A stretch of DNA of 62,744 nucleotides, from the NCBI RefSeq assembly GCF_001570405.1, contig NZ_BBYM01000003.1:1-62744 (forward strand). The letters are read 5' to 3'. A program made the position numbers and the translations under genes. The DNA is from Microtetraspora niveoalba. Lineage in GTDB: Bacteria > Actinomycetota > Actinomycetes > Streptosporangiales > Streptosporangiaceae. Shown here piece by piece: positions 1 to 62,744 of this stretch. Numbering within the stretch: the stretch's first letter is position 1; every line of letters begins with the position of its first letter. The notes under the pieces were generated by a model. The model was not told the origin of the DNA, searched no databases, and was given only the letters and a program-made list of their open reading frames with translations.

Positions 1-193
1 CTGGGTGTTCGTTGTTGTGTTTGTGGGGGTTGTCCTGCCTGGTCGGGGTGGCCTCTTTTTCTGGTTTTTGTGGGGGTCTTCGGGCCCCCTTTTTTTGTGT
101 CCGGGGGTTCGGGGGAGGCCGGCTTCTGTCGAGGTGATGGTCGCGGTGGTGGGGCGGGGCTTGTGGTCTCGGCTGGGGGTCCGGGAGTTGCCT

Positions 194-235
194 GGTCGTT
201 GGTCGTTGGTCGTTGGTCGTTGGTCGTTGGTCGTT
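194..235. repeat. 7-bp tandem repeat (GGTCGTT x6)
   Basis: Six perfect copies of GGTCGTT lie head to tail. They run directly into a second simple repeat of GTCGG units at about 241-265. The stretch is in the G/T-rich, non-coding-looking left end of the window, and no frame through it resembles a protein I know. Replication slippage in a decaying region is the simplest reading. Confidence 0.9.
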
Positions 236-341
236 GGTTCGTCGGGTCGTCGGGTCGTCGGGTCGGTCGCGAGCGCGGGGGGCTGGTTACTCATCGGCTT
301 GCGCACCCAGGGAGCACCTGGTGGGGCGGCCGCTGTCGGCC

Positions 342-450
342 GAGGACGTGGCCGCCGAGGACGTGGCCGCCGAGGACGTGGCCGCCGAGGACGTGCCCGC
401 CGAGGCCGAGGCGCTGAAGGACGTGCCCGCCGAGGCCGAGGCGCTGAAGG
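342..450. repeat. 15-bp and 30-bp in-frame tandem repeats
   Basis: Units of GAGGACGTGGCCGCC repeat from 342 with a 15-bp period. They are followed by two exact 30-bp units at 391-420 and 421-450. In one forward frame these read as repeats of Ala-Glu-Asp-Val and of Pro-Ala-Glu-Ala-Glu-Ala-Leu-Lys-Asp. The periods are multiples of three, so they expanded while the frame was still readable, or are coincidental slippage. The repeats lead straight into the transposase-like remnant. Confidence 0.85.
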
Positions 451-700
451 ACGAGATGGCCGCGAGGCTGCCGTTCGCGCCGATCGCCCTCGCTGCTGAT
501 CGAGCTGGACGCGCGCACGCACTTCCTGGACTGCTTCTTCACCCACGCCGGCGCGCGCAAGCTGACCAAGGCGGCCGGGACTAAGCGCAACATGCTGGGC
601 GTGCTCATCGCGACCGAGACCAAGCGCAACATGCTGGCTGTGCTCATCGCGATGGCCACGTATCTGGGCCTGGCCCGGACGTCGGAAGCCTGCCCGCCAC
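430..700 (+). pseudogene. Remnant of a Tn3-family transposase (partial, frame-broken)
   Basis: Reading forward and switching frame near 490 gives a stretch with LIELDARTHFLDCFFTHAG, then a segment ending LAVLIAMATYLGLARTSEA. As I recall, Tn3-type TnpA proteins carry a similar region with a hydrophobic, acidic, aromatic-Gly-Phe, Phe-Thr-His pattern followed by a 'LAxLIAxxTNLGLARM' segment. A 39-bp duplication (about 583-621 and 622-660) has inserted 13 codons into it. No start, no catalytic DDE region and no terminal inverted repeats are visible. It is a decayed fragment; the family call is from memory of the motif and is moderate. Confidence 0.45.
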
Positions 701-764
701 GGCGACCGCGCCATTCCGCGCGCCCGGCTGGAGACGCGGTTCACCAACGGCGCGCAGCGCTGCG

Positions 765-1115
765 AGAACGCGTGCTCTGGAGGCGCTCCTGTACGACGCG
801 GCCGCCCGGGCCGAGGAAATCCTCACCCTGAATGTCGAGGACCTCGACCTGAGGTTCCGCCGCGCCCGCGTCGTCTCCAAAGGCGGCGCCATCGAGTACG
901 TGCACTGCCCACTCCGACGGCCCGGCTGCTGCCCCGCCCGTTGACCCGCCGTACCAGCGGCCCGGGTGTTCCTGGCCGACCGGCACGCCCCCACCTCTGG
1001 ACGCCGAGCGCCCGCGGGCGCCGACATCGAGTCCACCACCGGCCGGGGACGGCTGTCCTACCCTCGTGCCGAGTATCTGTTCAAGTCCGGTGAGGCGTGT
1101 GGCCGGCTGGCTCGT
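765..1115 (+). pseudogene. Remnant of a tyrosine recombinase/phage integrase (frame-broken)
   Basis: From 772 one frame reads LEALLYDAAARAEEILTLN, VEDLDLRFRRARVVSKGGA and IEYVHC. This is the classic region around the first catalytic Arg of XerC/XerD-like integrases (A-R-x-E-E-x-L-x-L, then V-x-x-K-G-x-K/A). After about 900 the similarity continues only by changing frame (LLPRLLTRR, VFLADR, then DIESTTGRGRLSYPRAEYLFKSG). The His-x-x-Arg box and the catalytic Tyr are absent. At least two frameshifts and a missing C-terminus make this a dead gene. With the transposase remnant it marks an old mobile-element site. Confidence 0.6.
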
Positions 1116-1754
1116 TCAGGTGGTTGAGACGAGGCGGTAGCCCACACCGCGGACTGTTTGGAGCATCTTGTCATCCACGTCGCCGAGCCGGGCGCGGAGG
1201 CGCTTCACATGAACGGCGATGGTGTTGGTGGACATGGTGTCGGCGGAGTGCCAGACGTTGCGCATGATCTGCTCACGGGTGACCGTACGGTCGGCGTTGC
1301 GCATCAGGTAGTGCAGCAGCTCGAACTCTCTGAGCGGGAGATGCACGATCTTCCCGTCCACCTTGACCTGGTAGGCGGTGACGTCGAGCTCCACGTTGCC
1401 GATCGTCAGTACGGCGCGGTCGGCTTCCTGGCGGCGGAAGGCGGCCTGGACGAGGGGGAGCAACTCGGGCACACGGTACGGCCGGGCGACGCAGGCGGTG
1501 GCCCCCGCGGCGAGGGCGTGCACCGCCTGCTCGGCATCGCTGCCGAAGTCGATGCCGAGCAGGACGGGTACGGCCCGCGCGAGCCGTACGGCGCGGACGA
1601 AGTCGAGCGGCCCGATGATCGGGAGCGAGGCGCTGATCAGGACGGCGTCGGGCTGGAGGGCGGCGGCGAGTTGCCGGATCAGGTCGCTGTCCGGATCGGC
1701 CACCAGGAGTATGGGCGCCGACCGAGTGTCCCCCTCCACTGCGGGTACCGTCAC
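1116..1754 (-). CDS. OmpR/PhoB-type response regulator with non-canonical receiver
   Basis: The 212-residue product ends in a clear winged-helix DNA-binding domain (about 115-210: LREFELLHYLMRNADRTVTR, HVKRLRARLG, VRGVGYRL). The N-terminal receiver is abnormal. The acidic pocket is ADPDSD (19-24), but only about 14 residues separate it from the next strand, so the usual second strand and helix are missing. The phospho-acceptor position in VLISASLP is Ser41 instead of Asp, and the conserved Lys is Arg (VARPY). It probably binds DNA without Asp phosphorylation. It lies 75 bp downstream of pstB on the same strand, so a role in phosphate control is inferred. The GTG start at 1754 has GGAGGG seven bases upstream. 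Confidence 0.85.
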   Translation of the reverse strand: MTVPAVEGDTRSAPILLVADPDSDLIRQLAAALQPDAVLISASLPIIGPLDFVRAVRLARAVPVLLGIDFGSDAEQAVHALAAGATACVARPYRVPELLPLVQAAFRRQEADRAVLTIGNVELDVTAYQVKVDGKIVHLPLREFELLHYLMRNADRTVTREQIMRNVWHSADTMSTNTIAVHVKRLRARLGDVDDKMLQTVRGVGYRLVSTT

Positions 1755-1829
1755 CCGGGTCCCTCCACTTCCTTCCGCTTGTGTCGCGCTTCCGTTCGTC
1801 CCGGATCTCGCGTCCGCCCTGGTCCCCGG

Positions 1830-2606
1830 TCAGCCGAAGCGGCCGGTGATGTAGTCCTCGGTCGCCTTCATGCCGGGGTTGGTGAAGATCCTGGACGTGT
1901 CGTCCATCTCGATGAGCTTTCCGGGCTGGCCTTGGCCCGCCAGGTTGAAGAACGCCGTCTTGTCGCTGACGCGGGCGGCCTGCTGCATGTTGTGCGTCAC
2001 GATCACGATCGTGTAGTCCGTCTTCAGGGACGAGATGAGGTCCTCGATCGCCAGCGTGGAGATCGGGTCGAGAGCCGAGCAGGGCTCGTCCATGAGGAGG
2101 ACCTGCGGCCGTACGGCGATGGCCCGGGCGATGCACAGACGCTGCTGCTGTCCGCCGGAGAGGCCGGAGCCGGGCTTGTGCAGGCGGTCCTTGACCTCGT
2201 TCCACAGGTTGGCGCCCTTGAGCGAGGACTCGACGATGCCGTCCAGCTCCGACCGGGAGAACCGCCCGTTGAGCCGGAGGCCGGCGGCGACGTTGTCGTA
2301 GATGGACATCGTCGGGAACGGGTTGGGCCGCTGGAACACCATGCCGATGGTCCGGCGGACGGACACCGGGTCCACGTCGGGGCCGTAGAGGTCCTGCTCC
2401 TCCAGGCGGACCTTGCCCTCGACGCGGGCGCCGGGGATGACCTCGTGCATCCGGTTGAGCGTGCGCAGGAAGGTGGACTTGCCGCATCCGGACGGCCCGA
2501 TGAACGCCGTCACGGTCCGCGGCTCGATGGTCATCGTGATGTCCTCGATGGCCTTGTGCGCTCCGTAGTAGGCGTCGAGTCCGGAGACCTCGATCTGCTT
2601 GGCCAT
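1830..2606 (-). CDS. pstB: Phosphate ABC transporter ATP-binding protein PstB
   Basis: This is the cytoplasmic ATPase that energises high-affinity phosphate import through PstC-PstA. All nucleotide-binding motifs are present in 258 residues: Walker A GPSGCGKS (about 37-44), signature LSGGQQQR, Walker [13 protein letters not shown], and the switch His in VTHNMQQA. The protein matches the usual family length. It starts five bases after the pstA stop, and all four pst genes sit tightly on the minus strand, so it is surely co-transcribed with them. Confidence 0.97.
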
Positions 2607-2610
2607 GTCC

Positions 2611-3501
2611 TTAAGACCCTCTCTTCGCGGGTGAGCGCCACCACGCGATGAGGCGCGCCACCAGGTTGAGCAGCATGACGATCAGGATGAGGGTGAGCGC
2701 TCCGGTCCACGCGCGGTCGATCGCGGTGTCGGTCGGCCGTCCCGCCTGGTCGAAGACGTACAGGGGAAGGCCCATCTGCGGCCCGTTGAACGGGTCGTTG
2801 TTGATGGAGTCGGTGAAGAAGACGGTGAGCAGCAGCGGGGCCGTCTCGCCGGCCACGCGGGCGACGGCGAGCATGACGCCGGTCAGGATGCCGGTGAACG
2901 CGGTCGGCAGCACGACCTTGACGATCGTCCGCCATTTCGGGACGCCGAGCGCGTACGCGGCCTCGCGGAGGTCGTTCGGAACGAGGCGCAGCATCTCCTC
3001 GGCCGAGCGGACCACCACCGGCATCATCAGGATCGACAGCGCCATGGCGCCGGCGAAGCCGGAGAACGGCATGCCGAGGGCGAGGACCCAGAACGCCAGG
3101 ACGAAGAGGCCGGAAACGACTGATGGGACGCCGGTCATGACGTCCACGAAGAAGCTGATCCACCGGGCGAGCCGGCCGCCTGGGCCGTACTCCACCAGAT
3201 AGACGGCGGTGAGCAGGCCGATCGGCACCGCGATGAGCGAGGCGAGGAGCACCTGTTCCAGGGTTCCGATGATCGCGTGGTACGCGCCGCCGCCGGCGTC
3301 CCTGGCCCCGATGTTGCGCATCGAGTGGGTGAGGAACTCCAGGTCGAAGCGCCCGATGCCGTTCTTGACGACGAGCCACAACACCGAAAGCAGGGGGACG
3401 ACCGCGATGGCGAAAGCGAGATAGACCAGCATCTGGACGATGCGGTCCTTCACCCGGCGGCCGGTCGAGATGGGCTGGATGCCCGTTTGCACAGTGGTCA
3501 T
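2611..3501 (-). CDS. pstA: Phosphate ABC transporter permease PstA
   Basis: A 296-residue inner-membrane permease with about six transmembrane segments. The first starts near residue 25 ([20 protein letters not shown]). The cytoplasmic EAA-type loop is around [20 protein letters not shown], the contact point for PstB. The ATG overlaps the last four bases of pstC (ATGA), which implies coupled translation. Together with PstC it forms the channel for phosphate delivered by PstS. Confidence 0.96.
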
Positions 3502-4475
3502 GCGGCCCTCGCGAACTCCTTACGGCGAGCGATGACGAGGCGGGCGGCCATGTTCACCACCAGCGTGATCAGGAAGAGGACGAGGCCCGACGCGATCAGC
3601 GCGCCGCGGCCGACCGCGGTGGCCTCGCCGAAGCCGTTGGCGATGTTGGCGGCGATGCTGTTGCCGTTCGGGCCGAGGATCTCGAACGAGATCCCGAAGG
3701 TCGCGGGGAGGATGAGGGCGACGGCGATCGTCTCGCCCATGGCCCGCCCGAGGCCGAGCATCGCCGCGCTGATGACGCCGGGGCGGCCGAACGGCAGCAC
3801 CGACATCCTGATCATCTCCCAGCGGGTGGCCCCGAGGGCGAGCGCGGCCTCCTCCTGCGTCTTCGGCGCCTGGAGGAACACCTCGCGAGAGATGGCCGCG
3901 ATGATCGGAAGGATCATGATGGCCAGCACGATGGACGCGGTGAGCATCGACTTGCCGACGACCTGGTCGCCGCCGAAGATCGGGATCCAGGCGAAGTACG
4001 TGTTCAGGAACTCCGACGGGCCGCGCATGAACGGCACCAGGAAGACGACGCCCCACAGGCCGTAGACGACGCTGGGAACCGCGGCCAGCAGGTCGACGAC
4101 GTAGCCGAGGACGGCGGCCAGGCGGCGCGGCGCGTAGTGGGAGATGAACAGCGCCACGCCGATGGCGACCGGCGTGGCGATGACCAGCGCCAGGAACGAG
4201 CTGAGCACGGTGCCGAACGCGAGCGCGCCGATGCCGAACGCCGGCTCCACCGCGTTCGGGTTCCAGATCTTCTCCGTCAGGAAGTTCGAGGTGTTGGCCT
4301 GGAGGGCGGGGATGGCCTTGACGACGAGGAAGACCCCGATCGCGGCCATGATCGCCAGAAGGACGACGCCCGCTCCCGTCGAGGCGAGACGGAACGGCGC
4401 GTCGCCGCGGCTGCGCCGGAAGGCGGACCGGCGCACGGCCGGTCCGCCTTCACGTGTACGTGGTGTCGTGACCAT
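3498..4475 (-). CDS. pstC: Phosphate ABC transporter permease PstC
   Basis: A 325-residue permease partner of PstA. A basic N-terminal tail of about 35 residues precedes the first membrane segment (GAGVVLLAIMAAIGVFLVVK). Five more segments follow. The EAA-loop region reads EEAALALGATRWEMIRMSVL. The start is four bases after the pstS stop codon and the end overlaps pstA by four bases, so the gene is embedded in the pst operon. Confidence 0.96.
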   Translation of the reverse strand: MVTTPRTREGGPAVRRSAFRRSRGDAPFRLASTGAGVVLLAIMAAIGVFLVVKAIPALQANTSNFLTEKIWNPNAVEPAFGIGALAFGTVLSSFLALVIATPVAIGVALFISHYAPRRLAAVLGYVVDLLAAVPSVVYGLWGVVFLVPFMRGPSEFLNTYFAWIPIFGGDQVVGKSMLTASIVLAIMILPIIAAISREVFLQAPKTQEEAALALGATRWEMIRMSVLPFGRPGVISAAMLGLGRAMGETIAVALILPATFGISFEILGPNGNSIAANIANGFGEATAVGRGALIASGLVLFLITLVVNMAARLVIARRKEFARAA

Positions 4476-4479
4476 GTGG

Positions 4480-5586
4480 TTAGGAGATCGCCTCGACGGC
4501 GGTGCGGACCTTGCCGAGCAGGGAGGCCGGCAGCGGCGCGTAGCCGAGGCCGGTGAGCGCCTGCTGGCCCTCGTCGCTCGCCGTGTAGGTCAGGAAGGAC
4601 TTGACGAGCTTGGCCTCCTCGGCGGGCAGGCCCTTCTCGCAGGTGATCTCGTAGGTCACCAGGACGATCGGGTACGCGCCGGCGGCCTTGGTGGCGTAGT
4701 CGATCGACAGCTTCAGGTCGTTGCCGGAGCCGGTGATCTCGGCGGCCTCGACGGTCTTGCCCGCGCTCTCCGGGGTGAGCTCGACGAACTCGCCGGAGCC
4801 GTTGGCGACCTTGGCCTTCTGGAGCTGCGAGTTCTCCGCGTACGACAGCTCGACGTAGCTGATCGCGCCCTCGGTCGACTTCACCGAGGAGGCGATGCCG
4901 TCGCTGCCCTTGGAGCCCTGCCCCTTGGCCTCGGCCGGCCACGCCTTCGCCGGCTCGTACGGCCAGTCGGCGGTGGTCTTGAGGAACTTGGTGAAGTTGT
5001 CGCTGGTGCCCGACTCGTCCGAGCGGTGGAACGCCTGGATCGCGGTCGAGGGAAGCTTCGCGTCCGGGTTGTCGGCCTTGATCGCCGGGTCGTCCCACTT
5101 GGTGATCTGGCTGTTGAAGATGCCGCCGATCGTCTTCGGGGAGAGCTGCAACCCGTCGACCCCCGGGAGGTTGTAGACGACCGCGACCGGGCCGGTGACC
5201 ATCGGAAGGTTGATCGCCTTGCCGGTCTTGCAACGGGCGTCGGCCTGCGCCGGCTCGCCCTTGTCGTCCTTCAGAGCGGAGTCCGAGCCCGCGAAGGCGA
5301 CGGTGCCCTGGATGAACGCCTGGACACCCGCGCCGGAACCGCTGCCCTGGTAGTTGATGCTCACTCCGGGGTTCGCGGACTGGAAGGACTTCTTCCACTC
5401 CGCGATCGCGTTGCCCTGTGCGGAGGAGCCGGCCGCGTTGAGGGTTCCGGACAGACCGCCGGCTGCGGCGGAGGAGCCGGCGGCGGTGGCACCGCTGTCG
5501 GCGCCGGTGTTGTCATCAGTGCCGCACGCAGCGAGCGAAAGCACGCCGGCGATGGCGGCCGCGGCGAGCCGGCCTGCATACTTCAC
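4480..5586 (-). CDS. pstS: Phosphate-binding lipoprotein PstS
   Basis: The extracytoplasmic phosphate receptor of the Pst importer. The N-terminus (MKYAGRLAAAAIAGVLSLAACG) has a signal peptide ending in a lipobox LAAC, so the mature protein is anchored by a lipidated Cys20 or nearby. A low-complexity Ala/Gly/Ser linker follows. The binding-protein body includes GSGSGAGVQAFIQG, SDSALKDD, and FHRSDESGTSDNFTKFL, the phosphate-contact motifs of the family. The GTG start is preceded by GGGAGGA. It is first in the operon behind the PHO box at 5657-5678, so expression under phosphate starvation is expected. Confidence 0.96.
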   Translation of the reverse strand: MKYAGRLAAAAIAGVLSLAACGTDDNTGADSGATAAGSSAAAGGLSGTLNAAGSSAQGNAIAEWKKSFQSANPGVSINYQGSGSGAGVQAFIQGTVAFAGSDSALKDDKGEPAQADARCKTGKAINLPMVTGPVAVVYNLPGVDGLQLSPKTIGGIFNSQITKWDDPAIKADNPDAKLPSTAIQAFHRSDESGTSDNFTKFLKTTADWPYEPAKAWPAEAKGQGSKGSDGIASSVKSTEGAISYVELSYAENSQLQKAKVANGSGEFVELTPESAGKTVEAAEITGSGNDLKLSIDYATKAAGAYPIVLVTYEITCEKGLPAEEAKLVKSFLTYTASDEGQQALTGLGYAPLPASLLGKVRTAVEAIS

Positions 5587-5656
5587 GGTTATGTCCTCCC
5601 ACTTCCGTCTTTCAACGATCAGGACAGTAGGGAGCCAAGGTGACCTAATCCCCTGT

Positions 5657-5678
5657 TAAAGGTGAACGGGCAGTGAAC
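5657..5678 (-). promoter_or_regulatory. PHO box (PhoP-binding direct repeats) upstream of pstS
   Basis: On the minus strand two adjacent 11-bp units, GTTCACTGCCC and GTTCACCTTTA, lie about 70 bp upstream of the pstS start. Streptomyces PHO boxes are known to be tandem 11-bp units with a conserved GTTCAC core, and both units have that core intact. A third, weaker unit may follow (5646-5656). This predicts direct activation of the pst operon by a PhoP-type regulator. Confidence 0.85.
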
Positions 5679-5737
5679 GGGCCTGGTCGCTCTTGTGCCG
5701 GTTCCGCCGCGCCGCCGCGAGCTGGGAACATGAACAC

Positions 5738-6196
5738 ATGAAGCGCATCTGCCTGGTCTGCATGGGCAACATCTGCCGGTCGCCGATGGCGGAGGTCGTG
5801 CTCCGCCGCACGCTGGAGAAGCACGGCCTCGACGTCGAGGTCGACAGCGCGGGCACCGGAGGCTGGCATGTCGGCGATCCCATGGACGAGCGGGCGCTGG
5901 CGACGCTCACCGAGGGCGGATACGACGGCTCTGCGCACCGGGCGCGGCGGTTCGACCCGTCCTGGTTCGCCGAGCGCGACCTGATCCTGGTCATGGACGC
6001 CGAGAACCTGCGCGCCGTACGCCGGATCGCGCCGCCGGAGGCGGATGTGCGGCTGTTCCGCTCCTTCGACCCCGGCTCTCCCGCGGGAGCGGAGGTGCCC
6101 GACCCCTACTACGGCGGCCGCTCGGGTTTCGCCGACGTCCTCAGGATGGTCGAGGCCGCCTCGGAAGGGCTGGCGAGGCACCTTGCGGATCACTAG
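5738..6196 (+). CDS. Low-molecular-weight protein-tyrosine phosphatase
   Basis: A 152-residue cytoplasmic phosphatase of the LMW-PTP/arsenate-reductase fold. The P-loop CX5R(S) is CMGNICRS, with nucleophile Cys8 and Arg14. The general-acid loop is DPYYGG near residue 128. Length and motif order match the family (for example PtpA). I chose the ATG at 5738 because family members begin only a few residues before the P-loop. The stop overlaps the likely TTG start of the next gene, so the two are probably translated together. Substrate unknown. Confidence 0.93.
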   Translation: MKRICLVCMGNICRSPMAEVVLRRTLEKHGLDVEVDSAGTGGWHVGDPMDERALATLTEGGYDGSAHRARRFDPSWFAERDLILVMDAENLRAVRRIAPPEADVRLFRSFDPGSPAGAEVPDPYYGGRSGFADVLRMVEAASEGLARHLADH

Positions 6197-6995
6197 GGAC
6201 CTGGGCTCCAGCCACGCCTGGACGCTGCACGAGGGCGAGATCGACGGACGCCGCGTCTTCGTCAAGCGCGGCGCCGACTTCACCTCCGAGGCGGCCGGGC
6301 TGCGCTGGCTGGCCGAGCCGGGGGCGGTCGCCGTACCCGAGGTGATCGAGGCCGGAGACGGCACGCTGGTCCTGGAGTGGGTCGAGCCCGCGAACGCGAC
6401 CGCCGCCGCGGCCGAGCGGTTCGGGCGCGAGCTGGCGGCGCTGCACCGGGCGGGCGCGCCCGGGTTCGGGGCGCCGTGGCCCGGCCACATCGCCGAACTG
6501 CCGATGGACAACACGCCCGCCCCGGACTGGCCGTCCTTCTACGTCGCGCGCCGCGTCCTCCCGTTCGTACGGCTCGCGCGGGACGGCGGGGCGCTGTCGG
6601 CGGCGGACGTGAAGCTGATCGAGGAGGCGGCCGACCTCATCCCGGCTGTCGGAGGCCCCGCCGAGCCGCCCAGCCGCATCCACGGGGACCTCTGGAGTGG
6701 CAACGTGCTCTGGACGGCGGCGTCGGGCGGGTCCGGCGCGGAGCGCGCCGTGCTCATCGACCCGGCCGCGCACGGCGGGCACCGGGAGACGGACCTCGCC
6801 ATGCTCGCCCTCTTCGGGGCCCCGCATCTGAACACGATCCTCGCGGCGTACCGCGAGGCCGCGCCGCTCGCCGACGGATGGCGCGAGCGTGTGCCGGCGC
6901 ACCAGCTCCACCCGCTGCTCGTGCACGTCTGCCTGTACGGCGAGGCGTACCGCGGCAGCCTGATGACGGCGGTGGCGCAGACCCTCGCTCTGTGA
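6183..6995 (+). CDS. Fructosamine-kinase family protein
   Basis: A 270-residue aminoglycoside-phosphotransferase-like kinase. The catalytic loop is HGDLWSGN (His-Gly-Asp) and the metal-binding segment is LIDPAAHGGHRETDLAML, both diagnostic for fructosamine-3-kinase-like proteins that phosphorylate glycated amines. The family N-terminus (ITRDLGSSHAWTLHEGEIDG) begins right at TTG 6183, which overlaps the phosphatase stop by 14 bases; the upstream ATG at 6045 would lie inside the phosphatase and is less likely. The 3' end converges with the HisN-like gene seven bases away. The true substrate is inferred only from family. Confidence 0.88.
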   Translation: MRITRDLGSSHAWTLHEGEIDGRRVFVKRGADFTSEAAGLRWLAEPGAVAVPEVIEAGDGTLVLEWVEPANATAAAAERFGRELAALHRAGAPGFGAPWPGHIAELPMDNTPAPDWPSFYVARRVLPFVRLARDGGALSAADVKLIEEAADLIPAVGGPAEPPSRIHGDLWSGNVLWTAASGGSGAERAVLIDPAAHGGHRETDLAMLALFGAPHLNTILAAYREAAPLADGWRERVPAHQLHPLLVHVCLYGEAYRGSLMTAVAQTLAL

Positions 6996-7001
6996 CTCGG
7001 G

Positions 7002-7814
7002 TCAGCCGCGGGCGAGGCGCTTGAGCACCTCGTCGTGCAGCAAACCGTTGCTGCAGACCATGCTGCCGCCCTCGAGCGGGTCGCCGCCCTCGACGGCGGT
7101 GCAGGTGCCGCCCGCCTCCTCCACGATCACGGTGAGCGCGGCCATGTCCCAGGGCGACAGCTCGGGCTCGGCGGAGACGTCGACCGCGCCCTCGGCGACC
7201 ATCATGTGCGACCAGAAGTCGCCGTACGCCCGGGTGCGCCAGACGCCGCGCATGAGATCAAGCATGTTGTCGAGCCGCCCCTGCTCCTCCCAGCCGGTCA
7301 GGCTGGAGTACGAAAGGGAGGCGTCGGCGAGGCCGCCCACACGGGAGACCTCGCAGCGGGTCGCCTTGGTCAGGTTGCGGCCGGTCCACGCGCCGCTGCC
7401 GCGCGCGGCCCACCAGCGGCGGCCGAGCGCCGGGGCGGAGACGACGCCGACGACGACCTTGCTCTCCTCCATCAACGCGATGAGGGTGGCCCAGACGGGG
7501 ACGCCGCGCACGTAGTTCTTCGTGCCGTCGATGGGGTCGATGACCCACGAGCGCATGCCGTACCCGGTCTTGCCGAACTCCTCGCCCACGACGGCGTCGC
7601 GGGGGCGGGCGCGGCGCAGCGTGCCGCGGATGGCCTCCTCGACGGCGCGGTCGGCGTCGCTGACCGGGGAGAGGTCGGGTTTGGTGTCGACCTTCAGGTC
7701 GACCGCCTTGAAACGGCGCATGGTGATGTCGTCGGCGGCGTCCGCCATCACGTGCGCGAGACGCAGGTCGTCGCTGTAGCCCGTCACGAGGATCAACGCT
7801 ATCGCGTCGGACAC
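7002..7814 (-). CDS. hisN: Inositol monophosphatase family, histidinol-phosphatase (HisN-like)
   Basis: A 270-residue Mg-dependent phosphomonoesterase. Metal-site motifs are GEEFG (Glu), WVIDPIDGTKNYVRG (Asp-x-Ile-Asp-Gly-Thr) and, near the C-terminus, SPWDMAAL. Actinobacterial HisN proteins, which remove phosphate from histidinol phosphate in histidine synthesis, match this pattern closely, including the N-terminal DDLRLAHVMADAADDITMRR. Because HisN usually starts just before that block, the GTG at 7787 may be the true start rather than 7814. It stands alone, not in a his operon, so an inositol-phosphate substrate cannot be excluded. Confidence 0.85.
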   Translation of the reverse strand: MSDAIALILVTGYSDDLRLAHVMADAADDITMRRFKAVDLKVDTKPDLSPVSDADRAVEEAIRGTLRRARPRDAVVGEEFGKTGYGMRSWVIDPIDGTKNYVRGVPVWATLIALMEESKVVVGVVSAPALGRRWWAARGSGAWTGRNLTKATRCEVSRVGGLADASLSYSSLTGWEEQGRLDNMLDLMRGVWRTRAYGDFWSHMMVAEGAVDVSAEPELSPWDMAALTVIVEEAGGTCTAVEGGDPLEGGSMVCSNGLLHDEVLKRLARG

Positions 7815-7869
7815 CGGCTACATCAGATCAGGTATCGCGCCGAATGGTACTCATCAGTAACATTTCGCC

Positions 7870-8307
7870 ATGGACATCGGTGCTTTCATGCTGGACAGCG
7901 TGCCCTTCGCCCGGTTGCTCGGGATCTCCTTCGACACGGTCGGCGCGGGAACGGCCACCGCCCGCCTGCCCGAGCGGGCCGACCTGCACAACCACGTCGG
8001 CGGCCCGCACGCGGGCGCGCTGTTCTCCCTGGCGGAGTCCGCCTCGGGCGCGGCCATGTTGTCGGCCTTCGGCGACCAGCTCTCCCGGGCCGTCCCCCTC
8101 GCCACCTCGGCCGAGATCCGCTATCTCAAGCTGGCCAAGGGCGAGGTGACCGCCACCGCCACGCTGCGGGCCGACCGCGCCGAGGTCCTGGCCCTGCTGG
8201 ACGAGGGGAAGCGGCCCGAGTTCACGATCGCCGTCGAGATCAGGAACGCCGACGGCGTGGTCGTCTCCGAGGTGACCGTGTCCTGGACCCTGCGCCCCAA
8301 CCGGTAG
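7870..8307 (+). CDS. Hotdog-fold (DUF4442/PaaI-like) thioesterase-type protein
   Basis: The 145-residue product has the hotdog pattern of DUF4442/PaaI proteins: an N-terminal amphipathic helix (FARLLGISFDTVGAGTATAR), the central helix preceded by HNHVGGPHAGALFSLAESASG, and later strands VTATATLRADRAEV and VVVSEVTVSWTL. Members hydrolyse acyl-CoA thioesters or are uncharacterised. The substrate cannot be told. It is divergent from the HisN-like gene, with only 55 bp between them; the ribosome-binding site is weak. Confidence 0.8.
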   Translation: MDIGAFMLDSVPFARLLGISFDTVGAGTATARLPERADLHNHVGGPHAGALFSLAESASGAAMLSAFGDQLSRAVPLATSAEIRYLKLAKGEVTATATLRADRAEVLALLDEGKRPEFTIAVEIRNADGVVVSEVTVSWTLRPNR

Positions 8308-8388
8308 CGGTCCGCGGACCGGGCGTCAGCCGTTTCACGTCGCGCTCGGCCGGCCCGGCTCCTGCCACCGCGCGGACCCGGGCGGGCT

Positions 8389-8820
8389 CTACTCGATCGG
8401 GGCGTAGTCCGTGCCGGACGTGGCGCCGCCGTCGATGCCGCCGGAGATCTTCACCTGCGTGCCCACGGGCGCGTAGTGATAGATCGGAACGGTGTGATCG
8501 ACGGTGAGCTCCTCGTTCTTCACCACGCCCGCGTTCTTCACATCCAGGGCCACCCAGATCTTGGTGCGCTTGCGCAGGTCGGTCGTCTTGATCGTGACCG
8601 CGCAGGCGCTCCTGGTGCCGGCGTTGTGGAGCAGGTACGTGACCGCGCCCTTGAATGCGACCGACCGCTGTACCGCGAAGCCGGGCCCGCAGACCTTGGC
8701 CGGCGTGTCGCGGCCGGCCGAGGTGCCGGCCAGAGCGGTGCCGCCGGCGACGAGCAGGGCGGCCGTGGCCACCGAACCCAGCATGATCGAGGTGATACGC
8801 ATGGGACGAAAGTAGGTCAT
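8389..8820 (-). CDS. Secreted protein of unknown function
   Basis: A 143-residue protein with a signal peptide (MRITSIMLGSVATAALLVAG, then GTALAG) after a short leader. The mature part is Thr/Val-rich with three Cys, and I recognise no domain; motifs such as YLLHNAGTRSACAVTIKTTD suggest a small beta-sandwich. The frame stays open far upstream, but only through the antisense shadow of rsgA. I chose ATG 8820, preceded by GGGTGAG, over ATG 8802, which has no ribosome-binding site. It stands alone between two unrelated genes. Confidence 0.65.
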   Translation of the reverse strand: MTYFRPMRITSIMLGSVATAALLVAGGTALAGTSAGRDTPAKVCGPGFAVQRSVAFKGAVTYLLHNAGTRSACAVTIKTTDLRKRTKIWVALDVKNAGVVKNEELTVDHTVPIYHYAPVGTQVKISGGIDGGATSGTDYAPIE

Positions 8821-8897
8821 GCGCTCACCCGCGACCGGGAGATTCCTCAACTTTTCGTGAAATAGGACCAAATCGCCCGCTCGCTGACGCGGGACGG

Positions 8898-9851
8898 TCA
8901 GGGGAGGTCGTCGCCGCCCTCGCGGCTGACGAGCAGCCGGCGCAGCGACTCCAGGCGCGCCGGGTCCGCGTGCCCCTCGGCCACGAACCGGTCGAGGGCG
9001 CACCCGTCGCCGAGGTGGGTGCAGCCCTTGGGGCACTCGACGGTCGCCTCGTTCAGATCCGGGAAGGACGCCAGCACGGTCTCGACGTGCACGTGCGCGA
9101 GGCCGAAGCTGCGCACCCCTGGCGTGTCGATGATCCAGCCGCCCTCGGGCAGCTCCAACGCCACCGCCGAGGTCGAGGTGTGCCGGCCGCGGCCGGTCAC
9201 CACGTTGACGTGCGAGACCGCCCGCCCGGCCGTCGGGACGAGCGCGTTGACCAGCGTCGACTTTCCGACCCCCGAATGGCCGACGAGCACGCTGATCCGA
9301 TCCTCCAGGTGGCCGCGCAGCTCGTCCAGCGGCCCGCCCTTGCTCACCACCACGTACGGCACGCCCAGCGGCTCGTAGAGCGCGACCAGCTCGTCGGCGG
9401 GCGCGAGATCCACCTTGGTCAGGCAGAGCAGCGGATCGATGTCGGCGTCGAACGCGGCGACCAGCAGCCGGTCGATCATGCGGGGCCTCGGGGGAGGGTC
9501 GGCCAGCGCGGTGACGATGACGAGCTGGTCGGCGTTGGCCACGACGGGACGCTCGACGTCGTCGGTGTCGTCGGCGCTGCGGCGGAGCATCGAGCGGCGG
9601 TCCTCCACCCGGACCACCCGGGCGAGGGTGTCCGGCCGGCCGCTCACGTCCCCGACCAGGGCGACCCGGTCGCCGACCACGATGCCCTTGCGGCCCAGCT
9701 CGCGCGCCTTCATCGCGACGACCGTGACCGAACCCACCAGGCACGTGTAGCGCCCGCGATCGACCGCCACCACGAAACCCTCGACGGCCTTCTCGTGCGC
9801 AGGACGGAGCCGGGTCCGGGGCCGGGACCCCTTGCCCGGCCGGATCCTCAC
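8898..9851 (-). CDS. rsgA: Ribosome small-subunit-dependent GTPase RsgA
   Basis: RsgA is a circularly permuted GTPase that checks late 30S maturation. The order OB-fold, then G4 (TKVDLAP), then G1 (GHSGVGKST), then G3 (DTPGVRSFGL) shows the permutation. The C-terminal zinc site is CPKGCTHLGDGCAL with a following Cys/His pattern. The annotated GTG gives 317 residues, but family members start about nine residues earlier with an RxYDEDDV-like block, and the bases upstream encode NKRHYDEDD after a CTG; a non-standard start near 9878 is possible. It follows aroA on the same strand about 60-85 bp downstream, so probably one unit. Confidence 0.95.
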   Translation of the reverse strand: MRIRPGKGSRPRTRLRPAHEKAVEGFVVAVDRGRYTCLVGSVTVVAMKARELGRKGIVVGDRVALVGDVSGRPDTLARVVRVEDRRSMLRRSADDTDDVERPVVANADQLVIVTALADPPPRPRMIDRLLVAAFDADIDPLLCLTKVDLAPADELVALYEPLGVPYVVVSKGGPLDELRGHLEDRISVLVGHSGVGKSTLVNALVPTAGRAVSHVNVVTGRGRHTSTSAVALELPEGGWIIDTPGVRSFGLAHVHVETVLASFPDLNEATVECPKGCTHLGDGCALDRFVAEGHADPARLESLRRLLVSREGGDDLP

Positions 9852-9936
9852 GTCGTCCTCGTCGTAGTGCCGCTTGTTCAGCCTGTCCGTCCTTCTCGTG
9901 CGCCCGCGCGTCCCGCGCGGGAACCACGCGTACCGG

Positions 9937-11247
9937 TCACCCGGTCGCGTCCGTCCTCTCGGTCCTGCCCGCCGGACCGGCCAGCATGTCCGCCCACATG
10001 CGGGCGAAGTCCGGGAGGGTCTTGCCCGTGGTCGCGATGTTCTCCACCTCGACTCCCGGCACCGCCAGGCCGATGACCGCGCCCGCCGTGGCCATCCGGT
10101 GGTCCTCGTAGCTGTGGAAGACCCCGCCCGTCAGCGGGCGCGGCCGGATCTCCAGGCCGTCGTCGGTCTCGCGGGCGTCGCCGCCGAGCCGGTTGATCTC
10201 GGTGGCCAGCGCGGTGATGCGGTCGGTCTCGTGCCCGCGGATGTGCGCCACACCGCTGATCCGCGACGGGCCGTCGGCCAGCGCGGCGAGCGCGGCGAGC
10301 GTCGGAGTGAGCTCGCTGACCTCGCGCAGATCCGCCTCGATGCCGCGCACCCGGCCGGCGCCGGTCACCCGCAGTCCCTCCGGCGTACGCGTCACCTCGG
10401 CGCCCATGGCGGCGAGCAGGTCGCGGAGATGGTCCCCGCCCTGCGTGGTCTCCTCGGGCCAGTCCGGCACGGTCACCGAGCCGCCGGTGACCAGCGCGGC
10501 CGCGAGGAACGGCGCCGCGTTCGACAGGTCGGGCTCGACCACGACGTCCCGCGCCGCGATCGGGCCCGGCTCGACCCGCCACACGTCGCGCTCGGAGTCG
10601 TCCACCTCGACCCCCGCCTCGCGCAGGAGCTGCACCGTCATCGCGATGTGCGGCATGGAGGGGACCGGCGGGCCGCTGTGCCGTACGGTGAGGCCCTTCT
10701 CGAAGCGGGGCGCGGCCAGCAGCAGGCCGGACACCATCTGGGAGGAGACCGAGGCGTCCAGCACGACCTCGCCGCCCCTGATCGGCCCCCGTACGGTGAA
10801 CGGCAGAGCGTCGGCGCTCACGGTCGCGCCGAGGGCGCGCAGCGCGCCCAGGATCGGGCCCATCGGCCGCTTGCGGGCGTGCGGATCGCCGTCGAAGGAG
10901 ACCTCGCCGTCCGCGAGCGCCGCGACCGGCGGCACGAACCGCATGACGGTGCCGGCGAGGCCGACGTCGATCGAGGCGCCGCCCCTGATCGGACCGGGGG
11001 TGATCGCCCAGTCCACGCTCGACACGCTCTCGTTCGACGGGGTCATCCCGGCGCCGAGCGCGCGCAGCGCCGCGACCATCAGGTCGGCGTCTCTGCTGCG
11101 CAGCGCGAGCCGTACGGAACCGGGGGCCTCGGCCAGCGCGGCCAGGAGCAGCACCCGGTTGGTCACGGACTTGGAGCCGGGCAGGCGGACGGTCGCGTGG
11201 ACGGGCCCGGTCGCCACGGGAGCGGGCCACAGGGGCTGGGTCGGCAT
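9937..11247 (-). CDS. aroA: 3-phosphoshikimate 1-carboxyvinyltransferase (EPSP synthase)
   Basis: EPSP synthase of the shikimate pathway, joining phosphoenolpyruvate and shikimate 3-phosphate. The substrate-binding start [18 protein letters not shown] (about 20-37), the [15 protein letters not shown] segment and [20 protein letters not shown] are all diagnostic; the family Arg/Glu/His set near SYEDHRMA is present. At 436 residues it has the normal length. ATG 11247 is the first good start; the frame remains open upstream only by chance. The SRAP gene is divergent, 75 bp away. Confidence 0.96.
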
Positions 11248-11322
11248 GGCTGAAAGCCTACCGGCAGGTCCGGTCCCCGTCGGGGCGCCGCTCGACCGCC
11301 TGGGGATGGCAAGGTGGGGGGT

Positions 11323-12066
11323 ATGTGCGGAAGGTACGCGTCGACGCGCAAGCGGCACGAGCTCATGGAGGAGTTCGAGGTCGAGCTCGACACGGGCGAG
11401 GAGATCGGCCCGGACTACAACGTGGCGCCCACCAAGCAGGTGTACGCGGTGATGAGCCGCGTGCCCAAGGTCGAGGGCGCGGAGCGGCCGGTGCGCCAGC
11501 TCAGGGTGGTCAGGTGGGGGTTCGTGCCGAGCTGGGCCAAGGACCCCTCGATCGGATCCCGGATGATCAACGCCAGGGTGGAGACGGTGGCGGAGAAGCC
11601 CGCCTTCCGCAGGGCGTTCGCCTCGCGCCGCTGCCTGCTCCCGGCGGACGGCTTCTACGAGTGGAAGGCGGCCTCCGAGGGGGCCAAGAAGGCGAAGCAG
11701 CCGTACTACATCCACCCCCAGGACGGCGGCGTCATGGCGATGGCGGGGCTGTACGAGTTCTGGAAGGACCCCTCGCGGCCCGACGACGACCCCCTCAAGT
11801 GGCTGTGCACCTGCACGGTGATCACCACCGACGCCGAGGACGGGGTGGGCCACATCCACGAGCGCATGCCGATGATGGTCGAGCGGGACAGGTGGGCCGA
11901 GTGGCTCGACCCGCGCGTGAGCGACGCGAGCCGGCTGCTGGTCCCCGCGCTCGCCGGACGGCTGGAGGCGTATCCGGTCTCCACCGCGGTCAACAACGTC
12001 CGCCACAACGGTCCCGAACTCGTCGAGCCGCTGGAGGAGGACGGCGACCGGGCCATGCTCTCCTGA
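11323..12066 (+). CDS. SOS-response-associated peptidase (SRAP/HMCES/YedK family)
   Basis: SRAP proteins form a stable thiazolidine crosslink to abasic sites in single-stranded DNA and so shield them. After removal of Met the catalytic Cys2 is exposed (MCGRY). Further conserved parts are [45 protein letters not shown] (catalytic Glu) and the terminal HERMPMM with the catalytic His. At 247 residues it is full length. It is divergent from aroA, an arrangement I recall from M. tuberculosis Rv3226c-Rv3227. Confidence 0.94.
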
Positions 12067-12181
12067 ACGCGGAGTGTAAAGGCCGTGCCACCGGAGGTCC
12101 GACCGGAGGCGGCCGCTGCGTCGAGTGCCAGTCGAGGCGCGAGCGCCGCCGCTGAGCACTCCGAGGCCGAGCGGGGCCGGG

Positions 12182-12961
12182 TCAGCCCCTCTTGCGCGCG
12201 CTGGCCACCAGGTGGATGCCGACCGTGTCCTCCTCACCGGGCCGGGTCGCCAGCTCGGTGCGGACCAGGCGGGTCAGCGAGTGACCGCCCGAGGCGAGCA
12301 CGTGGTCGACCGTGGACGGGGACAGCACGGTGCGCGGCCGCACCCACTCCACCTCCAGCCCGGCGGCCGTGATCAGCTCGCGCAACTGGACGCTGGTGAA
12401 GCAGCGGGTGATGCTGCCGTCGGGCCAGGGCACGAGCATGACCTCGCCCGTCTGGCACAGGTGGGCCCAGTAGTTCTGCTCGGCGAGGATCGCCATGCCG
12501 AGCACCAGCGAGTCGACGCAGACCAGGGTGCGCCCGCCGGGCTTGAGCACGCGGGCGACGTCCTCGATCACGGACTCGGCCATGATCTCGACCGAGAGGG
12601 CGCGCTCCTCGGCGATCACCGCGTCCACGCAGGCGTCGGGAAGGAAGCCGAGGTCGTCGGCGCGGACCTTCTGCACGCGGCCGGACGCGTCGCGCAGCCA
12701 CGGCTCGGGCAGCCGCCGGAAGTCCATCACCTGGATGACCCGGTGCCCCGCCCGTGCGGCCTGAGCCGTCCAGCGGCCGCGGCCGCCGGACAGGTCGAGC
12801 AGCAGGGAGGGACGCTCGGGCAGCCACCGGCGAAGTTGTTCGGCGACGACCGCGTGATAGAAGGTCCAGTACGGCCCGAGGGCTCCCGGGCCGTTGAGTT
12901 CGTTGGCCGGAATGGGCAGCACGAGCGGCTCCTGGACTATGGCTACCTCAGAAGGCGACAT
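12182..12961 (-). CDS. Class I SAM-dependent methyltransferase
   Basis: 259 residues. The Rossmann-like motif I is [20 protein letters not shown] (about 52-71), followed by acidic strand ends ([27 protein letters not shown]) and the [20 protein letters not shown] post-motif. It resembles ubiquinone/menaquinone-type C-methyltransferase folds but I cannot name the substrate. Its start is divergent from sigR, and its end converges with the SRAP gene 115 bp away; that short gap shows nothing distinctive. Confidence 0.82.
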
Positions 12962-13047
12962 GAGATAGCGGAAATCGGTTTCCGGGCTACCAGCCGGTAC
13001 GTAGGTCCTTCCCCAAACAGCGGTGTTCGTACCGCGAAAACGTACCG

Positions 13048-13073
13048 GGAACAGACTCTACGCCCGCCCTGTT
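13048..13073 (+). promoter_or_regulatory. SigR-type promoter (GGAAC-N18-GTT) for sigR
   Basis: GGAAC at 13048-13052 and GTT at 13071-13073 are separated by exactly 18 bases. The known SigR (SigH-type) consensus is GGAAT/C-N18-19-GTT. Transcription would start near 13080, upstream of the GTG start of sigR at 13171, so the site fits positive autoregulation of the operon. Confidence 0.82.
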
Positions 13074-13170
13074 GCAGTTGTGCATGAACGCGTTGCTCGT
13101 GCCCCCCGCCCAGGAGAATGGCGCCGCTACCCTGCCGGTATTCTCGGCTACGTACGGCGTCCTAGAGGGG

Positions 13171-13776
13171 GTGGGTCCGGTCTCCAAGACAGCTGAGGAG
13201 ACTCTGGAGCAGCGCAGCGAGCGGTTCGAGCGCGACGTAATGCCGTATCTCGACCAGTTGTACTCCGCCGCGCTCCGGATGACCCGGAATCCCGCAGACG
13301 CCGAGGACCTCCTGCAGGAGACGTTCGCCCGGGCGTTCGCCTCCTTCCACCAGTTCCAGGAGGGCACGAACCTCAAGGCGTGGCTCTACCGCATCCTGAC
13401 GAACACCTTCATCAACAGCTATCGGAAGAAGCAGCGCGAGCCCAAGCAGGCCGGGACCGAGGAGATCGAGGACTGGCAGCTCGCCAGGGCCGAGTCGCAC
13501 ACCTCGACCGGGCTGAAGTCGGCTGAGGCCGAGGCGCTGGAGCACCTGCCCGACAGCGACGTGAAGGACGCGCTCGCGGCGCTCCCCGAGGATTTCCGCA
13601 TCGCGGTGTACCTTGCCGACGTCGAGGGCTTCCCGTACAAGGAGATCGCCGACATCATGGGGACCCCCATCGGGACCGTGATGTCGCGCCTGCATCGCGG
13701 CCGGAGACAACTGCGAACGCAGCTCGAGGACTACGCGCGCGCTCGCGGCCTGGTACGGGACGAGGAGGGGCGATGA
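13171..13776 (+). CDS. sigR: Thiol-stress ECF sigma factor SigR (SigH family)
   Basis: Group IV sigma factor that directs RNA polymerase to thiol-oxidative stress genes. Region 2 ([40 protein letters not shown]) and region 4 ([35 protein letters not shown]) are nearly those of Streptomyces SigR. I chose GTG 13171 because family members begin with GPVS, which is encoded here, and AGAGGGG abuts it. The frame is open further upstream, and an ATG at 13084 would add 29 residues. The S. coelicolor gene makes a longer unstable isoform in a similar way. It overlaps rsrA by four bases and is autoregulated from 13048-13073. Confidence 0.95.
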
Positions 13777-14039
13777 GCTGCGGCGACCACCACGACACCG
13801 ACTGTGGCGAGGTCCTTGACCGGGTCTACAGCTACCTCGACGGCGAGCTGGACGACAGCAGGCGGGCCGAGATACGCCAGCATCTGGACGAGTGCGGTCC
13901 CTGCCTGGAGGAGTACGGCCTGGAGAAGGTCGTCAAGCAGCTCGTCGCCAAGCACTGCGGCTGCGATCCGGTGCCCCAGGACCTGCGCGACAAGATCCTC
14001 GCCCGGATCGCGCAGGTGCGGGCGGATCTCGCCGATTAG
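13773..14039 (+). CDS. rsrA: Zinc-containing redox anti-sigma factor RsrA
   Basis: An 88-residue ZAS-family anti-sigma factor that binds and silences SigR until oxidation forms a disulfide and releases zinc. The diagnostic His-x3-Cys-x2-Cys is HLDECGPC; an additional N-terminal Cys pair (SCGDHH, DCGEV) and a late HCGC complete the metal/redox set. The ATGA overlap with sigR implies translational coupling so that the pair is made in balance. Confidence 0.94.
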
Positions 14040-14071
14040 GATCGGCCCGTACACCTGACGAAGGGGCGGGC

Positions 14072-14986
14072 ATGCGCGTACTGGTCACCGGCGGGGCGGG
14101 ATTCATCGGCTCGAACCTCGTGGACCGCCTGTTGGCCGACGGGCACGAGGTCGCGGTCGTGGACGACATGTCCTCCGGCAGCGTCCGCAACCCCGACGCC
14201 GCCCTGCACGCGATCGACGTGCGCGAGCCCGCGCTCATCGAGGCGGCCGAGGCGTGGCGTCCCGAGGTGGTCTGCCACCTGGCGGCCCAGATCAGCGTCC
14301 GCAGGAGCGTCGCCGATCCGCTGCACGACGCCAGGGTGAACGTCGAGGGCACCCTCAACGTCCTGGAGGCCGCCCGCCGGTCCGGCGCCCGCAAGGTCGT
14401 CTACGCCTCCTCGGTCGCCGTTTACGGCAGGCCCGCCGTGATCCCGGTGCCCGGCGACGCGCCCACCGACCCGCGCTCGCCGTACGCCGCGTCGAAGCTG
14501 AGCGGCGAGATCTACCTGTCGGCCTACAGCGCCCTGCACGGGCTGGAGTACACGACGCTCGTGCTGTCCAACGTGTACGGCCCGCGCCAGTCGCCGGAGG
14601 GCGAGGCCGGGGTGGTCGCGATCTTCACCGACGCGCTGCTCGCCGGTCGCCCCACGGTCCTGTACGGCGACGGCTCACAGACGAGGGACTACATCTTCGT
14701 CGAGGACGTGGTGGACGGCTTCGCCCGCGCCTGCGGGCCCGTGGGGAACGGGCGCAGGTTCAACCTCGGCACCGGCCTGCGGACGACCGACCGCGAGCTG
14801 CACACGCTCGTCGCGGCCGCTGCGGGTGCGCCCGACGAGCCCGCTCTGGCCCCGGCCCGCCTGGGCGACCTGCCCGAGATGGCGGTCGACCCCGAGCCGG
14901 CCCGCGAGGGGCTCGGCTGGCGCCCGCGCACCGATCTCGCCACCGGCCTCAAGGCCACCGTCGCCTGGGCGCAGTCCCGGTCCTGA
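14072..14986 (+). CDS. NAD-dependent epimerase/dehydratase (UDP-glucose 4-epimerase-like)
   Basis: A 304-residue extended short-chain dehydrogenase. The NAD-binding GGAGFIG (about 7-13), the catalytic Ser in VYASSVAVYG and the Tyr-x3-Lys SPYAASK are present, as are the NVYGPRQSP and TRDYIFVEDVVDG blocks of GalE-like sugar-nucleotide epimerases. It starts 32 bases after rsrA, so it may be a downstream member of the SigR operon. Whether the substrate is UDP-glucose/galactose or another nucleotide sugar is not decidable here. Confidence 0.85.
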   Translation: MRVLVTGGAGFIGSNLVDRLLADGHEVAVVDDMSSGSVRNPDAALHAIDVREPALIEAAEAWRPEVVCHLAAQISVRRSVADPLHDARVNVEGTLNVLEAARRSGARKVVYASSVAVYGRPAVIPVPGDAPTDPRSPYAASKLSGEIYLSAYSALHGLEYTTLVLSNVYGPRQSPEGEAGVVAIFTDALLAGRPTVLYGDGSQTRDYIFVEDVVDGFARACGPVGNGRRFNLGTGLRTTDRELHTLVAAAAGAPDEPALAPARLGDLPEMAVDPEPAREGLGWRPRTDLATGLKATVAWAQSRS

Positions 14987-15259
14987 ACGGCCCGCCCGGT
15001 GCCGGTGGGGTTTCGGAGACCGGCGTGACGGGCACGTCACCGAGTTCCGGACGGTCACCGCCGACCGGTGAGGGCAGGCGTTCCGCTCCGGAGATCACGG
15101 GGGATGCGCCGGCCCACCGGCGTGCCGAACGACCGGACGAACCAGGGCGAATGCGCACAGCGTGATTGGTTGGTCACGGTTTGGCTGCGGTTCGCCGACC
15201 TCTCTGACCGGGCCCCCGGGCTTCTGTAGCCTGTGGGCGAAATCGATGTGGAGGCAGCG

Positions 15260-15367
15260 ATGTTCAACAGGGTGGCCACCAAGTTCCTGGCGGCGTTGAT
15301 GCTGCTCACCCCCGTGGTGGTGTACGTGGCCGAGACCGGCGTGACCTCCGGGATCTCCTGGACCTGA
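15260..15367 (+). CDS. Small single-pass membrane peptide (35 residues)
   Basis: An ATG with GGAGG six to ten bases upstream starts a 35-codon frame: a short basic N-terminus (MFNRVATK), one hydrophobic segment (FLAALMLLTPVVVYVA) and a polar tail (ETGVTSGISWT). It ends 17 bases before the HD-GYP gene, on the same strand. Ribosome-binding site, charge pattern and position suggest a real small membrane protein, perhaps a partner of the membrane HD-GYP protein. No family recognised. Confidence 0.6.
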   Translation: MFNRVATKFLAALMLLTPVVVYVAETGVTSGISWT

Positions 15368-15384
15368 GGACGCGAGGTGGCCGC

Positions 15385-16734
15385 ATGCGCGAACTGCCGT
15401 GGCGGGCAAAGGTCTACTTCGTCGTACTGATCGCCGCCGCCGCCGCACTGGTGGTCGACAGCGCCGTCACTCCCGGCTGGTTCGACCAGGCCGAGCTGCC
15501 GACGCTCGTCGTACTGGCGTTGCTCTTCCTGGTGTGCGAGTCCGTGCCCACGGTGCTCAACGTGCCGCAGGCGGCGATCTCGGTGAGCTTCTCGGCGGCG
15601 CTGGCCGCCGTCGTGCTCGTCGGGCCCCAGGGGGCGGCGCTGGTCGGGCTCATGGCGGTGGCGAGCGTACGGCCCGGCCTGCCGGTGGTGAAGCGCCTCT
15701 TCAACGGCGCCCAGTTCGTGATTTGCGGATACGCCGCGGGCGTGGCCTTCCAGCACGCCGGCGGCACCGTGGGCCTGCCCCGCGAGGACGACTTCCCCGG
15801 GGTGATCGTGCCGTACGGCGCGGCAACGGCAGCGTTCGTGCTGATCAACTTCGGGCTGACCGCGGTCATCCTGCTGTTGGCCGAGGGCGTCGGAAAGGAC
15901 GAGGTGCCGCTCCGCGGCACCGTCCAGATCCTCGGGTCCTATCTCGGCTACGCGACCTTCGGCCTGCTGATCGCCGGGCTGTGGGCGACCGTGCAGTCGA
16001 TCTCGGCGGTGCTGGTGCTGATCCCGCTGTTCGTGGCCCGCTGGGCGTTCGGGCACTACCACGCCCAGCAGCGCTCGTACGACGCGACGATCGCGGCGCT
16101 GTGCCAGGCGGTCGAGACGAAGGACTACTACACCCGCGGCCACTGCACCCGCGTCTCGCGGGCCTCGTCCATGATCGCCGAAGAGATCGGGATGGGCACC
16201 GAACGGCTGCGCGCGATCCGGTACGCCGGGATGCTGCACGACGTCGGCAAGCTGGGCGTCCCCACCAAGGTCCTGCAGAAGGAAGGCAAGCTGACCGAGG
16301 AGGAGTTCGCCGCGATCCAGCTCCACCCCATGCGCGGGCTGGAGATCGTGCACGGCATCGACTTCCTCGACGAGGCGTTCGCCGGGATCATGCACCACCA
16401 CGAACGGCAGGACGGCAAGGGCTATCCGATGGGCCTCGCGGGGGACGAGATCCCCGAGTTCGCCAGGATCATCGCGGTGGCCGACGCCTTCGACTCGATG
16501 ACGTCCGACCGGGCCTACCGCAAGGCGAAGTCGATCGAGGAGGCGGTGGCCGAGCTGCGCAAGGGCGCGGGCACCCAGTTCGACCCCGCCATGGTGAGCA
16601 GGTTCATCGAGGCGCTCGACCGTCACGGCTGGGACCCGCCGCGCGCCGTGCCCGCCCCGCCCGGGGCGGCGGTGACCGCGTCGAAGGATCACGACGACCC
16701 CACCATGCCCATCCAGGTCATCTCGGAACGCTGA
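15385..16734 (+). CDS. Membrane HD-GYP domain phosphodiesterase-type protein
   Basis: 449 residues. The first about 220 form multiple membrane segments (for example VYFVVLIAAAAALVVDSAV and ISAVLVLIPLFVARWAFG). The C-terminal HD-GYP domain has GHCTRVSRAS, the metal dyad in MLHDVGKLGVP, then HPMRGLEIV, HHHERQDGKGYPMGL and ADAFDSMTSDRAYR, with the signature GYP intact. HD-GYP proteins hydrolyse cyclic di-GMP or related dinucleotides. The sensor part is a membrane MASE-like region of unknown ligand. It is followed after 12 bases by a shorter paralogue lacking the GYP motif. Confidence 0.88.
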   Translation: MRELPWRAKVYFVVLIAAAAALVVDSAVTPGWFDQAELPTLVVLALLFLVCESVPTVLNVPQAAISVSFSAALAAVVLVGPQGAALVGLMAVASVRPGLPVVKRLFNGAQFVICGYAAGVAFQHAGGTVGLPREDDFPGVIVPYGAATAAFVLINFGLTAVILLLAEGVGKDEVPLRGTVQILGSYLGYATFGLLIAGLWATVQSISAVLVLIPLFVARWAFGHYHAQQRSYDATIAALCQAVETKDYYTRGHCTRVSRASSMIAEEIGMGTERLRAIRYAGMLHDVGKLGVPTKVLQKEGKLTEEEFAAIQLHPMRGLEIVHGIDFLDEAFAGIMHHHERQDGKGYPMGLAGDEIPEFARIIAVADAFDSMTSDRAYRKAKSIEEAVAELRKGAGTQFDPAMVSRFIEALDRHGWDPPRAVPAPPGAAVTASKDHDDPTMPIQVISER

Positions 16735-16746
16735 GGGCGAGGACTC

Positions 16747-18009
16747 ATGACCGCCGCCAGGGCGATGCGCGGGCTCGACTCGGGCCAGTTGCTGCTGATC
16801 TGCGCCGCGGGGATGCTCACCGTGGCCGGGATCTCCCACACGGCGGCGGGCGGGCCCGTCGATCCGCAGGTCGCGATCGGGTTCGGCGCCCTGATCGCGG
16901 TGGGCGAGCTGGCCAGGCTCACCATGCCGGGCAACCGCGAGGTGGCGCCCATCTCCACCGCCGCGGCGATCGGCTACGCGCTCCTGCTGGACGTGGGCGG
17001 GCGGCCGGCCCACCAGTCCGCGCTCCAGGTCGTCGCCGTCATGTCGGTGGGGATGATCGCGGGCGCGCTGCCGCATCTGGCCGTCGGCCGCCCGCCGCGC
17101 CTCGACGCGATCGCCAGGAGGCTGCTCGCCGGCTCGCTGCTGGCCTTCGCCTACCGCCCGCTCACGGATCCGCTCCGTTCGATCGCCCTCACCGGCAACT
17201 GGTGGCCGGCGCTCGGCGTGATGGCGGCCCTCGTCGCGCTCATGCTGACCGCCGACGTGGTGATCGCCGCCATGCTCAGGGCCGAGCAGGTCAGGACCGC
17301 CTTCGGTGTCGCCGTACACGACGAGCTGCGGATGGCCGCGCCGCTCGGCGCGGCGGTGGCGGCCTCGGGGACGCTGCTCGCGCTCGCCGCGCACAGCATG
17401 AACCTGACCGCGCTGCTGGTGTTCGCGGCGCCGCTGCTGGTCACCCAGGTGGCGTTCCGCAAGTACGCGGGCATCCGGGCGACGTACCTGCAGACGGTCC
17501 GGGCGCTGAGCCGGGTGACCGAGGTCGGGGGATACGTCGAGCCGGGCCACTCCCGCCGGGTGAGCACGCTCTCGGTCGCCGTCGGCCGGGAGCTCGGCAT
17601 GCCGGAACCGCAGCTTCTCGAGCTCGAGTACGCCGCGCTCATGCACGACATCGGGCAGCTCTCCCTGAGCGACCCCATCCCCGGCGGCGCCACCGTGCTC
17701 ACCGACCCTCGGCAGGCGAAGCGGATCGCCGAGCTCGGCGCCGAGGTGATCAGGAAGACCGGCGTGCTGCACGCGGTGGCCGAGATCGTCCGCCGCCAGT
17801 GCGACACCGTCGACCACTCCCCGCCGATGGCCAGCCGCGTCATCAAGGCCGCCAACGCGTACGACGACCTGGTGGGGGGATCGGCCGACCGGGACCGGGC
17901 GGCCTCGGCGCTGGAGCGGCTCAGGCTCGCCGTCGGCACCGAGTACGATCCCACCGTCGTCGAGGCGATGGCCCGCGTGGTCGACCGGGTCGCCCTGGGG
18001 CGTGTCTGA
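16747..18009 (+). CDS. Membrane HD-domain protein, degenerate HD-GYP paralogue
   Basis: 420 residues with the same plan as its upstream neighbour: about 230 residues of membrane segments (LLLICAAGMLTVAGISHTAA, PLGAAVAASGTLLALAA) and then an HD domain. GHSRRVSTLS and MHDIGQLSLS keep the first His and the HD pair, but the stretch that should carry HHER-DG-GYP reads RRQCDTVDHSPP, and the final ADAFDSMTSDR block became AANAYDDLVGGSADR. It is likely inactive or altered in specificity and may regulate the active partner. It overlaps nothing but follows by 12 bases, so one operon. Confidence 0.82.
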   Translation: MTAARAMRGLDSGQLLLICAAGMLTVAGISHTAAGGPVDPQVAIGFGALIAVGELARLTMPGNREVAPISTAAAIGYALLLDVGGRPAHQSALQVVAVMSVGMIAGALPHLAVGRPPRLDAIARRLLAGSLLAFAYRPLTDPLRSIALTGNWWPALGVMAALVALMLTADVVIAAMLRAEQVRTAFGVAVHDELRMAAPLGAAVAASGTLLALAAHSMNLTALLVFAAPLLVTQVAFRKYAGIRATYLQTVRALSRVTEVGGYVEPGHSRRVSTLSVAVGRELGMPEPQLLELEYAALMHDIGQLSLSDPIPGGATVLTDPRQAKRIAELGAEVIRKTGVLHAVAEIVRRQCDTVDHSPPMASRVIKAANAYDDLVGGSADRDRAASALERLRLAVGTEYDPTVVEAMARVVDRVALGRV

Positions 18010-18160
18010 CCGCCGATCGCTTGTAGCGAAGGTCGCACCGGCGCGGCCGCGACCCGGTGCGACGGACGGTGCTTTTGTGCCGACCCTACAGATTCCCCGG
18101 GCGCGTTCAGTCGGAATCAAGCGCAGGGGATCACCGGGGGGCCGCCGTAGGGTTGGCTGC

Positions 18161-19492
18161 GTGTTCGAGTCAGTTCTTGTCGCCAACCGAGGCGAAATCG
18201 CCCGGCGGGTCATCCGTACGGTCAGGCGGATGGGGCTGCGCGCGATCGCGGTCCATTCGGAGGCCGACGCGGACCTCCCGTTCGTGCGGGAGGCGGACGA
18301 GGCCGTGCTGCTCGGCCCGGCGAGTCCCGCGCAGAGCTATCTGGACGTGGAGAAGGTCCTCGACGCCGCCCGCAAGTCGGGCGCGGCGGCCGTCCACCCC
18401 GGCTACGGCTTCCTCTCGGAGAACGCGGACTTCGCCCGTGCCGTCATCGAGGCGGGCATGGTGTGGATCGGCCCGGCTCCCGAGGCGATCGTCCAGATGG
18501 GCGACAAGATCAACGCCAGGAACCTGATGGAGAACGCCGGTGTCCCGGTCGCCGCGGGCACCCGCGAGCCGGTGAGCACCCTGGCGGACGCCGTACGCGC
18601 GGCCGACGAGATCGGCTACCCGCTGATGGTCAAGACCGCGGGAGGCGGCGGCGGGATCGGCATGGGCGTCGCGTACGACGAGAAGTCCCTGGCCAAGGCG
18701 TTCGAGCAGGCGTCCAGGGCGGCCGCCCGGTTCGGAGGCGGCGCGGCGATCCTGCTGGAGCGCTACATCCAGCGGGCCCGCCACGTCGAGGTGCAGATCC
18801 TCGGCCTGGCCGACGGCACGGTGGTCGCGCTGGGCGAGCGCGACTGCTCGGTGCAGCGGCGGCACCAGAAGGTCGTGGAGGAGAGCCCGTCCCCCGGCAT
18901 CACGCCCGAGCTGCGCGAGCGCATGCTGGCGGCGGCCGTGCGCGCGGGCGAGGCGGTCGGCTATCGCGGCGCCGGCACGGTCGAGTGCCTGGTGGACGTG
19001 GACCGGCAGGACTTCGTGTTCCTGGAGATGAACACCCGGCTCCAGGTGGAGCATCCGGTGACCGAGCTGGTGACCGGGGCCGACCTGGTCGAGCACCAGC
19101 TCCGCATCGCGGCCGGCGAGGTCTACCCCGTCGAGGTCGCCCCGAGCGGGCACGCGATCGAGTTCCGGGTCTACGCCGAGGATCCCAAGCGCTTCTTCCC
19201 CGGACCTGGGAAGATCGCAGTCTGGGAGGAGCCGTCCGGCGAAGGAGTGCGGGTCGATTCCGGATATGTCGCGGCAAACACCGTCACTCCGTTCTACGAT
19301 CCGCTGATGGCCAAGCTCTGCGTCCACGGCGCCACCCGCGCCGAGGCGCTGGAGCGCGCCCGCGCGGCCGTCGCGGCGTTCCGGGTCGAGGGGCCGAAGA
19401 ACAACCTGCCCTTCTGTGCGGAGCTGCTGGACCACCCCGAGTTCGCGAGCGGGGACTACGACACCGGCCTGGTGTCCCGTATGCGGTCATGA
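18161..19492 (+). CDS. Biotin carboxylase (AccC-type)
   Basis: 443 residues covering only the biotin carboxylase module of acyl-CoA carboxylases: N-terminal VLVANRGEIARRVIRT, ATP-grasp loop KTAGGGGGIGMG, the ERDCSVQRRHQKVVEE block, and the catalytic region FLEMNTRLQVEHPVTELVTG. No BCCP domain is attached. The GTG at 18161 begins the family N-terminus FESVLVANRGE. The free biotinyl protein 115 bp downstream is a plausible carboxyl carrier, although no carboxyltransferase gene is in the window. Confidence 0.93.
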   Translation: MFESVLVANRGEIARRVIRTVRRMGLRAIAVHSEADADLPFVREADEAVLLGPASPAQSYLDVEKVLDAARKSGAAAVHPGYGFLSENADFARAVIEAGMVWIGPAPEAIVQMGDKINARNLMENAGVPVAAGTREPVSTLADAVRAADEIGYPLMVKTAGGGGGIGMGVAYDEKSLAKAFEQASRAAARFGGGAAILLERYIQRARHVEVQILGLADGTVVALGERDCSVQRRHQKVVEESPSPGITPELRERMLAAAVRAGEAVGYRGAGTVECLVDVDRQDFVFLEMNTRLQVEHPVTELVTGADLVEHQLRIAAGEVYPVEVAPSGHAIEFRVYAEDPKRFFPGPGKIAVWEEPSGEGVRVDSGYVAANTVTPFYDPLMAKLCVHGATRAEALERARAAVAAFRVEGPKNNLPFCAELLDHPEFASGDYDTGLVSRMRS

Positions 19493-19607
19493 GCACGCGA
19501 TCATGACACGGCGGTCATGGCGCGGCGGGTCTGGCCGTGCCTGACGACGCCGGCCCCGGCGGGCCGGCGAGCGGACCGCCGAGTGGAACGACTGAAGAGG
19601 AGTTGTG

Positions 19608-19820
19608 GTGGCCGAAGTACGCGCCGAGATGGTGGCGAACGTCTGGAAGATCGTCGTCGGTGAGGGCGACACCGTCAACGAGGGCGACACGCTCGTCATC
19701 CTCGAGTCGATGAAGATGGAGATCCCGGTCGTCGCCGAGGACGCGGGCGTCGTTGCCCAGATCAAGGTCGCCGAGGGCGACGTCATCCAGGAGGGCGACC
19801 TGATCGCCGTCATCGAGTAG
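19608..19820 (+). CDS. Stand-alone biotinyl-domain protein (TB7.3-like)
   Basis: A 70-residue protein consisting of just one biotinyl/lipoyl domain. The biotin attachment site is LESMKMEIPV, with Lys in Met-Lys-Met. The remainder (VRAEMVANVWKIVVGEGD, GDVIQEGDLIAVI) matches M. tuberculosis TB7.3 (Rv3221c), which is 71 residues and, as I recall, also sits next to sigH and PdtaS. GTG 19608 is five bases after GAGGAG and is preferred to GTG 19605. It likely serves as the carboxyl carrier for the adjacent carboxylase, but TB7.3's partner enzyme is not settled. Confidence 0.9.
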   Translation: MAEVRAEMVANVWKIVVGEGDTVNEGDTLVILESMKMEIPVVAEDAGVVAQIKVAEGDVIQEGDLIAVIE

Positions 19821-19912
19821 ACCCCCGCGGCGGAGCCGGCGCGGGGCCTCGGGGCCGGGGCCGGCCGGATCAGGACGGTGTGAGGAGTCGCGCAGAGGGG
19901 CGGCGCGGGCGG

Positions 19913-20290
19913 TCAGAGTGCCCCGAGGAACCGCTCCCGGTCGACGACCACCCGCTCGATCCTCCCGACGGCGACCACCCGTCCGGTCTTGTCGACCGCG
20001 GTGATGGCGAAGCCCAGCCGCCTGCCGTCCACATCGGTCAGCTCGGCGGAGATCTCGACGTGCATGCCGACGGGGCTCGGTGCCCGATGCTCGAGCTCGA
20101 CGCGTGTCCCCACCGACGTCTGGCCCGGCTCCAGGTAGCGCTGGACGGCCTTGACGGTGACCCCTTCGGCGAAGGAGAGCAGCCGCGGCGTGCCCAGGAC
20201 GGGCACGTCCCCGCTGCCGACCCTGATCGCGGTGTCCTCGCGCTCCACCATGATGAGGACGTTGGCGCGCAGGCCAGGAGCTAGCGTCAT
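19913..20290 (-). CDS. Hotdog thioesterase, fluoroacetyl-CoA thioesterase-like (FlK fold)
   Basis: 125 residues. The sequence VLGTPRLLSFAEGVTVKAVQ followed by TSVGTRVELEHRAPSPVG and VDGRRLGFAITAVDKTGRVV is typical of the FlK-like (thioesterase_FlK) hotdog family, with the conserved Glu in FAEG and His in EHRAP. ATG 20290 is preferred to the ATG at 20461 because the family begins at about this point. It is minus-strand and divergent from the PASTA kinase; substrate unknown. Confidence 0.78.
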   Translation of the reverse strand: MTLAPGLRANVLIMVEREDTAIRVGSGDVPVLGTPRLLSFAEGVTVKAVQRYLEPGQTSVGTRVELEHRAPSPVGMHVEISAELTDVDGRRLGFAITAVDKTGRVVAVGRIERVVVDRERFLGAL

Positions 20291-20575
20291 GTTTTCCAGC
20301 CTAGTAGTCGTACGCTCGGAGGCCGTGAGCGTGTTCTGCCACCATTGTGGTGGGCCGTCCGGTGCGGGGGACACCCCGTCCGCGTCGCCGCCGGAGCTCG
20401 GTGCGGCGGTGCGGGTGAACCCGCGCGGGTGGTCCGAACGTTGTGCTGAGCATGGGATCACCGGCGCGTAGGCTCCTGCCCGACATGCGGGCTTCCGTGA
20501 TCAGGGCGTGACATTCCCGAGACACGCGTCTGCTTTGTTGGACAACTCCGGGGAACTTGAGGGGGTATTGGGCAC

Positions 20576-22294
20576 ATGGTGGCCCAGGGGATGACGCTGG
20601 CGGGGCGCTACCGCTTGGACGCCCGGCTCGGCGCCGGCGGCATGGGCGAGGTGTGGCGCGGTGAGGACATGGTTCTCGCGCGCACCGTCGCCGTCAAGGT
20701 GCTGCTCCCCGGCAGGCTCGACGACCCCGGCTTCGCCGTCCGCTTCCAGGGTGAGGCCCGGGCGATGGCGACCGTCAACCACCCCGGCGTGGTCGACGTG
20801 TACGACTACGGCGTGACCGAGGTCCCCGGCGACGGGCCGACGGCGTACCTCGTGATGAAGTTCGTGGACGGCGAGCCGCTCGACCGGCTGCTGACCCGCC
20901 TCGGCCGGATCGGCCCCGAGCCGGCGATGGAGCTGATCGCCCAGGCCGCCGCCGCCCTGCACGCCGTACACGAGCGCGGCATCGTCCACCGGGACGTCAA
21001 GCCGGGCAACCTCCTCGTCCGCTCGGACGGCACGCTCGTGCTCACCGACTTCGGCATCGCCCGCGCCGACTCGGCGAGCCGCCTCACCGACGCGGGCATG
21101 GTGCTCGGCACCGCCGCGTACTGCGCTCCGGAGCAGGCCGAGGGGCAGCCCGTCACGCCCGCGGTGGACGTCTACGCCCTCGGGGTCGTGGCGTACGAGT
21201 GCCTGGCGGGGCGGCGGCCCTTCGACGGCGAGTCTCCGGTGGCGATCGCGCTCCAGCACATCCGCGACGAGCCGCCGCCGCTGCCGCCGGACGTGCCCCC
21301 GGCCGTGCGCATGGTGGTGGAGCGGGCGCTGCTCAAGGACCCGGCCCGGCGCTGGCCGGACGCGGCGGCGATGAGCGAGGCCGCCCGCAGGTCGGTCCTG
21401 CCCGCGTCGCGGCAGCCCGCGCCTCAGCAGTTCCCGCACCCCGCCGACACCGGTGCGCCCCCAGCAGGCCCCGACTTCGGCGCGCAGACGGGGGGATACG
21501 CGCCGGCGACCGGCGGGTACGCCCCCGCCACCGGCGGATACGGGCCGCCGACGGGGGGATACGGGCCGCCGACGGGAGGATACGCCTCGTCCGACTACCC
21601 CACACAGGCGGATCACGCGTACGACGCCGAGGTGTGGGAGGACAGGCAGCCGACCCCGGGGACGGCCACCGCGGCGAGCACGCCGGGGCCGAGGGGCTCG
21701 CGCCGCAGGAAGGGCAGGAAGGCGCCGATCGCCGCGGGAGCGGCCGGACTCGCCGTCTTCGCCGGGCTCGCGGCGCTCGGCATCAACGCCCTCGCGGCCT
21801 CCGGGGACGAGCAGTCCGGCAACATCCCGAGCACCTCCCTGGATGTGACGACGCCGCCGCCGAAGCACAGCCCGTCGCCGAGCAGGACCAGGATCCGCAC
21901 GAGCCCGACACCGAACGCCCAGCCTCCGCAGCCGAGCGCCACCACCCGGCCGCCGCGTCACTCGCCGTCGCCGTCGCCGTCGCCGACCCCCTCGCCCAGC
22001 CCCAGCGAGAGCGACGAACCGATGGAGAAGGTGCCCTCGGTCATCGGGCTGACCGAGGAGAAGGCGAAGGCCAAGCTGATGGGCCTCGGGTTCAAGGTCA
22101 AGGTGAGCGTCGCCGGAGGCACCGGGATGTGCACCAAGGTCACCGCCCAGGACCCGAAGGGCGGGGAGGAGGCGCCCGAGGGCGCCACGCTCAAGATCGT
22201 CGTCGCCAAGATCGCTTGCGCGGAGCCGAGCCCGAGCCCGTCGCCCAGCGCGTCGCCCTCACCCTCCCCGGACCCCAGCCCCTCGCCGCACTAG
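20576..22294 (+). CDS. Ser/Thr protein kinase with a single PASTA domain (PknB type)
   Basis: 572 residues. The N-terminal Hanks kinase has the Gly loop GAGGMGEVWRGED, the Lys in VAVKVLL, HRDVKPGNLL and DFG. A linker with five GGY(A/G)P(A/P)TGGY repeats (about 305-340) follows, then one membrane segment (about 385-405), a Pro/Ser/Thr-rich spacer, and one extracellular PASTA domain (about 485-550: EKVPSVIGLTEEKAKAKLMG). A second Ser-Pro-rich tail ends the protein. PknB usually has three or four PASTA domains, so this is a short-sensor version. Its stop overlaps by four bases the end of the convergent ThDP gene. Confidence 0.93.
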   Translation: MVAQGMTLAGRYRLDARLGAGGMGEVWRGEDMVLARTVAVKVLLPGRLDDPGFAVRFQGEARAMATVNHPGVVDVYDYGVTEVPGDGPTAYLVMKFVDGEPLDRLLTRLGRIGPEPAMELIAQAAAALHAVHERGIVHRDVKPGNLLVRSDGTLVLTDFGIARADSASRLTDAGMVLGTAAYCAPEQAEGQPVTPAVDVYALGVVAYECLAGRRPFDGESPVAIALQHIRDEPPPLPPDVPPAVRMVVERALLKDPARRWPDAAAMSEAARRSVLPASRQPAPQQFPHPADTGAPPAGPDFGAQTGGYAPATGGYAPATGGYGPPTGGYGPPTGGYASSDYPTQADHAYDAEVWEDRQPTPGTATAASTPGPRGSRRRKGRKAPIAAGAAGLAVFAGLAALGINALAASGDEQSGNIPSTSLDVTTPPPKHSPSPSRTRIRTSPTPNAQPPQPSATTRPPRHSPSPSPSPTPSPSPSESDEPMEKVPSVIGLTEEKAKAKLMGLGFKVKVSVAGGTGMCTKVTAQDPKGGEEAPEGATLKIVVAKIACAEPSPSPSPSASPSPSPDPSPSPH

Positions 22295-23940
22295 ACGCCG
22301 GTCGTGTTGCGCGGGTAGGCGACCGCGGGGTCGGTGGCGATGTTCACCATGTACGGCACGCCCGAGTCGAACGCCCGCCGCAGCGCCGGCCCGATCTCCG
22401 ACGGCGACGTCACCAGCTCGCCGCCCCCGCCGAGCGCGGTGACGACCTGGTCGTACCGGCACTGCGGCTGGAGCTCGGCGGCCACGTCATAGCCGTACAG
22501 GAGCTGCATGGGGTGCTTCTCCAGGCCCCACATGCCGTTGTTGCCGCAGATCATGACGACCGGCAGCTTGTGCCTGACCAGCGTGTCCACGTCCATCAGG
22601 GAGAATCCGGCGGCGCCGTCGCCGAGGAGCAGCACGACCTGCGAGGAGGGCCGGGCGAGCCGGGCGGCGATCGAGTAGCCGAGGCCCGTCCCCAGGCACC
22701 CGTACGGGCCGGGGTCGAGCCAGTTGCCCGGGTTGCGCGGCTCGACGTACTTGCCGGCGTAGGACACGAAGTCGCCGCCGTCGCCGATGACCACGGCGTC
22801 GTCGGCGAGGATCCGGCCGAGCTCGCCGTAGATGCGCATGGGGTGGATCGGGTCGGCGTCGGAGGAGAGCAGCTCGGCGTCCCCGGCGATCGCCGCGGCG
22901 GCCGCCTCGGCCAGCTTCGACACCCACGGCGCGTACGCCTTCGGGGCGACGCCGGCGGTCGAGCAGGCGGCGGTCAGGCCCCAGAAGGTGAGGGACAGGT
23001 CGCCGGCGGCGGAGGCGGCGAGGCCCGTGTGCGTGGCGAGCTGCGAGGCGGCGTCGGCGATGTGCACGACCTTGGCGAGCGGAGCGCCGTCCTTACCGCC
23101 GAACCAGCCGTACCCGAGGCGGAAGTCGAGCGGCGTGCCGACCACGATGACCAGGTCGGCCTGGCTGAACGCGAGCCCTCTGGCCCGGGTGACGAGCAGC
23201 TCGTGCCCGGCGGGGAGGATGCCCCGGCCCTGGCCGTTGGGGATGACCGGCAGGCGGTACTCCTCGGCGAAGTCCCGCGCGGCCTCCTCGGCGCGGTCCA
23301 TCCACACGTCGGAACCGAGCACCAGGACGGGCCGCTCGGCGGCGGCGATCAGCTTGGCGATGTCCGCGAGCGCGTCGGTGTCGGGTTCGAGCGGTGACGG
23401 CGAGAGCGTCTCGGTGGCCCGCTCGGGCGACGGCGCGAACAGGTGGTCCATGTAGAAGTCGACGAAGACCGGGCCGCGGTGCGGGGCGAGCGCCGTGCGG
23501 AAGGCCATCTCGACGTCCTGGCCGATCGTCTCCGCGCCGGAGCCGGTGAAGGCGAGCTTGGTGATGGACTCGAACAGCGGCGGGTGGTCCATCTCCTGGA
23601 GCGCGCCGGAGCCCCAGCGGGACTGCGGAGCCCGGCCGCCCATCACGACGACGGGGGAGCCGTTGAAGTGGGCCGTGGCGACGCCGGAGACGCCGTTGGT
23701 GATGCCGGGCCCGGCGGTCAGCACCGCGAGGCCGGGGCCCCGGGTGAGGCGCGCGGTCGCCTCGGCCGCGAAGACGGCGCTCTGCTCGTGCCGGACGTCG
23801 AGGATGCGCATGCCCTCGTGCACCGCGCCGTCGTACAGGGGGAAGACGTGCCCCCCGGACAGCGTGAACATCGTCTCGACGCCATAGGCCTTGGAAACGG
23901 CGACCGCGATGTCGCCCGCGTGCTTCGCTGCTGACTCCAT
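22291..23940 (-). CDS. Thiamine-diphosphate enzyme, acetolactate-synthase-like
   Basis: 549 residues with the three-domain ThDP fold: N-terminal pyrimidine-binding part with the catalytic Glu (DVRHEQSAVFAAEATAR), central domain, and C-terminal GDGAAGFSLMDVDTLVR with MICGNN, the GDG-x~26-NN cofactor motif. Sequence style is that of the acetolactate synthase/oxalyl-CoA decarboxylase group, but there is no regulatory ilvN neighbour and it is not in an ilv operon, so it is more likely a paralogue with a different alpha-keto substrate. The start is ATG 23940; the end converges with the PASTA kinase. Confidence 0.85.
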   Translation of the reverse strand: MESAAKHAGDIAVAVSKAYGVETMFTLSGGHVFPLYDGAVHEGMRILDVRHEQSAVFAAEATARLTRGPGLAVLTAGPGITNGVSGVATAHFNGSPVVVMGGRAPQSRWGSGALQEMDHPPLFESITKLAFTGSGAETIGQDVEMAFRTALAPHRGPVFVDFYMDHLFAPSPERATETLSPSPLEPDTDALADIAKLIAAAERPVLVLGSDVWMDRAEEAARDFAEEYRLPVIPNGQGRGILPAGHELLVTRARGLAFSQADLVIVVGTPLDFRLGYGWFGGKDGAPLAKVVHIADAASQLATHTGLAASAAGDLSLTFWGLTAACSTAGVAPKAYAPWVSKLAEAAAAAIAGDAELLSSDADPIHPMRIYGELGRILADDAVVIGDGGDFVSYAGKYVEPRNPGNWLDPGPYGCLGTGLGYSIAARLARPSSQVVLLLGDGAAGFSLMDVDTLVRHKLPVVMICGNNGMWGLEKHPMQLLYGYDVAAELQPQCRYDQVVTALGGGGELVTSPSEIGPALRRAFDSGVPYMVNIATDPAVAYPRNTTGV

Positions 23941-24039
23941 GCCGGGAACCTACCAGCCAGTCACATAGGGGGATAGATGAGTCGCCCCTGCCCGCGGAGC
24001 GGCGGATCTACACCTCGACGCGGTGATCCGGGCGGTGCG

Positions 24040-24762
24040 TCAGAGGGGGAGTCCGAGGGTCGATCGGAACCGGGCCGGGTCGAAGCCGCCGCCCAGCGTG
24101 GGGCCGATCCCCGCCCTCGCCGCGTGGGCGAAAGCCGTACGGTCGAGCGACCCCGCGCCCTCGGGCAGCGCGCCCGCGAGGGGCCGGGCGGCGAGCATCT
24201 CCAGGTCGCCGACATTGTGGCGCTCGGCGAGCCCTGGCTCGGCGGGCCAGGAGCCGACGACCACCCCGGCCGGCTCGACGCCGCGCGCCGCCATCACCTC
24301 CAGGGTCAGCGCCGTGTGGTTCAGCGTCCCGAGCCCGGCGCGCGCGACCACGAGCACCGGGGCGCGCAGCAGGTGCGCCAGGTCCGCCAGCGTCGAGCCG
24401 TCCTCGTCGAAGCGGACGAGCAGGCCGCCCGCGCCCTCCACGATCACCAGCCGGTGCGACTCGGCGATCTCGCGGATCCGCTCGGCCGACTCGGTCAGGG
24501 AGACCGGCGGCAGGCCCGCGTCGCGCGCCGCCGCGGCGGGGGAGAGCGCGGCGGGGAAGCGGGCGAACTCGAACGTCGTCGTGACGCCCGAGAGCCGGAT
24601 GACCTCGTCGAGGTCGCCCGGCTCGCCCGGGGCCACGCCGGTCTGCGCCGGTTTCACCACCGCGACCGCCGCCCCGCGCTCCCGCGCCAGTGCGGCCACC
24701 GCCGCGGTGACCACCGTCTTCCCCACGCCGGTGTCGGTGCCGGTGACAAGCAGGATGCTCAT
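24040..24762 (-). CDS. bioD: Dethiobiotin synthetase BioD
   Basis: ATP-dependent carboxylase that closes the ureido ring of dethiobiotin. N-terminal P-loop MSILLVTGTDTGVGKTVVTA, then KPAQTG and VIVEGAGGLLVRFDEDGSTL are the conserved blocks. 240 residues, normal. It is the last gene of a minus-strand trio bioF-gntR-bioD, ten bases after gntR. No bioA or bioB is in the window, so dethiobiotin would be made here from precursors made elsewhere. Confidence 0.93.
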   Translation of the reverse strand: MSILLVTGTDTGVGKTVVTAAVAALARERGAAVAVVKPAQTGVAPGEPGDLDEVIRLSGVTTTFEFARFPAALSPAAAARDAGLPPVSLTESAERIREIAESHRLVIVEGAGGLLVRFDEDGSTLADLAHLLRAPVLVVARAGLGTLNHTALTLEVMAARGVEPAGVVVGSWPAEPGLAERHNVGDLEMLAARPLAGALPEGAGSLDRTAFAHAARAGIGPTLGGGFDPARFRSTLGLPL

Positions 24763-24771
24763 CAGGCAACC

Positions 24772-25506
24772 CTAGGGGCTGGGCCTGCGCAGACGCGTGA
24801 CGAACTTGTAGCGGTCGCCGCGATAGAGCGACTGGGCGTACTCCACCGGATGGCCGTCCGCGTCGAAGGCGTGCCGGGTGAGCAGCAGCATCGGCAGCCC
24901 CACGTCCACGCCGAGCACCTGGGCGTCGTACGGCGTGGCGAGGACGGTCTCGATGACCTCCTCGGCGTCGGTCAGCCGCACGTTGTAGGCGTTGTGCAGC
25001 GTCTCGTACAACGACGAGTGGGCCTCGAGCTCCCGCCGCAGCCGCGGGAACCTGCGGGCGGACAGGTGCGTGGTGTCGATCGACATCGGCTCGCCGTTGG
25101 CCAGGCGCAGGCGGTGGATGCGCAGCACCCGCCCGCCCGGATTGATCGCCAGGCGTCGGCCGAGCTGCTCGTCCGCCGTGATGTAGCTGATGTCCAGGAT
25201 CTTGGTGTCGGGTTCGAGGCCCACGGTCCGCAGGTCCCCGGTGTACGACGTGAGCTGGAGCACCTGGGCGACCTTGGGCTGCGCGACGAACGTGCCCTTG
25301 CCCTGGATGCGCAGCAGGCGGCCCTCGACCACCAGCTCGGACAGCGCCTGGCGCACGGTCGTCCTGGACGTGACGAACCGTACGGCGAGCGTACGCTCGG
25401 GCGGCAGCGCGCTGCCGGGAGGCAGACTCTTGGTGAGCTCCAGCAGGCTCCGCTTGACGTCGTAGTACTTGGGGACTCTCGGCGCGTCCTCGGTCAGCTC
25501 GGTCAC
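24772..25506 (-). CDS. GntR-family regulator with UTRA domain
   Basis: 244 residues: winged-helix GntR domain (about 10-75: [49 protein letters not shown]) and a UTRA/HutC effector domain (about 95-240: [21 protein letters not shown] and [20 protein letters not shown]). It sits between bioF and bioD with a four-base overlap to bioF, so it may control this biotin cluster, although most UTRA regulators bind sugars or amino acid derivatives. It is not BirA and not BioR in sequence. Confidence 0.88.
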
Positions 25507-26696
25507 GATGCCTCCCTCACGACGTCGTCGATGGTTCGCCGGTTCACTTGCCCACCTTCCGTTTCGGCCACGGCGGTGAGCGCCCGCCTGATCACCGCGA
25601 GGTCATCGGACCCCAGATTGGCCCGAGCGGTCAACCTCAGACAAGACCTCCCATGGGGCACCGATGGTGGGCGGAAGCATCCCACGCGCACGCCGAGTTC
25701 CGCACACAGGGTCGCCGCCGAGACCGCCGCCCCGGGCGGGCCGAGCACGACGGGGACCACGGCGGCGGCCGGCTCGGCCGTCTCCAGGCCGAGCTCGTGT
25801 ACCGTCCCGGCGAGCGCCCGCGCGATCGACGACGCGCGTTCGGGCAGCTCAGGATGCTCCTCCAGGAGCTCGACGGCCCGCAGCGCGGCGGCCGCGCTGG
25901 CGGGGGCGAGCCCGGTGTCGAAGATGAACGACCGCCCCGTGTCGACCAGCGTCCCGACCACCTCGGGGGCGCCGAGCACCGCCCCGCCCTGAGACGCGAG
26001 CGACTTGGAAAGCGTGACGGTTCTCACAATATGAGGATCCCCCGCGAGTCCGGCCGCGTGCACCGCGCCCCGGCCCGACTCCCCGACCACACCGAGGGAG
26101 TGCGCCTCGTCCACCACCAGGAGGGCGCCGTGCCGTACGGCGGCCGCGTGCAGGGCGGGAAGCGGCGCGAGATCGCCGTCCACGGAGAAGACGGCGTCGG
26201 TGACGACGACGGCGTTCTCCTCGTCGCGCTCGCGCAGCGCCGCCTCCATGGCCGCCACGTCGCCGTGGGGTGTGACCACCACCCGGGCGCGGGACAGGCG
26301 GCACGCGTCGACGATGGACGCGTGGTTGCCCGCGTCGGACACCACCAGGCCGCCGCGGGCGAGCGCCGCGACGGCGGCCAGGTTCGCCAGGTAGCCCGAG
26401 GAGAACACGAGGGCGCCCGCGGCCCCGGTGAAGGCGGCGAGCCGGGCCTCCAGCTCCGCGTGCAGCAATGTCGAGCCCGTCACCAGCCGCGAGCCGGTCG
26501 AGCCGGTGCCCCACTCCTCCACGGCGCGTACGGCCGCCTCGGCCAGCCGGGCGTCCCTGGACAGGCCGAGATAGTCGTTGGAGGCCAGGTCGATCAGTCC
26601 GTCGTGGTCGGGCGTGCGCGGGCGCAGGGTGCGCCGCAGACCGGCCGCCTCCCTGTCGGCGGCGGCCGCGCGCAGTCTGTCGAGTGGCCTACTCAT
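25503..26696 (-). CDS. bioF: 8-amino-7-oxononanoate synthase BioF
   Basis: PLP enzyme making the first biotin-specific intermediate from pimeloyl thioester and alanine. The block [13 protein letters not shown] near residue 40, the GSRLVTG region, [16 protein letters not shown] and the PLP Lys in [11 protein letters not shown] are present. ATG 26696 gives 397 residues; the open frame upstream overlaps the divergent sensor kinase and is not needed. It is first in the bioF-gntR-bioD unit. Confidence 0.93.
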
Positions 26697-26763
26697 GGGT
26701 GCATCTTTGCAGGTCGGACGGGTGGATTCGCTTTCGGGCCGGTTCGGGACGCATGATGCAGTG

Positions 26764-28227
26764 GTGCCGACTCTCAGCGACCTGGTGTCCCGCCAAACCG
26801 CGCTCGACGTCGCGGGCATCGAGTGGATGCGCTCTCTCGTCTCAGACTGGCAGTTGCTGGCCGATCTGTCGTTCGCCGACCTCATCCTGTGGATCCCGCG
26901 TAAGGAGGGGTCCGGTTGGGTGGCCGTCGCGCAGATGCGGCCGACCACCGGCCCCACCGTCTACCACGACGACGTGGTCGGCATGGTCGTGGCGGAGGGC
27001 GAGCGCCCGCTGATCGACACCGCCTGGAACGAGCACCGGATCTGCCGCGAGGGCGACCCCGACTGGTCCAGCGGCGTACCGGTCCGCGAGGAGACCATCC
27101 CGGTACGGCGCGGCCTGGACGGCGAGATCATCGGCGTCATCCAGCGTTCCACCAACCTGTCCTCCGCGCGTACGCCGTCCCGGCTGGAGCTGACGTACCT
27201 GCAGAGCGCCTCTGACATGGCCCAGATGGTGGCCGAGGGCAGGTTCCCGTTCCCGGAGGAGGAGCCGACCCTCGTCCGCTCGCCGCGCGTGGGCGACGGC
27301 CTGCTCCGGCTCGACCGGGCCGGCCGGGTGACGTACGCCTCCCCCAACGCGCTCTCGGCGTACCGGCGGCTCGGGCTGCAGGCCGACCTGGTCGGCGCGG
27401 AGCTGGGCCGTACCACGGCGGACCTCTGCTACTCGGACGAGCCGATCAACGAGGACCTGATGCACGTGGCGAGCGGCCGCGCCCCGAGGGAGACCGAGGT
27501 GGAGCGCGGCGGCATCGTCGTGCTGCTGCGGGCGATCCCGCTCGTGGTCGGCGGCGGCCGGATCGGCGCGCTGGTGCTCATCCGCGACGTGACCGAGCTG
27601 CGCCGCCGCGAGCGCGAGCTGCTGACCAAGGACGCCACGATCCGCGAGATCCACCACCGGGTGAAGAACAACCTGCAGACGGTGGCGGCGCTGCTGCGGC
27701 TCCAGGCGCGCAGGCTCGGCAACCCCGAGGGCCGCGAGGCGCTGGAGGAGGCGGTCAGGCGGGTCGGGTCGATCGCGATCGTGCACGAGATCCTGGCCCA
27801 GATGCCCGAGGAGATGGTCGAGTTCGACGACATCGCCGACCGGGTCGTCGCGATGACCGCCGAGGTCTCGGTGGCGCACGTCACGCCGAAGCGGATCGGC
27901 AGCTTCGGCGTGCTGCCCGCGGCCGTCGCCACGCCGATCGCGATGGTGCTCACCGAGCTGCTGCAGAACGCGGTGGAGCACGGCTTCTCACACGCGAGCG
28001 GGAGCATCCAGGTGATCGTGACGCGGGACGTCGATCATCTGGATGTGGTGGTGGCCGACGACGGGAAGGGGCTGCCCACCGATTTCGACCTGGAGGCGAC
28101 GACCAGCCTCGGATTGCAGATCGTCCGCACGCTCGTGGTCGGCGAGCTGTCCGGACGATTGTCGATCGCTCCGCGTGAAGGCGGCGGGACCGAAGTGACG
28201 ATCAGCATTCCGGTTCAAACGGGGTAA
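26764..28227 (+). CDS. pdtaS: Sensor histidine kinase, PdtaS family (HisKA_2)
   Basis: 487 residues, soluble. N-terminal GAF-type region (about 1-150: WMRSLVSDWQLLADLSFADL), PAS region (about 170-290: LRLDRAGRVTYASPNALSAY), then the HisKA_2 phospho-acceptor helix with EIHHRVKNNLQTVAALLRLQ (His near 297-298) and a HATPase domain (LTELLQNAVEHGFSHASG, VADDGKGLPTDFD, TSLGLQIVRTLV). This is the arrangement of M. tuberculosis PdtaS (Rv3220c), which signals to the RNA-binding antiterminator PdtaR. PdtaR is not in the window. GTG 26764 starts the family N-terminus PTLSDLVSRQ. Confidence 0.93.
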   Translation: MPTLSDLVSRQTALDVAGIEWMRSLVSDWQLLADLSFADLILWIPRKEGSGWVAVAQMRPTTGPTVYHDDVVGMVVAEGERPLIDTAWNEHRICREGDPDWSSGVPVREETIPVRRGLDGEIIGVIQRSTNLSSARTPSRLELTYLQSASDMAQMVAEGRFPFPEEEPTLVRSPRVGDGLLRLDRAGRVTYASPNALSAYRRLGLQADLVGAELGRTTADLCYSDEPINEDLMHVASGRAPRETEVERGGIVVLLRAIPLVVGGGRIGALVLIRDVTELRRRERELLTKDATIREIHHRVKNNLQTVAALLRLQARRLGNPEGREALEEAVRRVGSIAIVHEILAQMPEEMVEFDDIADRVVAMTAEVSVAHVTPKRIGSFGVLPAAVATPIAMVLTELLQNAVEHGFSHASGSIQVIVTRDVDHLDVVVADDGKGLPTDFDLEATTSLGLQIVRTLVVGELSGRLSIAPREGGGTEVTISIPVQTG

Positions 28228-28253
28228 GGGCCGCGTCCTTTGAGACGCGACCC
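28228..28253 (+). terminator. Hairpin after pdtaS, shared with whiB1
   Basis: GGG-c-CGCGTC and GACGCG-a-CCC form a nine-pair stem with one mismatch and a six-base loop, starting at the pdtaS stop codon. The convergent whiB1 gene ends about 80 bases away, so it could serve both. The T-run is weak. Confidence 0.6.
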
Positions 28254-28334
28254 TCGCCTTTCATGTGACCGAAACAACAGCGAAAAGGTGGCGCCGTTGT
28301 ATTTGGCGGTATGCGGGATCTCTTGGGGAAGAAT

Positions 28335-28589
28335 TCAGACGTTCGCGCGGGCGCGGGCGCGGGCCGTACGGCGCTTGAGCGCGCGCCGCTCATCCTCGCT
28401 CATGCCGCCCCAGACGCCGGCGTCCTGACCGGACTCCAGTGCCCACTTCAGGCACGACTCCATGACGGAGCACTGCCGGCATACCTGCTTCGCCTCTTCG
28501 ATCTGCATGAGCGCGGGGCCGGTGTTGCCGATCGGGAAGAAAAGCTCGGGATCCACGTCACGGCAGGCAGCGCGGTGGCGCCAGTCCAT
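28335..28589 (-). CDS. whiB1: WhiB-family iron-sulfur regulator WhiB1
   Basis: 84 residues, exactly the length of M. tuberculosis WhiB1. The four cluster-ligand Cys are C9 (MDWRHRAAC) and C37, C40, C46 (VCRQCSVMESC), with the GVWGGMSEDERR turn and a basic C-terminus that contacts DNA. WhiB1 binds the principal sigma factor and responds to nitric oxide. I chose ATG 28589 because AAGGAG lies eight bases upstream; the GTG at 28598 would overlap that site. A CRP-like box is at 28641-28656, as known for the M. tuberculosis whiB1 promoter. Confidence 0.95.
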   Translation of the reverse strand: MDWRHRAACRDVDPELFFPIGNTGPALMQIEEAKQVCRQCSVMESCLKWALESGQDAGVWGGMSEDERRALKRRTARARARANV

Positions 28590-28640
28590 GCGTTCCACTC
28601 CTTCGTAAGTGGAGCCTTCCGCGGCTCCTGACCGTCAACT

Positions 28641-28656
28641 TTGTGAAGTCTTTCAC
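28641..28656 (-). promoter_or_regulatory. CRP-like palindrome upstream of whiB1
   Basis: The top strand reads TGTGAAGTCTTTCACT, that is TGTGA-N6-TCACt, about 55-65 bp upstream of the whiB1 start. The M. tuberculosis CRP regulator Rv3676 is known to bind such sites at whiB1. The sequence therefore suggests that a CRP-family regulator using this motif exists in this genome, which is useful for reading the similar sites in the protease array. Confidence 0.65.
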
Positions 28657-28869
28657 TAACTGCTGCGAACTTTCGCCCGGAACACGGGTCGTACCGGGCT
28701 GGGTCCGTTGATCGCCGGGGTCTCCGGGAGGCGGTGGCCCCCGCAAAGGTCCTACGTTCCGACGTCGCATTCAGCTTTTCAGGGACGCCAAGACCGCACA
28801 AGAGGTTTGGGAGAAGGTTTTGCCGGTTATGGCTGTCGGATTCGTCACACTATGACCGCATGTAACGGA

Positions 28870-29862
28870 CTAGACGAGGACTTGTAATGCGTCCGGGATA
28901 GACCGGAAAAGCACCCGTTCGCGTTCTCCCAGGTAGTCACCGTCCAACTGGAAGGCGACCGGACGGGAGGCGGAAAGGGTCAACTCCTCCTCGTCATGGG
29001 CCTGGACCAGGTGCCGGCCCACCGGCAGCCCCGATCGCTCCCCGATGATCTGCCGGACCAGGCCGAGCACCGCGCCCAGCCCCATCTTCCGCAGCGCCAG
29101 CAGGTCCAGCCCGGTCTCGAACGCCGCCCAGGGCGTCGGGTTGATCGGGCGGGGCCCGGCATAGGTCCACGGCGCGGTGTTGGAGACGATCGCCATGAAG
29201 ATCCGGCTCTCCGACGCCTGCCGCGGACGCTCCAGCACCATGGCCGGACGGCGGCGATCGGTCAGGAAGTAGTGGCTGATCGCCGTCTTGACGTACAGGG
29301 CGGGCGTCGCCTTGCAGCCGGCGCTCCGCAACCCCTCGACGGCCCGGACGACCTCGGCGTCGTATCCGAGCCCAGCGCAGAATGTGAAATAACGTGACCC
29401 CTGCGGGCCTGTGGGCGGCTCTGCCCCGGCATCGCCGTGTGAAACATCGTGGTCCCATACGGCTTCGCCGAGCCCGATCGTGCGCCGCCGGCCCTCCCGC
29501 AGCGCCTCGAGCGCCGCCCCGGTCGCCTCTACCGGGTTGCCCGGCAACCCGAGCGCCCGCGCGAACACGTTCGCGCTCCCTCCCGGGATCACGATCAGCG
29601 TGGGACGCTCCACCGCGGACACGGACGGCTGCCCGCGCAGCAGGCCGTTGACCGCCTCGTTGATGGTGCCGTCGCCGCCGAGCACGGCGACGGCGTCGAA
29701 CCCTTTGGCGTGCGCCGTTTCGGCGATCATCGCCGCGTGCCCCCGGTAGCCGGTCTCCTCCACCGTCAGGTCCATCGCCGCACCGAGCGCCCGCATCAGG
29801 ACGTCACGCGTGCGATGGTTGGTCGACGTCGCCTTGGGGTTGACGACAAGGAGAGCCCGCAT
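28870..29862 (-). CDS. Diacylglycerol/sphingosine kinase family protein (DagK/YegS)
   Basis: 330 residues. Catalytic domain signature AVLGGDGTINEAVNGLL (about 62-79), and the N-terminal RALLVVNPKA block. The later half has the FTFCAGLGYDAEVVRAVEG region and a final beta domain (RPVAFQLDGDYLGERERVLF) typical of bacterial lipid kinases that recycle diacylglycerol to phosphatidate. Member of the DagK superfamily; exact lipid not known. Divergent from the small membrane protein gene 38 bp away. Confidence 0.9.
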   Translation of the reverse strand: MRALLVVNPKATSTNHRTRDVLMRALGAAMDLTVEETGYRGHAAMIAETAHAKGFDAVAVLGGDGTINEAVNGLLRGQPSVSAVERPTLIVIPGGSANVFARALGLPGNPVEATGAALEALREGRRRTIGLGEAVWDHDVSHGDAGAEPPTGPQGSRYFTFCAGLGYDAEVVRAVEGLRSAGCKATPALYVKTAISHYFLTDRRRPAMVLERPRQASESRIFMAIVSNTAPWTYAGPRPINPTPWAAFETGLDLLALRKMGLGAVLGLVRQIIGERSGLPVGRHLVQAHDEEELTLSASRPVAFQLDGDYLGERERVLFRSIPDALQVLV

Positions 29863-29900
29863 GCCCTGAAGGGTAGAGCACGAACCATGCCCTACCGCCC

Positions 29901-30317
29901 ATGTTGTTAGTGTTGGCCGCTGTGAGCAGCCGACCCCTGACCCTGACCGTCGCCTCAGTCGTCGTGGCCGTGGAGGGCGTCGCCGCCCTGGCCCTCGGCG
30001 GTTACGTCGCCGTCGAGACGCTGATCGGCAAGCCGAGCGACCTGGTCAGCTCCATCTTCGTCGCGGCTTTCGGGATCCTGGTCGGCGCCGGCCTGCTCTG
30101 GGTCGCCTGGGGGGTTCTCCAGGTGCTCCGCTGGAGCAGGGGACCGGGTGTGGTCACCCAGATCTTCGCCCTGCCCGTGGCGATCACGTTGATCCAGTCC
30201 CAGCAGTACGCCTACGGAGTGCCGCTGGTCGTGGCCGCCGCGATCGCCCTGGTGACACTCCTCGCCCCGCCGTCCACGAGGGCGCTGATGGGCGAGGACG
30301 GGCCGCACGGGCCGTGA
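29901..30317 (+). CDS. Small integral membrane protein, four predicted helices
   Basis: Up to 138 residues with four hydrophobic segments (TLTVASVVVAVEGVAALALG; SSIFVAAFGILVGAGLLWVA; ITLIQ region; VPLVVAAAIALVTLLA). No domain I can name; similar short four-helix proteins are common beside sigma-factor genes in actinobacteria. The start is uncertain: ATG 29901 has no clear ribosome-binding site, and GTG 29922 (SSRPLTLTVAS) is a reasonable alternative. It converges with the sigF-like gene, four bases apart. Confidence 0.72.
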   Translation: MLLVLAAVSSRPLTLTVASVVVAVEGVAALALGGYVAVETLIGKPSDLVSSIFVAAFGILVGAGLLWVAWGVLQVLRWSRGPGVVTQIFALPVAITLIQSQQYAYGVPLVVAAAIALVTLLAPPSTRALMGEDGPHGP

Positions 30318-30321
30318 GCCG

Positions 30322-31101
30322 CTAGTCGTCCGCGGTCAGGCCCTCGCGAAGCTGGGCGAGGGTCCGGGCGAGGAGGCGGGACACGTGCATCTGCGAGATG
30401 CCCAGCTCCGTCGCGATCTGCGACTGCGTCATGTTCCCGAAGAAACGCAGCAGCAGGATGCGCTTCTCCCGCGGCGGAAGCCGCTCCAGCAGCGGTTTGA
30501 GCGACTCGCGGTACTCGACGCCCTCCAGCGACTCGTCCACGATGCCGAGCGAGTCGGACACCGCGGGCGCGTCGTCGTCTCCCGAGTCGGGCGCGTCGAG
30601 CGAGACGGTGGAGTAGGCGTTGGCCGACTCGAGGCCCTCGAGGACCTCTTCCTCGGTCATCTGCAGGTGGGCCGCCAGCTCGGCGACCGTGGGCGCGCGG
30701 CTCTCCCGCTGTGACAGCTCGCTGATCGCCTTGGTGAGCGAGAGCTTGAGCTCCTGGAGCCGGCGCGGCACCCGGACCGCCCAGCCCTTGTCGCGGAAGT
30801 GCCGCTTGATCTCCCCGACGATGGTGGGGGTCGCGTAGGTGGAGAACTCGACGCCGCGGGCCAGATCGAAGCGGTCGATCGACTTGATCAGGCCGATCGT
30901 GGCGACCTGGGTGAGGTCGTCGAGCCACTCGCCCCTGTTGCGGAACCGGCGGGCGAGGTACTCCACCAGCGGGAGGTGGAGCTCGACGAGCTCGTCGCGG
31001 ATGCGCTGACGCCTCGGGTCGTCGGCCGGCAGCTCCACGAGCTCCCCGAAGAGCGCGCGGGCACGCACGCGGTCGGGCACGGCCGAGTCGCCGGAGGCCA
31101 T
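30322..31101 (-). CDS. SigF/SigB-family stress or sporulation sigma factor
   Basis: 259 residues with regions 2 (LVEYLARRFRNRGEWLDDLT, VGEIKRHFRDKGWAVRVPRR), 3 and 4 (LPPREKRILLLRFFGNMTQS, IATELGISQMHVSRLLART). This is the group III SigB/SigF type. I chose ATG 31101, which has AAAGGA nine bases upstream, over GTG 31122. It follows and nearly overlaps an HATPase anti-sigma gene, the usual actinobacterial order of anti-sigma then SigF. Related sigma factors in Streptomyces control osmotic stress and spore development; which one this is cannot be told. Confidence 0.93.
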   Translation of the reverse strand: MASGDSAVPDRVRARALFGELVELPADDPRRQRIRDELVELHLPLVEYLARRFRNRGEWLDDLTQVATIGLIKSIDRFDLARGVEFSTYATPTIVGEIKRHFRDKGWAVRVPRRLQELKLSLTKAISELSQRESRAPTVAELAAHLQMTEEEVLEGLESANAYSTVSLDAPDSGDDDAPAVSDSLGIVDESLEGVEYRESLKPLLERLPPREKRILLLRFFGNMTQSQIATELGISQMHVSRLLARTLAQLREGLTADD

Positions 31102-31118
31102 GGCACGAGTCCTTTCCG

Positions 31119-31544
31119 TCACGCCGGCCTCGCCGCGCCTCGACGCTTACGCAGCACGATCGCCATGTGGTCCGGGGAGTCGGAGGTGGCGTCCACGTCG
31201 TCGGCCAGCGCGGTGAGCACCATCCAGGCGAAGTCGTCGCGCTTGGGAACGGTCACGCCCACCGTGTTGACCTCGACCCGGACCGTCATCTCCTGCCCGG
31301 TGAGCTCGAACTCGGCGACCAGGTCGGTGCCGGGCACCGCCTGCCGCAGGAGCATCGCGCAGGCCTCGTCCACCGCGATGCGGAGATCCTCGATCTGGTC
31401 GAGGGTGAAGTCCAGCCGGGCCGCGAGCCCGGCGGTAGCCGTACGCAGCACTGACAGATAGGCGCTCACGGCGGGCAGCCGGACACTCACAGCGTCGCGG
31501 ATCCCGGCCAGATCCACCGCAGGCGTCTCGGTTTCCTCGGTCAC
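31119..31544 (-). CDS. RsbW/UsfX-type anti-sigma factor (HATPase)
   Basis: 141 residues of GHKL ATPase fold: VSVRLPAVSAYLSVLRTATA with the helix RLDFTLDQIEDLRIAVDEAC (N-box region) and the late segment GDD-like DFAWMVLTALADDVD. It resembles the kinases that bind SigB/SigF and phosphorylate an STAS antagonist; no antagonist gene is in the window. GTG 31544 is chosen because GGAGGAAC lies immediately upstream. Its end is about 18 bases before the sigma factor start, so the pair is co-transcribed. Confidence 0.88.
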   Translation of the reverse strand: MTEETETPAVDLAGIRDAVSVRLPAVSAYLSVLRTATAGLAARLDFTLDQIEDLRIAVDEACAMLLRQAVPGTDLVAEFELTGQEMTVRVEVNTVGVTVPKRDDFAWMVLTALADDVDATSDSPDHMAIVLRKRRGAARPA

Positions 31545-31698
31545 GTTCCTCCTCGCCCAAAATCGAGCCGGCGCACTGCCGCTCACTGCAACCTACCGCC
31601 ACTCGCCCGCGATTGCTCGGCTGGGACGCGCCGATTGTGGCGATCTTGGAGGTGGTTACGGGGGAATTCCACGGTTCCGACGGGCCGGGAAAACACCG

Positions 31699-31730
31699 GA
31701 CCCCGCGCGGTCGGGGGACCGGGCGGGGTC
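31699..31730. terminator. Terminator-like hairpin after sodN
   Basis: An outer stem GACCCCGC/GCGGGGTC with inner CGGTC/GACCG pairs gives a stable G+C-rich hairpin about 15-45 bases downstream of the sodN stop (minus strand). The stretch up to 31544 carries only the leader of the anti-sigma gene. Confidence 0.6.
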
Positions 31731-31745
31731 AGGACGATCTCCGGC

Positions 31746-32147
31746 TCAGGCGGCCTTGGTCTCCCAGAAGATCTTCGCAATCTCGTCGATCTTTGCCAGG
31801 AGGTCGTCGGCCTTTGCCACATCGACGGTGCCCTTGGCGCCGGCCGCGCCCGCGAGCTTGGTGGCGTCCCAGAAGAGCTGGTGGAGCTGCGGGTACTGCT
31901 CCAGGTGCGGCGGCTTGAAGTAGTCGGTCCACAGCACCCAGAGGTGGTGCTTGACCAGCTCCGCGCGCTCCTCCTTGATGGTGAGAGCGCGGGCGCGGAA
32001 CACCGGGTCGTCGTTGTCGGCGTACTTGGCCATGATGGCCTTCACCGACTCGGCCTCGATGCGGGCCTGCGCGGGGTCGTACACACCGCACGGCAGGTCG
32101 CAGTGGGCGGACGCCTCGTGCTTGGGCCGCAGCAGTCGTGCGAGCAT
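31746..32147 (-). CDS. sodN: Nickel superoxide dismutase SodN
   Basis: 133-residue precursor. The mature N-terminus HCDLPCGVY, in which His1, Cys2 and Cys6 bind nickel, follows a short propeptide (14 residues: MLARLLRPKHEASA) that must be cut off for activity. The C-terminal four-helix bundle (FWDATKLAGAAG, LLAKIDEIAKIFWETK) matches the family. The divergent gene encodes the maturation peptidase SodX. A 13-bp palindrome lies between them (32164-32176). Confidence 0.96.
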   Translation of the reverse strand: MLARLLRPKHEASAHCDLPCGVYDPAQARIEAESVKAIMAKYADNDDPVFRARALTIKEERAELVKHHLWVLWTDYFKPPHLEQYPQLHQLFWDATKLAGAAGAKGTVDVAKADDLLAKIDEIAKIFWETKAA

Positions 32148-32163
32148 CGGAATCCTTCCTTAA

Positions 32164-32176
32164 TGCTGTGACAGCA
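32164..32176. promoter_or_regulatory. Perfect palindrome between sodN and sodX
   Basis: TGCTGT-G-ACAGCA is a perfect inverted repeat (six-base arms, one-base centre) in the 80-bp divergent region, 17 bases upstream of the sodN ATG. In Streptomyces the Fur-family regulator Nur responds to nickel at superoxide dismutase promoters. The arm here differs from published Nur boxes as I remember them (TTGCAA-like), so which regulator binds is open. Confidence 0.5.
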
Positions 32177-32227
32177 CTGTCCAAGACCGACCTTACTCGT
32201 CTCGGAAAGCCAAGTGTGGAGGGGGAT

Positions 32228-32551
32228 GTGCTCACCACGGTGCGCGTCGTCGGCGACTCGATGCTGCCCGTCCTGCGCCCCGGCGACTGCCTGCTGGTAC
32301 GGCGCGGCACCGCCGTGCGCGAAGGCGACCTGGTGGTGGCCCGGCGCCCGCACGGGCTGATCGTCAAACGCGCGTTCCGCTGTACCGGGGAGGGCTGGTG
32401 GCTGGAGAGCGACAACCAGAACGCCCCGGGACGGCGGGACAGCTGGGACTTCGGCGCGGTGCCGGAGTCCGACATCGTCGGGCGGGTGGTGCTGCGCTAC
32501 TGGCCGCGCGTCGCCTTACGCCTCGCGGCGCCGCGCCTGCGCGCCCGGTAG
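32228..32551 (+). CDS. sodX: Nickel-SOD maturation signal-peptidase-like protease SodX
   Basis: 107 residues of the S24/S26 peptidase fold: VVGDSMLPVLRPGDCLLVRR carries the catalytic Ser (GDSM), and LVVARRPHGLIVKRAFRCTG the catalytic Lys. Short divergent partner of sodN, as in other actinobacteria, where it removes the SodN propeptide. I chose GTG 32228 because GGAGGGGG lies just upstream; an earlier in-frame GTG at 32216 lacks such a site. Its 3' end overlaps the convergent CGNR gene by 55 bases. Confidence 0.9.
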   Translation: MLTTVRVVGDSMLPVLRPGDCLLVRRGTAVREGDLVVARRPHGLIVKRAFRCTGEGWWLESDNQNAPGRRDSWDFGAVPESDIVGRVVLRYWPRVALRLAAPRLRAR

Positions 32552-33087
32552 TTGGCGACGTTGACGCGGTTGGAGCAGCGCTCGGAGCAGTAGCGGCGCG
32601 AGCGGTTCGACGACGTGTCGAGGTAGGCGTTGCGGCAGAGCGGCGCCTGGCAGATGCCGAGGCGGTCCATCCCCAGGCTGGTGACCACGGTCGCCAGGCC
32701 CATGACCGAGCCCACCGCGAGGGTGTCGGCCACCCGGCCGCCCTCGGTCAGGTGCATGTGCCACGGCTGGCCGTCGTGCCCGGAGATCTGGGGATGCACG
32801 GGATGCCGTACGAGGAGGCCGTTCAGCCGCTCGACCGCGTCGACGCCGTCGCCTCTCGCGGCGGACTCGAAGACGCCGGTCAGCTCCTCGCGCAGCTCGC
32901 AGATGGCGTCGAGATCTCGGCGGGTGGCGCGCGCGGCGGCCTCTTTGCGGCCGGTTTCGGCGAGCAGCTCGCGCAGGGAATCGAGGGATCTCAGCCGGTC
33001 GTGCTCATTGACAAGGAGTACGGCGAGCTTTGCATATGAGGTGAAGTCCACGTGCGACCCACGGTTGTAAGTGATCAGACCGGACAT
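32497..33087 (-). CDS. CGNR zinc-finger domain transcription-factor-like protein
   Basis: 196 residues. N-terminal ABATE/DUF1470 domain (LAVLLVNEHDRL, LRELLAETGRK) and C-terminal zinc finger with ICQAPLCRNAYLDTSSNRSR, then RYCSERCSNRVNVANYRARR. The usual C-G-N-R signature reads C-S-N-R here. Such proteins are predicted stress-linked DNA-binding regulators. The last 55 bases overlap sodX on the opposite strand, which may link their expression. Confidence 0.88.
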   Translation of the reverse strand: MSGLITYNRGSHVDFTSYAKLAVLLVNEHDRLRSLDSLRELLAETGRKEAAARATRRDLDAICELREELTGVFESAARGDGVDAVERLNGLLVRHPVHPQISGHDGQPWHMHLTEGGRVADTLAVGSVMGLATVVTSLGMDRLGICQAPLCRNAYLDTSSNRSRRYCSERCSNRVNVANYRARRRGAARRKATRGQ

Positions 33088-33100
33088 CGAGTATTACATG

Positions 33101-33151
33101 CCGCAGGTTAGATTGCATACATATTAAGTCTGACACTTTGTTAACCTGCGG
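33101..33151. promoter_or_regulatory. Long-spaced 10-bp inverted repeat, divergent CGNR/malic enzyme region
   Basis: CCGCAGGTTA (33101-33110) and its exact complement TAACCTGCGG (33142-33151) flank 31 bases that are markedly A+T-rich for this genome. The centre-to-centre distance is 41 bp, close to four helical turns. It lies immediately upstream of the CGNR gene and 170 bp upstream of malic enzyme. It could be a pair of operator half-sites bound on one DNA face, or the promoter core of the CGNR gene; both are inference. Confidence 0.5.
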
Positions 33152-33321
33152 GCCTCGCGGGCCGCCATCTCATCATGTGGCACAATCAAACAACGGGTGA
33201 CCCCCGTACCCCCCAAAGAGACGACCGTCAACGGAGACGGCCGCCGGGCGGCTACCGAAGCCCGGGCCGGTCCGCTCTCGCGGCGTCTACCGAAGGAACT
33301 CCTCGTGACACTGGGGTCGCT

Positions 33322-34506
33322 GTGACTGTTACTTCCACTTCTCTGGACGCTCTCGACGTCGATCCGGCTTTCGCCCTGCACCGCGGCGGCAAGCTGGAGG
33401 TCCGCTCCACCATCCCGGTCCGCGACGCGGACGATCTCTCCCTGGCGTACACGCCGGGGGTGGCCAAGGTGTGCACCGCCATCGCCGACAACCCCGAGCT
33501 GGTCAACGACTACACCTGGGTCTCGAACGTCGTGGCGGTGGTCTCCGACGGCACCGCCGTCCTCGGGCTCGGCGACATCGGGCCGGCCGCCGCGATGCCC
33601 GTCATGGAGGGCAAGGCGCTGCTGTTCAAGGAGTTCGCGGGCGTCGACGCCGTGCCGATCTGCCTTGACTGCACCGACGTGGACGCGCTCGTCGAGACGG
33701 TGGTCCGGCTCGCGCCGTCGTTCGGCGGCATCAATCTGGAGGACATCAGCGCCCCGCGCTGCTTCGAGGTCGAGGACCGGCTCCGCTCGCTGCTCGACAT
33801 CCCGGTCTTCCACGACGACCAGCACGGCACCGCCATCGTCGCCCTCGCGGCGCTGCAGAACGCCGCCCGCCTGACGGGGCGCTCGCTGGGCGACCTGCGC
33901 GCGGTGATCGCGGGCGCGGGGGCCTCCGGCGTCGCGGTGACGCGCATCCTGCTGGGCGCGGGCATCGGGGACGTCGCGGTGGCCGACTCCAAGGGCGTGA
34001 TCTACACCGGGCGCGACGGCCTCAACCCCGTCAAGGAAGCCCTGGCCAGGGACACCAACAAGGCGGGCTTCACGGGGTCCACCGAGGACGCCCTCAGCGG
34101 CGCGGACGTGTTCATCGGCCTGTCGGGCTCGACGGTGAGCGAGGAGGCCATCAGGTCGATGGCCCCGGACTCCATCGTCTTCGCGCTGTCGAACCCGACC
34201 CCGGAGGTCCACCCCGAGGTGGCCCGGCGGCACGCGCGGGTGGTCGCGACCGGCCGGTCCGACTTCCCCAACCAGATCAACAACGTGCTCGCCTTCCCGG
34301 GCGTGTTCCGCGGCGCGCTCGACGTCCGGGCCAGGACCATCACCGAGAACATGAAGGTGGCCGCGGCCTCCGCGCTGGCGTCCGTGGTCGGGGACGACCT
34401 GTCCGCGGACTACGTGATCCCGTCGCCGTTCGACGCCCGCGTCGCGCCCGCCGTGATCGCGGCGGTGGCCGAGCAGGCCCGCCTGGACGGCGTCGCCCGG
34501 CGCTGA
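33322..34506 (+). CDS. NAD(P)-dependent malic enzyme
   Basis: 394 residues. Oxidative decarboxylation of malate to pyruvate and CO2. Motifs: LAYTPGVAKVCTAIADNPEL, DGTAVLGLGDIGPAAAMPVMEGKA (here shown in parts), the catalytic region FHDDQHGTAIVALAALQNA, the NAD-binding AVIAGAGASGVAVTRILLG, and FALSNPTPEVHPEVA. It lacks the phosphotransacetylase-like C-terminal domain of MaeB and has the short single-module length. GTG 33322 starts the normal N-terminus. It ends at a bidirectional terminator. Confidence 0.94.
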   Translation: MTVTSTSLDALDVDPAFALHRGGKLEVRSTIPVRDADDLSLAYTPGVAKVCTAIADNPELVNDYTWVSNVVAVVSDGTAVLGLGDIGPAAAMPVMEGKALLFKEFAGVDAVPICLDCTDVDALVETVVRLAPSFGGINLEDISAPRCFEVEDRLRSLLDIPVFHDDQHGTAIVALAALQNAARLTGRSLGDLRAVIAGAGASGVAVTRILLGAGIGDVAVADSKGVIYTGRDGLNPVKEALARDTNKAGFTGSTEDALSGADVFIGLSGSTVSEEAIRSMAPDSIVFALSNPTPEVHPEVARRHARVVATGRSDFPNQINNVLAFPGVFRGALDVRARTITENMKVAAASALASVVGDDLSADYVIPSPFDARVAPAVIAAVAEQARLDGVARR

Positions 34507-34520
34507 CGACGAGAACAGAA

Positions 34521-34546
34521 GGGGCCCGGCCGATCGGCCGGGCCCC
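34521..34546. terminator. Bidirectional terminator between malic enzyme and array gene A
   Basis: A perfect 26-bp palindrome (GGGGCCCGGCCGA and its complement) is followed by TTCCT. It lies 15 bases after the malic enzyme stop and 31 bases past the stop of the convergent gene A. Perfect symmetry allows it to end transcription from both sides. Confidence 0.85.
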
Positions 34547-34576
34547 TTCCTCATGCCCCTTGAAGCGTGCCGCGGA

Positions 34577-36106
34577 TCAGTACTTCGGCACGATGCTGCC
34601 GGACCAGAGGTTGGCCGCGGCCTTGTAGACGCCGTACAGCTCGCCGTCGAAGTACGGCGAGACGCTGGTGTCGATGCGGTCGTTCTTGTCGGTGTCGGCC
34701 AGGCCGATGGTGACACCGTTCAGGTAGCCCAGGCGGCGGCCGTTGTTGTAGTTGAGCAGCCAGGACGAGCCGATCGCGCCCTCACCGGTGAAGGACGACT
34801 TGACGCCGAGGAGCTCCTCGCCCTTCACGGCCGGGGCCTGGACGGGGAACGTCTTGCCGTAGCTCCACTTGAGCGTCTTGCCGGTGTAGGCGTAGTTGCC
34901 GTCCGGGTGGGAGCCGCTCGGGTAACCGAAGACGTGGACCGGCTTGCCGACCTTCTGGTTGTACGCGAGGCCCTGACCGCCGACGTTGTCGCCGAGGCGG
35001 CCGACGTCGGTGAAGGTCCGCACGAAGTACCGGGTGACCTTGTAGTCCAGGTCGTAGTTCGCGCAGAACTCGCTGCGGTAGTACTCGTACTCGGCCGGAG
35101 TCTCACCCTCGGCGGGCTTGATCTCCTTCTTCCAGTAGTACTTCTTGCCGTCGGAGCTGGAGTAGGGGAGCGTCTTGCCCTTCACGGCGGGGTCGTCGGC
35201 GGTCAGCTTGGTGTCCTCCCGCTCGACCTTGCCGGCGATCTGCTCCTCCGCGCCCCCGGTGAGGCGGAGGTACTCGGCGCGGGTGACGTCGATCCAGTCG
35301 GACGAGCCGGGGGTGCCGTGCGCCACCACGTGGTCGGTGTCGACGATCTCCTCGATCTTGCCCTTGCCCCGGTGGGCGAGGGCCTCGGCCTTGGTCTCGT
35401 ACACCCGGACCTCGGGCTGACGCAGGTCCGGCGTGCGCGGGTACTTGCGGTACTCCGACTCGCTGACCTCGGCGCCGCTGTTGTCCGGCAGGACGCCGTT
35501 GTACACGGTGACGAACGCGTAGTCGCGGTCGCCGTCCTCGTACACGTCGTAGTCGTAGTGGGTGAAGGCCTGCTTGCCGACGTAGATGCCCCACGGGGTC
35601 TTGGCCTGGTAGTAGCCGGGGATGAAGACCCACTTGTCGAGCGTCTGGCTGTTGGACTCGGTGTCGTACACGCAGTGGCCGGCGGTGGCGACCAGGTTGC
35701 GGTAGCCGGACTGCACCGAGGTGGCCGAGCACCAGTGCGGCTCGCGGTCGGCGCCGATGAAGAACACCTTGCCCGTGGTCTTGGGCAGGTTCACGTTCTT
35801 CGACTTGGCGGTCGACTTCTTCTCGTCACCGATCGCCGGCACGAGGCCGGGCTTGGTGTCCGCGGCCGGGCCGCCCTTGGAGACGTGCTTGGTGACGACC
35901 TTGGTCTCCACGTCGTACGGCGTGGCGCCGATCAGGTTGGCCTTGTCCTCGCCGTACCAGAAGGCCGCGATCTCCCACGCGAGCGTCTGGCTCGCCAGGG
36001 GTTTGGCGGCGACGTCGCCGGAGGCGTGGGCGGGGGTGACCATGGCGGAGCCCAGGAGCCCGGCCGCGGCGACACCGCCGAGGGGGAGAAGCACACGCTT
36101 CTTCAT
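34577..36106 (-). CDS. Array gene A: secreted trypsin-fold pseudoprotease with large insert
   Basis: 509 residues. Signal peptide MKKRVLLPLGGVAAAGLLGS to AHA. The pro-region and fold are those of secreted serine proteases: PHWCSATSVQSGYRNLVATA, GHCVYD with His144, then DGDRDYAFVTVYNG with Asp195. The Ser region reads SFTGEGAIGSSW, so the catalytic Ser of GxSGGPW is Ile. Both cysteines flanking the active Ser in gene B are lost too. About 161 residues (204-364) are inserted before the GRLGDNVGGQGLAYNQ strand, in the second largest insert of the array. It is similar to the insert of D (ANYDLDYKVT). The start ATG has GAGGAGCGAAC upstream. Function unknown; probably a secreted binding protein, not an enzyme. 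Confidence 0.9.
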   Translation of the reverse strand: MKKRVLLPLGGVAAAGLLGSAMVTPAHASGDVAAKPLASQTLAWEIAAFWYGEDKANLIGATPYDVETKVVTKHVSKGGPAADTKPGLVPAIGDEKKSTAKSKNVNLPKTTGKVFFIGADREPHWCSATSVQSGYRNLVATAGHCVYDTESNSQTLDKWVFIPGYYQAKTPWGIYVGKQAFTHYDYDVYEDGDRDYAFVTVYNGVLPDNSGAEVSESEYRKYPRTPDLRQPEVRVYETKAEALAHRGKGKIEEIVDTDHVVAHGTPGSSDWIDVTRAEYLRLTGGAEEQIAGKVEREDTKLTADDPAVKGKTLPYSSSDGKKYYWKKEIKPAEGETPAEYEYYRSEFCANYDLDYKVTRYFVRTFTDVGRLGDNVGGQGLAYNQKVGKPVHVFGYPSGSHPDGNYAYTGKTLKWSYGKTFPVQAPAVKGEELLGVKSSFTGEGAIGSSWLLNYNNGRRLGYLNGVTIGLADTDKNDRIDTSVSPYFDGELYGVYKAAANLWSGSIVPKY

Positions 36107-36152
36107 GGGGGTTCGCTCCTCGCGCTGTCGTGGGACGCGCCTGCGTCCCATC

Positions 36153-36399
36153 CGTCAGTAAAGGGATGACGGGGACACTACAGCGAAGATCTCGACCCTC
36201 GAAGGCCCCTTCGGACCGGCCATCGGCTCACAGCTTCCTGTGATCCGGCCGTTATCGAACGGGTATTTTTCGGCTCACAGCAAGCTGGTACGTAATAGTG
36301 ATGTTTCCGCAGATAGGCAGGTAGAGACGGCATTTGGCCGGGATCCGGTACGCGAAGTCCGGAAAAGGTTGCATTTTTCGAATGTGATAACTGTCACAT
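36153..36399 (-). promoter_or_regulatory. Gene A upstream region: promoter block, leader motif, CRP-like site
   Basis: Fills most of the 518 bp to the next gene. Nearest the gene, at 36153-36168, is the array-wide 16-mer (CATCCCTTTACTGACG in sense), with a TGTAGTG -10-like element at 36176-36185. CTGCGGAAACATCA, the shared leader motif, is at 36299-36312 on the complement. A perfect CRP-like palindrome ATGTGATAACTGTCACAT is at 36382-36399, 284 bp from the ATG. A second palindrome TCACAG-CTTC-CTGTGA sits at 36228-36243. The rest (36400-36510) shows nothing distinctive. Confidence 0.75.
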
Positions 36400-36510
36400 C
36401 CCGCTGGGGCTCCATTCGTCCTGGGCGTCCCTCGGTGCTTGACCGTTTTGTCGGGGTTTCTCGGACTCGGTCGACCGGGTCGCCGGGGTCCGGGTCTCCG
36501 GGCATGAAAA

Positions 36511-36534
36511 GAGGCCCGGCCGGAGCCGGGCCTC
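36511..36534 (-). terminator. Terminator of array gene B
   Basis: GAGGCCCGGC and GCCGGGCCTC form a ten-base perfect stem with a CGGA loop about 90 bases past the gene B stop. Confidence 0.75.
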
Positions 36535-36624
36535 GGAAAGGGCCACAGGAAAGCGACGCCGCGGGGGCGACGTTCTCCGACGGGGACGCCCCGAAGGGGG
36601 TGTCACCCGGTCATCGCCCGGTCG

Positions 36625-37725
36625 TCACCTGGTCTCGGTGATGCCGATCGAGCCGTCCTTCTTGACCAGCGAGCCGGACCAGAGGGGGAAGGCCGCGCGG
36701 TAGACGCCGTACGTCTCGCCGTCGAAGTACGCCGAGGTGATCATGTCGCTGCGGTGGTTGCCGTCGGTGTCACCGCCGAGGCTGGTCACGCCGTTGATGT
36801 AACCGAGGCGACGGTTGCTGTTGTACTTGAGGATCCAGGGGCCGCCGGACGAGCCGCCGGTCATCGAGCACTTCAGGCCGATCTGCTCCTCAACCTTCAC
36901 GCTGCTCTCGACGATCGGGTAGACCGGCTTGCCGTAGCACCACTTCATCTTCTCGCCGGTGAAGACGTAGTTGCCGTCGTCGTGCGGCGCGGCCGGGTAG
37001 CCGAAGGCGTAGACGGGCTGGCCGACCTTCTGGTTGTACGCGAAGCCCTGGCCGCCGGCGTTGGAGCCGAGCGAGCCGAGGTCGACGAAGACGTCCTTCT
37101 TCGCGTCGTACCCGATGCCGTTGTAGACCGTGACGAACGCGTAGTCGCGGTCGAGGTCCTCGTAGACGTCGAAGTCGTAGTGGCTGAAGGCCTGCTTGCC
37201 GATGTAGACGCCCCAGGGCGCCTTGCCGTCGTAGTAGCCCGGGATGAAGACCCACTTGTCCGCGGTCTGGCGGTTGCCGTCGATGTCGTAGACACAGTGG
37301 CCGGCGGTGGCGACCAGGTTGCGGTACTGCGACTGGATCGCCGAGGCGGAACAGGCGTAGAGCTCGTTGTCGACGACGAAGAACGCGCGGCCCACCGTCT
37401 TGGGCAGGTTGACGTTCTTGGACTTGCCGGCGGACGTCTTCTCGTAGCCGATCGCGGGCACGACGCCGGGCTTGCCGTCCGCGGCGGGTCCGCCGGTGGA
37501 GACGTGCTTCGGCACGCGCTTGTGCTCGGCGCCGTACGCCTTGGCGGCCTTGAGGTTGGCGCCGCCGTCGGCGATCCAGAAGTCCATGATGTCCGCGGCG
37601 CTGGCCGGGGAGGCCAGCTTGGCCTTGGACACGGTCGGCGCCGCAGTGGCGGGGGTGACCAGTGCGGCGGCCATGAGGCCGGTGGCGGCGAGGCCGCCGA
37701 GGGGGAGAAGCAGACGCTTCCGCAT
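36625..37725 (-). CDS. Array gene B: secreted trypsin-like serine protease, intact triad
   Basis: 366 residues; signal peptide MRKRLLLPLGGLAATGLMAA to TAA. The full triad is present: His143 (LVATAGHCVYD), Asp194 (LDRDYAFVTVYNG) and Ser293 (SMTGGSSGGPW). Four Cys fit two disulfides: C125-C144, shared by all members, and C263-C286 flanking the active Ser, found only here and in K. The loop that is expanded in other members is only about 11 residues here (IGYDAKKDVFV). This is the closest member to an ordinary secreted V8/trypsin-like protease and probably active and autocatalytically processed. ATG 37725 has a GGAGCGAAC site. The short 123-bp gap to C still holds the array promoter block. Confidence 0.93.
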   Translation of the reverse strand: MRKRLLLPLGGLAATGLMAAALVTPATAAPTVSKAKLASPASAADIMDFWIADGGANLKAAKAYGAEHKRVPKHVSTGGPAADGKPGVVPAIGYEKTSAGKSKNVNLPKTVGRAFFVVDNELYACSASAIQSQYRNLVATAGHCVYDIDGNRQTADKWVFIPGYYDGKAPWGVYIGKQAFSHYDFDVYEDLDRDYAFVTVYNGIGYDAKKDVFVDLGSLGSNAGGQGFAYNQKVGQPVYAFGYPAAPHDDGNYVFTGEKMKWCYGKPVYPIVESSVKVEEQIGLKCSMTGGSSGGPWILKYNSNRRLGYINGVTSLGGDTDGNHRSDMITSAYFDGETYGVYRAAFPLWSGSLVKKDGSIGITETR

Positions 37726-37772
37726 GAGGGGTTCGCTCCTTGCGCTGATGAGGGCCGCTACTGCGCCCCTAT

Positions 37773-37803
37773 CGTCAGTAAAGGGATGGTAAAAAACTAC
37801 AGC
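37773..37803 (-). promoter_or_regulatory. Gene B promoter block
   Basis: The array 16-mer is at 37773-37788, and GTTTTTTACC precedes it. The -10-like TGTAG is at 37797-37802. There is no room for the CRP-like site: only 123 bp separate gene B from gene C. A TTCAGGA/TCCTGAA inverted repeat (37809-37831) follows, perhaps a weak end for gene C. Confidence 0.65.
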
Positions 37804-37848
37804 ACCCATTCAGGAACCCCTATGTCCTGAAATATGCGGAGCGGTTTG

Positions 37849-39024
37849 TTACAGAATGTTGATCTCGTTCGCGCCGTCGCGGAAGGCGCCGGCGGGCACC
37901 GCGCCGGACCGGATCTTCCGGGCCGCGACATAGACGCTGTAGAGCTCGCCGTCGAAATAGGGCGAGACCGCCGAGCCGCCGGAGGTGGCGATCGTGACAC
38001 CGTTCAGGTAACCCAGGCGTCCGGCCTTGCGGTAGCCGATCAGCCAGGACGATCCGTCGTTCGTACGGGACGACTTCAGGCCGAGCAGGTCGTCCGCGCG
38101 GAGGGCCGGATCCTGGAGCCGGAACGTGGCGCCGCGCGCCGGACGCCCGGAGGGCCCGAACACGACGGTCCTGCGGCCGACCTCCTGGTTGTATGCGAGC
38201 CCCTGGCCGCCCACGCCGTCCGCCAGGCGACCGCCGTCGACCAGCCTGACCCGTCCGGAGGCGCGCGAGGGCTGCGGCGTGAGGCCGTTGTGCACGGCGA
38301 CGAACGCGTAGTCGCGGTCGAGGTCGCGGTACGTGGCGAAGTCGTGGTGCGTGAACGCCTGCTTGCCCACGTAGACGCCGAAGGGGAGCGCGTCCGGCGC
38401 GTAACCGGGGACGAAGATCCAGTTCTTCATCGGCGCGTCGCCGTTCTCGGCGTCGAAGGCGCAGTGCCCGGCGGTGGCGACGAGGTTGCGGTGCGGGGAC
38501 TGGACCGAGGTGCCCGAGCACCAGTGGGGCTTGCCGTCGGACGCGAGGAAGAAGACCCTTCCCGTGGTCGCGGGCAGGTTGATGTTCTTGGAGACGGCGG
38601 CCCCGTTCCCGTCCTGCCCGGTCTTGTCGTCACCGCTCTTGTCGGGGGCGCGTGTGCCGGGCGTGCCTGTGTCGGGCGCGCCGCCTTCCGGCCTGTCGCC
38701 CGAGGGCTTTCCCTCGGCCGGCTTCCTGTCGGCCGGCCGTACGCCTCCCGGCCTGCCGTCCGCCGCCGCGCCGCCGCGCTCCGCCTGCCGGGCGGTCACC
38801 TTCGTCCGCAGCGTGTACGGGGTCGCCGCGGTGAGGGCGCGGCCGTCTCCGCCGAGCCAGTACGCCAGCACGGAGGGCACCTGGGCCTCCCCGGCCAGGG
38901 GGCGGGTGGCGGTGATGTCGTACGCGTGCGCGGGGGAGAGCGGGCCGGACACGACGAGCGCGGCCGGACAGAGCAGTCCGGCGATGGCCGCCGTACGCCT
39001 GGCGGCCAGGACGACGCGCTTCAC
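37849..39024 (-). CDS. Array gene C: divergent secreted pseudoprotease
   Basis: 391 residues; signal peptide MKRVVLAARRTAAIAGLLCP to SPAHA. The fold is kept (PHWCSGTSVQSPHRNLVATA, GHCAFD, DLDRDYAFVAVHNG), so His and Asp are present. The Ser position reads SSRTNDGSSW, with Asp in place of the catalytic Ser. The second Cys pair is absent. The distinguishing part is a long Pro/Gly/Asp-rich, unordered stretch before the protease domain (about 85-145, with KPSGDRPEGGAPD and TPGTRAPDKSGDD). It lacks the 16-mer promoter in recognisable form (a degenerate copy is near 39072). Most diverged of the array together with K. Confidence 0.88.
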   Translation of the reverse strand: MKRVVLAARRTAAIAGLLCPAALVVSGPLSPAHAYDITATRPLAGEAQVPSVLAYWLGGDGRALTAATPYTLRTKVTARQAERGGAAADGRPGGVRPADRKPAEGKPSGDRPEGGAPDTGTPGTRAPDKSGDDKTGQDGNGAAVSKNINLPATTGRVFFLASDGKPHWCSGTSVQSPHRNLVATAGHCAFDAENGDAPMKNWIFVPGYAPDALPFGVYVGKQAFTHHDFATYRDLDRDYAFVAVHNGLTPQPSRASGRVRLVDGGRLADGVGGQGLAYNQEVGRRTVVFGPSGRPARGATFRLQDPALRADDLLGLKSSRTNDGSSWLIGYRKAGRLGYLNGVTIATSGGSAVSPYFDGELYSVYVAARKIRSGAVPAGAFRDGANEINIL

Positions 39025-39165
39025 GGACGCTCCTTGCGCTCTCTGCGTGGACGCCCGCAGCGCCCCTTGCCCTGGTAAAGAGGAAGATTACCGTCGTTTT
39101 GCCATGGCATGGGACAGCAGCGGTGCGAGCCGGGCCATGCGTCCCGGATGGGGCCCGGAAACGAC

Positions 39166-39197
39166 GTGGGGGCCCGGCGCCGCCGCCGAGCCCCCAC
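39166..39197 (-). terminator. Probable terminator of array gene D
   Basis: GTGGGGGC (39166-39173) and GCCCCCAC (39190-39197) form an eight-base stem with a G+C-rich 16-base loop, about 85-115 bases past the stop of gene D and before gene C's upstream region. Confidence 0.6.
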
Positions 39198-39280
39198 GCA
39201 TGATGTTCCCTGCTGAGGAATATCCCTTTACCTCAGGGTCCTGTCCCGTTTCCGGGCCGGCGTCCCGCGCCGGAACCAGG

Positions 39281-40969
39281 TCAGACGATCTTGCCGGACC
39301 AGACGTTGGCGGCGATCTTGTAGACGCCGTAGGTCTCACCGTCGAAGTACGGGGAGATGCTGGTGTCGTAGCGGTTGTTGCCGTCGGTGTCGGAGACGCC
39401 GATGGTGACACCGTTCAGGTAGCCGAGACGGCGGCCGTTGTTGTACTTCAGCAGCCAGGAGGAGCCGATGGCGCCCTCGCCCGTGAAGGACGACTTCATG
39501 CCCTGCAGCTCCTCGCCCTTGACGGCCGGAGCCTGGACCGCGAAGGTCTTGCCGTAGGCCCACTTGAGGGTCTTGCCGGTGAAGGCGTAGTTGCCGTCCG
39601 GGTGCGACCCGCTCGGGTAGCCGAAGACGTAGACCGGGCTGCCGAGCTTCTGGTTGTAGGCCAGGCCCTGACCGCCGACGTTGTCGCCGAGACGGCCGAC
39701 GTCCTTGAGTGCGACAGAGAAGTACCGCGCGGTGACCTTGTAGTCCAGGTCGTAGTTCGCCCAGAAGGTCCGCTTGAAGTACTTGTACTGCTTGGACTGC
39801 TGGCCGCCGCCGTTCCCGCCGCCGTTGCCGTTGCCGCCACCGGGGTTCCCGCCGCCGTTGCCACCACCGTGGCTTCCACCGCCGTTGCCGCCGCCGTGGC
39901 TTCCACCGCCGCCGCCACCACCGGGGTTGGTGGGCTGCTCCTTGATCTTCTCCTGCGAGACGGTCTTGTCGCCGCCGCCGCCCTTGATCTCCTTGCGGAA
40001 GAGGAAGGTCGCGCCGTCGGCGCTGGTGTAGGAGTCCACGTCGCGGCCGTAGGCGTCCTTCGTGATCTCCACGGGGGTGGAGGCGCCGGTGCCGGTGGTC
40101 CACGGCCCGTCGCCCGTCAGGTCCTTGACGGCCGGGTTGAGGCGCTTGAACTCGTCGACCTTGATGTTCTCGACCTTCTTGGACTCCGCGGTGCCCGGCG
40201 CGACGACGTCGCCGGTGAGGACCGCCTCGATCCCGATGTGCGAGTACGCCGTGGTCTTGTCGTTCTCGATCCTGGCCTTGTCGGTCTTGGCCAGGGCCTC
40301 CGTCTTCCAGGTCTTCTCGTAGCGGTCCCGACCGGCGTCGGTGGGCAGGACGCCGTTGTACACGGTGACGAACGCGTAGTTGCGGTCGCCGTCCTCGTAG
40401 ACGTCGTAGTCGTAGTGCGTGAAGGCCTGCTTGCCGACGTAGATGCCCCACGGGGTCTTGCCCTGGTAGTAACCCGGGATGAAGACCCACTTGTCGAGGG
40501 TGGCCTTGTTGGACTCGGTGTCGTAGACGCAGTGGCCGGCGGTGGCGACCAGGTTGCGGTAGTTCGCCTGGACCGAGGTGGCCGAGCACCAGTGCGGCTT
40601 GCGGTCGGCGCCGATGAAGAACACCTTGCCCGTGGTCTTGGGCAGGTTGACGTTCTTCGACTTGGCGGTCGACTTCTTCTCGTCGCCGATGGCGGGCACG
40701 ACGCCGGGCTTGCTGTCGGCCGACGGGCCGCCCTTGGAGACGTGCTTGGCGACGACCTTGGTCTCGACGTTGTACGGCGTGGCGCCGATCAGGTTGGCCT
40801 TGGCCTCGCCGTACCAGAAGGTGGCGATCTGCTTGGCGGCCATGTTGGTGTTGGCCAGGATGACGGTCGGAACCTCGTCCTTGGGCACGGCCGAAGCCGG
40901 AGTGGCCAGCCCGGCGGCCAGCAGACCCGCGGTGGCGACGACGCCACCGAATGCAAGAGTGCGCTTCAT
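39281..40969 (-). CDS. Array gene D: largest secreted pseudoprotease, Gly-rich insert
   Basis: 562 residues; signal peptide MKRTLAFGGVVATAGLLAAG to PASA. His is kept (TAGHCVYD), but the catalytic Asp is Asn (DGDRNYAFV) and Ser is Ile (TGEGAIGSSW). The insert is the largest of the array, about 215 residues. It holds a helical/charged part, then a Gly/Asn/His-rich linker of about 45 residues (GGGSHGGGNGG units), then an ANYDLDYKVT strand shared with A. A linker in this place suggests that the insert folds separately and is displayed. The start has weak complementarity (AAGGAACAACCC). The upstream 628 bp carry the array leader. Confidence 0.9.
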   Translation of the reverse strand: MKRTLAFGGVVATAGLLAAGLATPASAVPKDEVPTVILANTNMAAKQIATFWYGEAKANLIGATPYNVETKVVAKHVSKGGPSADSKPGVVPAIGDEKKSTAKSKNVNLPKTTGKVFFIGADRKPHWCSATSVQANYRNLVATAGHCVYDTESNKATLDKWVFIPGYYQGKTPWGIYVGKQAFTHYDYDVYEDGDRNYAFVTVYNGVLPTDAGRDRYEKTWKTEALAKTDKARIENDKTTAYSHIGIEAVLTGDVVAPGTAESKKVENIKVDEFKRLNPAVKDLTGDGPWTTGTGASTPVEITKDAYGRDVDSYTSADGATFLFRKEIKGGGGDKTVSQEKIKEQPTNPGGGGGGGSHGGGNGGGSHGGGNGGGNPGGGNGNGGGNGGGQQSKQYKYFKRTFWANYDLDYKVTARYFSVALKDVGRLGDNVGGQGLAYNQKLGSPVYVFGYPSGSHPDGNYAFTGKTLKWAYGKTFAVQAPAVKGEELQGMKSSFTGEGAIGSSWLLKYNNGRRLGYLNGVTIGVSDTDGNNRYDTSISPYFDGETYGVYKIAANVWSGKIV

Positions 40970-41016
40970 CTTGGGTTGTTCCTTGGTCTGTCGTGGGACG
41001 CCCCATGCGTCCCATC

Positions 41017-41396
41017 CGTCAGGGAAGGGATGAAACGCAACTTATGTCGCAGCACTTGGAGTCCACTTGGAGCCCGTTGGTGACTCACGGGCGAAGTGGT
41101 TGCGCAACGGGACCCGACCGATGACGGGAGGCGTTCCGGGAATGCCGTCCGGCGTCTCCGCTCGGCGCCGGATCACGAAAGCGTTTGTCGGCGTGGGGAT
41201 GCGGCGGTGTTTCCGGTGCTTTTCGGGTGCTTTTCCGGTGCCGCGAATGTTCAGGCGGTTCGTCACCGCGCCGGAACGGCGACCGATGGCTGATCGGCAC
41301 GGGTGCCGGGAGAAAAGGGGGAAAAGACGACCGAAGCTCGCAGGAGGGCGGAGTCGGGGCCCGCGCTGTATTTCTCGTCATATGACCGAGATCACG
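41017..41396 (-). promoter_or_regulatory. Gene D upstream region: promoter block and weak CRP-like site
   Basis: The 16-mer variant CATCCCTTCCCTGACG is at 41017-41032, followed by the GGGACGC hairpin. Further upstream at 41381-41396 is TATGACCGAGATCACG, a CRP-like site with one mismatch in each arm, 419 bp from the ATG rather than about 270. The stretch 41033-41380 otherwise shows no gene; a frame at 41067-41534 (plus) has no codon pattern, signal or family. Confidence 0.55.
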
Positions 41397-41409
41397 CGCG
41401 ATGCCTCCG

Positions 41410-41485
41410 GAGTTCCGTGGTGCGGATCGAGTTCTGTGGTGCGATCGGAGTTCTGTGGTGTGGCCGGAGTTCTGTGGTGTGGCCG
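41410..41485. repeat. 19-bp tandem repeat x4 (3' side of gene E)
   Basis: Four units with the core GAGTTCTGTGGTG begin at 41410, 41429, 41448 and 41467. The last two are identical, the first two differ by a few bases. It lies between gene E's terminator and gene D's weak CRP-like site. Confidence 0.85.
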
Positions 41486-41497
41486 GAGCGGAAATGG

Positions 41498-41529
41498 CAC
41501 AGGGCCCGGCTGGAGAGCCGGGCCCTGTG
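41498..41529 (-). terminator. Terminator of array gene E
   Basis: A 14-base perfect stem (CACAGGGCCCGGCT and complement) with a GGAG loop, about 70-100 bases past the stop. Near identical terminators follow F, G, H, I and J. Confidence 0.8.
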
Positions 41530-41547
41530 GGTGACGTGATTGTGAGG

Positions 41548-41564
41548 CAGGGTTTGGACCCCTG
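41548..41564 (-). repeat. 3' UTR element of gene E (CAGGGGTCCAAACCCTG)
   Basis: In sense orientation this 17-mer has CAGGG and CCCTG arms that can pair. It lies between the stop and the terminator. The same 17-mer occurs once after F (43360-43376), twice after G (45646-45662 and 45669-45685) and once after I (49335-49351). In G and I the arms extend to a ten-base stem. Confidence 0.8.
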
Positions 41565-41597
41565 TCTCGGGGGTCGCCGTGTTTCCGCGAGCGGAGA

Positions 41598-42878
41598 CTA
41601 GGCGATCGAGCCGGACCAGTTGTTCTTGGCCGCGGAGTAGACGCCGTACAGCTCACCGTCGAAGTACGGCGAGAAGCTGGTGTCGTAACGGTTGTTGCCG
41701 TCGCTGTCGGAGACACCGATGGTCACACCGTTCAGGTAGCCCAGGCGGCGGCCGTTGTTGTAGTTCACCAGCCAGGAGGAGCCGAGGGCGCCCTCACCGG
41801 TGAACGACGACTTGGTGCCGACGAGCTCCTCGCCCTTGATGGACGGGACCTGGACCGCGAAGGTCTTGCCGTACGTCCACTTCAGGGTCTTGCCCGAGAA
41901 GGCGTGGTTGCCGTCCGGGTGGGAGCCGCTCGGGTAGCCGAACACGAAGACCGGCTTGCCGACCTTCTGGTTGTAGGCCAGGCCCTGCCCGCCGACGTTC
42001 GCACCCAGGGCGCCCGCGTCGACGAACTTGAAGACGAAGTAGTGCTGGAACTTCTCGGTGCGGTCGCCGTCCTTGTCGAAGTCGTCGTAGTCCGGGCCGT
42101 ACACGCTGGCGGTGTCACCGATGAAGGTGTCCCAGCCGCGGTACTGGTCGTAGACGTCCTTGGTGACCTCCTGCCAGCCACCGATGTTCTGCCAGCCCTC
42201 GCCGCCGTTGTCCGACCACTTCGGCACGTCGTTGCCGTGCGGCACGCCGTCGTGGGGAGCCTTGAGGCCGTTGTAGACCGTGACGAACGCGTAGTCGCGG
42301 TCGGCGTCCTCGTAGACGTCGAAGTCGTAGTGGGTGAACGCCTGCTTGCCGACGTAGATGCCCCACGGGGTCTTGCCCTGGTAGTAACCCGGCACGAAGA
42401 CCCAGTAGTTCATCGTCTGCGCGTTGGACACCGTGTCGTACACGCAGCTACCCGCGGTCGCGACCAGGTTCTTGTACGCGGACTGCACGGAGGTGGCGGT
42501 GCACCAGTGGTTCTCGCCGTCGGCGCCCTTGAAGAACACCTTGCCCGTGGTCTTGGGCAGGTTGACGTTCTTCGACTTGGACGTCGTCTTCTTCTCGTCG
42601 CCGATCGCCGGCACGACGCCCGGCTTGCTGTCGGCCGCGGGCCCGCCCTTGGAGACGTGCTTGGCGACGGCCTTGGTCTCGACGTTGTACGGCGTGGCGC
42701 CCTTCAGGTTCGCCGAGTCCTCGGCGTACCAGTAGGCCACGATGTTCTTCGCCGCGATGCCGGTGGAGGCGAGCGGCTTGCTGGCGACGTCACCCGACGC
42801 CTGGGCAGGGGTGGTCAGGCCGGAGGCCAGCAGACCGGTGGCGGCGATGACGCCGCCGAACGCGAGAGCGCGCTTCAT
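41598..42878 (-). CDS. Array gene E: secreted pseudoprotease, His and Ser lost
   Basis: 426 residues; signal peptide MKRALAFGGVIAATGLLASG to PAQA. The His box reads TAGSCVYD, so the catalytic His is Ser; Asp is kept (DADRDYAFV); the Ser box is TGEGALGSSW, so Ser is Leu. The loop insert is about 81 residues (between VTVYNG and VDAGALGANV) with the WQEVTKDVYDQY motif shared by other members. No second disulfide. Its 3' untranslated sequence through the stop is almost identical to those of G and I. Start at ATG 42878 after AAGGAG. Confidence 0.92.
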   Translation of the reverse strand: MKRALAFGGVIAATGLLASGLTTPAQASGDVASKPLASTGIAAKNIVAYWYAEDSANLKGATPYNVETKAVAKHVSKGGPAADSKPGVVPAIGDEKKTTSKSKNVNLPKTTGKVFFKGADGENHWCTATSVQSAYKNLVATAGSCVYDTVSNAQTMNYWVFVPGYYQGKTPWGIYVGKQAFTHYDFDVYEDADRDYAFVTVYNGLKAPHDGVPHGNDVPKWSDNGGEGWQNIGGWQEVTKDVYDQYRGWDTFIGDTASVYGPDYDDFDKDGDRTEKFQHYFVFKFVDAGALGANVGGQGLAYNQKVGKPVFVFGYPSGSHPDGNHAFSGKTLKWTYGKTFAVQVPSIKGEELVGTKSSFTGEGALGSSWLVNYNNGRRLGYLNGVTIGVSDSDGNNRYDTSFSPYFDGELYGVYSAAKNNWSGSIA

Positions 42879-42924
42879 GGGGGGAACTCCTTGCGCTGTC
42901 GTGGGACGCCTCTTGCGCCCCATG

Positions 42925-43152
42925 CGTCAGTAAAGGGATGGCGGAAACATACAGCCGCGATCTTCCGGCGTGGAAGCGACTTCGACGGGGTCGTTTCGGC
43001 CCCCGGATGGCGTGACGATTCCGTTATCTTTCCGGGGAAGTCGGTACTTTGCCCGCCAGATGACATACGCGCAGATCAAGAGTGAAGCGGTGGCTTTGGT
43101 GCTGATGTGACCGCCGGACCGCAGATCTTGAATGATGTGACCTAAATCACAT
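42925..43152 (-). promoter_or_regulatory. Gene E upstream region: promoter block, leader motif, CRP-like site
   Basis: 16-mer at 42925-42940 with TGTATGTTT -10-like at 42946-42955 and AGATCGCGG next upstream (42956-42964). The leader motif GATCTGCGCGTATGTCA is at 43061-43077. A perfect CRP-like palindrome ATGTGA-N6-TCACAT lies at 43135-43152, 265 bp from the ATG. Beyond it, to 43210, no feature is visible. The GCGGGGC-type hairpin GGGACGC is below the 16-mer. Confidence 0.75.
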
Positions 43153-43210
43153 CAATTGAACGGCACCGGATCGGTGGATGGTCACGTCTAAGAGGGTCGC
43201 CGAACGCGCG

Positions 43211-43240
43211 AAGGCCCCGGGGTGGACGCCCCGGGGCCTT
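43211..43240 (-). terminator. Second hairpin downstream of gene F
   Basis: A 12-base perfect stem (AAGGCCCCGGGG and complement) with a six-base loop. It lies about 170 bases beyond the stop of gene F, past the main terminator, and just upstream of gene E's CRP-like site, so it may insulate gene E from F read-through. Confidence 0.7.
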
Positions 43241-43311
43241 CGGTTGTCTGGAGCATACAGAGGGGGAGGGTGGCGCGCCCACCGTTCCGCTCCGGAGTCT
43301 CCAGAAAAGGC

Positions 43312-43340
43312 ACAGGGCCCGGCTGGACGCCGGGCCCTGT
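43312..43340 (-). terminator. Terminator of array gene F
   Basis: A 12-base perfect stem (ACAGGGCCCGGC and complement) with a five-base loop, about 70-98 bases past the stop of F. Arms match those of gene E's terminator. Confidence 0.8.
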
Positions 43341-43409
43341 TCAGATCAAGCGGTTGGGGCAGGGTTTGGACCCCTGACCCGTGACCACCTGGCTCCCACA
43401 GGCCGGGAA

Positions 43410-44642
43410 CTAGGCGATCGAGCCGGACCAGTTGTTCTTGGCCGCGTTGTAGACACCGTAGGTCTCACCGTCGAAGTACGGGGAGAGGCTGGTGTCGATC
43501 CGCTTGTTGCCGTCACGGTCGGCCACGCCGATGGTGACACCGTTCAGGTAGCCGACCCGGCGGGCGTTGCTGTAGTTGAGCAGCCACGCCGAACCGAGCG
43601 AGCCCTCGCCGGTGAAGGACGACTTGACACCCTGCAGCTCCTCGCCCTTGATGGCCGGCGCGGTAGCGGCGAAGGTCTTGCCGTAGCTCCACTTGAGGGT
43701 CTTGCCGGAGAAGGCCTGGTTGCCGTCCGGGTGGGCGCCGCTCGGGTAGCCGAACACGAAGACCGGCTTGCCGATCTTCTGGTTGTAGGCCAGGCCCTGG
43801 CCACCGACGTTGTCGCCCAGGCGACCGGCGTCGGCGTACTTCCAGACGAAGTAGATCGGGTTGCCCTTCTCGTCCTTGTCCTCGTAGTAGCCCCAGCGGT
43901 GGCCGCCCTTGTCGGCCGCGGCGTAGGCGTCGTACGTCGCCTTGTCGACCTGCTGGAAGCCCGCGTACTGCTTCCGCTCCTCGCGGGACATGCCCTTGAA
44001 GTCCTTGAAGCCGCCGGCCGGGAACTTCAGACCGTTGTAGACGGTCACGAAGGCGTAGTCGCGGTCGCCGTCCTCGTAGACGTCGAAGTCGTAGTGGGTG
44101 AAGGCCTGCTTACCCACGTAGATGCCCCACGGGGTCTTGCCCTGGTAGTAACCCGGCACGAAGACCCAGCGGTCCATCGTGGCGGCGTTGGACACCGTGT
44201 CGTACACGCAGTGACCCGCGGTCGCGACCAGGTTCTTGTAGCCCGACTGCACCGACGTGGCGGAGCACCAGTGCGGCTTCTTGTCGGCGCCGACGAAGAA
44301 CACCTTGCCGGTGGTCTTCGGGAGGTTGACGTTCTTCGACTTGGCAGCGGTCTTCTTCTCGTCGCCAATGGCCGGGACGACGCCGGGCTTGCTGTCCGCA
44401 GCCGGGCCGCCAGTCGAGACGTGCTTGGCCGAGACCTGGGTCTCGACGTTGTACGGCGTGGCCTGAACCAGGTTGGCGGCGTTCTCCGCCGCCCAGAACG
44501 CCACGATGTTCTGCGCGGCGATCTTGTTGGCGGCCAGCGGGGTGCTGGCCACGTCGCCGGCGGCCTGGGCCGGGGCGGCCAGACCGGCGGCCAGGAGGCC
44601 GGCGGTGGCGACGAGGCCACCGAAGGCGAGGGTGCGCTTCAT
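43410..44642 (-). CDS. Array gene F: secreted pseudoprotease, Ser lost
   Basis: 410 residues; signal peptide MKRTLAFGGLVATAGLLAAG to PAQA. His (TAGHCVYD) and Asp (DGDRDYAFV) are kept. The Ser box is TGEGSLGSAW, so catalytic Ser is Leu. The insert is about 65 residues with FQQVDKATYDAY and a charged end. Like H and J it ends its Ser box in GSAW. Start ATG 44642 with AAGGAG. Confidence 0.92.
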   Translation of the reverse strand: MKRTLAFGGLVATAGLLAAGLAAPAQAAGDVASTPLAANKIAAQNIVAFWAAENAANLVQATPYNVETQVSAKHVSTGGPAADSKPGVVPAIGDEKKTAAKSKNVNLPKTTGKVFFVGADKKPHWCSATSVQSGYKNLVATAGHCVYDTVSNAATMDRWVFVPGYYQGKTPWGIYVGKQAFTHYDFDVYEDGDRDYAFVTVYNGLKFPAGGFKDFKGMSREERKQYAGFQQVDKATYDAYAAADKGGHRWGYYEDKDEKGNPIYFVWKYADAGRLGDNVGGQGLAYNQKIGKPVFVFGYPSGAHPDGNQAFSGKTLKWSYGKTFAATAPAIKGEELQGVKSSFTGEGSLGSAWLLNYSNARRVGYLNGVTIGVADRDGNKRIDTSLSPYFDGETYGVYNAAKNNWSGSIA

Positions 44643-44687
44643 GAGGGAACTCCTTGCGCTGTCGTGGGACGCCTCTTGCGCCCCATG

Positions 44688-44928
44688 CGTCAGTAAAGGG
44701 ATGACCGGAAACATACCGGCGCGATCTTGCGAGGGGAAAGCCGTCCGAGGACGCGAGGATGCGACGGGCGCCGCAGAGATCTTTCCGTGACCTTACGTTC
44801 GAATCTGATCTAGGCGGCGAGGAGGGACGCATCTCCGCAGATCAATCACGCGATCGCCGGTGAGATCGTCGCGGTGAAGTTGTTACATCCGAAAGATCCT
44901 GAAAAACGGCTGTGTGAGGTAAAACACA
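44688..44928 (-). promoter_or_regulatory. Gene F upstream region: promoter block, leader motif, CRP-like site
   Basis: 16-mer at 44688-44703, TATGTTT element just upstream, leader motif GATCTGCGGAGATGCGTC at about 44822-44841, and the imperfect palindrome TGTGAGGTAAAACACA at 44913-44928, 278 bp from the ATG. The remaining 44929-45520 of this 1077-bp gap has open frames on both strands but none with a signal, known family or plausible start site. Confidence 0.65.
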
Positions 44929-45522
44929 TTTCCGTCATGGCACCGATAGCGACTCTCTCGCGTCTAACGCGCCCCCGGGCCCGGGGGCGCCCCGCCGGGG
45001 AGCGCCGGAGCCTCCTCTCGAACGGGCCGGTTCACGGTCGCCACGTCTTGCGCCGTACCGTCAGGGGGCCGGCCGAAGGCAGTGCGGTCGCGGAAGGTGG
45101 CGTATTAGGAACCGCCCAAAAAGGTGAGGGGCGGCGGGCCTCGGGTATGCCGAAACGCCAGCGAGACTCGTCGATCGAGGCCGTCCGCCTCGGCGGTGTG
45201 GCGCGCCGCCCGCCGGTGTCCGAAATAGGCCGGGCTCTGGGGCGCGGGCGGCTCCGGTTCAGCCGGTGTCGAAGCGCCCGCGTACGGCCCCTGCCCGGCG
45301 GCCGCCGGGAGCACGCAAGGTGGGGCGTCTCTGATGCGGCGCTTACACCGGGGGCGCGCTCCTGGGGGAGCGGCGGCGGTGAGGCAGCAGCGGTGAGCGG
45401 GAGCCGCCAGGAGACGGAGCGGCGAACCAGGGCGATGGCGGGCCGGGTGGTTCACGGCTTCCGGGGAGGGGCCGGGGCAAGGCTCGGAGACGTCTCACCC
45501 GGAAGCGAACCCGTCCGGAAGC

Positions 45523-45590
45523 GAAGCGGGGCTGAGACGTGAAGCGGGGCTGAGACGTGAAGCGGGGCTGAGACGTGAAGCGGGGCTGGG
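45523..45590. repeat. 18-bp tandem repeat x3.8
   Basis: Units GAAGCGGGGCTGAGACGT start at 45523, 45541 and 45559, with a partial fourth at 45577-45590. They lie directly beyond gene G's terminator, in the longest intergenic gap of the array. Confidence 0.9.
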
Positions 45591-45597
45591 AAAACGA

Positions 45598-45626
45598 AAA
45601 GGCCCGGCTGGGACAGCCGGGCCTTT
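45598..45626 (-). terminator. Terminator of array gene G
   Basis: AAAGGCCCGGCT and its complement (12 pairs) with a five-base loop; ends in TTT on the sense strand. Confidence 0.8.
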
Positions 45627-45719
45627 CGATGAAGCAGGCATAGGTCAGGGTTTGGACCCCTGTGAGAGCAGGGTTTGGACCCCTGCTCTCGTGAACCGCC
45701 GTGTTTCCGCGAGCGGAGA

Positions 45720-46940
45720 CTAGGCGATCGAGCCGGACCAGAGGTTCTTGGCCGCGGCGTAGACGCCGTACAGCTCACCGTCGAAGTACGGCGAGAAGCT
45801 GGTGTCGTAGCGGTTGTTGCTGTCGGTGTCGGAGACGCCGATGGTGACACCGTTCAGGTAGCCGAGGCGGCGGCCGTTGTTGTAGTTCACCAGCCAGGAG
45901 GAGCCGAGGGAGCCCTCACCGGTGAAGGAGGACTTGGTGCCGACGAGCTCCTCGCCCTTGATGGCCGGGGCCTGGACCGCGAAGGTCTTGCCGTAGGTCC
46001 ACTTGAGCGTGTGGCCGGAGAACGCGTGGTTACCGTCCGGGTGCTGGCCGCTCGGGTAGCCGAACACGAAGACCGGCTTGCCGACCTTCTGGTTGTAGGC
46101 CAGACCCTGGCCACCGACGTTGGCGCCCAGAGCGCCCGCGTCCTCGAACTTCCACACCTTGTACTTCCCGCTGCGCGAGATGTAGTGCGGAACCTTGCCG
46201 GCCTTGTCGTAGGCGTCGTAGGTGGCCTTGTCGACCTCGCGGAAGCCCGCGAACTTGTCGAGCTCCTCCCACTTGCGGTCCTGGATCAGACGGAAGACGT
46301 CCGACCAGCCGTTGGCCGGGAACTTGATGCCGTTGTAGACGGTGACGAACGCGTAGTTGCGGTCGGCGTCCTCGTAGACGTCGTAGTCGTAGTGCGTGAA
46401 CGCCTGCTTGCCGACGTAGATGCCCCACGGGGTCTTGCCCTGGTAGTAACCCGGGATGAAGACCCAGTTGTCCAGGGTCTGAGCGTTGGACTCGGTGTCG
46501 TAGACGCAGCTACCCGCGGTCGCGACCAGGTTCTTGTACGCGGCCTGGACCGAGGTGGCGGTGCACCAGTGGGCCTGCTTGTCGGCGCCGATGAAGAACA
46601 CCTTGCCCGTGGTCTTGGGCAGGTTGACGTTCTTCGACTTGGCGGCGGCCTTCTTCTCGTCGCCGATCGCCGGCACGACACCGGGCTTGCTGTCCGGAGC
46701 CGGCCCGCCCTTGGAGACGTGCTTGGCGACGACCTTGGTCTCGACGTTGTACGGCGTGGCGCCCTTCAGAGCCGCGGCGTTCTCGGCGTACCAGAAGGCG
46801 GCGATGTTCTGACCGGCGATGCCGTTGGCGGCCAGCGGGGCGCTGGCGACGTCGCCGGCGGCCTGGGCCGGGGCGGCCAGGCCGGCGGCCAGGAGGCCGG
46901 CGGTGGCGACGAGGCCACCGAAGGCGAGGGTGCGCTTCAT
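45720..46940 (-). CDS. Array gene G: secreted pseudoprotease, all three catalytic residues lost
   Basis: 406 residues; signal peptide MKRTLAFGGLVATAGLLAAG to PAQA. His is Ser (TAGSCVYD), Asp is Asn (DADRNYAFV) and Ser is Leu (TGEGSLGSSW). Still, the scaffold is conserved residue for residue elsewhere, which argues for purifying selection on a non-enzymatic job. Insert about 61 residues with FREVDKATYDAY. The 3' side carries two copies of the 17-mer element and the same stop-flank as E and I. Start ATG 46940 after AAGGAG. Confidence 0.92.
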   Translation of the reverse strand: MKRTLAFGGLVATAGLLAAGLAAPAQAAGDVASAPLAANGIAGQNIAAFWYAENAAALKGATPYNVETKVVAKHVSKGGPAPDSKPGVVPAIGDEKKAAAKSKNVNLPKTTGKVFFIGADKQAHWCTATSVQAAYKNLVATAGSCVYDTESNAQTLDNWVFIPGYYQGKTPWGIYVGKQAFTHYDYDVYEDADRNYAFVTVYNGIKFPANGWSDVFRLIQDRKWEELDKFAGFREVDKATYDAYDKAGKVPHYISRSGKYKVWKFEDAGALGANVGGQGLAYNQKVGKPVFVFGYPSGQHPDGNHAFSGHTLKWTYGKTFAVQAPAIKGEELVGTKSSFTGEGSLGSSWLVNYNNGRRLGYLNGVTIGVSDTDSNNRYDTSFSPYFDGELYGVYAAAKNLWSGSIA

Positions 46941-46985
46941 GGGGAAACTCCTTGGGCTGTCGTGGAGCACTTCCTGCGCTCCAGA

Positions 46986-47229
46986 CGTCAGTAAAGGGAT
47001 GGCCAAAACATACAGCGCGATCTTGGCTCGAAAGCCCTCTGAGTCGACCCTTTTTGGGAGGGTGAAACGACGAGATCATCCCGTTATCCAACTGACTCTG
47101 TGAAACCTGACGTGTCAGGGGTTTGCTTCCCTTGTTTTCGCTGCTCCCGGCCCCGTCCCCGGATTCCTTCGGCGAAGCCTCGGGAGGGAGGTGTTCCGGC
47201 GGCGTCCCAACAATGTGGTGCGGATCACA
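46986..47229 (-). promoter_or_regulatory. Gene G upstream region: promoter block and CRP-like site
   Basis: 16-mer at 46986-47001, TGTATGTTTT next to it (47003-47014), AGATCGCGC upstream of that. TGTGGTGCGGATCACA at 47214-47229 is a CRP-like site with one arm mismatch, 281 bp from the ATG. I could not find the CTGCGG leader motif here. 47230-47449 shows no other feature. Confidence 0.65.
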
Positions 47230-47449
47230 ATGAATCCAGGGCACCGTATCGGTGCGACCCGCGTCTAAGCGCGGCTTCGGTCGGCCGTCCGTTGTCGTTC
47301 CGAATCGACATGATCACTCAGTGCGATGATTTGCGGCCGAGGATGCCGCCCGGGCCGGGCCGCGTCGGTTGCGATTTCCGGAAGCCGTTCAGAACGGATT
47401 CGGTGTGCGGCGTGCCGGGGCTTCGCCATGCCGGCTTCTGAAACGCCAA

Positions 47450-47476
47450 AAAGGCCCGGCTGGCAGCCGGGCCTTT
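47450..47476 (-). terminator. Terminator of array gene H
   Basis: AAAGGCCCGGCT and its complement (12 pairs) with a three-base loop, about 40-65 bases past the stop. Confidence 0.8.
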
Positions 47477-47514
47477 CTGAAACGAGCTAATCGACGAACG
47501 AGCCAGCCGATGAA

Positions 47515-48771
47515 CTAGCTGGGCCGGGGCGACTCGGTCGCGCGGGGCAGAGCCGGCGACTCGAACGGCGTCGCGATCGAGCCGGACCAGAGGTTCTTGG
47601 CCGCGGAGTAGACGCCGTACAGCTCACCGTCGAAGTACGGCGAGAAGCTGGTGTCGTAACGGTTGTTGCCGTCGGTGTCGGAGACGCCGATGGTGACACC
47701 GTTCAGGTAGCCGAGACGGCGGCCGTTGTTGTAGTTCACCAGCCACGCCGAGCCCAGCGAGCCCTCACCGGTGAAGGAGGACTTGGTGCCGACGAGCTCC
47801 TCGCCCTTGATGGCCGGGGCCTGGACCGCGAAGGTCTTGCCGTACGTCCACTTGAGGGTCTGGCCCGAGAACGCCTGGTTGCCGTCCGGGTGCTGCCCGC
47901 TCGGGTAACCGAACACGAAGACCGGCTTGCCGACCTTCTGGTTGTAGGCGAGACCCTGCCCACCCACGTTGGCGCCCAGAGCACCGGCGTCCTGGAACTT
48001 CCAGACGTAGTACCGCTTGCCCTCGTGGCAGTAACGGAACTCCTCGTAGTTCCAACCCTTGAACCACTTCGGGAAGTTGTCGTAGGTCTCCTTGGAGACC
48101 TCCTGCCAAGCGCCGGGCACGTCGGAGAACTTCTTGATCCCGTCGTGCGGCATGTTGAGGCCGTTGTAGACCGTGACGAACGCGTAGTCGCGGTCGCCGT
48201 CCTCGTACACGTCGTAGTCGTAGTGCGTGAACGCCTGCTTGCCGACGTAGATGCCCCACGGGGTCTTGCCCTGGTAGTAGCCGGGCACGAAGACCCAGTT
48301 GTTCATCGTGGCGGCGTTGGACTCGGTGTCGTACACGCAGTGACCCGCGGTCGCGACCAGGTTCTTGTACGCGGACTGCACCGAGGTGGCGGTGCACCAG
48401 TGCGGCTTGCCGTCAGCGGCCCGGAAGAACACCTTGCCGGTGGTCTTGGGCAGGTTGACGTTCTTCGACTTGGCAACGGTCTTCTTCTCGTCGCCGATCG
48501 CCGGGACGACGCCGGGCTTGCTGTCCGCCGCCGGGCCGCCCTTGGAGACGTGCTTGGCGACGACCTTGGTCTCGACGTTGTACGGCGTGGCGTTGATCAG
48601 GTTCGCGCGGTGCTCGGCGAACCAGTAGCCGACGGTGTTCCAGGCCGCCATGCCGTTGGTGGCGAGGGCGTCGCTGGCGACGTCGCCGGCGGCCTGAGCC
48701 GGGGCCGCCAGGCCGGAGGCCAGCAGGCCGGCGGTGGCGACGAGGCCACCGAAAGCCACAATGCGCTTCAT
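47515..48771 (-). CDS. Array gene H: secreted pseudoprotease, Ser lost, C-terminal tail
   Basis: 418 residues; signal peptide MKRIVAFGGLVATAGLLASG to PAQA. His and Asp are kept (TAGHCVYD, DGDRDYAFV), Ser box TGEGSLGSAW, so Ser is Leu. The insert is about 55 residues with WQEVSKETYDNF and a Cys (FRYCHEGKR) unusual for the array. Unlike others it does not stop at WSGSIA; a Pro/Ser-rich tail of 18 residues follows. Start ATG 48771, ribosome-binding AAGGAG. Upstream has the full regulatory set. Confidence 0.92.
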   Translation of the reverse strand: MKRIVAFGGLVATAGLLASGLAAPAQAAGDVASDALATNGMAAWNTVGYWFAEHRANLINATPYNVETKVVAKHVSKGGPAADSKPGVVPAIGDEKKTVAKSKNVNLPKTTGKVFFRAADGKPHWCTATSVQSAYKNLVATAGHCVYDTESNAATMNNWVFVPGYYQGKTPWGIYVGKQAFTHYDYDVYEDGDRDYAFVTVYNGLNMPHDGIKKFSDVPGAWQEVSKETYDNFPKWFKGWNYEEFRYCHEGKRYYVWKFQDAGALGANVGGQGLAYNQKVGKPVFVFGYPSGQHPDGNQAFSGQTLKWTYGKTFAVQAPAIKGEELVGTKSSFTGEGSLGSAWLVNYNNGRRLGYLNGVTIGVSDTDGNNRYDTSFSPYFDGELYGVYSAAKNLWSGSIATPFESPALPRATESPRPS

Positions 48772-48816
48772 GGGGGAACTCCTTGGTCTGTCGTGGGACG
48801 CCTCTTGCGTCCCATG

Positions 48817-49059
48817 CGTCAGGAAAGGGATGCAGGAAAGATAGCGCAGTCGATCACCCATAAGAAGGGGATAAAGGGCCTTCTCCGGGAGGTCCGCCGC
48901 CTTTCTTTTCGGCTGACACGGGGAAAGAGTCCCTGTGGTCCTTCCGGCGCCGGATGGGTGACGCATTCGCGCAGCTAGTCCCCCTGGAACGCCCTTCTTT
49001 CGGGCTTTGTCGTCTCCGCGAACAGAGTTTTGTCAGCATTTCCTGTGAGGCAGATCACA
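48817..49059 (-). promoter_or_regulatory. Gene H upstream region: promoter block, leader motif, CRP-like site
   Basis: 16-mer variant CATCCCTTTCCTGACG at 48817-48832, leader motif CTGCGCGAATGCGTCACC at about 48958-48975, and perfect CRP-like TGTGAGGCAGATCACA with CC/GG extension at 49042-49061, 280 bp from the ATG. From 49062 to 49286 there is nothing else I can name. Confidence 0.75.
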
Positions 49060-49286
49060 GGATTGTCGGGTCGTTGACCATAAGTGGAAAGGACTGTTAT
49101 CGGACGGCGTCGCCCAACCGCCGGGCCGGGTTTACTCCCGGCTCCGGAAACTTTTGCGAAAATAAGCGGGAGGAGGCGGGTAGCGCAGTTCCCGGGGGAG
49201 GGGTGTTGACTCGATCAGGCCGGCCGAGTTCGGTGACAGGAGCCGTTTCGGGCCCTCCGGGAAAGCGGCTCATCCCGGAAATGTGA

Positions 49287-49314
49287 AAGGGCCCGGCTGG
49301 AGAGCCGGGCCCTT
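49287..49314 (-). terminator. Terminator of array gene I
   Basis: AAGGGCCCGGCT and complement (12 pairs), loop GGAG, about 75-100 bases past the stop. Confidence 0.8.
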
Positions 49315-49386
49315 CGATGAAGCAAGGGTGAGAGCAGGGTTTGGACCCCTGCTCTCATTGAATCACCGTGTTTCCGCGAGCGGAGA

Positions 49387-50658
49387 CTAGGCGATCGAGC
49401 CGGACCAGAGGTTCTTGGCCGCGGAGTAGACGCCGTACAGCTCACCGTCGAAGTACGGGGAGAAGCTGGTGTCGTAGCGGTTGTTGCTGTCGGTGTCGGA
49501 GACGCCGATGGTGACACCGTTGAGGTAGCCGAGGCGGCGGCCGTTGTTGTAGTTCACCAGCCAGGAGGAGCCGAGGGCGCCCTCACCGGTGAAGGAGGAC
49601 TTGGTGCCGACGAGCTCCTCGCCCTTGATGGCCGGGGCCTGGACCGCAAAGGTCTTGCCGTACGTCCACTTGAGGGTCTTGCCGGAGAACGCCTGGTTGC
49701 CGTCCGGGTGCTGGCCGCTCGGGTAGCCGAACACGAAGACCGGCTTGCCGACCTTCTGGTTGTAGGCCAGACCCTGGCCACCGACGTTGGCGCCCAGAGC
49801 ACCCGCGTCAGCGAACTTGAGGACCTTGTAGACCCACTTGCCGTCCTTCTGGTAGGCGTAGTGGGGAAGGACGTGCTCGTCGTGGTACGCCTTGAAGGTG
49901 GCCTCGTCGACCTCCTGGAAGCCGACGTACTGCTCGAGCTCGGCCCACTTCTTGTTCTCGATCAGGTCCCACACGCCGGAGAAGCCGTCGTGCGGCATCT
50001 TCAGGCCGTTGTAGACCGTGACGAACGCGTAGTTGCGGTCGGCGTCCTCGTACACGTCGTAGTCGTAGTGCGTGAACGCCTGCTTGCCGACGTAGATGCC
50101 CCACGGGGTCTTGCCCTGGTAGTAACCCGGGACGAAGATCCAGTTCTCGAGGGTGGCCTTGTTCGACTCGGTGTCGTAGACGCAGCTACCCGCGGTGGCG
50201 ACCAGGTTCTTGTAGGTCGACTGGATCGAGGTGGCGGTGCACCAGTGCGGGTTCTTGGCCTTGGGGTACTTGTGACCGCGGGGGCCCTTCACCCACTCGA
50301 AACCGTCGGCGAAGAACACCTTGCCCGTGGTCTTGGGCAGGTTGACGTTCTTCGACTTGGCGGCGGCCTTCTTCTCGTCGCCGATCGCCGGCACGACGCC
50401 CGGCTTGCTGTCGGCCGCGGGCCCGCCCTTGGAGACGTGCTTCGCGACAACCTTGGTCTCCACGTTGTACGGCGTGGCGTTGATCAGGTTGGCGGCGTTC
50501 TCCGCGAACCACAGCGCGGCGATGTTCTTGGCGTTGATGCCGGTGGCGGCCAGCGGCTTGCTGGCGACGTCGCCGGTGGCCTGGGCCGGGGCGGAAAGGC
50601 CCGCCGCCAGCAGGCCGGCGGTGGCGACGAGGCCACCGAAGGCGAGAGTGCGCTTCAT
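49387..50658 (-). CDS. Array gene I: secreted pseudoprotease, all three catalytic residues lost
   Basis: 423 residues; signal peptide MKRTLAFGGLVATAGLLAAG to PAQA. His is Ser (TAGSCVYD), Asp is Asn (DADRNYAFV), Ser is Leu (TGEGALGSSW). Insert about 64 residues with FQEVDEATFKAY. It also has an extra stretch just after VFF (DGFEWVKGPRGHKYPKAKN) that lengthens the loop before HWCTATS, a second variable position. Its 3' flank matches E and G. Start ATG 50658 after AAGGAG. Confidence 0.92.
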   Translation of the reverse strand: MKRTLAFGGLVATAGLLAAGLSAPAQATGDVASKPLAATGINAKNIAALWFAENAANLINATPYNVETKVVAKHVSKGGPAADSKPGVVPAIGDEKKAAAKSKNVNLPKTTGKVFFADGFEWVKGPRGHKYPKAKNPHWCTATSIQSTYKNLVATAGSCVYDTESNKATLENWIFVPGYYQGKTPWGIYVGKQAFTHYDYDVYEDADRNYAFVTVYNGLKMPHDGFSGVWDLIENKKWAELEQYVGFQEVDEATFKAYHDEHVLPHYAYQKDGKWVYKVLKFADAGALGANVGGQGLAYNQKVGKPVFVFGYPSGQHPDGNQAFSGKTLKWTYGKTFAVQAPAIKGEELVGTKSSFTGEGALGSSWLVNYNNGRRLGYLNGVTIGVSDTDSNNRYDTSFSPYFDGELYGVYSAAKNLWSGSIA

Positions 50659-50702
50659 GGGGAACTCCTTGGGCTGTCGTGGAACGCATCTTGCGTCCCA
50701 TG

Positions 50703-50929
50703 CGTCAGTAAAGGGATGGAGGAACCATACAGTCGCCGCAGTCCCCTTAAAACCGGCATAAGTCGTCATTTGTCGGCACGCTGAGTCCCCGCGCGTGAAC
50801 CTGGTCGCGACGAAGGGGGTGAAGGGGTGGCCATCGCCGCAGCTAGGCGATCACGGGACCTTCTTTCGCGCTGACGTATCTGCCATTCCTCTGGTTCCCC
50901 GCCATGGGTTACATGTGACGCGAATCACA
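50703..50929 (-). promoter_or_regulatory. Gene I upstream region: promoter block, leader motif, CRP-like site
   Basis: 16-mer at 50703-50718 with TGTATGGTT next upstream, leader motif CTGCGGCGATGGCC at about 50829-50842, and the perfect CRP-like TGTGACGCGAATCACA at 50914-50929, 263 bp from the ATG. 50930-51165 holds no recognisable feature. Confidence 0.75.
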
Positions 50930-51165
50930 CATGTTGTGTTCAGGTTGAGCTCTCGCGCCCGCTCCCTTTGACCTTCCCTTGAAGCCCTGTCAAGCCTTCT
51001 ACCTGCGTGTTTTCGCATGACCCCTGACTTCGATCTGTCATGCGCGCGCGTGGAGCGACGGGGCCGGTACCCCTGTCGTCGAAATTCGCAGAATCGACCT
51101 AATCGGACAGCGACGCTTTGTGGACGGCGGAGGTTTACCGGCCAAGTCTATAAATTTAATGAAAA

Positions 51166-51192
51166 AAGGGCCCGGCTCGGAGCCGGGCCCTT
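51166..51192 (-). terminator. Terminator of array gene J
   Basis: AAGGGCCCGGCT and complement (12 pairs) with a CGG loop, 15-40 bases past the stop; A/T-rich on the far side. Confidence 0.8.
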
Positions 51193-51206
51193 CTCTCGGG
51201 CGGGTG

Positions 51207-52379
51207 TTACGCGATGCTGCCGGACCAGACGTTGGCGGCGGCCTTGTAGATGTCGTAGAGCTCACCGTCGAAGTACGGCGAGACGCTGGTGTCGATCCGG
51301 TTGTTGCCGTCGGTGTCCGAGACCCCGCTCGTGACACCGTTCAGGTAGCCGATCCGACGGGCGCTGCTGTAGTTGAGCAGCCACGCCGAGCCCGAGGAGC
51401 CCTCGCCGGTGAACGAGGACTTCACGCCCATCAGCTCCTCGCCCTTCACCTCGGGAGCCTTGGCGGCGAACGTCTTGCCGTAGCTCCACTTGAGGGTCTT
51501 GCCGGAGAACGCGTAGTTGCCGTCCGGGTGCGACCCGCTGGGGTAGCCGAAGACGTAGACGTTCTTGCCGAGCTTCTGGTTGTAGGCCAGGCCCTGGCCG
51601 CCGACGTTGTTGCCGAGGCTGCCGACGTCGGTGAACTTGACGACGTAGTACTTGCCGCCCTTCGACTTGCGGATGTACGGGCTGTACTTGTCGTAGGTGG
51701 CCTTGTTGACCTCCTGCCAGTTCCACTCCGCCGCGTTGAACCAGCTCGTGCCCGAACCGGCCTTGATGCCGTTGTAGACGGTCACGAACGCGTAGTCGCG
51801 GTCGCCGTCCTCGTACACGTCGAAGTCGTAGTGCGTGAACGCCTGCTTGCCGACGTAGATGCCCCAGGGCGCCTTGCCCTGGTAGTAGCCGGGGATGAAT
51901 ACCCAGCGGTTGAGGGTGGCCTTGTTCGACTCCGTGTCGTACACGCAGTGGCCGGCGGTGGCGACCAGGTTGCGGTACTTCGCCTGGAGGGACGTGGCCG
52001 TACACCAGTGCGGCCTGCCGTCGGAGCCGGTGAAGAACACCTTGCCGGTGGTCTTGGGCAGGTTGACGTTCTTGGACGTGCCGGATCCGCCCTTGCCGAT
52101 CGGCGAGACCGTGCCGGGTCGGCTGTCGGCCGACGGACCGCCCTTGGAGATGTGCTTCGCCACCACCTGCGTCTCGTACGGCGAGGCGTTGACCAGGTTG
52201 GCGGCCTTCTGGTTCAGCCAGAAGGCGACGACGTTCTTGGCGGCGATTCCGCTGGAGGCCAGCGGGTCGGTAGCCGTGTCACCAGCGGCCTGAGCGGGTG
52301 CCACGAGCGTGCTGCCGATGAGGCCGGCGGCGGCGAGACCCCCGAGAGGGAGGACCAGGCGCTTGACTCGGGTGTTCAT
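51207..52379 (-). CDS. Array gene J: secreted protease-like protein, Ser possibly retained
   Basis: 390 residues; signal peptide MNTRVKRLVLPLGGLAAAGL to PAQA. His (TAGHCVYD) and Asp (DGDRDYAFV) kept. The Ser box is TGEGSSGSAW: aligned on Trp, Ser is in the nucleophile position but the GGP after it is GSA, and the flanking disulfide is gone. It could be weakly active or an intermediate on the way to the pseudo forms. Short insert of about 45 residues with WQEVNKATYDKY. Start ATG 52379 preceded by AAGGAGCTC. Confidence 0.92.
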   Translation of the reverse strand: MNTRVKRLVLPLGGLAAAGLIGSTLVAPAQAAGDTATDPLASSGIAAKNVVAFWLNQKAANLVNASPYETQVVAKHISKGGPSADSRPGTVSPIGKGGSGTSKNVNLPKTTGKVFFTGSDGRPHWCTATSLQAKYRNLVATAGHCVYDTESNKATLNRWVFIPGYYQGKAPWGIYVGKQAFTHYDFDVYEDGDRDYAFVTVYNGIKAGSGTSWFNAAEWNWQEVNKATYDKYSPYIRKSKGGKYYVVKFTDVGSLGNNVGGQGLAYNQKLGKNVYVFGYPSGSHPDGNYAFSGKTLKWSYGKTFAAKAPEVKGEELMGVKSSFTGEGSSGSAWLLNYSSARRIGYLNGVTSGVSDTDGNNRIDTSVSPYFDGELYDIYKAAANVWSGSIA

Positions 52380-52420
52380 TGAGCTCCTTGCGCTGTCGAT
52401 AGACGCGGGAACGTCACATC

Positions 52421-52649
52421 TGTCAGTAAAGGGATGGTCAAAACACTACATCCGAGATCTTGCGGCTCCCGGCCGTGTCGGGGATGGTTTCTCGCGCCGA
52501 GGCGTCGTGATATTTCCGTGATTTTCCACAACTCCTGTCACTTACGAGATCATTTCGTGATGTATCCGCAGGTGATCGAGTGGTGACGGCACGAGGTTCG
52601 GGCCCCTCCCGCAAGATCATGTAGACGTCGAGTGTGATGCAAATCACAC
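52421..52649 (-). promoter_or_regulatory. Gene J upstream region: promoter block, leader motif, CRP-like site
   Basis: 16-mer variant CATCCCTTTACTGACA at 52421-52436, TGTAGTG at 52444-52451, AGATCTCGG upstream, leader motif CTGCGGATACATCACG at about 52557-52571, and perfect CRP-like TGTGATGCAAATCACA at 52634-52649, 262 bp from the ATG. The remainder to 52880 has only the direct repeat beside gene K. Confidence 0.75.
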
Positions 52650-52884
52650 ATCACGTGCGGCACCGTTCCGTTCATGATCACGTCTAATTTGCCCGGAAAG
52701 GAAGGAATTTCTATCCGGCGGGTTCCGGTCCTCTCGACTCGGGGGATCGGGGCGGGCCGAGAAGGGCGCCCGCGGTTGTCGCCGTCTGGCGGGGGCTTCC
52801 ACGGACACTCCCGGGACCCGCGCGAGGGCCGGCTCCCCTTCGATCTCTGGAGCGCCGGATGCGGCCACGAGGTGGCCTGGCGAG

Positions 52885-52931
52885 GCTCGCGCGCAGACGC
52901 GGTACCGCGGTGGCGGTGCCTCCGCGCGAGC
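52885..52931 (-). terminator. Hairpin at the end of gene K
   Basis: GCTCGCGCG and CGCGCGAGC (nine pairs) enclose 29 bases that include a smaller CGCGGTACCGCG palindrome. The stem touches the gene K stop codon. Next to it, a copy of the last coding bases (ACGAGGTGGCCTGGCG) is repeated at 52866-52881. Confidence 0.55.
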
Positions 52932-54028
52932 TACGAGGTGGCCTGGCGGGCGGCCTGTAGGTAGACGCGCTGCGTGACCGTGTTGAAGTAGGGCGTCGAG
53001 ACCGCGTCGAGCTGGCCGTCGCCGTTCAGGTTCCAGGTCAGGCTCGTCACGCCGTTGATCCAGCCGGTGCGCTTGACGCTGTCGTAGCCGATCACCCACG
53101 GGCCGCCGCTCGCGCCCGAGGTGAAGTTGCAGCCGGCCAGCCGCACGCCGTGCTCGAGCTGCCAGGTGGGCGCGCTGACCGTCTTCTTCTCGGTCGTGTT
53201 CGAGCAGGTCTTGACGTCCTGGCCGGTGTACGGCCGGCTCCCGTCAGGGTGGGCGCCCGCGGGGTAGCCGAAAACCTGCACCTTCCGCCCGGTGGGCTTG
53301 TTCCAGGCGAAGTGGAACGCGCCGACCCGGTCCTCGAGGAGCCCGACGCTGACCGAGCGGTACTTCACCGTGCCCGCGTCGGTGTACGGCTGCCACGTGA
53401 ATCCCGGGTAGACCGTGACGAACGCGTAGTCGCGGTCGAAGTCGCCCTGTCCCTGGAAATCCTGCTGCATGTAGAGCGTGTGCCCCACGAAGATGCCCGC
53501 GCTCGTGGCCCCGTTCGCGTACGACGGGATGAAGATCCAATTCTCGACCGGCTTGTCCCTGCCGAGAGAGTAGGCGCAGTGCCCGGCCGTCGCGACGAGG
53601 TTCTTGTGCGCCGAGTGCACCGCGGAGGCGGAGCACCAGTACTCCTTGTCGTCGACCTTGAAGAAGACCTTGCCCACCATGGGCGGCGTGTCGGGCGAGG
53701 GGGCGCTCGCCGAGGCGCCGAGGGGGAGCGTCGCGCTCCCGATCTCGGCCGACGACGTGGTCGCCGAGGTCGAGGGCGAGGGCTTGGTCTTCGGCTCGTA
53801 GCTGCTCGCCCGCTTCAGCCGATCGGGACTCCAGTACGACGCCACCCTGCGCATGTCCGCCTGCGTCGCGGCCAGGGCGTAGGAGCTGACGTCGCCCTTC
53901 AGGGTCTTCGGGGGAACGCCGGCGGTCACCGCCGCGGCCGGCGCGGCGGGCAGCGGAACAGAGAGCACGGCGACCGCGCTCGCCGCGGCAAGGCCGCCGA
54001 CGAGGCCGTGTGTGAGTCGCCGAAGCAC
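52931..54028 (-). CDS. Array gene K: secreted trypsin-like serine protease, intact triad
   Basis: 365 residues from GTG 54028 (GGAAGG upstream; ATG 54046 is the alternative but its own reading would place the site inside). Signal peptide to PAAPAAAVTA. Triad: His150 (LVATAGHCAYS), Asp200 (DFDRDYAFVTVYPG), Ser307 (NFTSGASGGPW). Four Cys (132, 151, 275, 300) fit the same two disulfides as B. It lacks the scaffold-specific GGQGLAYNQ block and has GAFHFAWNKPTGRKVQVFGY instead, so it is the most distant member, perhaps closest to the founder. Divergent from the SSI-like inhibitor gene, 204 bp away. Confidence 0.92.
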   Translation of the reverse strand: MLRRLTHGLVGGLAAASAVAVLSVPLPAAPAAAVTAGVPPKTLKGDVSSYALAATQADMRRVASYWSPDRLKRASSYEPKTKPSPSTSATTSSAEIGSATLPLGASASAPSPDTPPMVGKVFFKVDDKEYWCSASAVHSAHKNLVATAGHCAYSLGRDKPVENWIFIPSYANGATSAGIFVGHTLYMQQDFQGQGDFDRDYAFVTVYPGFTWQPYTDAGTVKYRSVSVGLLEDRVGAFHFAWNKPTGRKVQVFGYPAGAHPDGSRPYTGQDVKTCSNTTEKKTVSAPTWQLEHGVRLAGCNFTSGASGGPWVIGYDSVKRTGWINGVTSLTWNLNGDGQLDAVSTPYFNTVTQRVYLQAARQATS

Positions 54029-54231
54029 CGGTCTACCTTCCTTCATGGGTGGTAAGGGGTGATTTTTCCAGATCAACTCGAAATACGCGAAGCTTCGTGA
54101 CCGGCTCGTTATGAAACTGGTGGAACCGCCGGGACCTTGGAGACGTCAGATTTCCCCAACGCCGCGGAGTGGCCGCTTGATCGGAGGGGGTCGCCCGGCC
54201 AGGCTGTCTTCAGCCGAATCGGGGGATTGAT

Positions 54232-54687
54232 ATGAGGCCACTTCTTGCAGTTCTCGCCTTCACGGCGATCGCGATCAGCCCGGCGGGCACGGCCGTCGCC
54301 GCCACCGTCCCGCCGCCGTGGGAGCCGGACGTCAACGTCGACGTGCCGGTCACCAGGATCCACCCTATGAAGGCGCGCACCAGGTCGCTGGTGGTGACCG
54401 TGGCCAAGGGCGATGCCGGGACGCAGCCCCAGCGCTTCGCGCTGCTGAGCTGCTCCTCGGGTCGGGGCACGCATCCGGCGCCCACCAAGGCCTGTCCGAT
54501 GCTGGAGAAGGTCGGCGGGGACCCCGCGAAGCTTACGCCCGATCCGGCCGTCGCCTGCCCGATGCTCTTCGAGCCGATCACGGTGTCGGCCTCCGGAATC
54601 TGGGACGACGCCTACATCAGGTTCGAGCGCACGTACGGCAACGCCTGCCAGCTCCGCGCGATGACAGGTGCCATCTTCGCCTTCTGA
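54232..54687 (+). CDS. Secreted subtilisin-inhibitor (SSI) family protein
   Basis: 151 residues; signal peptide MRPLLAVLAFTAIAISPAGT to AVA. The mature part has the SSI pattern: SLVVTVAKG, CSSGRGTHPAPTKACPMLEK, GDPAKLT, ACPMLFEPITVSASGIW, FERTYGNACQL, and C-terminal GAIFAF. Four Cys (74, 88, 109, 139) match the two SSI disulfides. The reactive loop is Cys109-Pro110-Met111-Leu112, like the Cys-Pro-Met-Val of S. albogriseolus SSI with P1 Met. SSI proteins inhibit secreted subtilisins and some trypsin-type proteases. Position beside the protease array, divergent from intact gene K, suggests it restrains K/B or protects the host. No CRP-like site seen upstream. Confidence 0.88.
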   Translation: MRPLLAVLAFTAIAISPAGTAVAATVPPPWEPDVNVDVPVTRIHPMKARTRSLVVTVAKGDAGTQPQRFALLSCSSGRGTHPAPTKACPMLEKVGGDPAKLTPDPAVACPMLFEPITVSASGIWDDAYIRFERTYGNACQLRAMTGAIFAF

Positions 54688-54705
54688 GCGAGCCGCTGTA
54701 CGTGA

Positions 54706-54738
54706 AAAGGGGCCCGGCGCCGCCCGCCGGGCCCCTTT
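54706..54738 (+). terminator. Terminator of the SSI-like gene
   Basis: AAAGGGGCCCGGCG and its complement (14 pairs), five-base loop, ends TTT; 19 bases past the stop. Confidence 0.8.
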
Positions 54739-54936
54739 GCCGTGCCGGAAAACATCTGATTCGGCCGGTTCTCGGGTTCCCTTCCAATCATCGGGTCGGG
54801 CCGGGCGTCGCCCATCCGTGGTCGATCCTGCCCGCTGTCTCTTTGAACGACATGGTCCCGGCAGATATTCGTCATGTTTCGGACAGGCTTTCGAAATCAC
54901 TTGAGATCTCGTGACGATACGATTACCTTCCGTGTT

Positions 54937-54950
54937 GACATTTAAATGTC
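54937..54950. promoter_or_regulatory. Perfect palindrome upstream of vapB
   Basis: GACATTTAAATGTC is a perfect 14-bp palindrome and A+T-rich for this genome. It covers the ATG at 54946, which makes that a poor start and 54970 the better one. VapBC complexes repress their own operon by binding such palindromes, so this is the likely operator. Confidence 0.7.
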
Positions 54951-54969
54951 GGCCGAGGACGCTGGAGTC

Positions 54970-55275
54970 ATGCGGAGAACCACGGTGCGCATCGACGAGG
55001 CACTTCTCAACGAGGCGAAGGCGTTCGCGGCCAGGAACGGCAGGACTCTCAACTCGGTGATGGAGGAGGCCTTGCGCCAACTGATGAACCGTTCGGAGCG
55101 GATCGCGGAGAGGCCCCGCGTGGAGCTTCCGGCCTTCGGCGGTGAGCCGGGATACGCGCCGCGGATGCAGGTGGCCCTCGGCATGGGACACACTTTCGAC
55201 GAGGCCGTCGACGATCTCTGGCTGGAGGAGCAACTCGAGACCCTGGAAGGGATCCGGCGCGATGATGCTCGTTGA
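54970..55275 (+). CDS. vapB: VapB-type antitoxin (ribbon-helix-helix)
   Basis: 101 residues from ATG 54970 (GGAG just upstream). N-terminal ribbon-helix-helix DNA-binding domain: RRTTVRIDEALLNEAKAFAA and the second helix RTLNSVMEEALRQLM. C-terminal acidic tail (FDEAVDDLWLEEQLETLEGI) that would wrap the toxin. It overlaps the PIN-domain gene by 14 bases, typical of toxin-antitoxin pairs. Confidence 0.88.
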   Translation: MRRTTVRIDEALLNEAKAFAARNGRTLNSVMEEALRQLMNRSERIAERPRVELPAFGGEPGYAPRMQVALGMGHTFDEAVDDLWLEEQLETLEGIRRDDAR

Positions 55276-55690
55276 CACGAATGTGTACGTCAACGCCTTC
55301 CGGTCCGAGAACGATCGACACAAGGAATATCGAGCGTGGCTGGACGACGTCATCAACGGTTTCCAGGCGTACGCGGTGGCGGATTTCGTGATCAACGGGT
55401 TTCTCCGCGTGGTGACGAATCCGCGCGCGTACAAGGAGCCCGCGCCGATTGACACGGCTCTGGAGTTCGCCGACCACGTTCGGAACCAGCCCCACGCCAT
55501 CGTCGTGGCCCCGGGTGAGAGGCACTGGCAGATCTTCTCGGCGCTGTGTGAGGGCGCAGGGGCGGTCGGCAAGTTGGTTCCCGATGCCTATCTGGCCGCG
55601 TTGGCGATCGAGCATGGATGCGAGTTCGTCACCTGTGACGGCGACTTCGGGAAGTTCCCCGGCCTGAGGTGGCGGCATCCGTTGAAGTGA
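55262..55690 (+). CDS. vapC: VapC-type PIN-domain ribonuclease toxin
   Basis: 142 residues. PIN-domain acids: Asp5 (MLVDTNVYVNAF), Glu (IN...DTALEFADHV region) and the pair near the C-terminus (LVPDAYLAALAIEHG and TCDGDFGKFPGL). VapC proteins cleave tRNA or rRNA loops. ATG 55262 (followed by ATG 55265) starts inside vapB, implying coupled translation. No sign of truncation. Region 55691-55837 downstream is unremarkable. Confidence 0.9.
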   Translation: MMLVDTNVYVNAFRSENDRHKEYRAWLDDVINGFQAYAVADFVINGFLRVVTNPRAYKEPAPIDTALEFADHVRNQPHAIVVAPGERHWQIFSALCEGAGAVGKLVPDAYLAALAIEHGCEFVTCDGDFGKFPGLRWRHPLK

Positions 55691-55837
55691 GGGCCGGTCC
55701 CCGGCCCTGATCATGTACGGCGGGAGGCGGGATCCGGCGGCCTTCATGGGACGGTGCGGACATCGGCGGCGGCGCCCTCGCGACGCTCCGCGAGAGCCGT
55801 ACGTGATCTTGATGGGCGGGCGGAGTAATGTTCGGGC

Positions 55838-56800
55838 ATGTTCGCCGTAACCGCCACTCAGACCGATCCTGACAACCCTCTCAAGGGGCTGACGCTCGGG
55901 GAGCGCCCTGATCCCACGGTTCCCGACGGCTGGACCACGGTCACCGTCAAGGCCGCAGCCCTCAACCATCACGACCTGTGGACGCTCAAGGGTGTCGGCA
56001 TCCGTCAGGACCGGCTGCCCATCATCCTCGGCTGCGACGCCGCGGGCCTGGACGAGAACGGCAACGAGGTCATCGTCCACTCGGTGATCGGCACCCCCGT
56101 GAACGGAGACGAGACGCTCGATCCTCGGCGTTCGCTGCTCTCAGAGGTTCACGACGGCACCTTCGCCGAGAAGGTGACCGTCCCCAAGGGGAACCTCGTG
56201 CCCAAGCCGGCGGCGATCTCCTTCGAGGAGGCCGCCTGCCTGCCCACCGCGTGGCTGACGGCCTATCGGATGCTGTTCGACAAGGCCGGGCTGCAGCCGG
56301 GATCGACGGTGCTGGTCCAGGGCGCGGGCGGCGGCGTGGCGACCGCGCTCATCGCACTGGGGCGGGCCGGCGGCTTCCGGGTCTGGGCCACGAGCCGGTC
56401 GGAAGAGAAGCGGGCCCGGGCCCTCGAACTCGGGGCGGACCGGGTCTTCGAAAGCGGGGCCCGGTTGCCCGAGCGGGTCGACGCGGTGATGGAGAGCGTC
56501 GGCGCCGCGACGTGGGACCATTCGCTGAGCTCGCTGCGTCCCGGCGGCCGCATCGTCGTCTGCGGCGCGACCAGCGGCATGGTCGCCCCCACGCAGCTCG
56601 CCCAGGTGTTCTTCCTGCAGCGCTCCATCGTCGGCTCCACCATGGGGACCAGGGAGCAGCTCGCCAGGCTGGCCGTCTTCCTGGAGCAGACCGGTGCCCG
56701 TCCGGTCATCGATCGGGTGCTCCCGCTCACCCAGGCGGAGGAGGGGTTCGCCGCCATGCACGACGGCGGCGTCTTCGGAAAGATCGTCTTCACGTTGTGA
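55838..56800 (+). CDS. Medium-chain dehydrogenase/reductase, quinone-oxidoreductase-like
   Basis: 320 residues. N-terminal GroES-like part (AALNHHDLWTLKGVGIRQDR, LGCDAAGLDENGNEV) and NADP-binding Rossmann part (VLVQGAGGGVATALIALGRA, RSEEKRARALELGADRVF). The zinc-site Cys/His set of alcohol dehydrogenases is absent, which points to the zinc-independent quinone-oxidoreductase branch. Substrate unknown. A 346-bp intergenic stretch follows (56801-57146) that is repetitive in CCGTCCGGC-like words but shows no gene, promoter or terminator that I can support. Confidence 0.88.
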   Translation: MFAVTATQTDPDNPLKGLTLGERPDPTVPDGWTTVTVKAAALNHHDLWTLKGVGIRQDRLPIILGCDAAGLDENGNEVIVHSVIGTPVNGDETLDPRRSLLSEVHDGTFAEKVTVPKGNLVPKPAAISFEEAACLPTAWLTAYRMLFDKAGLQPGSTVLVQGAGGGVATALIALGRAGGFRVWATSRSEEKRARALELGADRVFESGARLPERVDAVMESVGAATWDHSLSSLRPGGRIVVCGATSGMVAPTQLAQVFFLQRSIVGSTMGTREQLARLAVFLEQTGARPVIDRVLPLTQAEEGFAAMHDGGVFGKIVFTL

Positions 56801-57146
56801 TCTCTCCGGCCCGTCGACGCGTGGTCCGTCCGGCCGCGCTGTCCCAGAGCGCTCCGGTTGTGATTCGCGGGAGCGCGACCCACCCGGCTGTGATGCGCTG
56901 ACGTGTGGCCGGGGTGACCGTGGTTCGCCCGGATCTGAGCCGTCCGGCGAGGAGAGCCGTTCCCGGGGACGGGATGCGGCGGAGTCGGTTCGGTCGCCTC
57001 CGCTCTCGGGAACGCCCCGCCTCCGGTCCGTCGCGTACGGCGGGCCGGGCGGGCGGCCGGGAGCGGAGCCGTTCGCCCGAGCGCTGAGCGCGCCCGCCGG
57101 GGGGTGCGCGGGCAGGAACGGGTTGCGCCAGCCGTACATGGCGCCG

Positions 57147-57908
57147 TCAGGGGCGGAGCGTGTCGCGGATGCGGGCGGCGGCCTCGTCCAGGATGGACCG
57201 GCATTCCTCCAGAGCGTGCGCGGTGACCTCGCCCTGCTGGGCCGCCTCGCGCTGGACCCGCGCGACGAAATCGGCCAGCATCTGCCCGAACTCGGCGTCC
57301 GCCCGGCCGTGGGACGGGGGCGGACCGGACAGTGCCCAGGTCTCCGCCCAGATGCGGTCCCATTCGCGCTGCCAGCGTTCGGCCTCGACCCGCCACTGCT
57401 GCTTGTGGCGCTTCCACTCCTCCTTCTGCTGGCGCCACTCCTCCCGCTGCTGCTGGCGCTGGCGCCTCCACTCGTCCTTCTGGTCCTGCCGGGCCTCGCG
57501 GCTCTCCCGCTTGCCGGCCTGGTTGATGTCCTTGGCCATCTGGGTGAGCTCCTGCCGCAGTGAGCGCACCGTCTGCCGGACGTCCTCCTTGACCTCACGG
57601 GCGATGTCCTGGACCGAGGCGGTGATCTCCTGCTCCAGCTCGGCCAGCTCGTCCAGGCGGTTGTTCAGCTCCTCCCGGCCCTTGTCGGTGAGGGTGAAGA
57701 CCTTCTTGCCGTCCACCACCTCGTGGGTGACGAGGCCCTCCTCCTCCAGCCGGGCGAGCCGGGGGTAGATCGTGCCCGGCGACGGCGAGTACACGCCGAG
57801 GAACCGGTCCTGGAGCAACCGGATCACCTCGTAGCCGTGCCGAGGGCTCTCTTCGAGCAGCTTGAGCAGGTACAGCCGAAGCCGGCCGTGCCCGAAGACG
57901 GGACTCAT
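57147..57908 (-). CDS. PadR-family regulator with long coiled-coil
   Basis: 253 residues. N-terminal PadR winged helix (RLYLLKLLEESPRHGYEVIR, YSPSPGTIYPRLARLEEEGL, VTHEVVDGKKVFTLTDKGRE), then a long highly charged helical stretch (about 90-200; repeated W-R-Q-Q-x-E-E-W units such as QQREEWRQQKEEWKRHKQQW) and a C-terminal helix pair. The coiled coil is much longer than in classic PadR, probably for dimer or membrane-cue contact. It overlaps the DUF4097 gene by four bases and likely represses the pair through the palindrome at 58787-58806. Confidence 0.9.
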   Translation of the reverse strand: MSPVFGHGRLRLYLLKLLEESPRHGYEVIRLLQDRFLGVYSPSPGTIYPRLARLEEEGLVTHEVVDGKKVFTLTDKGREELNNRLDELAELEQEITASVQDIAREVKEDVRQTVRSLRQELTQMAKDINQAGKRESREARQDQKDEWRRQRQQQREEWRQQKEEWKRHKQQWRVEAERWQREWDRIWAETWALSGPPPSHGRADAEFGQMLADFVARVQREAAQQGEVTAHALEECRSILDEAAARIRDTLRP

Positions 57909-58726
57909 GCCCACTCTCCGTTTCGATGGTTCGCGGATTCCTTGCTGAGCAGTGTGACGTCGGCGGAGATCGTGGTGGCGGTGACCGAGGCCATGCCGCC
58001 GCCGATCCGACCCGTGAGCGTCTTCGCGGCCGGCCGGTTGTTGCTCGCCAGGCCGGGGAAGGCCGCGTGGAGGTCGCCGGAGGCGGAGCGGAGCGACACG
58101 TCGGTGTCGACCGTGCGCGGGAGCCGTACGACGATGTCGCCGGACACGCTGTTCAGCGTGACGTGGCCGGTGGGGGCGAGCTCCAGATCGGCGGTGATCC
58201 GGCCGGAGACCGTGTTGGCCCGCAGCCGGTGCGGCGCGCCTCCGGCCACGGTCAGCTCGCCGGAGACACTCGTGAAGGACAGGTCGCCGGCGAGGCCGCG
58301 GCTCTCCACCGAACCCGATACCGTCTCGGCGCTCACGTCGCCGGTCACACCGTCCAGGACGATCTCGCCGGACACGCTCTTGACGCTGGTGCGGCCCTCG
58401 AAGCCGGCCACCACGGCGGACGCCGAGATCACGCCGACCTGTACCGGGCAGTCCTTCGGAACGGTCAGGGTGGCGGTGACCACCCGGTTGCCCGGACGCA
58501 GCCAGCCGAGGATGCCGTCCCAGGTGAGGTCCTTGTACGCCACGGTGAGCCGGCCGTCCTCGTCGTGGGTGACCACGAGCGGCGGGCTGCAACCGTCGGC
58601 GACGTCGAGGGTGGCCGGACCGTCGCTGGCGAGCACGGCCAGCCGTCCGGCCACGATGCGTACGCTCAGCAGCGACACGGGCCCGAATGTGAGCTGACCG
58701 GGTTTCTCGATGGTCCATTGGGACAT
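57905..58726 (-). CDS. DUF4097-family beta-repeat protein
   Basis: 273 residues, mostly repeats of the type VKSVSGEIVLDGVTGDVSAE, TVSGSVESRGLAGDLSFT, SVSGELTVAGG and TVSGRITADLELAP (V-S-G with a G-D turn), which form a parallel beta-helix-like structure. No signal peptide at the chosen start ATG 58726. The family is often linked to PadR regulators and to cell-envelope stress, function unknown. First gene of the DUF4097-padR pair; the upstream ATG at 58915 is not needed. Confidence 0.86.
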   Translation of the reverse strand: MSQWTIEKPGQLTFGPVSLLSVRIVAGRLAVLASDGPATLDVADGCSPPLVVTHDEDGRLTVAYKDLTWDGILGWLRPGNRVVTATLTVPKDCPVQVGVISASAVVAGFEGRTSVKSVSGEIVLDGVTGDVSAETVSGSVESRGLAGDLSFTSVSGELTVAGGAPHRLRANTVSGRITADLELAPTGHVTLNSVSGDIVVRLPRTVDTDVSLRSASGDLHAAFPGLASNNRPAAKTLTGRIGGGMASVTATTISADVTLLSKESANHRNGEWA

Positions 58727-58786
58727 GGCTCGCCCTTTCGATGCGACGCTTCGGCGGCTCCCGTGTGTCCGGAACCAACCCTCACA

Positions 58787-58806
58787 AGACACGATATGTC
58801 GTGTCT
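58787..58806 (-). promoter_or_regulatory. PadR-type operator (8-4-8 inverted repeat)
   Basis: AGACACGATATGTCGTGTCT is a perfect inverted repeat with a four-base centre, 60-80 bases upstream of the DUF4097 start. A related half-site (GATGTATCGCGTCT) lies a little further upstream at about 58819-58832. PadR proteins bind such dyads, so autoregulation is likely. Confidence 0.72.
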
Positions 58807-59013
58807 GTGGAAAGTCAAGATGTATCGCGTCTCCGGGCCTTCGTCCGCGCCGGATTCCGCCCGCCCGGGCCCGGTGCGCTGGGAGGCGGAATCCGGCCTG
58901 GACCGTGAGTCCCAAGCGCGCCCGCGCCCGCGAGACCCCGGCGCGGCACGCCCGCCTCCCTCACCGCTTTCGGCCCGGTCCGCGGCGGGACCGGGCGGAC
59001 GGCGCTCCGCGCG

Positions 59014-59190
59014 TTATTCGTCCTCGTCGTCGAGGCGGGCGAGCCAGGTGGCCAGGCGCTCGATCGGGATCTCGAACTCCGGATTGAGATCGACGAACTC
59101 GCGCAGCCGCTCGGCCAGCCAGACGACGCTGACCTCCTCGTCGCCGCGCCGGTCGGTGAGCTCTTCGATGCCCCTGTCCGTGAAGTACAT
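59014..59190 (-). CDS. DUF6104 small conserved protein
   Basis: 58 residues, acidic at the C-terminus: MYFTDRGIEELTDRRGDEEV, then SVVWLAERLREFVDLNPEFE and IERLATWLARLDDEDE. I recognise the actinobacterial DUF6104 family, which sits beside the 2-oxoglutarate dehydrogenase gene in Streptomyces. GAGGAGC gives a good ribosome-binding site for ATG 59190. Function unknown; position suggests a link with the large enzyme downstream in genome order (upstream in transcription). Confidence 0.85.
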   Translation of the reverse strand: MYFTDRGIEELTDRRGDEEVSVVWLAERLREFVDLNPEFEIPIERLATWLARLDDEDE

Positions 59191-59291
59191 GTGCCTTGCT
59201 CCTCGCGATCGTCTCCATAAAGGGGAAGTCCCCCGCGGACCGGCCGTGGGGGACTTCTCTGGGTGTGCCTCGGGCCCGGGGACCCGACCGG

Positions 59292-62200
59292 TCAGCCGAA
59301 GATCTCCTTGGTGATCGCCTCCAGCTCGGCGTCGTGCGCCGAGTGGGAGCCGGTCGCCGGCGACGAGTTCGCCGGGCGGGAGACCCGGCGCAGCCGCCGC
59401 TCGCCGAACAGCTCGGGCCGCTCGGCCATCTTCAGCGTGAGGTACGGCCACGGGCCCATGTTGACCGGCTCGTCCTGGGCCCAGATCAGCTCGGCGTCAC
59501 CGGAGTAGCGCGCGAGCTCCGCCTTCAGCGGGTTCTCCGGGAACGGGAAGAGCCGCTCGATGCGGACGATCGCGACGTCGGTCCTGCCCGACTTCTCCCG
59601 CGCGTTGACCAGGTCGTAGTAGACCTTGCCGGAGCACAGGACCACCCGGGTGACCGCGGCCGGGTCCACCGTCGTGTCCCCGATGACCGGCCGGAACGAG
59701 CCGGAGGTGAACTCGGACGTCGCCGAGGCCGCGCCCTTGTGACGGAGCAGCGACTTGGGCGTGAACACGACCAGCGGCCTGCGCCGGTTGGACAGGACCT
59801 GCCAGCGCAGCAGGTGGAAGTAGTTCGCCGAGGTGGTCGGCTGGGCGACGGTCATGTTGTCCATCGCGCAGAGCTGCAGGTAGCGCTCGATGCGGGCCGA
59901 GGAGTGGTCCGGCCCCTGGCCCTCGTAGCCGTGCGGCAGCAGCAGCACGACCGACGACCGCTGGCCCCACTTCTGCTCACCGGACGAGATGAACTCGTCG
60001 ATGATCGACTGGGCGCCGTTGGCGAAGTCGCCGAACTGCGCCTCCCAGGCGACCAGGGCGTCGGGGCGCACCACGCTGTAGCCGTACTCGAAGCCCATCG
60101 CGGCGAACTCGCTCAGCAGCGAGTCGTAGACGTAGAACTTCGTCGTGCCGTGGTTGAACGCCTTCAGCGGGGTGTGGTCCTCGCCGGTGACCCGGTCGAC
60201 CAGGACGGCGTGCCGCTGGCCGAACGTGCCGCGGCGGGAGTCCTGCCCGACGAGGCGGACGGGGTGGCCGTCGATCAGCAGGCCGCCGAAGGCGAGCGCC
60301 TCGCCGGTCGCCCAGTCGACCGCGTCGTCGGTGACCATGGTGCCGCGGCGCTGCAGGATCGGCGCCAGGCGCGGGTGCACCGTGAAGCCCTCGGGCAGGT
60401 TGAGCTGGGTCTCGATGACCCGCTTGACCGTCTCCTCGGAGATCGCGGTCTCGGTGTCCTCGTGCGACCACGGGATGACCTCGTCCGCCGGCGGCTTGAC
60501 GACCGCACCCGGCTCCAGCGGCTTCTTGGCCGCCTCGCGGGTCTCGGTGAACGCCCGCTCCAACTGGTCCTGGTAGTCGCGCAGCGCCTGCTCGGCCTCC
60601 TCGACCGTGATGTCGCCGCGGCCGATCAGGGCCTCGGTGTAGAGCTTACGGGTGGACCGCTTGGCGTCGATCAGGTCGTACATGAGCGGCTGGGTGAACG
60701 AGGGGTTGTCCGTCTCGTTGTGCCCGCGGCGCCGGTAGCAGACCATGTCGATGACGACGTCCTTGCGGAACGCCTGGCGGTACTCGTACGCGAGCCGGCC
60801 GACCCGGACGACGGCCTCGGGGTCGTCGCCGTTGACATGGAAGATCGGCGCCTGGATCATCCGCGCGACGTCCGTGGCGTACACCGAGGACCGCGAGCTG
60901 GCCGGGCTGGTGGTGAAGCCGACCTGGTTGTTGACCACGATGTGGACGGTGCCGCCGGTGCGGTAGCCGCGGAGCTGCGACAGGTGCAGCGTCTCGGCGA
61001 CCACGCCCTGGCCCGCGAACGCCGCGTCGCCGTGCACGAGCACCGGCAGGACGGTGAAGCCCTCCTCGCCGCGCTCCAGCAGGTCCTGCTTGGCGCGGAC
61101 GACGCCTTCGAGGACCGGGTCGACGGCCTCCAGGTGCGACGGGTTGGCCACGACGGAGGCGGTGATCTTGCTGCCGTCGGGGGCGACGAAGTCGCCGGTC
61201 GCGCCGAGGTGGTACTTCACGTCGCCGGAGCCGTGCGCGCTGCGCGGGTCGATGTTGCCCTCGAACTCGCCGAACACCTGGGCGTAGGACTTGCCCACGA
61301 TGTTGGCCAGCACGTTGAGGCGGCCGCGGTGCGCCATGCCGATGACGACCTCGTCCAGGTCCTCGGCCGAGGCGGCGCTGATCACCGAGTCGAGCAGCGG
61401 GATCAGCGACTCGCCGCCCTCCAGCGAGAAGCGCTTCTGGCCGACGTACTTGGTCTGCAGGAACGTCTCGAACGCCTCGGCGGTGTTGAGCCGGCGCAGG
61501 ATGTGGAGCTGCTCGTCGCGGCTCGGCTTGGCGTGCGGCTTCTCGATCCGCGCCTGGATCCAGGCCCGCTCCTCGGGGTCCTGGATGTGCATGTACTCGA
61601 TGCCGACGGTGCGACAGTAGGTGTCGCGCAGCACGCCGAGGATGTCGCGCAGCTTCATCAGCGGCTTGCCGCCGAAGCCGCCGGTGGCGAACTCGCGCTC
61701 GAGGTCCCACAGGGTCAGCCCGTGCGACTTGATGTCGAGGTCCGGGTGCTTGCGCTGGCGGTACTCCAGCGGGTCGGTGGCCGCCATGAGGTGGCCGCGC
61801 ACCCGGTACGCGTGGATGAGCTCCAGGACGCGGGCGGACTTGGCGACGTCGTCGTCGTGCGTCGCGGAGATGTCCTGCACCCAGCGGACCGGCTCGTACG
61901 GGATCTGCAGCGACTCGAAGATGGCGTCGTAGAAGCCGTCCTCGCCCAGCAGGAGCTGGTGGATCCGGCGCAGGAAGTCACCCGACTGCGCGCCCTGGAT
62001 GATCCGGTGGTCGTACGTCGAGGTGAGCGTCATCACCTTGCTGATCGCGAGGCGGCAGAGCGTGTCGACCGACGCGCCCTGGTACTCCGCCGGGTACTCC
62101 ATCGCGCCGACGCCGATGATCGTTCCCTGACCGGGCATCAGACGGGGCACGGAGTGGACCGTGCCGATCGTGCCGGGGTTCGTCAGGGAGATCGTGGTGC

Positions 62201-62744
62201 CCTGGAAGTCGTCCACGCCCAGCTTGCCGGCGCGCGCCTTGCGGACCACGTCCTCGTACGCGACCCAGAACTGGCGGAAGTCGAGCGTCTCGGCCGCCTT
62301 GATCGACGGGACGAGGAGCTGGCGGGTGCCGTCGGCCTTCTGCACGTCGATGGCGAGGCCGAGACCCACGTGCTCGGGCTTGACGAGGGCCGGCTTGCCG
62401 TCCACCTCGGTGTAGGAGTAGTTCATCTCCGGCATCGCCTTCAGCGCCTGGACGACCGCGAAGCCGATCAGGTGGGTGAAGGAGATCTTGCCGCCACGCC
62501 CGCGCTGGAGGTGGTTGTTGATCACGATGCGGTTGTCGATCAGCAGCTTCGCCGGGACGGCGCGCACGCTCGTCGCCGTCGGCATGGAGAGCGACGCCTC
62601 CATGTTGAGCGCCGTGCGGGCCGCGGCGCCGCGCATCTTCTCCTCGCTCGCACCGGCCGGGACGGGTGCGGGGGCCGGGGCCTTCTTCTCCGGCTTCTCG
62701 GCCTTGGCCGGCGGAGCAGCGGGGGCCGGCGGAGCGGCGGGGGC
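59292..62744 (-). CDS. kgd: Multifunctional 2-oxoglutarate decarboxylase/dehydrogenase (Kgd/OdhA), 5' end cut
   Basis: 1150 residues visible; the frame is open to the window edge, where an Ala/Pro/Lys-rich linker ([15 protein letters not shown]) appears, so the small N-terminal domain is missing. Domains in order: E2o-like succinyltransferase (about 45-290, with [20 protein letters not shown] and [20 protein letters not shown]) and then the ThDP E1 part ([91 protein letters not shown]). This is the actinobacterial fused enzyme of the citric acid cycle, regulated through the GarA/OdhI pathway by PknG-type kinases. It is normally about 1200-1250 residues. Confidence 0.96.

Follow-up and report, generated by a model that had tools for sequence, protein, structure and literature searches.

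A tandem array of secreted trypsin-fold proteins, most with an incomplete catalytic triad, beside an SSI-type inhibitor gene in Microtetraspora niveoalba

The window analysed here, a stretch of 62,744 nt from Microtetraspora niveoalba (contig NZ_BBYM01000003.1), carries at positions 34577-54046 eleven contiguous, head-to-tail paralogs, A to K, all on the minus strand and all encoding secreted S1/V8-like proteins. The initial annotation had described eleven consecutive minus-strand genes, and all eleven open reading frames are present and contiguous; its start at 34577 stands, while its end at 54028 moves to 54046 solely through a different choice of start for K (52931-54046). The array proteins have in common a signal-peptide-like N terminus (judged by eye), a conserved pro-region and a two-Cys His box, the three features already claimed for them, together with a DYAF strand. 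On the A side lies a plus-strand gene (33175-34506) that we take, by eye, to be malic-enzyme-like. Of 15 genomes examined, 14 have a relative of this gene adjoining the array, indicating vertical synteny, and the run of eleven head-to-tail paralogs, together with arrays that adjoin this neighbour in relatives too, argues that the array is not a chance arrangement. The gene family was found in 24 of 68 sampled genera of one bacterial family, and six full-length copies lie elsewhere in the same genome; neither the dispersed copies nor the wide distribution had been remarked on before.

By sequence, the array proteins are assigned to peptidase family S1 and the trypsin fold, as first proposed, through profile matches to the solved serine proteases 3wy8 (E 1.5e-22) and 3cp7 (E 6.2e-21). 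When compared with Pfam at E<=1, 6 of the 11 members matched Trypsin_2 and 4 matched Trypsin, and among 7 proteins scanned (5 from the window) B alone exceeded the curated cut-offs. The His-Asp-Ser triad is kept in B, J, and K and is incomplete in the remaining eight, all of which have lost the nucleophile, by replacement of Ser with Leu or Ile or, in C, by deletion of the loop; His is replaced by Ser in E, G, and I, and Asp by Asn in D, G, and I, so that G and I retain none of the three residues. These losses, and the restriction of the triad with GxSGGPW to B and K, had been called correctly in the initial annotation, as a residue-by-residue check confirmed. B (36625-37725) retains the full triad with GSSGGPW, Ser214, and the second Cys pair, and has a 13-aa linker in place of the insert described below; K has the full triad with GASGGPW and is a divergent relative of the other members. 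Judged by these motifs, both are probably active proteases. J (51207-52379), left unclassified at first, retains His, Asp, Ser195, and Ser214 in the setting of a remodelled loop, GEGSSGSAW, and we read it as an intermediate form between intact and dead members. The dead members are A (34577-36106; 509 aa, loop GEGAIGSSW), C (37849-39024; loop TNDGSSW), D (39281-40969; Asp to Asn, Ser to Ile), E (41598-42878; Ser to Leu), F (43410-44642; Ser to Leu), G (45720-46940), H (47515-48771; Ser to Leu), and I (49387-50658).

Overall, 49 of 129 family members have a complete triad, with 2-5 such members in each of 15 arrays. A tree-defined clade of 69, which includes A and C-J and leaves 60 members outside, has an active-site loop rebuilt with clade-specific residues. 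Its Ser195 column holds Leu in 38, Ile in 17, Met in 3, a deletion in 4, and Ser in 7; Ser214 has become Ile in 60 of 69; and most members have lost the second Cys pair, 65 of 69 having Ser in the Cys column that precedes the nucleophile loop. The old Gly197 is Ser in every clade member, whereas outside the clade it is Gly in 53, Ser in 4, and Ala in 3. One could envision from this last substitution that these proteins have kept enzymatic activity through another catalytic set, for example with the Ser two past the former nucleophile (GS[SA]W), or through a non-proteolytic chemistry, the more so as His is retained in 56 of 69 and Asp in 52 of 69. We regard this as very unlikely, however, as G and I, without His and Asp, and E, without His, all retain the GS[SA]W Ser, Ser214 is gone from most of the clade, and the His and Asp states flip among near relatives (G has Ser/Asn, its nearest relative, L022_5572, His/Asp), with 7 and 10 parsimony changes, respectively. 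Such flipping would be expected where catalysis no longer matters.

Loss of catalysis has not been accompanied by decay. It had been proposed that the dead members are maintained as pseudoproteases, a proposal against which a dN/dS near 1 would speak, and the scaffold gave the opposite outcome: in pairwise maximum-likelihood estimates for 20 of 21 pairs, some of which (among them D, I, and one dispersed pair) compare nearest relatives rather than proven orthologs, omega was 0.016-0.102 for dead members and 0.015-0.026 for B, J, and K, with likelihood ratios of 62-193 against omega = 1. C has the least constrained scaffold of the set (0.09-0.10). With scaffold omega low, as it is in B and K, the dead members are not decaying. 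A passive origin, in which tandem duplication and concerted evolution preserve functionless copies, could account for recent duplicates (two identical in L031, three near-identical in L028) and for copies that resemble mosaics of others, yet it is hard to square with an omega far below 1 between species, with one-to-one sets retained by three species (A) or by four (C and J), with 23 of 23 dispersed copies being dead but full-length or nearly so, or with a dead clade common to several genera; already disfavoured, it strikes us as exceedingly improbable.

The part of these proteins that does change is an insert between the two barrels, a feature the initial annotation had not recorded. In E-I it spans 84 aa (42015-42266), 68 aa (43827-44030), 64 aa (46137-46328), 58 aa (47986-48159), and 67 aa (49804-50004), respectively, and its amino acids change about six times faster than those of the scaffold (pN/pS 1.15 vs 0.22, by a counting method that ignores the codon bias, which is extreme here). 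The differences counted were 184.6 nonsynonymous and 38.4 synonymous in the insert and 107.6 and 146.4 in the scaffold (Fisher p 3e-20), and the two synonymous rates were equal (0.203 vs 0.176). Across 44 members, identity averaged 0.79 for the scaffold and 0.26 for the insert. The variability is not general, since the inserts of A (164 aa, 35003-35494) and J (48 aa, 51624-51767) are conserved across species (pN/pS 0.32) and that of a dispersed copy, L039, is largely so; D has an insert of 218 aa with a Gly-rich stretch (39698-40351). The 1.15 of the insert in E-I does not exceed 1 significantly (p 0.38), so relaxed constraint may account for the divergence. By S1 topology the insert should, we presume, lie away from the cleft, and in E-I it is a likely candidate for a variable recognition surface. 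A fast-evolving insert is ill-suited to assembly from identical units, which weighs against the idea that these are abundant extracellular or cell-surface structural proteins that coat hyphae or spores or build a matrix on them, each unit's pro-region docking in the cleft of the next; nor was an anchor or repeat noticed by eye in the proteins. Many similar secreted copies under one common leader would nonetheless suit that idea. So would the conservation of the second half of the pro-region, which is close to that of the barrels in 58 dead-clade sequences picked by motif (0.85) but lower in 42 motif-intact sequences, a more diverse set (0.40). On balance, we consider a structural role distinctly unlikely.

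The common leader, also absent from the initial annotation, precedes nine of the array genes on their own strand, and its predicted fold pairs, and would mask, the Shine-Dalgarno sequence. It was located upstream of A (36116-36170, 75.7 bits, with a predicted hairpin pairing the Shine-Dalgarno sequence), B (37736-37790, 64.2 bits), D (40979-41034, 72.2 bits), E (42887-42942, 83.6 bits), F (44650-44705, 83.2 bits), G (46948-47003, 73.7 bits), H (48779-48834, 80.2 bits), I (50665-50720, 82.0 bits), and J (52384-52438, 56.6 bits), and the model search found no element at C or K. The model gave 90 matches in exactly 15 of 60 genomes, those with family matches at E<=1e-60, and 88 of the 90 precede a listed member of the family by 5-39 nt; in the genomes searched, the leader is thus confined to this protease and pseudoprotease family. 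A selection of 41 of the 69 rows had 96.3% of its cells paired and 5 of 17 pairs changed on both sides (shuffles, 0/500; covariation score, 6/500), and in all 69 rows the figures were 95.6% and 5 pairs (15/500 and 4/500). The element shows a conserved fold with covariation, as expected of a structured cis-regulatory leader. Support from the folding of single sequences was weak (z −0.9 to −2.3), and a comparison with Rfam gave no family match at its cut-off. In RNA thermometers and other Shine-Dalgarno-masking leaders an imperfect hairpin pairs the ribosome-binding site, as the hairpin predicted here would; the array leader differs in having no Rfam match and in occurring, within the genomes searched, with a single gene family. 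It offers a marker by which leader-bearing members can be found from DNA alone.

Head-to-head with K, and 185 nt from it, lies a plus-strand gene (54232-54687), likewise overlooked previously, whose secreted product is assigned by sequence to the SSI (Streptomyces subtilisin inhibitor) family of protease inhibitors, PF00720 (E 5.9e-20; 71.5 bits, cut-off 23.9). It matches 3ssi (E 3.4e-20), and in alignment with that structure it has the four Cys and the CxxxY/F reactive region, with a reactive-site-like sequence CPM-L; it differs from that family in its setting, head-to-head with a protease gene where a pseudoprotease array ends. It is the sole PF00720 match of the genome and a first candidate binding partner for the array proteins. 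The pairing of SSI gene and array recurs in 11 of 15 array genomes, where the residue at the reactive-site position varies among M, L, H, R, and A across the 11 inhibitors. Alternatively to a binding role toward other targets, then, the dead proteases could serve as decoys for SSI or for competitors' inhibitors, thereby setting the extracellular level of active K and B. Besides the placement of the only SSI gene next to K, this would fit the presence of SSI somewhere in 15 of 15 array genomes but in fewer, 15 of 22, genomes of the same bacterial family without strong family matches, and its position adjoining a complete-triad member in 10 of 11 (these counts, like the 11 of 15 above, were made by eye). 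A canonical inhibitor would be expected to contact the nucleophile loop, residue 195, and Ser214, however, and these are the parts altered in the main dead clade (bulky Leu or Ile at 195, an extra loop residue, Ser214 to Ile). The fast-evolving insert is left unexplained, and among relatives 4 of 15 have the SSI gene away from the array, as do 6 of another 18 genomes, all from genus g34. We consider inhibitor buffering unlikely.

We favour, at a probability of roughly 45%, the reading that a repertoire of secreted non-catalytic binders has grown from a protease-SSI locus. Under this reading, the locus would have begun as a secreted protease of the S1 (V8/AL20-like) kind together with an SSI-type inhibitor and grown from there, during which K and B, from their motifs, probably stayed proteases and SSI probably restrains K and its counterparts, as their head-to-head adjacency suggests. 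Duplicates of the B lineage, in which we observe both motif loss and constraint, may have been kept as secreted binders; the rebuilt loop of the main dead clade could offer one shared partner a place to dock or could simply be a filled core, and the insert diversified in E-I could form a recognition surface. The Shine-Dalgarno-pairing leader would set the translation of leader-bearing members together. The net result would be a co-regulated set of secreted, non-catalytic binders, constant on one side and variable on the other, that interact with competitors or surfaces. A binding or signalling role, for which the insert and the rebuilt loop are candidate sites, is what we infer from sequence. 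Against the favoured reading, His and Asp are kept in the clade more often than a purely non-catalytic role needs, and the array of G028 has no dead member, while the sole incomplete member in that of G034 has Ser replaced by Thr. To our knowledge, few bacterial systems use pseudoproteases as conserved binding scaffolds. The array suggests that an old enzyme fold has been reused for binding, and as a large, naturally replicated set holding intact, intermediate (J), and fully dead members together, it makes the steps from enzyme to binder directly testable; if the insert is a recognition surface, it would also make these secreted bacterial proteins a naturally occurring scaffold for diversified binders.

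The closest solved relatives of the array are the AL20-type proteases 3cp7 and 3wy8, which we take to be V8-like. B resembles them in its His box, DYAF strand, Cys positions, and CxMTGGSSGGPW, whereas these entries are single proteases and the dead clade lacks the second Cys pair, Ser195, and Ser214 and carries the insert. Insect serine protease homologs, which have an S1 fold without a complete triad, occur as many paralogs, and are thought to bind, are alike in type, triad, and paralogy but are eukaryotic and often have clip domains; we know of no comparable leader or SSI gene for them. The initial annotation knew of no described array of this kind, and among the matches listed in our literature search no paper on one appeared; as regards trypsin-fold pseudoproteases serving as binding scaffolds, however, there is an actinobacterial precedent in UmbA of the Streptomyces umbrella toxin particles, which is described as binding UmbB in its cleft and carrying variable lectins, with two tested domains lacking activity (PMC11062931, PMC13274773). 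As described there, UmbA shares with the array proteins secretion, actinobacterial origin, several paralogs per genome, a trypsin fold without a complete triad (as in 8 of 11 array members), and a conserved pseudoprotease part joined to a variable recognition part, here a candidate one. The variable part of UmbA is a C-terminal lectin domain, that of the array an insert between barrels; array proteins end at the second barrel, with no C-terminal lectin domain and only Trypsin families in Pfam at E<=1. UmbA chains were not among the solved-structure matches at E<=1 or E<=10, in a structure set that may lack 8W20/8W22, and ALF repeats (PF03752) had no match in the genome, in a search whose control matched nowhere either. 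Umb loci, in the same accounts, hold UmbB and UmbC, and the array locus includes the leader and the SSI gene. It is conceivable, if doubtful, that the array represents an undescribed actinobacterial interaction system, parallel to and independent of UmbA, with a constant docking cleft, a diversifying loop, an SSI-restrained protease, and a private RNA-leader regulon that no other genes of the searched genomes carry, in effect a bacterial family of variable binders raised on a dead protease. Under the favoured reading, and with no sequence relation detected, the array would work like UmbA.

Alignment of the eleven tandem genes A to K bore out the residue-level active-site table of the initial annotation, which had read most of these secreted trypsin-like proteins as dead enzymes (those with an incomplete triad); the ORFs do lie contiguously on the minus strand at 34577–54046. 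The one member left unclassified there was J, which retains His, Asp, Ser195 and Ser214 and yet carries a loop of the GEG..GS[SA]W type found in dead members. Catalytic motifs are lost in the dead members, and B and K, judging by their residues, are probably active proteases. An NCBIfam scan of the eleven proteins returned nothing at E≤1, and a profile match to the ParB-like nuclease chain 5k5d (E 9e-5) was judged spurious. The same genome holds six more full-length copies of the family across five other contigs and one distant copy split in two pieces.

The family was matched at E≤0.001 in 44 of the 60 genomes of the relatives sample (our own genome counted) and at E≤1e-60 in 15. In a same-family sample of 250 genomes, at least 106 had a match at 1e-60, spread over at least 24 of 68 genera, and in a phylum-wide draw of 396 genomes our own was the sole match at 1e-30. 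The samples hold one genome per species, some of them fragmented, and because seven candidates were scored per genome in the same-family sample and four in the phylum sample, copy numbers are lower bounds. We retained 80 of the 345 relatives found, 79 of them named loci from Microtetraspora, Planotetraspora, Acrocarpospora, Microbispora, Herbidospora, Sphaerimonospora, Nonomuraea, Planomonospora, Streptosporangium, Thermoactinospora and a Streptosporangiaceae bacterium; these genera we take to belong to Streptosporangiaceae. In 14 of 15 genomes the array has a malic-enzyme-like gene as its neighbor, a sign of vertical inheritance, and a recent mobile-element origin was rejected on that ground. 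G+C content in 2-kb windows is 0.64–0.71 across the array (34001–54000) as against 0.67–0.74 before it (1–34000), although the locus appears vertically inherited. A conserved gene of the type at L025:421-1899 in a relative locus, HTH-regulator-like by eye and without a Pfam family over the cut-off, also sits at the array in 9 of 15 genomes, on the side of the malic-enzyme-like gene; the Microtetraspora loci showed no copy of it.

In a tree of 129 members, the genes with the dead-clade loop (GEG-type), the J-types and C fall into a single clade of 69 rows adjoining the B-type genes. The former Gly197 is Ser in 69 of 69, Ser195 has become Leu in 38, Ile in 17 and Met in 3, is deleted in 4 and is Ser in 7, and Ser214 is Ile in 60, Ser in 6, Ala in 2 and Met in 1; His is retained in 56 (Ser in the others) and Asp in 52 (Asn in the others). 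The 60 rows outside the clade mostly keep the original residues, Ser at 214 in 59 of them and Gly at 197 in 53. The nucleophile is lost separately in a second group there, with replacement outside the clade by Asp in 15 (the GADGGPW type), Ala in 1 and Thr in 1. Parsimony places four changes of nucleophile state on the tree, seven of His and ten of Asp, and the His and Asp states vary between near relatives. These motif counts use the tree-defined clade in place of two sets picked by motif, one of 58 dead-clade sequences and one of 42 with an intact motif, and the totals come from column-based tables covering all 129 members (an earlier motif table left 21 unparsed). Comparison of the 58 with the 42 gave 21 columns near-fixed in the former and uncommon in the latter; because the sets were chosen by nucleophile motif, fixed residues within the motif are partly a product of construction, whereas columns outside the motif, such as 214, 294, 306, 311, 354 and 355 of the model, are typical of the dead clade and free of that selection. 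C-type genes, which lack the nucleophile loop (38044–38064 in gene C) and sit on a long stem branch, are still present in four Microtetraspora genomes.

A complete triad is found in 49 of the 129 members, every one of them in an array, at two to five per array, and in 0 of 23 dispersed copies. Fourteen of the 15 arrays have at least one incomplete member; the array of genome G028 has none, and in that of G034 the sole incomplete member has merely Ser changed to Thr.

The scaffold, that is, the protein apart from the segment inserted between the two barrels, is strongly constrained. Pairwise maximum-likelihood omega between species was 0.016–0.102 for dead members and 0.015–0.026 for B, J and K (20 of 21 pairs, one being left out for want of a motif match, and some pairs being nearest relatives rather than proven orthologs), and with values so far below 1 neutral decay of the dead copies was rejected. 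The insert, which lies between the strand with the catalytic Asp and the second barrel, is fast-evolving in five array genes, E to I. Pooled counting over five pairs put pN/pS at 1.15 in the insert and 0.22 in the scaffold (Fisher p 3e-20 for the difference in N:S); synonymous divergence was equal in the two (0.203 and 0.176), and the insert had 40 gap columns to the scaffold's 1. The insert is conserved in J and A (four pairs, pN/pS 0.32) and intermediate in D and two dispersed pairs (0.69), where the synonymous rate is raised too. The E–I insert may thus be under diversifying selection, but relaxed constraint is a possible explanation as well, because pN/pS is not significantly greater than 1. 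In 36 short inserts Trp makes up 5.1% of residues as compared to 2.6% in the scaffold, and charged residues 30% as compared to 17%. Maximum-likelihood insert dS values above 20 were discarded as artefacts: codon bias is extreme, the inserts align poorly, and the codon identity expected of unrelated inserts is already 0.77. Swapping of whole insert cassettes between genes was dropped as an explanation; by pooled counting, E–I synonymous rates are equal in insert and scaffold. Some gene conversion among members is nevertheless likely because mosaic cases remain, such as L023_15441, whose scaffold is closest to L023_13501 and whose insert is closest to L021_2654. Two members at L031:2311-6415 are identical across the tree columns and three tandem members at L028:5234-10936 are near-identical, which argues for recent duplication or conversion at these loci.

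Beside K, on the plus strand at 54232–54687, lies a divergent gene for an SSI-type inhibitor; 185 nt separate it from the K start, and it is the sole PF00720 match in the genome. An SSI gene stands head-to-head with a family gene, within 0.9 kb by eye, in 11 of 15 array genomes (G000, G001, G002, G003, G007, G008, G012, G015, G030, G031 and G034) and away from the array in G006, G018, G028 and G036; the array-linked copy is the only SSI of its genome in 7 of the 11. The SSI gene nearly always adjoins a complete-triad member: the neighbor has all three residues in 10 of 11 cases and Ser-to-Thr in the remaining one. Among 18 further genomes, chosen from the 250-genome sample because arrays showed there, 12 have the SSI gene and a listed member no more than about 2.1 kb apart (distances by eye), and the other 6, all of genus g34, have it on a different contig. 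An SSI gene occurs somewhere in 15 of 15 array genomes versus 15 of 22 genomes of the same taxonomic family that had no strong match to the protein family. Across the 11 array-linked SSIs (window, L020, L022, L023, L025, L027–L030, L032 and L033) the reactive-site residue varies between genera among M, L, H, R and A, and it may track the specificity of the adjoining protease. We infer that the inhibitor restrains B and K. Past the SSI gene, at 54946–55687 on the plus strand, are a VapB-like antitoxin gene, which falls slightly short of the cut-off in Pfam, and a gene with a PIN domain; relatives of the antitoxin adjoin the array in four genomes, the window included.

Upstream alignment of the eleven genes revealed a leader common to A, B and D to J. 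Its 16-mer CATCCCTTTACTGACG occurs 12 times in the 8.47-Mb genome at up to two mismatches, 11 times directly upstream of family genes and once at a contig end, and the reversed pattern had no occurrence there. At up to three mismatches, the leader precedes 74 of the 135 family ORFs taken from the retrieved loci, of B-type, GEG-type and GADGGPW-type; K-types and C-types among these ORFs showed none at that threshold, and a more sensitive covariance model gave a lone weak C-type match (30.4 bits, in G001). Of the 74 rows, 73 were long enough, 69 entered the larger alignment and 41 the covariance-model alignment. In the predicted fold CCUU pairs with AAGG of the Shine-Dalgarno sequence, and thermodynamic support is weak because z against shuffled sequences is −0.9 to −2.3. 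With 69 rows, pairing holds in 95.6% of cells and 5 of 17 pairs are altered on both sides, which 15 of 500 shuffles reach; for the selected 41 rows of the covariance-model alignment the values are 96.3%, five two-sided pairs and 0 of 500. The outer helix onto the Shine-Dalgarno is nearly invariant and so contributes no covariation evidence of its own. Searched against the 60 genomes, the model, trained on part of the sites later found, gave 90 sites at E≤0.001, confined to exactly the 15 genomes with strong family matches; 88 of them precede a listed family match by 5–39 nt, and the other two are compatible by eye with other family members found. The leader is confined to this protein family in the genomes searched, and it matches no Rfam family, which rules out a known Rfam leader. 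A DNA operator is a possible reading, but the element extends into the ribosome-binding site; we infer that the leader regulates translation.

The dead proteins presumably bind something, and the insert would then form a variable surface and the rebuilt cleft a constant one. Among the literature matches listed, which covered few subscription papers, an array like A–K was not described. According to two papers (PMC11062931, PMC13274773), UmbA is a trypsin-fold pseudoprotease whose cleft binds UmbB and which bears variable lectins. The array proteins showed no sequence relation to UmbA in profile searches, on which membership by sequence was rejected, and lack its C-terminal lectin, so that the comparison is one of working like UmbA rather than of being UmbA; UmbA is the closest working model in print for the array proteins.
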